Shown here: positions 1 to 34,708 of the stretch, piece by piece
Numbering within the stretch: position 1 is the stretch's first letter
Layout: every line of letters begins with the position of its first letter
NCBI GenBank assembly: GCA_903854475.1
Contig: CAINWP010000184.1
Span: forward strand, 1 to 34,708
Length of the DNA: 34,708 nt
Reading direction: 5' to 3'
Source: an uncultured Verrucomicrobiota bacterium
GTDB lineage: Bacteria > Verrucomicrobiota > Verrucomicrobiia > Limisphaerales > UBA9464
Made by a program: the position numbers and the translations under genes
Notes under the pieces: generated by a model
What the model saw: only the letters and a program-made list of their open reading frames with translations
Told to the model about the DNA's origin: nothing
The model's database searches: none

Positions 1-213
1 CGTCGCTCCGTGATTTCGAAGCGTGAACAGGTAGCCGTACGTGTAACCCTCCGGGGCTGACGCGGACTGGCCGACTGTTTGGAATCCAGGTCGCCCGCGT
101 CTCCGGCAAAGGATCGCGGGCTTCGGTTCTGTGCGGGGCCCGTTTCCAGAGACGGTGCGTCCAGGCCAGCCTCCACGAACCGAAATACCGATACCGTGAA
201 AAGCGAAAATCCC

Positions 214-687
214 ATGCGCCACACCATCTCCGTGCTCGTCGAAAATAAGTTCGGCGTCCTGACCCGCGTCTCCGGCCTATTCAGCGGCCGCGGCTACAAC
301 ATCGACTCGCTGAATGTCGCCCCAACCCATGATGCCACCCTCAGCCGGATGACCATCGTCACCCGCGGGGATGACGCCACGGTCGAGCAAATCTGCAAGC
401 AGCTCGAGAAGCTCATCGATTCGGTCAAGATCGTAAACTACAGCAAGACGGACTACATCGACCGCGAACTGGTCCTCGTCCGCGTGTCGGCCAATGGCCA
501 GAACCGTGCTGAGATCTGCCAACTGGCTGAACTCTTCCGCGCCAAGGTGGTCAATGTGCAACCCGACAATATCGTCATCGAGATCACCGGGGCCGAAACC
601 AAGATCAACCAGTTCCTGCTGTTGGTGAAGGATTTCGGAATTCTCGACCTCACCCGCACCGGTGTGGTCGCCCTGCCCCGGAACTGA
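214..687 (+). CDS. ilvH: acetolactate synthase small (regulatory) subunit
   Basis: Regulatory subunit of acetolactate (acetohydroxyacid) synthase, first common step of branched-chain amino acid synthesis; it binds the catalytic subunit and gives valine feedback. The 157-residue protein starts MRHTISVLVENKFGVLTRVS and continues with SGRGYNIDSLNVAP, the classic N-terminal ACT domain (about residues 3-75); the C-terminal domain contains DNIVIEITG and ends LTRTGVVALPRN, normal family length. The ATG at 214 matches the family N-terminus; a GTG at 196 would add six residues, and the open frame back to 79 is not family-like. The catalytic subunit gene would be expected upstream but is not visible in the first 213 bases. 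A strong terminator follows. Confidence 0.95.
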   Translation: MRHTISVLVENKFGVLTRVSGLFSGRGYNIDSLNVAPTHDATLSRMTIVTRGDDATVEQICKQLEKLIDSVKIVNYSKTDYIDRELVLVRVSANGQNRAEICQLAELFRAKVVNVQPDNIVIEITGAETKINQFLLLVKDFGILDLTRTGVVALPRN

Positions 688-710
688 GCCGAAGAGTACC
701 CTAAGAATTC

Positions 711-736
711 AAAAGCCCGCCTCACGGCGGGCTTTT
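711..736. terminator. bidirectional rho-independent terminator
   Basis: AAAAGCCCGCC (711-721) pairs perfectly with GGCGGGCTTTT (726-736) around a 4-nt TCAC loop, followed by further T residues on the plus strand. A-runs precede the stem, so it would also work for the minus-strand gene that ends at 812. It separates the convergent ilvH and peroxidase genes. Confidence 0.92.
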
Positions 737-811
737 TCGTTTAGAACGGCTTTGGCCTGCGGGAAAGAAGGGATGAACCGAACCCCGGTCTCCGAACCCG
801 CAGAGGACGAA

Positions 812-1372
812 TCACTTCGCCTTCAATGCCGCCTCGATGGCTGCGACCACCTCGGTGGCATCGGGCTGAGTGCGAGGGCTGAAGCGATGCAGCACCTTGC
901 CATCACGACCCACGAGGAACTTACCAAAGTTCCACTCGATCGGTCCCGGGAACGCTGACTCTTTACCCGTGAGCACCGAGTACAAGGGGTGCTGCTCCGG
1001 CGGATTGACGTTCAGTTTGGCGAAGAGCGGGAAGCTCACCGAGTACTTGGTCGAGCAGAAGCTCTTAATCTCATCGGCCGTGCCCGGCTCCTGAGCTCCG
1101 AACTGATTGCACGGAAATCCGAGCACCTCGAGCCCTTGGCCGTGGTACTTCTTATACAGCGATTCCAACTGCTTGTACTGCGGGGTCAGACCACATTGCG
1201 AGGCAACGTTGACCACCAACAGCACCTTACCGGAGTAGGCTTTGAGGGAGGTATCCTTGCCGTCGATGTCCTTAAGTTTGACCTCTTGGAGAGGAGTGGA
1301 TGCGATCATAGTGAAGGTGGTTGCGGCCAGAGCGACGACGCGGATCAGGCCAGTGATAAGGGACCTATTCAT
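812..1372 (-). CDS. glutathione peroxidase family thiol peroxidase, exported
   Basis: Reduces hydroperoxides, probably using thioredoxin rather than glutathione. The 186 residues carry a hydrophobic N-terminal signal (about 1-25), the peroxidatic Cys60 in NVASQCGLTPQY, the FPCNQFGAQEPG motif (86-97) with Gln90, and WNF at 147-149, completing the Cys/Gln/Trp site. Cys106 (SFCSTKYSVSFPLF) lies where thioredoxin-dependent members carry the resolving cysteine. The signal sequence predicts a periplasmic or membrane-anchored location, unlike most cytosolic homologues. The ATG at 1372 is chosen because it includes the signal peptide; no clear ribosome binding site is seen. It is convergent with ilvH and divergent from rsmD. 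Confidence 0.93.
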   Translation of the reverse strand: MNRSLITGLIRVVALAATTFTMIASTPLQEVKLKDIDGKDTSLKAYSGKVLLVVNVASQCGLTPQYKQLESLYKKYHGQGLEVLGFPCNQFGAQEPGTADEIKSFCSTKYSVSFPLFAKLNVNPPEQHPLYSVLTGKESAFPGPIEWNFGKFLVGRDGKVLHRFSPRTQPDATEVVAAIEAALKAK

Positions 1373-1462
1373 GAGCTGAAATGTTACCCCATCTCACAGG
1401 GAGTCAACCGTGCGCTTTCAACCGATGCTTGCCGGCGAGGCGCTGAGGCCCACTCTCAGGCC

Positions 1463-2053
1463 GTGCGCATTATCGGAGGACTGGCTGCAGGCCGACTGTT
1501 GAAGGTTCCAGAAGGACTCGGAGTCCGCCCCACGCCCGACAAGGTCAAACTGGCAGTCTTCAACAGCCTGGGAGCCTTCTTAGATGGGGCCCGGGTCTTG
1601 GACTTGTTCGCCGGCAGCGGAGCCCTGGGTCTGGAATGCCTGAGTCGCGGCGCTCGAGAAATGGTCAGCATCGAGAAGTCTGAGAAACATGCCCGGTTCT
1701 TCCGCCAAAATCTCGCCGCCTCAGGATTACCCGTCACTGCGGTAACTCTGCGCGTCCAGGATGTGTTTTTGGTGTTTCCCCAACTGGCTCAGAGCGGACG
1801 TCAATTTGACCTCATCATCGCCGACCCTCCCTATGGCGAGAAGAACGTCGGCCGTCGATCGACCTCCCTCGCCCAATTGCTGCTCGATGACATCGTGTTG
1901 CCAGGACTTTTGGCACCCGGCGGGTTGTTCGTGGCGGGCCACACCAAGCGCGACACCCTGGAGATCCCCGCCACCTGGAAGGAGCGCAAAGACATGCGAC
2001 ACGGCGATACGGTCATGCGATTTCTGGAGCGCCCCGATGAGAAACGCGATTGA
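1463..2053 (+). CDS. rsmD: 16S rRNA (guanine966-N2)-methyltransferase
   Basis: Methylates N2 of G966 of 16S rRNA in the 30S subunit using SAM. The 196-residue protein opens VRIIGGLAAGRLLKV, followed by VRPTPDKVKLAVFNSL, the SAM-binding loop DLFAGSGALGLECLSRGA and the catalytic ADPPYGEKN (the DPPY motif of N-methyltransferases). The start is the GTG at 1463, which gives the usual RsmD N-terminus; the frame stays open further upstream, but that sequence is antisense to the peroxidase gene. The 3' end overlaps the next gene by 17 nt, so the two are probably co-transcribed. Confidence 0.93.
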   Translation: MRIIGGLAAGRLLKVPEGLGVRPTPDKVKLAVFNSLGAFLDGARVLDLFAGSGALGLECLSRGAREMVSIEKSEKHARFFRQNLAASGLPVTAVTLRVQDVFLVFPQLAQSGRQFDLIIADPPYGEKNVGRRSTSLAQLLLDDIVLPGLLAPGGLFVAGHTKRDTLEIPATWKERKDMRHGDTVMRFLERPDEKRD

Positions 2054-3011
2054 ACTCCTCATGGCCGCCATCGCTCTCGCCTGCCTGGGCATGACTTCGA
2101 TGGCCGCCGAACCCGATCTGGCCGGCCACACCTCGGCCTCGCATTCCCTGGCCTTGCAGCGCTCGGTGGATAACGCCGTTGCCAAGACCTTAGCCCGCAC
2201 TTGGAACCCGCCGCTTCAGGCCCAGCAACTCGCCGTCACGGCCGTGGATTTGAGCGAGCCCCAGAAGCCCACCTTCGCCTCGGCCCGAGGCACAGAACCT
2301 GTCTACCCGGCGAGCGTCATCAAGCTGTTCTATCAAGCCGCCGTGCATCGCTGGATGGAGGACCGGAAAATTCAAGACACGCCCGAAGTGCGACGGGCCC
2401 TCCGCGACATGATCGTGGAGTCGTACAATGAGCCCACCCACTACCTCATCGATCTCCTCACCGGCACCACCAGCGGACCTGAACTGCCCGAGGCGGACCT
2501 GAAGACCTGGTGGGATCGGCGCAACGCGGTGAATCGCTGGTTCCATTCCATGGGTTATCCGAGCGCGATCAACGCCAGCAAGAAGCCCTGGTGCGAAGGC
2601 CCGTATGGGCGGGAAAGTCAGGCCATCGCCGCCTATGAGCCCCGGCGCAATTTCCTGACCACCGAAGCCACGGCGCGCCTGGTGCTTGAGATGGCGCTGG
2701 GACAGTGCGTCAACCCCGACCGATCGCGCCAGATGCTAGAGCTCATGGCCCGGGATTTTACCGCACCGGCGACCGACCCCGAAGACCAGGCCCATGGGTA
2801 CACCGGACTCGCACTAAAGCCCGGAACGAAGCTGTGGTCCAAGTGTGGCCTGACAAGTCAAACCCGCCACGATGCCGCCCTCGTGGAACTCCCCTCCGGC
2901 AAACGCATCATCTTGGTGATTTTCACCACCGACCACGCCACCGAACGGGACATCATCCCCACCGTAGCCCGGGAAATTCTCAGCTCGATCGGCTCTCCGC
3001 CCGAACGTTGA
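2037..3011 (+). CDS. exported class A beta-lactamase-like serine hydrolase
   Basis: A 324-residue penicillin-recognising-fold protein with an N-terminal signal (MRNAIELLMAAIALACLGMTSMAA). The active-site motif SVIK is at 93-96 (YPASVIKLFYQAAVHRW), SYN at 129-131 takes the place of the SDN motif, and KCG at 269-271 takes the place of KTG just before the last strand (ALVELPSGKRIILVIF). These are the three motifs of serine beta-lactamases and DD-peptidases, so it probably acts on peptidoglycan or a beta-lactam in the periplasm. True resistance activity cannot be claimed; the Glu166-type motif was not identified. The ATG at 2037 lies inside the end of rsmD, consistent with translational coupling. 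Confidence 0.85.
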   Translation: MRNAIELLMAAIALACLGMTSMAAEPDLAGHTSASHSLALQRSVDNAVAKTLARTWNPPLQAQQLAVTAVDLSEPQKPTFASARGTEPVYPASVIKLFYQAAVHRWMEDRKIQDTPEVRRALRDMIVESYNEPTHYLIDLLTGTTSGPELPEADLKTWWDRRNAVNRWFHSMGYPSAINASKKPWCEGPYGRESQAIAAYEPRRNFLTTEATARLVLEMALGQCVNPDRSRQMLELMARDFTAPATDPEDQAHGYTGLALKPGTKLWSKCGLTSQTRHDAALVELPSGKRIILVIFTTDHATERDIIPTVAREILSSIGSPPER

Positions 3012-3409
3012 TTATTCGGTTCTCGGTTTCGCCAACCATGACCTGAGTATCCGATTCGCTATAAGCAAAGTCAGCGATCTACGTCGACGCCCGCCATCGA
3101 GTCACCCAGTTACGAGTCTCCCAAACGGAAGCTCTCTCCGAATAGGAGGCTGCCCGATCTAAACTCCCTCCCGGTGTCCGCCTACCTTCTCCGTCATTCG
3201 AAGATCTGGATCCAGAAAACCGTTTCAGAGGTTCTGGCCAAATTCCCCCGCGACCAGGAATCAGCCCATTGCTCTGCCGCCGCCCTCAGCGACAGACGCA
3301 AACCGCCTGGGACAGTTTGCGGCGGCTTTCCAAGGTCCCGTCTAGCCGGAGACGGCAAACGACCGGTTGATCTTGCTGTAATGCGAAGACCAGAGGCATT
3401 TTCGGGTCA
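3012..3409. other. 398-bp intergenic region with hairpins upstream of the biosynthetic cluster
   Basis: No convincing gene is seen; a 79-codon open frame here has no recognisable features. Two structures lie close to the downstream gene. The first is a nested stem in which GCCGCC (3276-3281) can pair with GGCGGC (3321-3326) and GCAAAC (3298-3303) with GTTTGC (3315-3320). The second is a perfect stem CCGTCT (3338-3343) / AGACGG (3350-3355) with a 6-nt loop. They could end rsmD-operon transcription or form a structured leader for the cluster. No clear promoter was identified. Confidence 0.5.
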
Positions 3410-4687
3410 GTGAGTCATGATTATGATGCCATCGTTCTTGGAGGAGGCCCGGCCGGTAGCTGCGCGTCTTCGTACTTGGCTCGTGCTGGCCATCGGGTGC
3501 TTTTGCTCGAAAAAGAACGGTTCCCAAGGTTCCACATCGGAGAATCACTGCTCCCCTACAATCACGAAATACTTTTAGAGTTAGGTGTTATTCCGCAGCT
3601 AGAGGCCGCTGGCTTCCCTGTCAAACGGGGCGCTCAGTTCCACCTGGGCAATGGTTCAAAGAGTACGGGGTTTGTTTTTCGAAACGGCCGTTTTACGAAG
3701 CATACTGAAGCCTTTCAGGTCGAGCGGTCTCGATTCGATGAAATCCTGTTGAGACACGCATCCACTCTCGGGGTCGAAGTAAGGGAGGAGCATGAGGTTC
3801 AGCAGGTAACAGCTGACAAAACCGGCGTGACTGTCGTCGCTCGTGGCAATGATGCTACTTCAGAATTCCGCGCTCGATTTGTCATCGATGCCACTGGGCG
3901 CGGTAATCTCACGGGCAACCAAGAAGGGATCAAGGAAGTGAATCCATTCCTTCGAAAACTGGCGGTATTCGGTCATTTCGAAAACGTCCTCTTGGACTCT
4001 GGTCAAAAAGGTGGCGATACAGTAATCGTTCGACTTGAGAACAAGTGGTTCTGGCTCATTCCGTTGGCTCTCGGGGCTGAGGGAACCCCATCCAAGGTCA
4101 GTGTGGGACTTGTAATGGATCGGGATGAATTCACCGCATCGGGGCAAAAGCCTGAAGAGGTTTTTCGGCACTGGGTGCAACAAAGTCCGCCAGTTCGTGA
4201 ACGCCTCGAAAAGGCTCAACCTGTTTCACCCATTCAGGTGACGTCCGACTTCAGTTACAGGAACCGGACATTATGGTCCAACCGGGTACTGCGAGTGGGA
4301 GATGCCGCCGGATTTATCGACCCCATCTTTTCCAGCGGCGTTTTCCTTGCGATGTTCTCCGGTAAATTGGGGGCCAAAGCGGTCGGGACAGCCCTCAAAA
4401 ACGGCAACAATGGAGACAATGAATTTGTCTTTTTTGAGCGCAGAGTACGGGCAGCGCTGAAGATCTATTCGGAGATGGTTGAGAGTTTCTACACCACTCC
4501 GTTCATGGAACTGTTTTTGGAGCCCCGAGCCAAATGGGACCTGGCCGCCGCCGTGAATGCCATTCTGGCTGGAGAATTGGAGGGAGGCTGGCGTTTGCGT
4601 TGGCGAATGTGGCTGTTCTTTCGATTGGTGCGGCTTCAGGCACATTTCCCTTTGGTGCCGAGGATATCGTTCGCTCGTTCACCATGA
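3410..4687 (+). CDS. flavin-dependent halogenase-like FAD oxidoreductase (first copy)
   Basis: A 425-residue flavoprotein of the tryptophan halogenase-like superfamily. Visible motifs are the FAD-binding GGGPAGS (11-17), FPRFHIGESLLP (38-49) as in halogenases that act on carrier-bound phenols or pyrroles, Lys72 in the region that holds the catalytic lysine, the halogenase signature WFWLIP (213-218, WxWxIP), and GDAAGFIDPIFSSG, where FIDPIFSSG (302-310) fits FxxPxxSxG. Halogenation of an ACP-bound or polyene substrate is therefore plausible; related proteins in pigment clusters may instead be oxygenases. Start is GTG at 3410. Its stop overlaps the next start (ATGA). It heads the coupled operon 3410-9600. 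Confidence 0.85.
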   Translation: MSHDYDAIVLGGGPAGSCASSYLARAGHRVLLLEKERFPRFHIGESLLPYNHEILLELGVIPQLEAAGFPVKRGAQFHLGNGSKSTGFVFRNGRFTKHTEAFQVERSRFDEILLRHASTLGVEVREEHEVQQVTADKTGVTVVARGNDATSEFRARFVIDATGRGNLTGNQEGIKEVNPFLRKLAVFGHFENVLLDSGQKGGDTVIVRLENKWFWLIPLALGAEGTPSKVSVGLVMDRDEFTASGQKPEEVFRHWVQQSPPVRERLEKAQPVSPIQVTSDFSYRNRTLWSNRVLRVGDAAGFIDPIFSSGVFLAMFSGKLGAKAVGTALKNGNNGDNEFVFFERRVRAALKIYSEMVESFYTTPFMELFLEPRAKWDLAAAVNAILAGELEGGWRLRWRMWLFFRLVRLQAHFPLVPRISFARSP

Positions 4688-5166
4688 CTTGCCTGAGCCC
4701 ACAGTCAGGCAGTCAACGCGATTGGAAGTTTGCTGTGCCCCTCATTTTTTCCCTCATGGGATGGGGTTGCTCCACAGCGATGTTACCGGCGGTAGACTTG
4801 GCCCAACCCGGCTGGGCAGTTCAACGGATGGAGGCAGTTTGGACGCCGCGCCTTGGAGCACCAGAACTCACCGGTGAAGTGACGATAGCCAATCACGCCA
4901 CTAATGGTCGGCTCGTGCTCTTCAGCAAACAAGGACTCCCCATGGTTTCGGCCCGCACCGTGACAAACCGTTGGACACTGGCATCACCGCTGAAGCGCGG
5001 AGCATACGGCGGACGGGGGCTACCTCCTCGGCAGGTGCCTTGGTTCCTGCTGACTGATATCAAGGGCATCCAGACGGCTTCGAAGCCTTGGCTCCTCGAA
5101 ACTACCGCTACGGGTTGGCAGATTTCGAATCCCATCACCGGAGAAAAATTGGAGGTAGTCCCTTGA
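4684..5166 (+). CDS. putative lipoprotein of an aryl-polyene-type export operon
   Basis: A 160-residue protein with an N-terminal hydrophobic stretch (about 16-28) ending in WGC29ST, an atypical lipoprotein box, so it is probably anchored in a membrane facing the periplasm. The rest is hydrophilic with no motif I recognise. Position and size match the small lipoproteins that accompany MMPL exporters and LolA-like carriers in aryl polyene clusters (for example the DUF3261 type), but homology was not shown. It is coupled on both sides: ATGA overlap with the halogenase-like gene and TTGA overlap with the exporter gene. Confidence 0.7.
   Translation: MTCLSPQSGSQRDWKFAVPLIFSLMGWGCSTAMLPAVDLAQPGWAVQRMEAVWTPRLGAPELTGEVTIANHATNGRLVLFSKQGLPMVSARTVTNRWTLASPLKRGAYGGRGLPPRQVPWFLLTDIKGIQTASKPWLLETTATGWQISNPITGEKLEVVP
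5151..5155 (+). promoter_or_regulatory. Shine-Dalgarno that fixes a TTG start for the exporter gene
   Basis: GGAGG lies seven nucleotides before TTG at 5163, inside the end of the preceding lipoprotein gene. The TTG overlaps the TGA stop (TTGA). The resulting protein begins MSRRLLIWVGIAVVAWGLF, a proper first membrane segment. This supports TTG over the in-frame ATG at 5088, which would add 25 residues antisense to nothing and unlike an exporter N-terminus. Confidence 0.85.
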
Positions 5167-8100
5167 GCCGACGCCTCTTGATTTGGGTCGGTATCGCCGT
5201 AGTGGCTTGGGGACTTTTTCGACTGAAATTTGATGCAGATGTCCTGAATTTGCTTCCAGCAGAGTTACCCGCTGTTGGTGCGTTGAAATTGCACCAACAA
5301 AGGTTTGCAACCGGTGCTGAGACTTTGATCACGCTTTCTGGCGCTGAGGCTGGAGATGCAGCCAAAGCGGCTGAAAGAGTTGCCAATAGGCTACGATCGA
5401 TGCCTGAGATTGCGCGTTCAGTGCATTGGCAATCGCCCTGGTTGGAGAACACGGGAGATGCCGTCGAAAACCTCGCTTGGTTGTGGTTGCAACAAGATCC
5501 GGCCGCCCTTAGCAGCCTTCTGGACCGGTTAGGTCAACCGGAGGTTCAACTGGAGTCGGCTGTTAATGACCTGACCACCTCATTGGATCCAAAGACTCTG
5601 GCCATGGCCGCTTACGATCCCCTGGGGTTGGCGCAACTTCCCGGTTCAGCAGGGTCGGCCATCGGTAAGGACGACGGCGCAGGACTCTTCAGCGGTGACG
5701 AGGGGCGGTTCCGCGTCGTTTCGCTCCAACCGTCCAATCCGAAGATGGACTACAAAACCGCCGCGCTTTGGGTGGAACGTGTGCGTCAGGAGGTGGCCCA
5801 AACGATTGCCTCTGAAAGTTTGGATATTCGAATTGGGATGACCGGTGGACCCGTTTTCCTCTCAGAGATTGCAATCGGTATGGAACGAGATCTCCGGAAC
5901 TCGGTTCTTCTCACAGTTGTTGTTATCGCCTTCCTCTTCTGGATTGCCCATCGATCGCTGCGCCCACTGGTCTGTCTGGTAGGATCCTTGGCAGTGACCT
6001 TGGTGGTCACAATCGCATTGGGAGGACTTTTCCTTGGGACTCTCAATGTGATCAGCACTGGCTTTGCTGCAGTCCTCATTGGGTTGGTTGTGGACTATGG
6101 CTTGGTGGCTTACCAGGAAGCTCGGGTTCATCCGAACCTCAACGTCAACGAGTTGCGCCGGCGCATTGCTCCCGGGATTGGTTGGTCTGCGGTCACTACC
6201 GCTGGGACTTTCTCGGTTTTGGGACTCACTGGATTACCAGGTCTCTCCCAGTTAGGCCTCCTGACGGCTATTGGCTTGATGGTGGGTGCCGCGGTCATGG
6301 TCTTCGGCTTTCTTCCGATCGCCCTGAAACAGATGCCGAGCGAAGCATCGGTTGAGCCCAAACTTCTCGTTACCAATTCAGGCCGCCCTAAACGCTGGTG
6401 GCTCCCTACCGCCATTGCTCTTTCAGCCATCGCCCTAACTCTGGGTCTCCGTGGTTTACCGAAAGCAACCGCGAGTTCCGACCCGTTGAGACCGAACAAC
6501 AGCCCCGCATATGAGTCGATGGATCGTCTCCAAGCTGCGCTAGGGAGAACCAACGACACAATTTGGCTCATTGTTCGCGGGAAAAACCCGGAAGCCGTGG
6601 GCAGGCTATTAATCTCTACAGAGGCAATTCTCACCCAGGCGCGAGACGCTGGAAAACTGAGCGAGTTTCAGATTCCTACCGCATTTTGGCCGATGGCCTC
6701 CAATGCTGCGCAAAACCTGCCCAAAACAGCCGCGTTATCGGAGAAATTGGGGCTCATCAAAGCAGCGGTGTTGCATGCGGGATTCACCACCAATTCTACG
6801 ATCCTAATCGAGGAAGTAGGCAAGAGGTGGGAGCAATGGCGCAAAGACCCGGCAGGGATTCCGCTCTGGCCCAGCAACCCAACCGCACAGTGGATTCGAG
6901 ACCGTTGCTCTGCGACGGACTCCGATGGTTCCTGGTTGGCTTTAGGGCTCGTTACACCGATGTCTGGCTCCGGTAAATTGCCCAACCTACCGGAAGGGGT
7001 TCTATCGGCGAGCTGGAACCGACTCGGAGAATCCCTGTGGGACCATGTTCTTCAGCGGGTCATCAGCCTAACCATTGGGCTCTCGGTCGTCCTGATTATC
7101 GCCCTTTGGCTCGCCTTTCGCAGGATTGCGGAGGTGATCATCAGTTTGGTGGCATTAATTTCTGCATTCGCCCTTTTGCTCGCGGGCATGGCGGCACTGG
7201 GCGCCACATGGAACCTTCTTAATCTGGTCGCGATACCACTCCTTCTCGGGTCATCGGTAGACTCGACCATTCACATTCAACTCGCGATGAGGCGCTATGG
7301 TTCAGACCGACGCGCACTCTGGGCCTCGACGGGACGTGCTCTGCTTCTCTGCGCCGGAGCCAATATCGCAGGATTTGGATCTCTTGCCTGGAGCAATAAC
7401 GCAGGCCTCGCCAGTCTGGATCTCGTCTGCGCGGGTGGGGTCGCATGCGTTTTCGTCGTTGCCGTAATTTTGCTGCCCTCTTGGTGGTTAGCTTGCGGAC
7501 TCAACGGGCGCAGCATGACAACCAAATCACCGAGTAAGGTCTCCCAGCTCTACCGCTCCCATTGGTGGGGGTGGGGCCGTACTTTGGTGGCCTGCATCCC
7601 TCGGAATCTTGCCACAAGTATCAGCCGGCAACTGGGAGCCCTCTACGCAACTCTCAATCCTCAGCGGCGAAACATTGTCGCAGCCAATTTGCTGCCCGTG
7701 CTGGGGAACAAGTCCGACATGTTGAATCGCCGAGCTAGGAACACCTTCCGCGAATTCGGTGGGAAATTGGCCGACCTGCTGCTCTTTGAATCCGGGGTAT
7801 CATTGGACGCGTGGGTAGAGCCCGGCAACGGTTGGCAACATTTTGACGCCGCAAGGGCCTCAGGCAAAGGGATGCTGCTGGTCACCATTCATCTCGGGAA
7901 TTGGGAGCTCGGTAGTGTGCTTCTTCGTCGCATGGGACTCTCCCCGCTCGTCCTCACGGCTCCTGAACCAACAGCCGACCTCACTCAATTGCGGTTGGCC
8001 GCAAGAGAACGACTAGGAATTGAAACTCTGGTGGTTGGAGAAAATCCGTTTCAGTTTGTCGAAGTCATCAAACGACTTCAGGACGGAGGTGTCGTAGCTA

Positions 8101-8426
8101 TTCTTGTTGATCGGCCTCCAATTCAGGCGGCGGTACCGTCTCCGTTTCTCGGTGGCACCACTGGAGCAAATATCGCGACCGCCGAACTCGCACGTGCAAC
8201 CGGTTGCATCATCCTTCCTGTTTACGTCGTGCGACATGGCTCGAACTACCTGACGCACGTTTTAAAACCGGTCGAATACGAACGCGGCAATCTGGGATCC
8301 AGAGAAACTAGACGAGAACTCGCTTCGAGGGTTCTTCAAGTCTTTGAGGCTGCTGTGCGAGAACACCCTGAACAGTGGTACCATTTTGTCCCGATCTGGA
8401 CTCAAACTTCGGATTCAACCCAATGA
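5163..8426 (+). CDS. MMPL/RND-type lipid exporter fused to an LpxL/HtrB-like acyltransferase
   Basis: A 1087-residue fusion. Residues 1 to about 780 form an MMPL-type exporter: first membrane helix (4-18) then FDADVLNLLP, a periplasmic domain, a helix block with LIGLVVDYGLVAYQEAR, a second periplasmic domain, and a second block with LLGSSVDSTIHIQLA. From about Met785 (base 7515) to the end is a lysophospholipid acyltransferase domain with HLGNWE at 910-915, the H-x4-D/E catalytic signature, plus AILVDRPP and PSPFLGGTTGANIATAELA further on. In aryl polyene clusters exporter and acyltransferase are normally separate genes, so the fusion suggests that the product is acylated or lipid-anchored and then handed to the transporter. 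Met785 could serve as an internal start giving a separate acyltransferase. The stop overlaps the next start (ATGA). Confidence 0.9.
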   Translation: MSRRLLIWVGIAVVAWGLFRLKFDADVLNLLPAELPAVGALKLHQQRFATGAETLITLSGAEAGDAAKAAERVANRLRSMPEIARSVHWQSPWLENTGDAVENLAWLWLQQDPAALSSLLDRLGQPEVQLESAVNDLTTSLDPKTLAMAAYDPLGLAQLPGSAGSAIGKDDGAGLFSGDEGRFRVVSLQPSNPKMDYKTAALWVERVRQEVAQTIASESLDIRIGMTGGPVFLSEIAIGMERDLRNSVLLTVVVIAFLFWIAHRSLRPLVCLVGSLAVTLVVTIALGGLFLGTLNVISTGFAAVLIGLVVDYGLVAYQEARVHPNLNVNELRRRIAPGIGWSAVTTAGTFSVLGLTGLPGLSQLGLLTAIGLMVGAAVMVFGFLPIALKQMPSEASVEPKLLVTNSGRPKRWWLPTAIALSAIALTLGLRGLPKATASSDPLRPNNSPAYESMDRLQAALGRTNDTIWLIVRGKNPEAVGRLLISTEAILTQARDAGKLSEFQIPTAFWPMASNAAQNLPKTAALSEKLGLIKAAVLHAGFTTNSTILIEEVGKRWEQWRKDPAGIPLWPSNPTAQWIRDRCSATDSDGSWLALGLVTPMSGSGKLPNLPEGVLSASWNRLGESLWDHVLQRVISLTIGLSVVLIIALWLAFRRIAEVIISLVALISAFALLLAGMAALGATWNLLNLVAIPLLLGSSVDSTIHIQLAMRRYGSDRRALWASTGRALLLCAGANIAGFGSLAWSNNAGLASLDLVCAGGVACVFVVAVILLPSWWLACGLNGRSMTTKSPSKVSQLYRSHWWGWGRTLVACIPRNLATSISRQLGALYATLNPQRRNIVAANLLPVLGNKSDMLNRRARNTFREFGGKLADLLLFESGVSLDAWVEPGNGWQHFDAARASGKGMLLVTIHLGNWELGSVLLRRMGLSPLVLTAPEPTADLTQLRLAARERLGIETLVVGENPFQFVEVIKRLQDGGVVAILVDRPPIQAAVPSPFLGGTTGANIATAELARATGCIILPVYVVRHGSNYLTHVLKPVEYERGNLGSRETRRELASRVLQVFEAAVREHPEQWYHFVPIWTQTSDSTQ

Positions 8427-9142
8427 CCGCACAGACCAAGTGTTTATCAACGAGGTTTCGCCGCTTCGGGGGGCTTTTCTTCCTAATTTGCGGCGTTCTT
8501 TGGGGCCGCATGTTGAATGCCGCTGATAAAGAACAGCTAGTCACCGAATGGTTGACCGCGGCAAAATCCCTCCAGACTTGGGAGGCACAGGTACTTCAAA
8601 CGCGACACTTGAAGGCGTTCACCCAGCCATTGGTTTCTACCGGCAAGGTATGGTTTGCCACCCCTAATCAGTTCCGTTGGCAACTAGGTGAGCCGGTGCA
8701 GTCTCTTGCTTTGCGGGCCGGATCTGAGCTGTGGATTCTCTCCCCAAAATTGCGACGAGCCGAGCATTACCGACTCGATTCCCTGGGCAATGGCCCAGCC
8801 AAAGACTTGATGGGTTTGCTGGATATGGGTTTCCCGAAGGATGAGGCAAGTTTTCGGAAGCAATTCCGGATACTGGATGTTTCCACCAATGCAATGAACT
8901 GGAGCTTTCGGATGGAACCACAGTCCGCGTCGGTGAAAAATATGCTCCCTGAATTGAAGGTGGAAATCGCGGCAGGCACCAAGCAGCTGATCGCCACAGA
9001 ACTGATTCTGAAAGATGGATCCCGCTTGCGAAACGAATTCAAGGAATTGCGGCGCAACTCAGAATTATCGACCGATTTATTCACCACCAATCTGGATGCC
9101 ACATGGAAAATCACGACAAGCGGTCCTCCCCTGAAAAAGTGA
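8423..9142 (+). CDS. LolA-like outer membrane lipoprotein/lipid carrier
   Basis: A 239-residue periplasmic protein with a signal peptide (MTAQTKCLSTRFRRFGGLFFLICGVLWGRMLNA). The mature part has the LolA-like pattern: SLQTWEAQVLQTRHLKAFTQPLVSTGKVWFATPNQFRWQLGEP, then a beta-rich domain ending with SELSTDLFTTNLDATWK. LolA-type proteins ferry hydrophobic lipids across the periplasm; versions in polyene clusters act with MMPL exporters. The ATG at 8423 is chosen over 8375 because it overlaps the upstream stop (ATGA) and begins the signal peptide. The 3' end overlaps the dehydratase gene. Confidence 0.85.
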   Translation: MTAQTKCLSTRFRRFGGLFFLICGVLWGRMLNAADKEQLVTEWLTAAKSLQTWEAQVLQTRHLKAFTQPLVSTGKVWFATPNQFRWQLGEPVQSLALRAGSELWILSPKLRRAEHYRLDSLGNGPAKDLMGLLDMGFPKDEASFRKQFRILDVSTNAMNWSFRMEPQSASVKNMLPELKVEIAAGTKQLIATELILKDGSRLRNEFKELRRNSELSTDLFTTNLDATWKITTSGPPLKK

Positions 9143-9600
9143 CTCTCGATGAAGCATTGAAATCGCTGCCGCATGGAGCTGGTTTCCGATTCATCGACAG
9201 GCTGATCGAACTCATTCCAGGAGTCTCCGGCAGCGGTGAATTTCTTCTCCCGAAAGACCACGCCTCGTTACCCGGGCATTTTCCAGGAAACCCCCTAATG
9301 CCAGGAGTACTCATGGTGGAGGCACTTGCCCAACTGGCCGGTGTGGTCGCCCAATCCGATCCAACTCGCTGTCCTCTTCTCGCGTTAAAACTGACAGGGA
9401 TCCGTCAGGTCAAAATTAATGGCAGTATCCGGCCGGGGCAGACACTAACTATTGAAACTCAGATTTCCGGTCGAATGGGTGGCCTCATACAAGCGCGAGG
9501 GTCTGTCAGCTCAGCGGGACAAGTTCTGTTGCACGGAGAAGTAACCCTGTCCGGCAGTGAACCAGTCCGGCCAGTCCAAGTTCCTCAAGCAAAAGGTTAA
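9103..9600 (+). CDS. FabZ-like 3-hydroxyacyl-ACP dehydratase (hotdog fold)
   Basis: Removes water from 3-hydroxyacyl-ACP to give the trans-2-enoyl-ACP, here probably once per polyene extension cycle. The 165 residues contain LPHGAGFRFIDRLIEL (FabZ N-terminus LPHRyPFLLvDrv) and GHFPGNPLMPGVLMVEALAQLAG with His59 and Glu73 at the catalytic positions, giving a normal FabZ length. Two starts are possible: ATG 9103 (40-nt overlap with the LolA-like gene) or GTG 9139, which overlaps the upstream stop as GTGA and gives MTLDEALKSLPHG, closer to the usual FabZ N-terminus. Last gene of the left operon; the convergent ligase gene ends 11 bp beyond. Confidence 0.9.
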   Translation: MENHDKRSSPEKVTLDEALKSLPHGAGFRFIDRLIELIPGVSGSGEFLLPKDHASLPGHFPGNPLMPGVLMVEALAQLAGVVAQSDPTRCPLLALKLTGIRQVKINGSIRPGQTLTIETQISGRMGGLIQARGSVSSAGQVLLHGEVTLSGSEPVRPVQVPQAKG

Positions 9601-9611
9601 CTTGGCAAGGG

Positions 9612-10868
9612 TTACCCACAGGTAGCCAGAAAACGCTCACGCCACAATTTTCTCGACCGTTTGCCTCGAATATCAGCGGGGATTTCCTCGAGAAACCACC
9701 AGCGGCGCGGTAATTGCCAAGAGGGCAAAGACCGCCCCAAGAAATTTCTGAGTTCCATTTCGCTGACGGGATGTTTCAGAGCCACAGCGGCCACAATGGC
9801 CTCATTCCGCCCGCCTGCCTCAGGGACAGAAAACACCAGCACATCTGCAACCGCTGGATGGTCCCGAATTTGAACTTCGATCGTCTCTGGCCCCACTTTG
9901 CGACCAGCCACGTTGATCAAATCTGTCGAACGTCCCAAAAGCCGGATTTGCCCAGACGGATCCATCTCCGCGAAATCACCGGACCGATAGATCCCACCGC
10001 CCAACCGATCGTCTGATTCAGGATAATAGGTCTCAGCGACGGCAGGGCTTTGCACCTCAAGACACCCATCATCCGCGATATTAAGTTGGACTCCCTTCAT
10101 GGCAGTCCCTGCGACCGTCCAATCACTTCGTGGCTCTGCAGTCCGATCATAGGCAATACCCCCACACTCTGAAGCGCCCAGAAAGTTGTGGACCTTGATG
10201 CCATCCCGTTCGAACAAAAAGCGCTCCAGTTCGACCGGCAACGGTGCGCCAGCGGATATCGCCAGCCGGATACTGCTTGGGAGTTTCCCGCCATTGGCCC
10301 AGGCCTGCCACAGCGCGGGCACTGCGGGCAGACTGACATCCGACCATTGACTGGCCTCTTGAAACACGGCTGCAGGAAAGGCCGACGGGAGCAAAATTAG
10401 TGGGATACCATGCAGCAACAGAGGCAGAACTAGATTGGAAAACCCATAGCTATGAGCCAGCGATATAACCCCCAAATTCGGCGAGTCCTCATGGAGTCCC
10501 ATGGTGGCGACAATCTGCTCAGCATCTGCCGCCATTTGGGCGCCCGATAGACCAATCATCCGGGCTGGACCCGTTGTGCTGGATGTCAGCTTCATGTGGG
10601 AGAACCCCTCAGCTCTTTGGGCTGCTACCGGAGCCTCCTGTCCCGGCTCAAGAGGGCACACCATGCTGCCCATCCGCCATCCGCGAAGAACCTCTATGAC
10701 GAACCCAGCATCGCGTCCCGATGGATGGACGATTCGCGGTACTGCAGGTGCCGACAACAACTCCCGCTGAAGATCTGAAAAGGACCAGACTCGACCACTA
10801 GCCCGATCATAAAGCGCTGGTCGGTCGGTGTGGCTCTCGAGAGTCCTTAGCCACTGTTCGTAAAGCAT
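9612..10868 (-). CDS. AMP-forming acyl-CoA/acyl-ACP synthetase (starter ligase candidate)
   Basis: A 418-residue member of the ANL adenylate-forming superfamily, shorter than typical acyl-CoA ligases (over 500) but near the size of aryl polyene ligases. Motifs: LTSSTTGPAR (phosphate loop, about 94-103, variant of TSGTTGxPK), GASECGGIAYD, YRSGDFAE, GRSTDLINVAGRKVGPETIE (hinge) and GKRSRKLWRE with the C-terminal lysine. It probably activates an aromatic or fatty starter acid and loads it on the ACP. The ATG at 10868 is preceded by AAAGGA at good spacing; the longer frame to 11078 runs under the divergent gene and is rejected. Monocistronic on the minus strand. Confidence 0.88.
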   Translation of the reverse strand: MLYEQWLRTLESHTDRPALYDRASGRVWSFSDLQRELLSAPAVPRIVHPSGRDAGFVIEVLRGWRMGSMVCPLEPGQEAPVAAQRAEGFSHMKLTSSTTGPARMIGLSGAQMAADAEQIVATMGLHEDSPNLGVISLAHSYGFSNLVLPLLLHGIPLILLPSAFPAAVFQEASQWSDVSLPAVPALWQAWANGGKLPSSIRLAISAGAPLPVELERFLFERDGIKVHNFLGASECGGIAYDRTAEPRSDWTVAGTAMKGVQLNIADDGCLEVQSPAVAETYYPESDDRLGGGIYRSGDFAEMDPSGQIRLLGRSTDLINVAGRKVGPETIEVQIRDHPAVADVLVFSVPEAGGRNEAIVAAVALKHPVSEMELRNFLGRSLPSWQLPRRWWFLEEIPADIRGKRSRKLWRERFLATCG

Positions 10869-10942
10869 CGTCCTTTCTGTTTGGCCAGCGAATGCTTGTC
10901 CGCGCAAGCTGTATGTCGAATGAAGGAAGCCATTCAACGACC

Positions 10943-11713
10943 ATGCCTGATCTCGGCAGTATCCTAAACCGTCCAATTCCCGAGCCAACCAAAGGCCTGC
11001 TCGATAGGGAATTTGATTTCTGGCGAGACACTCTGGGCTTTCGAAATGAAACAGAATGGGTTTATGGCAGGGACCCAAAAACCGGGAAACAAACGCACCA
11101 GCCCGCCAACCCCAAGCCCTCTTACAGCCTGCGTTGCTTCGTGATGGCTCGGACGGTTCAGCAGTTTCACCTTCATTCAGAATTTCAGCCCCAGGAGGCG
11201 CGTTTGTCGGCCAATGAATACCGATGCCGAGTGCAAGAGGTTGTTCGACGGGATCCCCGCAAACGATTGCTCTGCGACCGTCGGATACAGTTCCCAGGAT
11301 ATGCCGGACTCAGAGAGTTGAGCGACAGCCTGCCGGAGGTCATCAAATCGGTCGCTGGGGGCGCTTGGCGAAGCTACGCTCAGCGTGGGAATTGGAGGAT
11401 GGTTCTCCCGTTCCTGAGATCGTCTCAGATCAAGGAATCCCAGCGAATTGCCGATGCCGTCGCTCAAAGGGGAACGGCCGTCATTCATGTCGCTGATTTC
11501 CCGCGTCTCCAGATCAACCACGCGATTCTGGGGTACGCGTCACGCACCACGGCTTCAGACATTTCGATCAGCACCTACGATCCGAATGACCCTGCTAAAC
11601 CTCTCGAACTCACTTTCAGTCTGAATGAGTCCCGCTTTCTGCTCCCTTCAACGGCGTACTACATCGGTGGCTGGGTGAACGCTTACGAGGTCTACTGCAG
11701 CTTTTGGCGCTGA
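10943..11713 (+). CDS. uncharacterised cluster protein, possibly papain-like fold
   Basis: About 256 residues from ATG 10943 (ATG 10913 and 10892 are also in frame; an AAGGAAG box lies 13 nt before 10943). No signal peptide or membrane segment. The C-terminal part has INHAILGYASR (His at about 193) followed by ISISTYDPNDP, which resembles the NHxVLxYGY ... YDPNxP arrangement around the catalytic histidine in papain-like (C39-like) proteins; a nucleophilic cysteine could not be assigned, so activity is uncertain. The N-terminal half is rich in Arg, with REFDFWRDTLGFRNETEWVY. It is divergent from the ligase gene, and its 3' end overlaps the opposite small membrane gene by 22 nt. The function is not recognised. 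Confidence 0.7.
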   Translation: MPDLGSILNRPIPEPTKGLLDREFDFWRDTLGFRNETEWVYGRDPKTGKQTHQPANPKPSYSLRCFVMARTVQQFHLHSEFQPQEARLSANEYRCRVQEVVRRDPRKRLLCDRRIQFPGYAGLRELSDSLPEVIKSVAGGAWRSYAQRGNWRMVLPFLRSSQIKESQRIADAVAQRGTAVIHVADFPRLQINHAILGYASRTTASDISISTYDPNDPAKPLELTFSLNESRFLLPSTAYYIGGWVNAYEVYCSFWR

Positions 11714-12090
11714 TCTCCCGCAGTAAGGATTTTTGAACGAGGGATGAACGTCAAAAACGTGAACCCAAAGAACACAAGGCCGCAGGCATTGACGCCCATC
11801 GAGTAGCCCAACTTGTAGATTCGCCCACTGTTGCGAGCGGAGTAAATCTCCTGCTCCTGACCGGCAAGCAACGTCGGCCACGCCATTGGCATGATGGCCC
11901 CGTGGAGCATACCCCGGAAAAACCCCGGAGCCTCAGCCAACTGGGCATCCCAACGGACCGCTGCACCTGCAATCCAACCCATCAGCAAGGCCATCGCCAA
12001 GAATTGAAGCACCTTGCGAACAACACCGAGGGTCCTGCGTAAAATGGATGCACCTTGTTCAGTGCCTGGGTTTTTGGTCCTATCTTGCAT
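11692..12090 (-). CDS. small two-helix membrane protein of the cluster
   Basis: A 132-residue protein with two predicted membrane segments (VLQFLAMALLMGWIAGAAV and MGVNACGLVFFGFTFLTFI), a basic N-terminus (LRRTLGVVRKV) and a short amphipathic middle; no family recognised. The ATG at 12090 is used (a TTG one codon earlier is also possible). It is head-to-head with the methyltransferase gene, with only two bases between the start codons, and its 3' end overlaps the preceding plus-strand gene by 22 nt. Conserved placement in the cluster would suggest a membrane role for product assembly, but this is inference only. Confidence 0.65.
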   Translation of the reverse strand: MQDRTKNPGTEQGASILRRTLGVVRKVLQFLAMALLMGWIAGAAVRWDAQLAEAPGFFRGMLHGAIMPMAWPTLLAGQEQEIYSARNSGRIYKLGYSMGVNACGLVFFGFTFLTFIPRSKILTAGDQRQKLQ

Positions 12091-12092
12091 CA

Positions 12093-12845
12093 ATGTTTCT
12101 CCGCCGCCGGGATCTCACTCCAGAATACTTTGACTCGCCAGAGCGGACCTCAACTGAGCTTGCCGAACACTACGAGTGGCTGGGGCGGATGAACAAGCTC
12201 ACTCAATTTGACCGACCTTTTCGCATCTGGATTCCAGAGCTTCTAGGAGTCGAAGCCTGCAAACAGCTCTCCATTGTCGATCTGGGTGCAGGGTGTGGGA
12301 TGTTGGGACAGACATTGACTCAGTTTGCACGAGGTCATGGTTGGGATTGGCGGTTTACCAACGTGGATATCAACCTGCCGCAACCTGGAACCAAGGATTC
12401 AACTTCAGCAACCTGGGTTAAAGCCTCAGTCACGGATCTCCCTTTCGCTGCAAATTCGTTCGATCTAGCGATTGGAACAACCATGACCCATCACCTCAGT
12501 AGTGATGCCGATGTCACGGCCCATTTCCGCGAGGCTAGGAGGGTCGCACGCCAAGCTGTCTTAATCTGCGATATGGTTCGCAGCCCGTTTTTTCTAATTG
12601 CACTCTGGGCGGTGCTCGTCGCGCTCAGGGCACCGAAAGAGTTTCGACAAGATGGAGTTCAATCCGTCAAACGTGGGTGGCTGGAGTCTGAGTGGCGGCG
12701 ACTGGCAGCCTTGGCTGGAATGAATAAAGCACGGGTTTGGTCCGAGCATGGCACTCGAATTCTTTTGGCTCATTGCCTTAGGGACGGCACCGCCGAGCAG
12801 CCTGATACCAAAGAAACCAACGGACCGCGTCCCTCAGCGGTCTGA
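12093..12845 (+). CDS. SAM-dependent class I methyltransferase
   Basis: A 250-residue Rossmann-type methyltransferase. Motif I is VDLGAGCGMLG (62-72), followed by FTNVDIN at the acidic end of strand 2, VTDLPFAANSFDLAIGTTMTHHLSSD (motif IV/post-motif), and RRVARQAVLICDMV. The N-terminus MFLRRRDLTPEYFDSPERT supports the ATG at 12093; the longer frame to 12048 overlaps the divergent gene. A hydrophobic stretch FFLIALWAVLVAL suggests membrane association. It probably O- or C-methylates the polyene head group, as methyltransferases do in pigment clusters (inference). The last 68 nt overlap the convergent glycosyltransferase gene. Confidence 0.88.
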   Translation: MFLRRRDLTPEYFDSPERTSTELAEHYEWLGRMNKLTQFDRPFRIWIPELLGVEACKQLSIVDLGAGCGMLGQTLTQFARGHGWDWRFTNVDINLPQPGTKDSTSATWVKASVTDLPFAANSFDLAIGTTMTHHLSSDADVTAHFREARRVARQAVLICDMVRSPFFLIALWAVLVALRAPKEFRQDGVQSVKRGWLESEWRRLAALAGMNKARVWSEHGTRILLAHCLRDGTAEQPDTKETNGPRPSAV

Positions 12846-13446
12846 TCTTGCTGTCCTGATCATCGTAGCGTGCCTCGATTGGTAAAAACTCAATCCGATG
12901 ACCGGCTCGGGCAAAGGCAAAGCACATCTCCGATTCGATCTCGAAGTGATCCGCTTTGAGATTGAGTCGAAGGAGGGGTGCCAGATTAACCAGCCGATAA
13001 CCGCACTGGGAATCTGGCAGGGGCATTTGGCAAAGCTCTGAAAGCCGGCGACTCATCCACTGGTTGGTCCAGCGCCGGATTCGAGGCACCGAACCCGTTT
13101 CACCTGCAAAACGATTCCCGATTACCAGATCGGCACCGATGGACTCTTGGTAACTGATGAAACGCGGAGCATCATTTGGATCGTGCTGGCCATCGCCATC
13201 CAGCAGAAGAACTCGAGTCGCACCGAGTCGGGCAGCCGCATCCCATCCATACCGCATGGCCGCTCCCTTTCCTGAATTGGTTTGAAGATCGAGCACCAGC
13301 GCACCGGCCGATCTGGCTGCAGATCCAGTCGCATCTTTAGACTGATCATTGACCACAATAATCGAGTCAACCCAGCCGCGAAGCCCAACGATCACCGGTC
13401 CAATGGTCGTCTCCTCGTTCCGACATGGGATGACGGCGGTTAGCAC
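12778..13446 (-). CDS. family 2 glycosyltransferase (dolichol-phosphate mannosyltransferase-like)
   Basis: A 222-residue GT-A enzyme: AVIPCRNEETTIGPVI at the N-terminus, VVNDQSKDAT (32-41), NSGKGAAMRYGWDAA, and the metal-binding LLDGDGQHDP (81-90). No C-terminal membrane helices are present, so it is a soluble or peripheral catalytic domain transferring a sugar from a nucleotide-sugar donor, perhaps to the cluster product or a lipid carrier. Start is GTG at 13446; no strong Shine-Dalgarno. It is convergent and overlapping (68 nt) with the methyltransferase gene, and divergent from the radical SAM gene 55 bp away. Confidence 0.88.
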   Translation of the reverse strand: MLTAVIPCRNEETTIGPVIVGLRGWVDSIIVVNDQSKDATGSAARSAGALVLDLQTNSGKGAAMRYGWDAAARLGATRVLLLDGDGQHDPNDAPRFISYQESIGADLVIGNRFAGETGSVPRIRRWTNQWMSRRLSELCQMPLPDSQCGYRLVNLAPLLRLNLKADHFEIESEMCFAFARAGHRIEFLPIEARYDDQDSKIRPLRDAVRWFLWYQAARRCRP

Positions 13447-13501
13447 TGCTGAAGGCTTCCCGATGCCTTGGCTACCCGTCCACTAAACAAAGGCATTCTG
13501 A

Positions 13502-14557
13502 TTGAACTACCCGACGCTAGATAGTGTGCCTTACCCTGCACCTGTGGCTCAATTCCCGACAACCCAGCAGTTGGAATCCCAAGGTCCACTCCAGCAGGAG
13601 TTGCATGAAGCCGCGCTTGCGACGGCACGAAAAACCTTTGGTCGCGCGGTCTATGTCCGCGGTGTCGTTGAGGTTTCCAATTATTGCAGAGAAAACTGCC
13701 ATTACTGCGGTATGCGGCGCTCCAACCGAGGGTTGAACCGATACAGGGCGGAAGCGGATAACCTTCTGCGCATGTTGCTTGATGAACGGCCGAAGTGCAT
13801 CACCGACATCAACATTCAGGCTGGGGAAGATCCGGTGGCAGTCCGTGAAGTGGTCATGCCTCTGGTTCGCGCACTGAAGGCGTCGACGACCTTGGGAATT
13901 AGCGTGTGCCTGGGAACCCTTTCCCCTGACTTGACCCGTGACCTGCAAGAGGCGGGCGCTGCTGTTTACATCATCAAGTTCGAACTGGCGAACGCCGACC
14001 TCTACCGGGATCTCGAAGCCCCAGGCACCTTGGAGGAGCGCACCAACTACATACGGTGGCTTGCCGCTGAAGGTTGGGAAATCAGCTCAGGTTTCATCGC
14101 CGGTCTACCCGGCCAAGGGATTGAGGCAACTCTAGAGAACTTTAGATTGGCCGATTCGTTGCCGCTGGTGGGTTGCAGCGTCAGTCCTTTTATTCCAGGC
14201 GATGCCACTCCACTCGCATCGTCGGAATCAGCGAGTCTGGATCTGACACTCAACTGCATGGCTGCCCTCCGTATCATGCGGCCTGATTGGGTTATCCCGG
14301 CGGTCAGTGCCTTAAATCTGGCCGGCCCCGGATCTGGATATCAGCGCGGGTTAATGGCAGGTGCAAACCTGTGCACGATCAACCTGACCCCAGAGCGCCT
14401 TCGAGAAGATTACCTCCTCTACCGTAAGGACCGCTTCATCATGAATGAGGAACGGATTCTGAACGCGATTCAGTCAGTCGGTTGTCATCCGTCAACAACC
14501 AGCCTAGCAGAACGTTTTGCGCGGCACTCGCCTCGCTCGGCACTGATTACGGCCTAA
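13502..14557 (+). CDS. HydE/PylB-like radical SAM enzyme
   Basis: A 351-residue radical SAM protein. Cys62-x3-Cys66-x2-Cys69 in SNYCRENCHYCGMRRSN binds the 4Fe-4S cluster; the surrounding RGVVEVSNYCRENCHYCGMR, RYR, IQAGEDP, KFELANADLYRDL, GFIAGLPGQGIE, SPFIPGDATPLAS and the late NLTPERLREDYLLY closely follow the HydE/PylB/BioB group. HydE helps assemble the [FeFe]-hydrogenase cofactor and PylB rearranges lysine, but no hydrogenase or pyrrolysine gene is in the window, so a role in making a building block or tailoring the cluster product is likely (inference). Start is TTG at 13502 with AAAGG eight bases before. The 3' end overlaps the next, opposite gene by 11 nt. Confidence 0.88.
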   Translation: MNYPTLDSVPYPAPVAQFPTTQQLESQGPLQQELHEAALATARKTFGRAVYVRGVVEVSNYCRENCHYCGMRRSNRGLNRYRAEADNLLRMLLDERPKCITDINIQAGEDPVAVREVVMPLVRALKASTTLGISVCLGTLSPDLTRDLQEAGAAVYIIKFELANADLYRDLEAPGTLEERTNYIRWLAAEGWEISSGFIAGLPGQGIEATLENFRLADSLPLVGCSVSPFIPGDATPLASSESASLDLTLNCMAALRIMRPDWVIPAVSALNLAGPGSGYQRGLMAGANLCTINLTPERLREDYLLYRKDRFIMNEERILNAIQSVGCHPSTTSLAERFARHSPRSALITA

Positions 14558-16082
14558 TCGGAGGTGTATTCTCTAAGGGTTCCTGCACGAACCAACTCCG
14601 CCATCCCTCAGCCAATTCCAGCTTCATGTAGCGAGTGAAGGCTTTGAGGATGTCGGAACCGGTCGATCTTTCTGGGAGAAAACCGTTTAAGAGAAATCGC
14701 CGCCCGTTGTTGTGCTTTCCTGCTGTGCCTCGCCGACGTCGGTCGCGCGCCATCCGGGCTAACCTCCGATTGTAAAAACTCATCAACCGGAATGGGACTG
14801 CACTTGGGGGAGTAGAGAACACGGGTTCAAGGAGGGCTCGTTCCCCGCGTTCTACCGGCTGAGAAACGACACCCGCGTAGTACATCCCAAGATCCAGATG
14901 AAATGCGATCGACATGAGCTCGAAGTCGCCGAAGACATCGTACTTGTCTTTGTAAATCGCCTTGAACCACCGATCGTACGACTTACAGAAGTCCTGATTG
15001 AATCGCCCGACCAGAGGTTTGGTGTCTTGGCCTTCCAGATGGTTTCCAATCAACTCGACCGCCCTGCTGACTGTGTATGATAGCCAGTCCATCCCAGGGC
15101 TGTAAAATGGGTCTAAAAAGCCCGCAGCATCCCCCACCAACACGAACCCGTCTCCGGCGAACCGGGACGAACAATAGGCCAAGTGAGACCTCCAGTTCGC
15201 ATCCCCGTCAACAGGTTCAGCCTCCGCCAACAACTCGCGTGGGACCGGATGTTGCGAAAGGAAAGTTCGCAGCCGTTCTGGAATCGAATCTCCGGGAGGG
15301 ATCTCAACTCGACGATGATCAAAAACGACTCCAATGGAAGTCTCGCCACCTTTAAGCGGAATGCACCAAGCCCACCAACCGTCGCCCATGAAATGATTGG
15401 TCGCCGTGCCTCGAACCCCTTTGCAGGCGGATGCCCATTCGGGGAAACGACCAGCGAGTTCCAATCCGTCGAAATCTTTAACCTTCTTCCAACGAGTCCA
15501 AATCGCTGAAGTCGGGTGCTCGGCGTTCCGGTGAAACCAACCGTTTTGACGCGCAAGCAACGCTGTGAACCCAGTAGCGTCGACCACCCATCGAGCTCTA
15601 ACTGTCCGTCTCACTCCCAGTGTTTCGAGGTCGACGGTCTGCAACCCACCATCCGCAAGTCTAACACGGTTAACCTTGGCTGGTCGGATGACTTGCACGC
15701 CTGACCGCTCTGCTTGGCTCAGCACTTCAAGATCCAGGGTTGAGCGATCGACCTGCCAAGCAGGCATTCTTGCCAGATATCGCCCCCCAACTTCAGAACA
15801 TTGATCCAACTGACTGGTTTGATCATTGCTGAACCAGAATCGCATCCCCTGTTTGTTGAGGTGGTTCTCGTTCAGGTATTGAGTCAGGCCAAGAACTCGA
15901 GAGAGAAAAAAACCGCTCACCTCAACAGTCGCTTCACCCACACGGCGACCGAAGTCCGCCGACTTCTCGATGACAGCGATTTTGCAGCCAGGAAAACGCC
16001 GCGATAGGAGCAACCCTGTGGAAGAACCGGCCAATGAACCACCGAGGATGACCACGTCGTAGATGTTCGTGTCCGAGTCCAA
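14547..16082 (-). CDS. flavin-dependent halogenase-like FAD oxidoreductase (second copy)
   Basis: A 511-residue flavoprotein, only distantly similar to the first copy. Motifs: GGSLAGS (14-20), RRVGEATVE (46-54; the GEAT turn of tryptophan halogenases), Lys77 in LNKQGMRFWF, WWAWCIP (236-242, fits WxWxIP) and GDAAGFLDPFYSPG with FLDPFYSPG (322-330, fits FxxPxxSxG). It has a long C-terminal extension, rich in Arg/aromatics, that may bind membrane or partner. Predicted to halogenate or hydroxylate the polyene or its aromatic end. Start is TTG at 16082 after an AGG-containing stretch; no in-frame ATG is near. Divergent from the ketosynthase operon. Confidence 0.83.
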   Translation of the reverse strand: MDSDTNIYDVVILGGSLAGSSTGLLLSRRFPGCKIAVIEKSADFGRRVGEATVEVSGFFLSRVLGLTQYLNENHLNKQGMRFWFSNDQTSQLDQCSEVGGRYLARMPAWQVDRSTLDLEVLSQAERSGVQVIRPAKVNRVRLADGGLQTVDLETLGVRRTVRARWVVDATGFTALLARQNGWFHRNAEHPTSAIWTRWKKVKDFDGLELAGRFPEWASACKGVRGTATNHFMGDGWWAWCIPLKGGETSIGVVFDHRRVEIPPGDSIPERLRTFLSQHPVPRELLAEAEPVDGDANWRSHLAYCSSRFAGDGFVLVGDAAGFLDPFYSPGMDWLSYTVSRAVELIGNHLEGQDTKPLVGRFNQDFCKSYDRWFKAIYKDKYDVFGDFELMSIAFHLDLGMYYAGVVSQPVERGERALLEPVFSTPPSAVPFRLMSFYNRRLARMARDRRRRGTAGKHNNGRRFLLNGFLPERSTGSDILKAFTRYMKLELAEGWRSWFVQEPLENTPPIRP

Positions 16083-16093
16083 CTGACCTGAGA

Positions 16094-16130
16094 TTCTATA
16101 GAAATCTTGGATTTATTGGAACGAAATCCA
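16094..16130. promoter_or_regulatory. palindromic operator candidates between divergent cluster operons
   Basis: In the 96-bp gap between the second flavoprotein gene and the ketosynthase gene lie a perfect 10-bp palindrome TTCTATAGAA (16094-16103) and a 7-bp inverted repeat TGGATTT (16108-16114) / AAATCCA (16124-16130) with a 9-bp spacer. They are placed where one regulator could control both directions. No regulator gene is present in the window; the function is inferred. Confidence 0.4.
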
Positions 16131-16178
16131 TCGAACGCTGAGGGGAGGGTTTGACCTCGATAAAACCCGGGGCCTACG

Positions 16179-17441
16179 GTGCCAAGAGTGCCATCGATAT
16201 CCGGACACCAAACAACTGTGCCGCGACCCCATCGGCGCGTTGTGATCACTGGCGTTGGCATCATCACCCCGTTAGGAGCTGGTTGGTGCTGCAATCAAGA
16301 AGGTTTTAGAAGCGGCAAACAAGCATTCGGCCCAGTGAGTCTGTTTGATGCGTCCCGGCAACGAACCAAGATCGCCGCAGAAGTGGTCCTGCCAGAAATC
16401 CCGGTGGCCAGTCGGCTATCTATCAAAGAATTTCAGCGGATCGACCGCGCCGGAAAAATGCTGCTCTGGGCCGCTGTCGAGGCGTGGCAGCAAACGGGAT
16501 GGTCTGCCACCGAAGACCAGATTCCCATGGTTCTCGGCACGACCAGTGGGGGGATGACTTTGGGGCAGGATTTTTACCGTCAAGCTTTTGGTTCCGGCCT
16601 ATCCACTAGACTTCAATCAACTCGAATCACGCATTATCAGCCTCAGAGACAAGCCCTCGATGTCATGGATGCACTTGGATTCTCGGGGCCGGTGAGCATC
16701 ATCGCCAACGCCTGCGCTTCGGGGTCCAACGCGATCGGTCATGCCTTTGAAATGGTCCGGTCTGGGCAATACACTCGGGCAGTTTCAGGCGGCTACGACG
16801 CCATCAGCCAGTTGGTTTTTGCTGGCTTCGATTCACTGCAGGCGCTCTCACCCACCGGCGCTAGGCCATTTCACCTCAGGCGAGACGGTTTGACTTTGGG
16901 AGAAGGTGCCGCGGTGCTATGCCTCGAAGAACTGGATTCAGCCCTCCATCGAGGAGCCCAAATCCATGGCGAAATCTTGGGCTATGGGTCCGCTACGGAT
17001 GTTTCACACCTGACCCAACCTCATCCGGATGGCGATGCTGCGCTGGCAACGATGCAGGCTGCTTGCGAGATGGGGCGAGTTGAACCGCGCGACATCGGTT
17101 ACCTCAATGCTCATGGGACTGGCACCCTGCTGAATGATTCGTCTGAGGCGCGCGCCATCGCTCGTTGGGCGGGCGATGACGCAAGGAATCTCCCAGTCAG
17201 TTCAACGAAGGCCGGCATCGGCCATTTATTAGGGGCTGCGGGCGCTATTGAAGCGGTGGTCTGCCTGATGGCACTTGCAGGCCAATGGCTACCACCTCAG
17301 GGACCCACCGATGAAGTAGACCCCAACTGTAATTTCCCTTTGGTAGTCAGCCCTCAGGACCGAGAATTCAGCCTAGCTTTGAGCAACTCCTTCGGATTCG
17401 GGGGTGCGAATGCGAGTCTCTTGTTCGGGAGGCGGATATGA
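16179..17441 (+). CDS. beta-ketoacyl-ACP synthase (KAS II/KS-alpha type)
   Basis: Condensing enzyme that extends the ACP-bound chain by decarboxylative Claisen condensation with malonyl-ACP. The 420 residues hold the complete triad: Cys179 (IIANACASGSN), His312 (LNAHGTGTLLND) and His349 (GIGHLLGAAGAIEA), with Lys344 and the C-terminal SNSFGFGGANAS. Starts are GTG 16179, 16188 or 16218; the last gives MPRPHRRVVITGVG, closest to other ketosynthases. A strong AGGGGAGGG stretch (16141-16149) lies too far upstream to serve these starts. The stop overlaps the next gene (ATGA), as expected for a heterodimer partner. Confidence 0.92.
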   Translation: MPRVPSISGHQTTVPRPHRRVVITGVGIITPLGAGWCCNQEGFRSGKQAFGPVSLFDASRQRTKIAAEVVLPEIPVASRLSIKEFQRIDRAGKMLLWAAVEAWQQTGWSATEDQIPMVLGTTSGGMTLGQDFYRQAFGSGLSTRLQSTRITHYQPQRQALDVMDALGFSGPVSIIANACASGSNAIGHAFEMVRSGQYTRAVSGGYDAISQLVFAGFDSLQALSPTGARPFHLRRDGLTLGEGAAVLCLEELDSALHRGAQIHGEILGYGSATDVSHLTQPHPDGDAALATMQAACEMGRVEPRDIGYLNAHGTGTLLNDSSEARAIARWAGDDARNLPVSSTKAGIGHLLGAAGAIEAVVCLMALAGQWLPPQGPTDEVDPNCNFPLVVSPQDREFSLALSNSFGFGGANASLLFGRRI

Positions 17442-18409
17442 TTCCGATCTATGTCCATGGTTGGGGCGCCGTGTCTCCGGTTGGCTGGGGAATGGCCTCG
17501 TTGGTGTCATCACTCGCCCAAGATCAACGCCCTGCATCGACGCAAATTCAGCGTCCTGATGGCTTCCCGATTTCGGTTCACAAGGTGCCCATCCGAAACC
17601 CTCGACCTCCGTTTCTCGCGCTGCCCAGGCTTAGGCGAGCCAGTCCTACGACCCACTTCATTGTGGGAGCTGGTCTTGAAGCGTTGGGGCTGACCGACCG
17701 ACCCACCGAGTCCAAGCGTGTTGGAGTAATTTGTTCAGTGATGGGAGGGAGTGTGATCTACTCCGAGAGATTCTACGGTGAGGTCCTAGCTGAGCCTCGA
17801 ACAGCCAGCCCTCTACTGTTCCCGGAAACCGTCTACAATGCCCCCGCTTCCCACTTGAGCAGTGTCTTGGGCTCAACCGAACGGAATTACACCCTGGTGG
17901 CCGACCAAACCGGGTTCCTTGACGGGCTTTCAACCGCCGCGACTTGGTTGAATGAAGGGCTTGTAGAGTCCTGCGTTATCATTGGGGGCGAAGAAGTTGG
18001 ATGGGCGACTGCGGAAGCTGGAAGGCTGTTAAGTCCCTTCCCAATTGCTGAAGGAGCGGGCGCTGTACTTCTGAGCACCCAGCCATCTTCGGTTCGCTTG
18101 AAATTGATCACCCGGGCTCACCCGTTTGTTCGCTCCAAACGTCGCAGTGACGTCTGGTCGGATATGGTCAACGAACTGCTAAGCGCGGGAGCATCAGTGC
18201 CGGATTGGTTACCCCCGCAAAAGCCAGGGAGTTGCCTTTCGGAAGGAAGCGGCAACTTGGCAACTTTCTTAGGGGATGGCTTGGCAGCTGGCGGCGCATG
18301 GGCTACGGCCGCAGCGGTTGCTTCTGTCGCCCGCGGCCGGAACTCAGCAGCAGTCGGTATCTTTGGATCAAACTTCCAAGCCCGAGGGGCCATCTTTGTC
18401 AGAGAATGA
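17438..18409 (+). CDS. ketosynthase-like chain-length factor (KS-beta type)
   Basis: A 323-residue thiolase-fold protein related to ketosynthases but lacking their active site: the nucleophile position reads VADQTGFLDG, with Gln157 in place of Cys, the hallmark of chain-length factors in type II polyketide and aryl polyene systems. The HGTGT and GHxxGAAG histidine motifs are absent. It begins MIPIYVHGWGAVSPVGWG and ends GIFGSNFQARGAIFVRE. It probably pairs with the adjacent ketosynthase to set chain length. It is coupled to it by an ATGA overlap. The shortness (about 320 versus about 400 residues) is typical of the reduced chain-length factors in aryl polyene clusters. Confidence 0.85.
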   Translation: MIPIYVHGWGAVSPVGWGMASLVSSLAQDQRPASTQIQRPDGFPISVHKVPIRNPRPPFLALPRLRRASPTTHFIVGAGLEALGLTDRPTESKRVGVICSVMGGSVIYSERFYGEVLAEPRTASPLLFPETVYNAPASHLSSVLGSTERNYTLVADQTGFLDGLSTAATWLNEGLVESCVIIGGEEVGWATAEAGRLLSPFPIAEGAGAVLLSTQPSSVRLKLITRAHPFVRSKRRSDVWSDMVNELLSAGASVPDWLPPQKPGSCLSEGSGNLATFLGDGLAAGGAWATAAAVASVARGRNSAAVGIFGSNFQARGAIFVRE

Positions 18410-18452
18410 AAGCCCCGGAGTAGGCTGCCAGATACGCTCGGAATCTCAGAAT

Positions 18453-19196
18453 ATGAACCCCAACAAAAATCCTCGAGTCGCAATGGTTACCGGTGCCAAT
18501 GGCGGAATTGGTCTCGCGGTTGCGAGAAGGCTCTTGTCAAAGAATCCAGATTCTCTGGTTTGGCTGGGCGTCCACTCGCGCCGGGATAATGCCGACCAAC
18601 TCGCCGACACCTTTGGCGGACGCGCGGTGGTGATCTCATTGGACGTGACGGACCGTCCATCTTGGGACCGGGTGGTTGCTGAAATAGTAGCCAAAGCCGG
18701 AAGGCTCGATGTCTTGGTGAATAACGCAGGGACACATGAGGATTCACTTCTGGCTACGATGCCCGCTGAATCCTGGGACCGCGTGTTGGCAATCAATCTG
18801 AATTCAGTTTTTCACGGCTGCCAATCCGTCATGCGGACGATGATCGGTCAGCGTTTCGGGAGAATCGTGAATGTGTCATCCCTCAGTGCTCTCCTCGCAC
18901 CCCCGGGGCAAACCAACTACGCCGCCTCCAAGGCTGGCGTCATCGGCTTCACACAATCCCTCGCCAAAGAGGTGGCCCGCATGAACATCACGGTGAACTC
19001 GGTCTGCCCGGGCTACGTGGAAACCGAGGCGATCGCCAACCTGCCCACCGACCATCGAAAATCCCTGCTCGATAGGATTCCTATGAGAAGGCTCGGGCGG
19101 CCCGAAGACGTGGCTGCCGCGATCGATTTCCTCGCCAGCGACGACGCGAGCTATATCACGGGAGCAACGCTCAAGGTTGACGGCGGAATCCTTTGA
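18453..19196 (+). CDS. 3-oxoacyl-ACP reductase (SDR family, FabG-like)
   Basis: NADPH-dependent reduction of 3-ketoacyl-ACP to the 3-hydroxy form. The 247 residues have TGANGGIG (13-20) for cofactor binding, NNAG (90-93), Asn115 in LAINLNSVF, Ser142/143 in VNVSSLSALL, and Tyr156-x3-Lys160 in NYAASKAG, followed by VNSVCPGYVET and ITGATLKVDGG; all catalytic residues are present. The ATG at 18453 is the only suitable start, as the longer frame runs inside the chain-length-factor gene. It lies 43 bp after that gene and 38 bp before the ACP gene in the same operon. Confidence 0.93.
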   Translation: MNPNKNPRVAMVTGANGGIGLAVARRLLSKNPDSLVWLGVHSRRDNADQLADTFGGRAVVISLDVTDRPSWDRVVAEIVAKAGRLDVLVNNAGTHEDSLLATMPAESWDRVLAINLNSVFHGCQSVMRTMIGQRFGRIVNVSSLSALLAPPGQTNYAASKAGVIGFTQSLAKEVARMNITVNSVCPGYVETEAIANLPTDHRKSLLDRIPMRRLGRPEDVAAAIDFLASDDASYITGATLKVDGGIL

Positions 19197-19234
19197 AAAC
19201 GCCCATACTGCGCCCTTAAAGAATTGACCTTCCC

Positions 19235-19498
19235 ATGACCGAAACCGAACTGCTCGAGCAGATCCGCAACATGCTGGTGGACACCTTGATGCTTACGACT
19301 CCAGCAGCAGAAATTGAATTCGATACCCCTCTCTTTGGCCCCGGTGGATTGGGTTTGGATTCCGTTGATGCCCTCCAACTAGTTGTCGCCCTCGACAAGA
19401 ATTACGGAATCAAGATCACCGACCCAGCAGCAGCAAAAGACGCACTGCAAAGCATCACAAGCATGGCAAAGACGGTGATGGATAGCCGTCCCAAGTGA
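19235..19498 (+). CDS. acyl carrier protein
   Basis: An 87-residue carrier protein of normal length. Ser43 in LGLDSVDALQL is the phosphopantetheine attachment site; the protein is acidic and helical (MTETELLEQIRNMLVDTL...). It carries the growing chain for the ketosynthase/chain-length-factor pair. No phosphopantetheinyl transferase is in the window, so activation must come from elsewhere. It ends the biosynthetic operon; the following lipoprotein gene may be read through. Confidence 0.92.
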   Translation: MTETELLEQIRNMLVDTLMLTTPAAEIEFDTPLFGPGGLGLDSVDALQLVVALDKNYGIKITDPAAAKDALQSITSMAKTVMDSRPK

Positions 19499-19587
19499 AG
19501 TTCGATTCTTTACCATTCCACATCAAACCAGCGGACTCTCCAGCCAACGAGCACGAGCTCTACGTTTCAGCTGGTTCCTCCATTTTT

Positions 19588-19995
19588 ATGCGCGCCTTCC
19601 AACCAATTCCTACCCTGTTCCTCCTCCTTCTCGCCGGATGTGCCTCAACCGGAACTAAACCAGAAAAGGGACCTGATGGCACCATCGCATACTACGTTGA
19701 AGTAGAGTCGAGCGAGGCTGGCGCCCGAGTCGAAGTCAATGAAGACCATGTAGGAAGCACCCCGATCAAGATTCGAATCTGGGGAGACGAGGACGGAACT
19801 TTTCACAATTTCGGAACCTCTGACTTCATCATCAAAGTTATCCCCGCCCGCGAGGGGCATGTTCAAACAAAAGTGTTTCGGACAGGAGGTTGGTTTGCCC
19901 AAGAAGACCGAGTTCCAACGAGGCTTTATTTCGATCTTAAACAAAAGAGTGAGGGTGGATCCTTCACGTCAGAACCCGGAAAACCGCGATACTGA
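19588..19995 (+). CDS. lipoprotein with PEGA-like segment
   Basis: A 135-residue lipoprotein: MRAFQPIPTLFLLLLAGC with lipid-modified Cys18 (LLAGC box). The mature part has ARVEVNEDHVGSTPIKI, the pattern of PEGA domains (surface-layer-like repeats), then a beta-rich tail. The ATG at 19588 is preferred because it opens the signal sequence; a GTG at 19495 overlapping the ACP stop would add 31 unrelated residues. It follows the cluster on the same strand but need not belong to it. Confidence 0.72.
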   Translation: MRAFQPIPTLFLLLLAGCASTGTKPEKGPDGTIAYYVEVESSEAGARVEVNEDHVGSTPIKIRIWGDEDGTFHNFGTSDFIIKVIPAREGHVQTKVFRTGGWFAQEDRVPTRLYFDLKQKSEGGSFTSEPGKPRY

Positions 19996-20015
19996 AACAA
20001 CAACTTCACTGCTCT

Positions 20016-20345
20016 ATGAACACCCGCCGTACCAATTTTGTTATAGCAACCGTCTGCATTGGCTTGGTAGCCCTCTTCTGGCCCCACCTATCTGCCCAGG
20101 TTCAGGAAACGACCTCATTAACTGAGTATATTACCATCCGCTGGAGCGGATCAGAGAACACCCATATTATACGACCGGGCGGCAAGGTGGAATTCATCGG
20201 CACCGAATTGCGCAAATTTAAAAGACCCGGAAACTGCGACGAGCGGGCCTTTTACATGAACATCGCAATGAATGGGTTGGTCAAAGAAGGTTGGGAATTT
20301 TCGGGGATGACTTCCGATGAAATCGTGATGCGCAGGCGGCGTTGA
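20016..20345 (+). CDS. small exported protein, DUF4177-like C-terminus
   Basis: A 109-residue protein with a signal peptide (MNTRRTNFVIATVCIGLVALFWPHLSAQ). The C-terminal MNGLVKEGWEFSGMTSDEIVMRR resembles the 'LNxLGxEGWEL...' end of DUF4177 proteins, whose role is unknown. Start ATG 20016, 20 bp after the upstream lipoprotein gene. The 220 bp downstream, up to the convergent lipoprotein gene, hold no gene or clear terminator. Confidence 0.65.
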   Translation: MNTRRTNFVIATVCIGLVALFWPHLSAQVQETTSLTEYITIRWSGSENTHIIRPGGKVEFIGTELRKFKRPGNCDERAFYMNIAMNGLVKEGWEFSGMTSDEIVMRRRR

Positions 20346-20565
20346 ACTGACAGGAATTTATTTCGACCCGCTTCATCATTTCCCCTCCAACCAGCATCAA
20401 CAGCCCCTCCCCCAACCATCCAATCATGGACCGCTCCTCTTAATGCCGATATCGAGATCAGCAAGCAAAAAACGGGCTAGCCCCAACAATTAATCTGCCG
20501 GGTATATCCAAACATCCCTCCGAGGAATTTTAGAACAACAGCGGTTCAACCGATTACCGCATTTA

Positions 20566-21228
20566 CTAGTAGCCGCTGATCCGGGCCTTCACGAAGTCAC
20601 GAAGATCGATGCCAAGGTCTTGTATATCTTCCGCTTGGATTTCCACGTCTGACCGGAAGCCTCCGAACATCCGCGCTGTCGCGGACTCTCCGCTCCGGTG
20701 TGCCTCAAAGACGAACAAAGGTGCGCCCTTGGAATCGACCAAATTTCCTCGAACCTTGATCACCGGCTGCCCCGCACCGTAGACACCTGCAAAATATCGG
20801 GCACCACCACCACCCTTCTCGTACTCGAACACGGTGGTCTCCAGAACAGCGAACCGAGAACCGGCCTTCACTTCATCCGCACGGCTCACAACCGAAGCAA
20901 ATGCAGCGGTTTCCTTGAGCGCCATAATCAAAGCATCCTGGATGCCTTTGATGGCTATCGCCCGTTCGTTAATTTCATTCGACCGTTCCACACCCTTGAA
21001 AGCCGGCGTGGCCACCACAACTGCGTCAAATCCAGAAAACCGGAAACCATCCGCAACCCAAATCCCTTGAAGATGCTTGCCCCGGGTCAATGTCACGCCC
21101 GGTGGCAGTGGCATCGAGGACTTGCTCTTCACGGCCTCCGCCTTGCCGCCACTCCCGCCAGTAGAGCAACCCGAGAAGGCTAAAACAGCGATAGCACACA
21201 GAATATAGAATTTTGAGGAGTTATTCAT
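20566..21228 (-). CDS. putative lipoprotein, DUF4410-like
   Basis: A 220-residue protein whose N-terminus MNNSSKFYILCAIAVLAFSGC21 ends in a lipobox-like FSGC. Further along come IQDALIMALKETAAFASVV and ARYFAGVYGAGQPVIKVRGNLVDSKGAPLFVFEAHRSGES, matching the pattern of DUF4410 lipoproteins (alpha/beta with a small-residue-rich loop). Function unknown, periplasmic. The ATG at 21228 is chosen over the longer frame (21282) because it starts the signal. It lies 70 bp downstream of the large TraB-Ig-FGE gene, likely the same transcript; both leaders are AT-rich and lack a Shine-Dalgarno sequence. Confidence 0.7.
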   Translation of the reverse strand: MNNSSKFYILCAIAVLAFSGCSTGGSGGKAEAVKSKSSMPLPPGVTLTRGKHLQGIWVADGFRFSGFDAVVVATPAFKGVERSNEINERAIAIKGIQDALIMALKETAAFASVVSRADEVKAGSRFAVLETTVFEYEKGGGGARYFAGVYGAGQPVIKVRGNLVDSKGAPLFVFEAHRSGESATARMFGGFRSDVEIQAEDIQDLGIDLRDFVKARISGY

Positions 21229-21298
21229 AATGTTTATTTTATTTACTAACGGGCAGTACGAGCGGAGCGCCAAAAATTGCATTTAAGCACATCCCGTC

Positions 21299-24241
21299 TC
21301 ATTGACCGGATCTAACAGTTCGAAATCCAATACTATTACCACGTGAAGTTGGAGTACCATTAGAAATCCGAGAAAACACTCGACAAAAATTATCAGCGTT
21401 ATCCCATCCTCCTCCCCGGATCACTCTTGCATTCCCTTGAGATACACCTTGAGGATCAGTCTGGTTACCTGCCAGATAGGCTCCATAGTAATCCCAGCAC
21501 CATTCCCAGACGTTCCCAGATATATTATAAATTCCATATCCATTGGCAGGATAACTACTTACCGCAGTGGTTTGACCCATTTGTGAATCTATATAATTAG
21601 CATTACCTGGGTTAATCGAAATATTCTCAGGCCAAGGATATTCTTGGCCATAGTAACCACCTCTGGCAGCTTTCTCCCACTCAGCCTCTGTGGGCAACCT
21701 ATACCCTGTGTTCTTCTTTAGATAAGGCAATGATTCCCCTGATCTATACACTGTCCTCAAACCAACATCCAAGTAATAAACAGGAGCGATCCCTTCCATC
21801 TCGCTTCGCGCATTACACCACTTGATTGCATCGTACCAGTTTACAGAGTGAACCGGTTGCAGCGGCCCAGCGAAAGATGATCCAGCCGGCAGGTTGTAAT
21901 TTCTGGTGATTGCCCAATTTCTCACCGTGTCCCAAAGTGTCTTTGAAACCTCATACCGATCTATTACAAACTTTGAAACGTTGACGGTGTGAACTGGGCT
22001 GGAACCGGCGACCTCTGCCCCCATCTGAAACGGTCCAGTTGGGATCACAGACATGGAGGCAGGCACTCCAACGTAGCCGCCGATGGACCGATAATACCTG
22101 CCAGGCTGGGTTTCTGACAAATCAATAACTTGGCTTCCTGAGGCTGCTAATGTGAAATTCGTCAACGCAAACCATGGAGCTTCAGGTGTCAGACTTGATG
22201 CCCATTCCAGTGACCACTGTGAATTTATCTCTCCAAGTATGGTTACTTCAGGCACCAACCGTATATTAAGCTTGGCCACGGGTATTTTTGGACCCACAGA
22301 TTCGACGTTTACTGTGACTTTGGTACTAAGCACCTGTCCAACGGTATTGAAAACCAATACTTGATAAGAGCCAGAATCATCAATGCTTGCAGAGAGCTTT
22401 CGCAAAACTGAATCAGTGGCTCCAGCCAAATCCACGCCATTTCGTTGCCACTGGTGCCTTGGGTTTGGAATCCCGGTTGCAACCACAGTCAACTCAAGGG
22501 GTTGCCCTGCGCCGATCGATACGCCGACTGGTTGGGAGGTAATCACAGGTGCTGTGTTCGCGGGGACTACAGCAACCACAGCAACGGTACTGGTAATGGA
22601 GCCCGCAGAACTGCTAACCACGACGCGATATTCACCAGCGTCGCTCAGCGTAACCGATTTGAGCGTCAGTTGGGCCGCTGTCGCTCCTACAAGGTTTACC
22701 CCCGCTTTCTGCCATTGATAACCGAGGGGGGCACTTCCAGACGCCTGAACGCTGAGCACCAACTGTTGACCCAGGGAAACTGCAGAACTCACCGGTTGAG
22801 TGGCGATCGTTGGCGCAAACACTGCCGCCTTGGTCGTGAGCGCGGCGGTTGAGCTGGTGACACTTCCGGCTGAATTGCTTACTACCACGCGGTAACTGCC
22901 GCCGTTGGCAGATTGAACCGAGGTGATCGTGAAAACTGCCGCATTAGCGCCTAGAATATTCTGGTCATCTTTTTGCCACTGATAACTGAGCGGGGCAGTT
23001 CCAACCGCTGTAACGCTGAACTGGGCGGCTTGACCTTGGGTAACGATCAAACTTTGGGGTTGGATGGTGATTGAGGGTACGACCACGACCGGCATCACCG
23101 TCAACGTAGTCACTGAACTGGTCACGCTACCGGCCGAGTTGCTGACGGTAACGGAATAGTCTCCGGCATGAGTCAGTTGAACCGAGGCAAACGAGAGGGT
23201 CGCGGTGGTGGCACCAGAAATCCCATTGCCATTTGCTACGGGTACTCCCGATTTCTTCCACTGGTAGGTTAGTGGCGTCCCGCTCACAGCATCGACAGTC
23301 AAAACCGCAGCCTGGCCGACTGTCCGGCCAAAGCTTGCAGTAAACATTGTTAAATTTGGAATAAAATCAACAGGAACGGCTCGGCTTATAGCATATCCAT
23401 TTGCAGAAAGCAGTTTCAGCAGACTGACATCACCGGAATAATGCAACGATCCCACCAAGACAAACGCCCTGTCTGCACTTTTTAAAAGATTCTCAATCTT
23501 CGGTAACCATAAGAGATTCCTATTCTTAACAACACTATTAAACATTTGAGGGTTTTCGACACTCATTTTAAATAGAATTGGATCATACAACTCCGGTTTT
23601 CCGCTTTTCCACGCTTGGATTACTTCATCTATTTGAGTTGACGGAAGCAATCCTTTGTTTATTAAATCCGCTTGGGCATTCAACGATTTCACAGACTCGG
23701 ATTCTGAGACAGAGGCGAGCGCATCGATTGCCTCCTGAGGGGTCTCTAGGAATTGACGAGGTTTATTCTGATTCTTTGCCAATTTCAGGTATTTGCGATC
23801 CACACCGAGATCAGCTGAAAAACCTAAATCAGCATAGGTAAGATTCGAAAAAAAAGTGCTAACAAACCAAGGCTTGTAACCATCAAAAGCCGTCGATACA
23901 TATCCATGCTCTGAGCTGAAATTCTGAACCGCTGTGTACGTGCTGGCAGGAACGATGCTTTGCAATCTTTTGCCTGATGGAAGCAGCGCCTTGGTTGTTA
24001 TATAACTCTGAATTGCTTGAGTTTCAGCCAAGTCTACATCAGATTCCAGCACTAATATTTTGGAATCATTAAACGCGCTGTCAAAAACTGCAGGAATAGG
24101 ATAATCTTCGCTCCGAAGATAATGCACACTGCCCCCCAAATAAATCCTTCGATTCCCAAACTCTGCTTTCCACAAATAATCTTCGCCTAGAGCGGAAAAC
24201 ACTCCCAATAATATTATTAAAAACACTCCATAGGAACTCAT
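21299..24241 (-). CDS. secreted TraB/GumN - Ig repeats - FGE-like chimera
   Basis: A 980-residue exported protein. After a signal peptide (about 1-19) comes a TraB/GumN (TIKI-type) domain, about 22-290, with both GxxH motifs: GSVH (37-40) in YLGGSVHYL and GSLH (264-267) in VLVGSLHYSGD, and Glu66 in LVLESDVD. Then four Ig-like domains follow at about 300-382, 390-470, 478-558 and 565-648, each with YQW or HQW and a G.Y.V.V.N/S..G motif. The C-terminal 250 residues are a formylglycine-generating-enzyme-like (sulfatase-modifying factor) domain: GYRLPTEAEWEKAARGG, GNVWEWCWDYYG, VIRGGGWDN, IGFRTVR. Secreted FGE-like domains mostly bind ligands or sugars rather than modify sulfatases. The gene is AT-richer than the surrounding cluster, suggesting acquisition. 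Confidence 0.85.
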   Translation of the reverse strand: MSSYGVFLIILLGVFSALGEDYLWKAEFGNRRIYLGGSVHYLRSEDYPIPAVFDSAFNDSKILVLESDVDLAETQAIQSYITTKALLPSGKRLQSIVPASTYTAVQNFSSEHGYVSTAFDGYKPWFVSTFFSNLTYADLGFSADLGVDRKYLKLAKNQNKPRQFLETPQEAIDALASVSESESVKSLNAQADLINKGLLPSTQIDEVIQAWKSGKPELYDPILFKMSVENPQMFNSVVKNRNLLWLPKIENLLKSADRAFVLVGSLHYSGDVSLLKLLSANGYAISRAVPVDFIPNLTMFTASFGRTVGQAAVLTVDAVSGTPLTYQWKKSGVPVANGNGISGATTATLSFASVQLTHAGDYSVTVSNSAGSVTSSVTTLTVMPVVVVPSITIQPQSLIVTQGQAAQFSVTAVGTAPLSYQWQKDDQNILGANAAVFTITSVQSANGGSYRVVVSNSAGSVTSSTAALTTKAAVFAPTIATQPVSSAVSLGQQLVLSVQASGSAPLGYQWQKAGVNLVGATAAQLTLKSVTLSDAGEYRVVVSSSAGSITSTVAVVAVVPANTAPVITSQPVGVSIGAGQPLELTVVATGIPNPRHQWQRNGVDLAGATDSVLRKLSASIDDSGSYQVLVFNTVGQVLSTKVTVNVESVGPKIPVAKLNIRLVPEVTILGEINSQWSLEWASSLTPEAPWFALTNFTLAASGSQVIDLSETQPGRYYRSIGGYVGVPASMSVIPTGPFQMGAEVAGSSPVHTVNVSKFVIDRYEVSKTLWDTVRNWAITRNYNLPAGSSFAGPLQPVHSVNWYDAIKWCNARSEMEGIAPVYYLDVGLRTVYRSGESLPYLKKNTGYRLPTEAEWEKAARGGYYGQEYPWPENISINPGNANYIDSQMGQTTAVSSYPANGYGIYNISGNVWEWCWDYYGAYLAGNQTDPQGVSQGNARVIRGGGWDNADNFCRVFSRISNGTPTSRGNSIGFRTVRSGQ

Positions 24242-25080
24242 GATTTAATATCTTAAAATTAATACTTCCACAATAAAACACTGCAACTCTCTAGCACTCT
24301 GCATGATTGATAATACGACTCACCAGATTGCTCGGCATAGGGGTTTTGACCAGACATGTTTCATGGCAGCCCAAACTTATGGGTCCACTACTTGTCGATG
24401 CTCTGCTCTCCAAGAGGGTGCGCGAGCAAAAAATTTTCGTTGGAGTAAATATTTTCTGTAACACCCTACTAAACCCTCTCAAAAAATCGCTCGTAGCGCT
24501 TTCAGTCGGGAATTTTCAAGGGGTCTACGAGGACAACTCCCACCCCCAAAGAGGGGGGGGATGCTGGCAGAGACGAATCTACCGGCAGATTGCCCCAGAT
24601 CCCAATGTCCCGGTTCCTGCCACGGTGACTACTTTCCAAGGCAACTCGACGGACTTTCCCTCGTCGAACTCGTACGCATACCCGCGTCAAACCTCTTCCA
24701 AGAAATCACCGAGACGCTGAAGGCGTTCGGCATTATCAGCCATGAATTCCGCACTGCTCGCCTGCCGTTGCAGCGGTGCAACCATTTCATAGCCCAGCCA
24801 TTATTGAATGGCTCACCGCGTGATCGGTGTCCCATCTGCCACATTTTCCCCAAGGTCTAACTCGGACTCGGGGACAGTCTGCAGCTCGATAAACCATTCC
24901 GTGGATCCCGGAGAATGAAGGCGTCCGACCGGCAGTTTGTCGTCGGGCGTGCCGCCACCCCCCAGGTTTGCCCCAGTCGCCTTCAGTGTGCCGTTCCCCA
25001 TGGTTGGCAAACTGTCGGTTGGCGACGGCTTCTCCGGCCGGGATGGCCGTAGCGATGCCATCCAGGACTACGCTGGGGGA
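24242..25080. other. gene-poor AT-rich to mixed region
   Basis: No supported gene. Several open frames of 60-140 codons on both strands show no motif. It holds the promoter region of the 980-residue protein (AT-rich, 24242-24300) and a C/G-run hairpin, CCCCC (24543-24547) and GGGGG (24553-24557) around AAAGA. The composition rises to normal GC after about 24560, where a remnant of older coding DNA may begin. Confidence 0.5.
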
Positions 25081-25359
25081 GATGATCTGCTCGAGGCGAT
25101 TCGGGTTGTTTTCCAACAACCGCAGTTCGCGATGACGGGCGGCACCGCTCTGAACTTGTTCATCTAGGTTCTGCCGCGGTTGTCTGCGGAGATCGACGTG
25201 GTCTTCGTCAACCACTCCGCTTCAAGGGCGGAGGCTTTGCGTCCGATCGGAGCCGCGTTCAAAGCGACCTTCAACGAGTTGATCCGACGGGAAATTGGCG
25301 CGAAAGGTGCTGCTTTTTTCATGAGTTTAAAAAAATCCACTGGATCGCCCTCAGATTAA
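25081..25359 (+). pseudogene. decayed AbiEii-like nucleotidyltransferase remnant
   Basis: One frame reads DDLLEAIRVVFQQPQFAMTGGTALNLFI, a TAG stop at 25165-25167, then VLPRLSAEIDVVFVNHSASRAEALRP to a stop at 25357. GGTALNLF...LPRLS.xID matches the nucleotidyltransferase core of AbiEii/AbiGii toxins (GGTALNLF, DID motif, here EID). The in-frame stop and the small size (intact proteins exceed 250 residues) mean it is non-functional. No AbiEi antitoxin is nearby. The frame is lost downstream. Confidence 0.55.
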
Positions 25360-25591
25360 TCTGGGGAGTCCGATTTTCATAAAACGAGCCTTGGAATCCA
25401 TTCACCAACTCAATGGCAGAGATTTGGCGAGCACGTGGCCGCCTGTTCTTCGCAGCAGCGAGGGCTATGAGGCCACGCTGGAAAATTGGCGGCCGGTGAT
25501 CGATGAATTTCGGAGACCGAGCCTCGGGGTTCCCCGCGTAATACAAACGCAAATATGCGGTTATGCAGCGGAAGGCAAGGCGAAGGCACGT

Positions 25592-26320
25592 GTGGTCTGC
25601 GAGGCGTTTGTCCAAGGTGCAGGAGGCAGGGGGATGTTCCAGCCGCCTCCAGCCCAATTGAGTCCGGGAGCTGCCTGCTTTTTTGGGGTCACCGAACCGA
25701 CCCAACATCTGTGGCAACAAGCGATTCGTGAGGGAATCGATTGGTACTATTTGGACAATGCCTACTTCGATGCTGCTCGCGGGCGACTGTTTCGTGCAAC
25801 GCGCCGTGGGATTCAGGCAACCGGGGGGGAGCGTCCGGATTGGAAGCGGTTCGCGAGTCTGGGGGTAGAGATTGCGCCCTGGAAGAAATCCGGACGCCAC
25901 CTAGTGGTGGCGGTGCAGTCGAACACCTACATGTCGGTGGTGGCCGGAAAGTCCGGAGACTATTGGGAGCAGGCGCTGGCCGAAATTCGTCGACACACCG
26001 ACCGACCGATTCAGGTGCGGGATTGGCGCAGCGACAAGATGGCGTTGGCGGCTAGTCTGAAAGAGGCACTGGTCGACTGCTGGGCGTTGGTGACCTGGTC
26101 CAGCGCTGCGGCCAACGAGGCCTTGCTGGCAGGCGTGCCGGTCTTTGTGGCGAGTGACTGTGCGGCTTCCAAAATGGGCCTGTCTGATTTCACCAAGATT
26201 GAGTCACCAATTTATCCTCCGGGGCGGGCGGCGTGGGCGGCGGCCTTGGCGGGCCAGCAATGGAGCCTAGACGAGTTTCGCAGCGGCGTGGCTTGGAGAA
26301 CGCTTCAGGCGGCGGTTTGA
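25592..26320 (+). CDS. glycosyltransferase-like protein (GT-B-like), surface polysaccharide type
   Basis: A 242-residue protein from GTG 25592 (VVCEAFVQGAGGRG). It has a CFFGVTEPTQHLWQQAIREGIDWYYLDNAYF segment, and toward the end WALVTWSSAAANEALLAGVPVFVA, the nucleotide-sugar or CDP-polyol-type binding pattern seen in GT-B glycosyltransferases. Exact substrate unknown. The same frame is open back to 25331 and a TTG start at 25391 is possible, but residues before VVCEAF (such as NGRDLASTWPPVLRSSEGYEATLENW) look like the tail of a different gene, so the shorter start is preferred with moderate confidence. First of three closely packed transferase genes. Confidence 0.65.
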   Translation: MVCEAFVQGAGGRGMFQPPPAQLSPGAACFFGVTEPTQHLWQQAIREGIDWYYLDNAYFDAARGRLFRATRRGIQATGGERPDWKRFASLGVEIAPWKKSGRHLVVAVQSNTYMSVVAGKSGDYWEQALAEIRRHTDRPIQVRDWRSDKMALAASLKEALVDCWALVTWSSAAANEALLAGVPVFVASDCAASKMGLSDFTKIESPIYPPGRAAWAAALAGQQWSLDEFRSGVAWRTLQAAV

Positions 26321-26323
26321 CCT

Positions 26324-27091
26324 ATGGGCTGGGGAGATGAAGTCATCGTAACGGGTCTGGCGCGCCGCATGCAGAGGCGGAACGCCTCACCCATCCGGGT
26401 GTTGGATCAGCGAGGACGCCCCCGTTGGAGTCCCGTGTGGGAGAACAATCCACGATTTGCCGCGGTCGGCTATCAGGGGGAGGTGCAAACGTTGGTGAAT
26501 GCCCCGGGTCAGCGCGATTACATCGCAGGCCAGACGCTCGGGGGATGGGTTTGGCGCGAGTGGGTTTGTCCACTGGGCGAGATTTATCTAACCGACGAAG
26601 AACGGGCTGTCGGGAGTCGATATGAGGGCCGAATTCTTCTGGAACCAGCGCTCAAGCCAGAGGCGAGTCCCAACAAAGATTGGGGATGGGATCGCTGGTG
26701 TGCCTTGTCCGAACACCTTCAATCGAAAGGATATCTGGTCTCCCAGTTTGCTTCTCGATATCGCCCGCCGTTGCCGGGAGCGGAGATCATCAAGACCACA
26801 AGTTTTCGTCAGGCCTGCGCCGTACTGGAACGTGCCCGGTTGGCGATCCTTCCGGAGGGTGGCCTGCATCATGCGGCCGCAGCGTTTGGAACAGCGGCGA
26901 TCGTGATCTTTGGGGGCTACATTTCCCCGGCGCAGACGGGGTATGCGCATCATGTGAATTTATTCTCAGGCGGAACGCCCTGCGGGAGACGCAAGCGTTG
27001 CCCTCATTGTGCGGAGGCGATGGGCCGAATTTCGGTTAAGAAGGTTTTCGAGGAGGCGGCCTCGCTCCTTCGGGTCGTTCGATTGGATTGA
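26324..27091 (+). CDS. GT9-like (heptosyltransferase-type) glycosyltransferase
   Basis: A 255-residue protein starting MGWGDEVIVTGLARRMQ. Residues 178-198, PEGGLHHAAAAFGTAAIVIFG, match the sugar-nucleotide site of ADP-heptose:LPS heptosyltransferases and related GT-B enzymes (EGGLHHAAAALG...VVIFGG). Near the C-terminus, PCGRRKRCPHC (219-229) has three cysteines and a His and may bind a metal. It starts 3 bp after the preceding stop and is followed by the next gene with a TTG/stop overlap, so the three genes form an operon, probably for a surface glycan. Confidence 0.75.
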   Translation: MGWGDEVIVTGLARRMQRRNASPIRVLDQRGRPRWSPVWENNPRFAAVGYQGEVQTLVNAPGQRDYIAGQTLGGWVWREWVCPLGEIYLTDEERAVGSRYEGRILLEPALKPEASPNKDWGWDRWCALSEHLQSKGYLVSQFASRYRPPLPGAEIIKTTSFRQACAVLERARLAILPEGGLHHAAAAFGTAAIVIFGGYISPAQTGYAHHVNLFSGGTPCGRRKRCPHCAEAMGRISVKKVFEEAASLLRVVRLD

Positions 27092-27135
27092 ATGCGCCCA
27101 TCCCTTCAATTCCGGCCGTTTCAAACTTTGCATTT

Positions 27136-27858
27136 ATGAACAGTGAGATCTTCATCGGGTTCGATTCTAGGGAGGCGGCCGCCTACGAGGTGTGCGTCAG
27201 GTCGATTCGCGACCATTGCCAGAAGGTGCCACAGCTAGTTCCACAATTAGTGCCGCTATTGGAACCGCACTTGCGAGGGTTGGGCCTCTACACGCGGCGC
27301 CATGAGCGGAGGGAGGGACGCTTGTGGGATGTGATTTCGGAAGCGCCGATGTCGACCGAGTTCGCCATCACCCGCTTTTTGACGCCACTCTTGAGTACCA
27401 CGCCCTGGGCGGTGTTCTGCGACAGTGATTTCCTGTGGCGGGCGGACATCCAGGAACTGTTGGCATTAGCAGATCCGCGGTATGCGGTGCAGGTCGTGCA
27501 GCATCAGTATGCTCCGCCCGAAGGCATCAAGATGGATGGTCAGTTGCAACTCAACTACCGGCGCAAGAATTGGTCGAGCCTCGTGCTTTGGAATTGCCGG
27601 CATCCAGCCCATGCGCCCCTTCAGAGCTGGATCAACACTCGGCCCGGACGAAACCTGCACGCGTTCGAGTGGTTGGAGGACTCATTGATCGGGGATCTTC
27701 CACCGACCTGGAACTGGTTGGAGGGACATTCGGACGCTGGGCTCGACCCGAAAGCAGTCCATTTCACTCGAGGCACCCCTGAAATGAATGGTTACGAGAA
27801 CATCCCATACGCCGAGGAGTGGCGGGCCGTCCTGGCAAGCGTCCGAGGATCGCGCTGA
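27136..27858 (+). CDS. GT8-like glycosyltransferase
   Basis: A 240-residue GT-A-type enzyme: IFIGFDSREAAAYEVC at the N-terminus (donor-binding FDSRE), CDSDFLW with the DxD metal site at 96-98, and AVHFTRGTPEMNGY toward the C-terminus, where the His is a typical third metal ligand in GT8 enzymes. The ATG at 27136 gives the family N-terminus; an upstream TTG at 27088 overlaps the previous stop (TTGA) and would add 16 residues. A local repeat, QLVPQLVPLLEP, is seen near residue 35. Last gene of the transferase operon. Confidence 0.75.
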   Translation: MNSEIFIGFDSREAAAYEVCVRSIRDHCQKVPQLVPQLVPLLEPHLRGLGLYTRRHERREGRLWDVISEAPMSTEFAITRFLTPLLSTTPWAVFCDSDFLWRADIQELLALADPRYAVQVVQHQYAPPEGIKMDGQLQLNYRRKNWSSLVLWNCRHPAHAPLQSWINTRPGRNLHAFEWLEDSLIGDLPPTWNWLEGHSDAGLDPKAVHFTRGTPEMNGYENIPYAEEWRAVLASVRGSR

Positions 27859-28580
27859 TTGCTACTGGTTCCTTGCTATTTTCAGTGGTTTGCAAGCGTC
27901 AGGTTTCATTGGTTTCCACACCGTCACTGACAGTTGGTTTTTGGCCCCCCGGATGTCCCCCGAGGACCTCCGAGGTAGGGACCTGTCTGGGGCGGTCCAT
28001 GTCTACCGACGCGGCGCTTTCGGACAAATCGCCCTACCTCGGAGGTGCGTGGGTTAGGTGTGTACGAGGACGATTATTGTTCCCAGCCAGTGACGACGAT
28101 TAAAATTCCCCACTTTGGATGAGGTAGGTTTTCGGGAGTTCACCTCAGTTGCACTTCCAGAACACGCCGAGCCCTGCCTAGCTCGAGCAACGATCCAAGT
28201 GTCTCCTCCGGTGTCACCGATCCACATCATCTTGTGACCGTCACCTTCCCCCTTTCCCACTGAAAACAGCGAGGCACCTTGCTACGCCTTCTTCATCGCG
28301 TGGGCCGGTGTGGCATCACCCCTCGTCTGAGACTGCAAATTATCCAGGGCTGCCGGCAACCCATCGATCTCTTCTAGTTGAAGGCCACTTCGAATCGCGT
28401 TGGAATCCAGTCAGACCCAGTGAGCGCTTGGCAGGGTTGAAGCCGGTACTTGTCTGGAGCCCGACCGTCGACAACGGAGTCTGCGATATTCCATCGCTGA
28501 CTCCCGAAAACAGAGAGAAGGAGGTGAAATTCCATCCACTCTCGTCAAGAAGCGGCAGGCGACTCCGGAGAGTCGGATGG
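27859..28580. other. intergenic region with a repeat element, no gene
   Basis: No gene is supported. It contains the 81-bp inverted-repeat element described separately and a sequence near 28098 (ATTAAAATTCCCCAC) that resembles ends seen beside IS21-type elements, which is weak evidence only. Open frames on both strands lack motifs. The minus-strand TerC-family gene ends at 28581. Confidence 0.5.
27966..28046. repeat. 81-bp dispersed repeat with 15-bp inverted ends
   Basis: Perfect terminal inverted repeats ACCTCCGAGGTAGGG (27966-27980) and CCCTACCTCGGAGGT (28032-28046) enclose a 51-bp core. The reverse complement of the element recurs in the tandem copies at 34441-34708, and a diverged version overlaps 31268-31330. 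It looks like a small non-coding mobile or REP/MITE-like repeat. Confidence 0.75.
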
Positions 28581-29315
28581 TTAAGCCAAATGGGGTTCTT
28601 CAGACTCACCCTTCGATTTGCGAGCCGCCAATGTCTTGCCGACTACAATCACCAAAGCAGCACCCACGATTTGCGACCAACTGATACCTCCGATCGGAGT
28701 ATTTATGTGCATCCATGTAAGGTTTTTTTCGATCCAGACCTTCGAACTGGGGTCGGTGATGAGCATTTCTCCCGCAACCCATCCCAAAACACCCGCGCCC
28801 GCGGTGATGATGACAGGGAATCGCTGCATCAACTTCATCAACATTGTCGCCCCGAAAACCACCAACGGAATGCTGACGGCCAGACCGATGACGAGCAATG
28901 CAACGCTGTCCTTGGCCACACCGGCGACGGCCAGCACGTTGTCCAGACTCATCACCAAATCCGCGATGAGCACAGCCTTGATCGCCTTGAGAAGGTTGTT
29001 GGGACTGTCCACGTGTTCCTCTTCTTTATTTGGGACAAGCAAACCGATCGCGATCCATAGAAGAAGGAGTCCACCGATGATCTTGAGATACGGCCAGTGA
29101 AGCATCTTGAAGGCGACCGCCGTCAGGAGGATGCGGAGAACCACAGCCCCTCCGGCACCCCAACGCACCGCCTTCTTCTGCTGATCCGGGGGCAAAGAAC
29201 GGGACGCCAAAGCGATCACCACCGCATTGTCTCCCGACAGGATGATGTTGATCCAGATGATCAACATTAAACTCTCCCAGAAGGCTGGTGTTTGGAGCTC
29301 TGCTAAAAAGTTCAT
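28581..29315 (-). CDS. TerC-family integral membrane protein
   Basis: A 244-residue membrane protein with about seven hydrophobic segments. The TerC signature acidic pairs are SGDNAVVIA (27-35) and SLDNVLAV (123-130), within helices, as in Mn2+/metal-efflux-linked TerC/Alx/YjbE proteins. It probably works in metal homeostasis or in metallation of exported proteins. ATG at 29315; no Shine-Dalgarno, but an inverted repeat in the leader covers the start (see regulatory entry). C-terminal KSKGESEEPHLA is cytoplasmic and charged. Confidence 0.9.
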   Translation of the reverse strand: MNFLAELQTPAFWESLMLIIWINIILSGDNAVVIALASRSLPPDQQKKAVRWGAGGAVVLRILLTAVAFKMLHWPYLKIIGGLLLLWIAIGLLVPNKEEEHVDSPNNLLKAIKAVLIADLVMSLDNVLAVAGVAKDSVALLVIGLAVSIPLVVFGATMLMKLMQRFPVIITAGAGVLGWVAGEMLITDPSSKVWIEKNLTWMHINTPIGGISWSQIVGAALVIVVGKTLAARKSKGESEEPHLA

Positions 29316-29390
29316 TTGGCTGTAATTTGTTCTTTTTATTCTCCGAGATCAGGAGATTTTGTTTTGTGGACTGACATTATTACAGCCAAA
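29315..29390 (-). promoter_or_regulatory. inverted-repeat leader covering the TerC-family start codon
   Basis: On the minus-strand transcript TTTGGCTGTAAT (29390 down to 29379) can pair perfectly with ATTACAGCCAAA (29326 down to 29315), whose last base is the A of the ATG. The intervening 52 nt include a 5-bp hairpin TCTCC/GGAGA (29340-29344 / 29352-29356). The long stem would hide the initiation region. TTGACA (29416 down to 29411) could be a -35 box. It does not match the yybP-ykoY manganese riboswitch, the usual TerC leader. Confidence 0.5.
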
Positions 29391-29434
29391 GATTTCCCAT
29401 CTCGGCTCCCTGTCAAGAGTATGTTTTGGCAATC

Positions 29435-29462
29435 CGACGCCAATCAGGTGGCTTTGGCGTCG
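29435..29462. repeat. 9-bp perfect hairpin upstream of the TerC-family leader
   Basis: CGACGCCAA (29435-29443) and TTGGCGTCG (29454-29462) form a perfect 9-bp stem with a 10-nt loop. It lies just upstream of the putative -35 of the TerC-family gene. No T-run follows, so a terminator is unlikely; a regulator site is possible. The rest of 29463-29940 holds no supported gene. Confidence 0.45.
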
Positions 29463-29942
29463 ACTGCGTCTCCGGGGCGGAGGTCTTGAAGGAGGCCTGC
29501 ACCTTACCTATCCCCACATCCACTTTGGTTTCGATTCCGGGGCTGGAAACCCAAGGAAACGGGGCTGAACGGAGCAGATTCGTAGACCAGTGCCCGGAAA
29601 AACCGCGAAAATGCTGAGGAAAGATGAGATCTACACGGCAGGCGTTCAGGGCAGAATGGCTGCAGCCGTTCTTTCTGCTCAACCAACGACTCTGCCAGAA
29701 CCGCCACCCCGTGCGGGGCTGGCCCTTCGAATTGGGTAATGGCGAAGTGGCTCACCCAGAACGGTGATCCCCAGACCCAGACCGCCTCCTCCGGTTCTCA
29801 GTTTCGGATCCCATCGCCCGCCGTCGGAACACGTTTGAACCGACCGCCCTCAAGACCGCCTGGTGAGGGCACTGGACCAACAGCACTCCACCAACCCGCA
29901 ACATCACCCTGACGGCCGGCGTCCTCCTACCCGGCGTCCCCC

Positions 29943-30011
29943 GCCCTTACCCACCTTCGCGCCCCTTCCGGGCCGCCCACCTCTCGGTAGGGATCGAGTC
30001 CTCTCGGCCCG
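29943..30011 (+). repeat. 69-bp direct repeat, left copy (B)
   Basis: By base comparison it matches 63 of 69 positions of 31227-31295 in the same orientation, on the other side of the Rpn-family gene. Its second half carries the GGTAGGG end of the dispersed inverted-repeat element. Confidence 0.8.
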
Positions 30012-30033
30012 TTTTTTGCCCAACCCAGATGAA

Positions 30034-30104
30034 GGGGGAATGGACGGTGAGCCACCATCCCTGCCAGATGCACGGGGATGGACGGTGAGACACCGCCCCT
30101 ACCG
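30034..30104 (+). repeat. pair of about 30-bp hairpin repeats (A1, A2) left of the Rpn-family gene
   Basis: Two copies starting about 30034 and 30074, each of the form GGGRATGGACGGTGAG...; the second contains the palindrome CGGTGAGACACCG followed by CCCCTACCG. Matching copies lie on the other side of the gene at 31154-31220. Hairpin-forming and in direct orientation. Confidence 0.75.
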
Positions 30105-30155
30105 ACTGTCGCTTTGTTGAAAGGTTCGGTCGGGGCCGAGCGAATAACTGGGGAC

Positions 30156-31133
30156 ATGGCCAAGCCGCTCAATCACGACAGCCCTTGGAAAGACACCATC
30201 GAACAGTTCACTCGGTCTTTCCTTGAAGTCACCTTTCCCGAGGTCGCCGCCAGCATCGATTGGTCAGTCCAGCCCGAATCACTCGAGCAGGAACTCCGCG
30301 AGATCACCCCGGCCTCCGAGGTCGGGGCCAAGCGGGTCGACAAACTCCTCAAGGTCCGCCTCCTCGATGGCACCGACCAGTGGCTCTACATTCACATCGA
30401 GGTCCAGATGCACCACGATCCCGGTCTGCCCAAGCGCCTTTTCATCTACCACTACCGCATCTTCGACAAATACGGCGTCAACCCCCTCACCCTCGCCATC
30501 CTCGGAGACACCAGCCGCAAGTGGCGTCCCACATCGTACCACTATCAATCCCTCGGATGCGGCATCACCTTCCGCTTCCGCATCTGCAAGACCATCGACT
30601 TCAAAGGCAAGCTCGACGACCCACGCTACCGGCACCAACAGGCCCTATTCATCATCGCCGCCCATCTCGGCACCCAAGAACACCGGCGGAACCCACAGAA
30701 CCTCTTCGCCTGCCTCTTCGAACTCACCGTCAAACTCGGCAATGAGGGATACTCCCCATCGGAAATCCAACAATTGCACCGCCTGATCGACTGGTTGATG
30801 CCGCTGCCCGACGACCTTAAGATCCAGTTCAGAAACCAACTCCAGCAACGCCTAACCGACAAAACCATGCCCCACATCACCCTCTTCGAAGAACTCGCCC
30901 TTAAAGAAGGCCTTGAGAAAGGTATCCAGAAAGGTCTCCTGGAAGGCCTTGAAAAAGGCATCGTCCAAACCGCCCGCGAGGCGATTCTTGATGTTCTCGA
31001 CTCTCGGTTCGGCGAAGTGTCTGACGCCGTCCGCGAGCGCATTAACACCCTCGACGATGATCGCACCCTCAGGGATCTGCTGCGCCGCGCTGCCCTAGTA
31101 CCCAGCCTCGCCGAATTCTCAGTCGGTCTGTGA
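30156..31133 (+). CDS. Rpn/PD-(D/E)XK nuclease family transposase-like protein
   Basis: A 325-residue protein of the Rpn family (recombination-promoting nucleases). The N-terminal PD-(D/E)XK fold has RVDKLLKV (Asp62) and YIHIEVQ (Glu82, Gln84 in place of Lys, the usual Rpn variant), then KRLFIYHYRIFDKYG. A charged repeat KEGLEKGIQKGLLEGLEKGI follows at 250-269, and the C-terminal REAILDVLDSRFGEVSD...LDDDRTLRDLLRRAALVPSLAEF is a DUF4351-like end. The ATG at 30156 gives a family-like start; upstream is repeat DNA. It is bracketed by A and B repeats on both sides, suggesting that it moves with or acts on them. Intact. Confidence 0.85.
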   Translation: MAKPLNHDSPWKDTIEQFTRSFLEVTFPEVAASIDWSVQPESLEQELREITPASEVGAKRVDKLLKVRLLDGTDQWLYIHIEVQMHHDPGLPKRLFIYHYRIFDKYGVNPLTLAILGDTSRKWRPTSYHYQSLGCGITFRFRICKTIDFKGKLDDPRYRHQQALFIIAAHLGTQEHRRNPQNLFACLFELTVKLGNEGYSPSEIQQLHRLIDWLMPLPDDLKIQFRNQLQQRLTDKTMPHITLFEELALKEGLEKGIQKGLLEGLEKGIVQTAREAILDVLDSRFGEVSDAVRERINTLDDDRTLRDLLRRAALVPSLAEFSVGL

Positions 31134-31153
31134 ATCCACCCCTCGGCAAGCCC

Positions 31154-31220
31154 GGGGAATGGACGGTGAGACACCGCCCCTACCGGTTACAGGGGAATGG
31201 ATGGTGGGTTACCATCGCGA
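31154..31220 (+). repeat. pair of about 30-bp hairpin repeats (A3, A4) right of the Rpn-family gene
   Basis: A3 (31154-31185) is nearly identical to A2 at 30073-30104 and holds the same CGGTGAGACACCG palindrome; A4 (from 31192) is more diverged, with GGTGGGTTACC. They share orientation with the left pair. Confidence 0.75.
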
Positions 31221-31226
31221 GCGATG

Positions 31227-31330
31227 GCCCTTACCCGCCTTCGCGGCGCTTCTGGGCCGCCCACCTCCCGGTAGGGATCGAGTCCTCTCGGTCCGCCCGT
31301 GCCCACCGGCGCTATCGGAGAAATCGCCCC
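31227..31330 (+). repeat. 69-bp direct repeat, right copy (B'), plus diverged 81-bp-type element
   Basis: 31227-31295 repeats 29943-30011 (63 of 69 bases identical). From about 31268 the sequence also follows the dispersed inverted-repeat element (GGTAGGG ... CGGAGAAATCGCCC), so the two repeat families are joined here. Confidence 0.75.
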
Positions 31331-31355
31331 AGCATCCTCAGAGAGGGCTCGGATC

Positions 31356-32717
31356 TCAGCTCAACTGATCGAGGCGGCCGGTGCTGTCGCCGAGGCGCTC
31401 CGCTGGCGCGCCGATCCGGTCGAGCATCGACAGGAATAGGTTAGCCATCGGGGTGTTCTTGGCATACCGGACATGGCGTCCCGGTTTGATGGTGCCACCG
31501 CCCCGTCCTGCAAGCAGGACCGGCAAGTCGTGGTGGGCGTGGGACATGCCGTCTTCAATGGCGCTGCCGTACACGATCATCGAATTATCCAGCAAGCTGC
31601 TGCCATCCGATTCCCGGGTCTCTTGAAGCTGTTGCAGCCACGCCGAAAATAACTGCATGTGGAAGACGTTGATCTTGGCGATCTTCTCCTTCTTGTCCTC
31701 CTTGCTCTCGTGATGGGACAGGTCGTGATGCCCCTCCTTGACCCCGATGACCGGATACGGACGGTTGCTGCCATCATGGGCCATCACGAAGGAGCCGATC
31801 CGAGTGCTGTCGGTGCGGAACGCCAACGTCATGATGTCGAACATCAACTTGACGTGATCTTCGTACTTGGCCGGAACGCCTTGCGGGCGGGTGTGGTCGG
31901 GCAACTCGACGCCCACCTTATCGGCCATGGCGATGCGTCGTTCCACATCGCGCACCGCGCTCATGTACTCGTCGAGTTTGTGCTGATCGTTGCGACCCAG
32001 TTGGCCGTGCAGTCGCTGGGCGTCCTCTAACACGAAATCGAGAACACTGGAACGCCGCGCCTGCCGCCGTGCACGCACCTCGGCCGATTCACCTGAGTCT
32101 CCTTGAGTAAACAATCGGTCGAAGGCCAGCTTCGGATCCACTTCTGGCGGCATGGGCGTGGAGCCCGAGCGCCAGGATACATTGAAGGAGTAGGCGCAGC
32201 TGTAACCCGAATCACACTGGCCGGAAAGTTGCCCTCGGTCGGTGCCCAGTTCGAGGCTGGGGAACCGGGTGTGGTTGCCCACCTTCTGGGCGGCCAATTG
32301 GTCCACAGACACGCCCACCCGGATGTCCGCGCCCTGCGTCTTGCGCGCCTGGCAGGCCGTCAAAAATGTCGCCGAAGCGCGGGCATGATCGCCGGCGCCA
32401 TCGCCATTGGGGCGGGCCTTGTCGTGTGCTAAACCACTCAGCACGGTGAGCTGGTCACGCACCGGAGCCAGCGGTTGCAAAATACGAGGCAACTCGAAGG
32501 ACGAACCGGTTTGCTCGGGCGTCCAGTGCTTCATGAGAGCCCCGTTCGGGATGTACACGAAGGCCATCCTCAACGGGGGCTTGCCCGCCGAAGCCGCAGC
32601 ACCCGCTGCAGCCCCCAATGCGCGAACAGCCGGAGCCGATGCTAGAAACGGTAACGCGACCACAGTACCCAATCCTCGGAGAAAGGTTCGTCTCGGCTGA
32701 TGTTGAAAAAGGCTCAT
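31356..32717 (-). CDS. DUF1552 protein with twin-arginine leader
   Basis: A 453-residue secreted protein beginning with a Tat-type leader (RRTFLRGLGTVVALPFLASAPAV). The DUF1552 pattern follows: MAFVYIPNGALMKHWTPEQTGSSFELP, VLSGLAHDKA, DHARASATFLTA, GVSVDQLAA, SLELGTDRGQLSGQCDSGYSC and HHDLPVLLAGRGGGTIKPGRHVRY. DUF1552 genes are common in planctomycetes and verrucomicrobia, usually beside DUF1592/cytochrome-like genes thought to be involved in degradation or electron transfer; the partner is not in this window. Function is unknown. ATG at 32717; no Shine-Dalgarno. Divergent from the protease gene. Confidence 0.9.
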   Translation of the reverse strand: MSLFQHQPRRTFLRGLGTVVALPFLASAPAVRALGAAAGAAASAGKPPLRMAFVYIPNGALMKHWTPEQTGSSFELPRILQPLAPVRDQLTVLSGLAHDKARPNGDGAGDHARASATFLTACQARKTQGADIRVGVSVDQLAAQKVGNHTRFPSLELGTDRGQLSGQCDSGYSCAYSFNVSWRSGSTPMPPEVDPKLAFDRLFTQGDSGESAEVRARRQARRSSVLDFVLEDAQRLHGQLGRNDQHKLDEYMSAVRDVERRIAMADKVGVELPDHTRPQGVPAKYEDHVKLMFDIMTLAFRTDSTRIGSFVMAHDGSNRPYPVIGVKEGHHDLSHHESKEDKKEKIAKINVFHMQLFSAWLQQLQETRESDGSSLLDNSMIVYGSAIEDGMSHAHHDLPVLLAGRGGGTIKPGRHVRYAKNTPMANLFLSMLDRIGAPAERLGDSTGRLDQLS

Positions 32718-32876
32718 AGCAATGGGGCTTTAGACGGCGGAACTTGAAGCTGAATTTAACCCTGTTTGAATTGAACTCAAGGTTTCCAAGCAGACGAAGT
32801 TGGAGTTTTCGAGTTTCCCTGAATTATCACGGCCCAAACTTTGGCGTCCGGCCCGGAATTCGTTAGACTGCACCCC

Positions 32877-34316
32877 ATGCGGAGCCGCTTGTTGCTACTA
32901 ACCTGCCTGTGGGTGGGTTCGGCATTCCTCGGCCACACCGATCCGGCCACGCCTTTGGCGAATCCTCTTCCGACTCCCTCGTCCAACACCGCTGCCATTG
33001 CCTCGGCCGCCCCAACGGTCCAAAAAGGGCTTCGGTGGAATGCCTCAACCGATCGCTACGCGGCATCGATCCCCGGATGGCCCATTCAACGGGTTTTGGC
33101 ACGTTTGAGCGGTCAAACCGGCTGGCGGGTTTGGATCGAAGATGGGATCGAAACCCAAATTCGGGCCCAGTTCCGAAACTTGCCCGCCCGAGAGGCGTTG
33201 CCGCGAATCCTCGGTGGATTGAATTATTCACTCACCACCTCCAGCGCGGGTCGTCGGGAACTGAAGGTGTTCGCCACGCAAGCCCGCTCCAGCACCCGGG
33301 AAATCATGGCCGATGAGGGCGATGGGGTGATCGCCAACGAATTGATCGTCCGTTCCAAATCCGGTTCCCCCATCGATCTGAAGCACTTGGCCGGTCTGGA
33401 GGGTGCCCGCCTGGTCGGAACCAACGGAGTCGCCGGAGCCTATCAGGTCCGCTTTGATTCGGAGAAACAAGCTGAGGACGCCAAGCAGAAGCTGGCTAAC
33501 GAGTCGGAAGACCTCGCGGTCGAGAACAACCAACGACTCGACGCCCCGGATGCGCCGGTCGCGGTCTCCGGAATAACCGCCCCGCCCTTGCGATTGACGG
33601 CCACGGTGCGACCCGATGGGAACCGGCGGGTGATCGCGCTCATCGACTCGGCACCGCAACCGCTGGCTCCGGCTTTCCAGTCCTTCTTGCTGCCCACCGT
33701 CGATATCGTGCCGGGAGCCCCGGCCTCGGGTGGCCCTTCGCACGGCACGTCCATGGCGGAGGCGATGGTTCGTGGCCTGAGCGCCGGATCGACTGAAACC
33801 AGTACCAGCACCCGCATCCAGCCGTACAATGTTTACGGTGCCAGCGAGTCGGCCTCGACGTGGGACGTGGCCCGCGGAATCACACAAGCCGCCCAAGACG
33901 GTTCCACCATCATTAACCTGTCACTCGGCAGTGCCCAAGACAGCCCCTACCTCCGGGACGTCATCCAGCAAGTCACTGGCCAGGGAGCGTTGGTCATCGC
34001 CGCGGCGGGCAACAATGGCACTGCCGATCCCTTTTACCCGGCCGCCTATGATGCAACGCTGGCGGTGACCGCCACGGGACGCTCCGGACAGCTGACGCCC
34101 TACGCCAACCGGGGAGGCTTCGTCGACCTGGGTGTACCGGGTTCGACGGTGGTTCAGATGGATGGGCAGTCGTGGGTGGTTCAAGGCACGTCGGTCTCGT
34201 CCGCCTACGCCTCAGGCATGGCTGGAGCCTTGGCTCAAAACCCACAGACATCGCTGGCTCCGGTCCGCTCCAAGCTCATCGAAACCTTCCCCATCCAGCG
34301 GGCCAAGGGCCCCTAA
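32877..34316 (+). CDS. secreted S8 family (subtilisin-like) serine protease
   Basis: A 479-residue exported protease. Signal peptide MRSRLLLLTCLWVGSAFLGHT. Residues about 65-133 (IPGWPIQRVLARLSGQTGWRVWIEDGI...AREALPRIL) resemble the secretin/TonB short N-terminal (STN) domain, an unusual partner for a protease. A propeptide-like segment follows. The catalytic triad is Asp257 (VIALIDSAP), His289 (GPSHGTSMAEAM) and Ser439 (VQGTSVSSAYASGMAG), with oxyanion Asn379 (AAAGNNG), so it should be active. The ATG at 32877 starts the signal peptide. Probably works outside the cytoplasm. Confidence 0.9.
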   Translation: MRSRLLLLTCLWVGSAFLGHTDPATPLANPLPTPSSNTAAIASAAPTVQKGLRWNASTDRYAASIPGWPIQRVLARLSGQTGWRVWIEDGIETQIRAQFRNLPAREALPRILGGLNYSLTTSSAGRRELKVFATQARSSTREIMADEGDGVIANELIVRSKSGSPIDLKHLAGLEGARLVGTNGVAGAYQVRFDSEKQAEDAKQKLANESEDLAVENNQRLDAPDAPVAVSGITAPPLRLTATVRPDGNRRVIALIDSAPQPLAPAFQSFLLPTVDIVPGAPASGGPSHGTSMAEAMVRGLSAGSTETSTSTRIQPYNVYGASESASTWDVARGITQAAQDGSTIINLSLGSAQDSPYLRDVIQQVTGQGALVIAAAGNNGTADPFYPAAYDATLAVTATGRSGQLTPYANRGGFVDLGVPGSTVVQMDGQSWVVQGTSVSSAYASGMAGALAQNPQTSLAPVRSKLIETFPIQRAKGP

Positions 34317-34359
34317 AACGGAGTCCTAGTGCAGTGTCTCTGAATTGTAATTATTAATT

Positions 34360-34375
34360 TGGCACCTTCGTGCCA
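34360..34375. terminator. hairpin after the protease gene
   Basis: TGGCAC and GTGCCA pair perfectly around CTTC. It lies 43 bases after the stop, next to an AT-rich stretch (AATTATTAATT) on its left; on the minus strand the stem is followed by AATTAATAATT. A moderate rho-independent terminator candidate. Confidence 0.5.
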
Positions 34376-34440
34376 GTGCTCGCGTTCGAGAGGAAGTCGA
34401 CCCCGTGACGTCAGGAGAGGAATGAGCGTCATCGGAATAG

Positions 34441-34708
34441 GAGGCTCATTGGGGTACATGGGGATTCCTGCTGCAAATTCCACCTCACCCAGGCCTCACC
34501 CACGCGTTTCCGAGGTAGGGCGATTTCTCCGAAAGCGGCGCGTCGGTGGGGACGGACCGCTCGGAGATCGGTCCCTACCTGGGATGGGACTCGGAGGCTC
34601 ATCGGGCTACATCGCGGGTTTCTGCTGCAAACTCGGCCTCACCCACGCGTTTCCGAGGTAGGGCGATTTCTCCGAAAGCACCGCGTCGGTGGGGACGGAC
34701 CGCTCGGA
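34441..34708 (-). repeat. tandem copies of the dispersed repeat, second copy cut by the window end
   Basis: GAGGCTCAT begins unit 1 at 34441 and unit 2 at 34594 (offset 153); a second shared anchor is offset by 143, so a small indel separates the units. Each unit contains CCGAGGTAGGGCGATTTCTC and matches the reverse complement of the 27966-28046 element. Open frames here are by-products of the repeat. Confidence 0.75.

Follow-up and report, generated by a model that had tools for sequence, protein, structure and literature searches.

An aryl-polyene-type gene cluster of a Verrucomicrobiota bacterium in which a HydE/PylB-fold radical SAM enzyme may replace the usual aromatic-starter enzyme

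The stretch of DNA analysed here (the window: 34,708 nucleotides, contig CAINWP010000184.1 of assembly GCA_903854475.1, from an uncultured Verrucomicrobiota bacterium) carries at positions 3410-19995 an aryl-polyene (APE)-type gene cluster that includes a radical SAM gene of the HydE/PylB fold. The account that we favour, with a confidence slightly short of even, is that the cluster makes a lipid-linked APE-type pigment and that the radical SAM enzyme most likely supplies the starter acid loaded by the ligase; this enzyme may replace the usual aromatic-starter enzyme. The genes, with the right-hand limit of the cluster placed at about 19995 by the PEGA lipoprotein, are the following.

3410-4687, plus strand: FADox1, flavin-dependent halogenase/monooxygenase-like protein (Trp_halogenase; nearest NCBIfam models CmlS and QhpG, both under cut-off)
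4534-5166, plus strand: lipoprotein-like ORF without Pfam family; real start probably at about 4684
5088-8426, plus strand: MMPL exporter fused to an LpxL-type acyltransferase (PF03176, PF03279)
8375-9142, plus strand: LolA-like carrier
9103-9600, plus strand: FabZ/FabA-like dehydratase
9612-11078, minus strand: AMP-forming ligase (LIG1), presumed aryl-ACP ligase
10892-11713, plus strand: hyp273 (273 residues), without Pfam family; papain-like model, possible release/transfer enzyme
12048-12845, plus strand: SAM-dependent methyltransferase
12778-13446, minus strand: GT2 glycosyltransferase
13502-14557, plus strand: HydE/PylB-fold radical SAM enzyme of a separate family; CxxxCxxC (C62, C66, C69), C136, K159; start codon uncertain
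14547-16082, minus strand: FADox2, second halogenase-like flavoprotein (QhpG-like, under cut-off)
16179-17441, plus strand: ketosynthase (KS), active-site Cys in NACASG
17438-18409, plus strand: chain-length factor (CLF), here with Gln in place of Cys
18276-19196, plus strand: ketoreductase (KR, SDR), real start internal to the ORF
19235-19498, plus strand: acyl carrier protein (ACP)
19495-19995, plus strand: PEGA-domain lipoprotein; relatives adjoin the cluster in loci L035, L043 and L048

KS, CLF, KR, dehydratase, ACP and ligase are present together, and so are the LolA-like carrier, the MMPL/RND exporter and the acyltransferase; by gene content, the assignment to APE/xanthomonadin-type pathways proposed in an earlier note on this DNA is borne out, and every gene that it listed is in place, the HydE/PylB-type radical SAM gene inside the cluster among them, though the two flavoproteins and hyp273 had been left out. 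Relatives of FADox1 are found in many clusters, both with and without the radical SAM gene, and the lipoprotein-like ORF is kept next to the MMPL gene in several relatives. The Cys-to-Gln change described for the KS partner is correct for the CLF of the window, but Gln is not conserved at this position, which in 15 CLFs is occupied by Glu in 8, Asp in 4, Gln in 2 and Pro in 1. As also reported earlier, neither an ammonia lyase, nor a thioesterase family, nor a second ACP was found by Pfam scan of 30 ORFs of the window; the absence of a thioesterase holds by family and not necessarily by function, because hyp273 could perform the release. Indeed, this protein has a conserved Cys (RCFV), His (NHA) and Asp-Asn (YDPN) in an apparently papain-type arrangement, and its predicted structure has a best Z of 7.4, the matches listed being mostly papain-type proteases, none with a Foldseek E below 0.001; judging from this model, it could carry out the release step. 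Strict co-dependence of hyp273 and the radical SAM gene was discarded, the latter being absent from 16 of the 48 genomes with hyp273.

HydE is the maturase of [FeFe]-hydrogenase, and PylB is the methylornithine synthase of pyrrolysine assembly. Both are the closest named relatives of the radical SAM protein by sequence, with HydE as the top match; membership of the superfamily is clear from PF04055 (48 bits) and from C62, C66 and C69, present in 22 of 22 sequences, and the predicted structure superposes on HydE with a Z of 41 (rmsd 2.4 over 327 residues) and on PylB with a Z of 35.7. Both equivalog models score below their cut-offs (HydE, TIGR03956, 183.4 bits against 254.6; PylB, TIGR03910, 114.4 against 348.2), and so does the BioB model (TIGR00433, 63.5 against 225); with TIGR03956 four other orthologues reach 175-205 bits, and two true HydE proteins of the same class 311. 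In the phylogeny, which the earlier note had proposed, the orthologues form a single clade apart from true HydE, and their signature is C136 plus K159, HydE SLGE/R/H/TT being changed to CLGT/K/G/VS; from its sequence, the protein belongs to a separate family, related to HydE but distinct from it. That these named relatives are assembly enzymes might suggest the same for the window's protein, misplaced or used elsewhere in the genome; such a role is extremely improbable, given the missed TIGR03956 and TIGR03910 cut-offs, the separate clade, the replaced signature and the distribution of HydF, which is over cut-off in none of the 46 genomes with an orthologue, the window's own included. Four of the 52 genomes searched do have HydF over cut-off, and all four hold a low-identity true HydE instead; no hydrogenase maturation set thus accounts for the gene, and a HydE role is ruled out by the absence of HydF together with the sub-cut-off scores.

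The radical SAM gene is associated with the pathway. Of the 286 genomes from this class, 46 have an orthologue, and these fall into 21 family groups; CLF is present in 44 of the 46 against 51 of the 240 genomes without the orthologue (Fisher 1e-22, relatedness not corrected for), an imbalance that excludes chance. PmoA-family genes in some genomes with the radical SAM gene indicate verrucomicrobial methanotrophs. Of the named loci, 32 are 15 kb or longer, and in 27 of these KS or CLF lies beside the radical SAM gene; no other cluster gene is beside it in 12 of 80 named loci, ten of which are shorter than 15 kb. In the window's own family, both genes are found in six of the 11 sampled genomes, neither in four and CLF alone in one. 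The co-presence is kept through several cluster layouts, and in genome G125, which has lost CLF, a stop codon interrupts the radical SAM frame. It is therefore quite unlikely that a housekeeping aryl acid, such as 4-aminobenzoate, serves as the starter and that the radical SAM protein is an unrelated salvage enzyme and a neighbour by history only, like a HydE-like group linked to QueT/EamA genes: that group has C136 and K159 as well, but co-presence in 21 family groups and several layouts, and the fate of the frame in G125, speak against it. B12-binding radical SAM genes are also seen in some of these clusters, with or without the HydE-like gene.

Family searches of the window's own genome gave no ammonia lyase, UbiC, chorismatase homologue or Rv2949c-type chorismate lyase. 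Among the genomes searched, none of 49 has UbiC, 2 of 49 have the Rv2949c-type lyase, and ammonia lyase is present in 5 of 75 CLF genomes, including 2 of the 38 that carry the radical SAM gene, the window's genome not among them. The lack of a starter enzyme, regarded before as a peculiarity of this cluster, is not in itself unusual, since the E. coli APE cluster is also without one, its 4-hydroxybenzoate coming, according to the accessible part of PMC8253772, from a chorismate lyase encoded outside the cluster.

The hypothesis that homologous clusters always contain the radical SAM gene was rejected, the gene being absent from 51 of the 95 CLF genomes; clusters of this kind, which the earlier note held to speak against its proposal, do exist, but they are taken here as cases of replacement and not as a refutation, because other candidate supply modules occur in many such genomes. 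It is from these alternative modules that the idea of a starter or building block draws comparative support. The first is a FAD-oxidoreductase module, detected at 1e-100 (a line set post hoc, at a score gap) in 24 of 43 CLF genomes without the radical SAM gene vs 0 of 37 with it; at the looser 1e-60 its profile also matches 4 of these 37, against the starter reading. The second is a chorismatase, the enzyme type to which XanB2 belongs. From what is accessible of PMC3691225, XanB2/ORF5-type enzymes supply the 3-hydroxybenzoate starter of xanthomonadin-like pigments. Eight genomes with neither the radical SAM gene nor the FAD module were tested, and five of them, each from a different family, have a chorismatase homologue with the Cys/Glu motif, as does 1 of 36 with the radical SAM gene; these counts concern CLF genomes only, and the eight are apart from 11 further "neither" genomes. 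Two of the counts rely on lenient criteria, against the starter reading: only four of the five homologues are over the family cut-off. The sub-cut-off match of G239 was retained because of its Cys/Glu motif, while a match in G018, sub-cut-off and without the Cys, was removed. Without G239 the comparison is 4/8 vs 1/36 (Fisher 0.002), and over all 13 genomes of the chorismatase set that lack the radical SAM gene it is 5/13 (Fisher 0.003).

Within the genomes tested, the distribution of the three modules is near-exclusive. This exclusivity is strong by count, yet for radical SAM gene and FAD module it is not significant in an independent-pairs test on the KS tree, with 2 supported pairs (59 of the 74 loci tried, with a KS match of at least 400 bits and no stop; labels set by hand, the "neither" rows L208 and L212, from genomes G282 and G009, without a FAD-module test), and each of the two labels is concentrated in certain lineages, against the starter reading. 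Also against it, G056 combines the radical SAM gene with a chorismatase homologue; G013, G211 and G249, the last a single-contig genome, have CLF and none of the three modules. The chorismatase homologues are not beside recognised cluster genes, with the exception of that of G152, which adjoins an MMPL gene; a same-spot replacement in family f42 (the chorismatase of G152 for the FAD module of its relatives) was rejected, the gene neighbours failing to match and the MMPL gene being the only link of G152's gene to the pathway.

Clusters without the gene are also what a decoration would predict, and it is possible, though not probable, that the radical SAM enzyme is a tailoring enzyme whose target is the polyene, completed or still growing, or else the head group or lipid anchor of the polyene (with desaturation, a step at a C-C bond or one involving sulfur as examples), the starter being a common cell metabolite. 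The methyltransferase, the GT2 enzyme and the flavoproteins suggest a decorated product, and the B12-type genes in some of the same clusters make radical SAM tailoring plausible here too; an independent decoration, however, would predict neither the exclusion of the FAD module at 1e-100 nor the near exclusion with chorismatase homologues. The ligases bear on the kind of acid: LIG1 of the chorismatase genomes G284 and G052 is nested among those of genomes with the radical SAM gene (best identity 63 and 56%), which suggests that the same kind of acid is loaded, while the ligase of G152 falls together with one from a FAD-module genome and not with these, against the starter reading. A PylB-like rearrangement yielding a non-aromatic or amino-acid block as starter or lipid head, so that the product would not be an aryl polyene, is improbable: the model lies near PylB as well as HydE, and the four aromatic starter families sought are all missing from the window's genome, but the nesting of the two ligases and the PylB score, far under its cut-off, argue against it.

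In the starter-supply account, a type II KS-CLF system would make an exported, lipid-linked APE-type pigment, and the radical SAM protein, a dedicated pathway enzyme and neither a hydrogenase nor a pyrrolysine one, would produce, or set up, the starter, a (hydroxy)aryl carboxylic acid to be loaded on the ACP by the AMP-ligase. Its role would be that of the XanB2/Hyg5-type chorismatase or of the FAD-oxidoreductase/ACP2 module in sister clusters, the three modules presumably sharing starter supply as their common role; the fold would be compatible with a reaction that rearranges an aromatic amino acid or an acid of the shikimate pathway, or cleaves a C-C bond in it. More tentatively, the family may represent a new class, an oxygen-independent HydE-fold radical SAM aryl-acid synthase that makes the (hydroxy)benzoate-type pigment starter from an amino acid or shikimate-pathway acid and, in many members of the Verrucomicrobiota, among them methanotrophs, takes the place of chorismatase, chorismate lyase and ammonia lyase. 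HydE, PylB, BioB, ThiH and NosL each carry out unusual radical chemistry on small molecules, and another such branch, HydE-related and linked to pigment synthesis, would extend this chemistry by a new reaction. Should the enzyme indeed provide the starter, it would explain how APE synthesis begins in bacteria that have no known chorismate lyase or ammonia lyase, and the idea would be simple to test, because a starter can be supplied by feeding. For comparative work, the three alternative modules form a ready set. No published description of a pigment-cluster radical SAM enzyme was found in the literature searched, most subscription papers being outside its reach; in the accessible part of PMC9902471, radical SAM proteins are mentioned only as general tailoring enzymes.

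Compared with known systems, the enzyme shares with HydE the fold and the CxxxCxxC site and differs from it in score, clade, signature and lack of HydF; with PylB it shares the fold and differs in its score (114 of 348 bits). Queuine lyase is a radical SAM enzyme, and the HydE-like group beside QueT/EamA transporter genes is likely to be this lyase; it resembles the present family, besides the two signature residues, in scoring in a similar range with the HydE model (191-211 bits), and differs in its 32-35% identity, separate clade and other neighbours. The existence of a queuine lyase is documented in the accessible part of PMC7694415. With the xanthomonadin/Lysobacter pigment clusters the window has in common a type II KS-CLF pigment pathway and, for xanthomonadin as far as the accessible text of PMC8253772 goes, no second ACP; for their XanB2/ORF5 (PMC3691225), no homologue was found in the window's genome. 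The ape cluster of E. coli and Xenorhabdus, as described in the same part of PMC8253772, shares KS-CLF, KR, dehydratase, ACP, ACP ligase, methyltransferase, LolA-like protein, RND/MMPL exporter and acyltransferase, and likewise has no starter enzyme within the cluster; by comparison, the window ORFs scanned include a single ACP and neither a second KS (ApeR) nor a thioesterase of the ApeK type, the window's genome is, unlike that of E. coli, without UbiC, and the window further carries the halogenase-like FADox1 and FADox2, the papain-like hyp273 and the radical SAM enzyme.

Open reading frames and profile searches confirm what an earlier note claimed from the sequence alone, a cluster of aryl-polyene (APE) type enclosing a radical SAM gene, and place it at 3410-19995; two flavoproteins and a 273-residue protein (hyp273) had been missing from that note's gene list.

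3410-4687, halogenase/monooxygenase-like flavoprotein
10892-11713, hyp273, 273-aa protein
13502-14557, radical SAM gene (profile searches)
14547-16082, second halogenase/monooxygenase-like flavoprotein

A Pfam scan of 30 ORFs of the window found no ammonia lyase, thioesterase family or second ACP, in agreement with the note. The ketosynthase (KS) keeps its active-site Cys, and the Gln reported at that position holds for its partner, the chain-length factor (CLF), of the window; among 15 CLFs compared, the residue is Glu in eight, Asp in four, Gln in two and Pro in one. The assembly of the genome (4.44 Mb, 340 contigs) is 97.3% complete. Elsewhere in the window, 21299-24241 (reverse strand) encodes a 980-aa fusion of a TraB/PrgY/GumN domain, four Ig-like domains and an FGE-sulfatase-like domain, and at 31356-34316 a DUF1552 (HXXSHH) protein adjoins a subtilase-family protein.

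The radical SAM protein is matched at 1e-30 in 52 of the class's 286 genomes; an orthologue is present in 46 (none below 48% identity; a fragment in G021, two frames in G057), and the other six have only relatives of 30-35% identity. The CLF, searched at 1e-30 with a profile built from 15 sequences, occurs in 95 of the 286 genomes and accompanies the orthologue in 44 of the 46 (Fisher 1e-22, uncorrected for genome relatedness). The two genomes with the orthologue and no CLF match are G125, where a stop interrupts the radical SAM frame and hyp273 is partial, and G121, whose contig bears hyp273 and a KS fragment. As to whether the radical SAM gene is always present, which the earlier note left to be checked, 51 of the 95 CLF genomes have no orthologue. 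Within the family to which the window belongs (11 genomes), six have both genes, four neither and one the CLF only. KS or CLF lies in 22 of 36 radical SAM loci (window included) and any other cluster gene in 32; for the best 80 of 147 named records, some being identical contigs, the counts are 46 and 68, and among named loci of at least 15 kb KS or CLF is found in 27 of 32.

These best 80 records are mostly metagenome assemblies labelled Verrucomicrobia, Limisphaerales or Pedosphaera; close Verrucomicrobia-type orthologues also stand under Klebsiella, Acidobacteria, Proteobacteria or Akkermansia labels (loci L109, L103, L113, L084), probably through mislabelling or mixed bins. In a draw of 288 genomes of the phylum, matches outside the class score 206-233 bits versus 288-558 for its four orthologues, and the six such matches entered in the tree group with HydE. 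A hydrogenase maturation set elsewhere in the genome, the alternative explanation named by the note, was looked for through HydF, which exceeds its cut-off in none of the 46 orthologue genomes and in four of the 52 tested, all four with low-identity HydE only; weaker hits to the GTPase part of the profile occur in 52/52 tested genomes and also in 14/14 controls. PF02461 (methane monooxygenase family) is present in eight of 12 genomes tested, seven with the orthologue (the eighth, G007, has a CLF and no radical SAM gene), and culturable methanotrophs are therefore probably among the carriers.

Profile comparison of clusters lacking the radical SAM gene shows that many hold an FAD oxidoreductase (PF12831), accompanied in 22 of 25 loci by a second ACP and in several by a second ligase of a distinct clade and a protein which, from its sequence motif, we take to be of condensation type (a condensation-like acyltransferase). 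At the thresholds applied, none of these genes appears in the 36 and 80 radical SAM loci. A search of 80 of the 95 CLF genomes finds the FAD protein at 1e-100 or better, a line set post hoc at a score gap, in 24/43 lacking the orthologue versus 0/37 carrying it; at 1e-60, 31/80 match, four of them carriers (G136, G172, G186, G280). On the KS tree both labels occur in each deep clade, with at least four switches, and the independent-pairs test of exclusivity on supported branches, with two pairs only, is not significant. The oxidoreductase recurs in L196, L199, L202, L203, L205, L210, L214, L221 and L242-L257, from genomes lacking the orthologue, and B12-binding radical SAM genes occur in the same cluster type, with or without the HydE-like one (L044, L051, L056, L187, L188, L191).

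Known starter enzymes are absent from most CLF genomes tested: ammonia lyase from 70 of 75 (the window's genome included), Rv2949c-type chorismate lyase from 47 of 49 and UbiC from all 49. The chorismatase family (PF21168) is matched in seven of 49 genomes, five over cut-off, and six homologues keep a C-R-x-x-L-x-x-E motif. One of these, when searched, matches 5ag3 at 1.9e-12, a PDB entry titled putative pteridine-dependent dioxygenase which we take to be Hyg5; over the stretch compared, 5a3k departs from it in having Ser in place of exactly the motif Cys. The homologue of G152 matches 5ag3 at 1e-38. Motif homologues occur in five of eight tested genomes without radical SAM gene or FAD module (G052, G152, G239, G244, G284, of five families) versus one of 36 carriers (G056; Fisher 3e-4, post hoc, relatedness uncorrected; 0.002 without G239, whose match is under the family cut-off), and only the homologue of G152 has a neighbour that may belong to the cluster, an MMPL exporter. 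Long homologues with the Hyg5-like Cys/Glu motif lie away from recognised cluster genes in L236-L239 and L241; in L240 a chorismatase-family N-terminal part, its Cys missing, is joined to an apparent second radical SAM domain. In G284 and G052 the cluster ligase falls within the ligases of carriers (best identity 63 and 56%), as would be the case if all of them loaded one acid; that of G152 groups with the ligase of an FAD-module genome, and no ligase was found in the loci fetched for G239 and G244. In Lysobacter, PMC3691225 proposes ORF5 (XanB2-like), an enzyme homologous by name, as maker of the 3-hydroxybenzoate starter, its deletion lowering pigment by ~90%.

Because the three unrelated modules are rarely together in the genomes tested, one being an established starter-enzyme type, and accompany one ligase family, it is suggested, tentatively, that the radical SAM enzyme provides the starter. 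Counting against it are three CLF genomes that lack every one of the modules (G013, G211, G249), eleven further ones, outside the chorismatase sample, with neither radical SAM gene nor FAD module, the two modules of G056, the non-significant tree test and the B12-type radical SAM genes inside some clusters of the same type; the main rival, a tailoring role, is considered less likely. The release or transfer step otherwise done by a thioesterase may fall to hyp273, present in 48 of the 286 genomes (32 with the orthologue), which conserves Cys, His and Asp-Asn and whose model (pLDDT 82) matches mostly papain-type proteases, modestly (best Z 7.4, no Foldseek E <0.001).

The radical SAM protein itself falls below the NCBIfam cut-offs of HydE (183 bits vs 254.6), PylB (114 vs 348.2) and BioB (63.5 vs 225); four other orthologues score 175-205 with the HydE profile, and two HydE proteins of the class 311. 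Its AlphaFold2 model (pLDDT 89.2) superposes on HydE with Z 41 (rmsd 2.4, 327 residues), followed by PylB (35.7), biotin synthase (32.0), HydG and ThiH (~30) and NosL (~27). The phylogeny with HydE that the note had called for sets 22 orthologues apart as a single clade (99/99) in a 36-protein tree, with HydE and a third group outside it, the branching order of the three not being fixed as long branches meet. Cys62, Cys66, Cys69 and Cys136 are unchanged in 22/22, and the family departs from ten HydE-type proteins at, among others, C136 (S in HydE), K159 (R), S226/S228 (G), G233 (H) and V268/S269 (T). The third group (L068, L070, L071), next to QueT and EamA transporter genes in L068 and EamA in L070, the two loci scanned, probably represents the queuine lyase that acts in queuosine salvage, a radical SAM enzyme. 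That a queuine lyase exists is stated in PMC7694415.

Among known systems, HydE is the nearest by PDB sequence (5fep, 6e-44) and fold, yet the profile score is below its cut-off and the clade separate; PylB (3t7v, 4e-21) comes second in both, likewise below cut-off, and the QueT/EamA-linked group shares C136 and K159 but belongs to another clade. As for the pathway, the note was right that the cluster holds no recognisable starter enzyme, but this is not odd in itself, since in the E. coli APE pathway, too, according to PMC8253772, 4-hydroxybenzoate is supplied by a chorismate lyase encoded outside the cluster.
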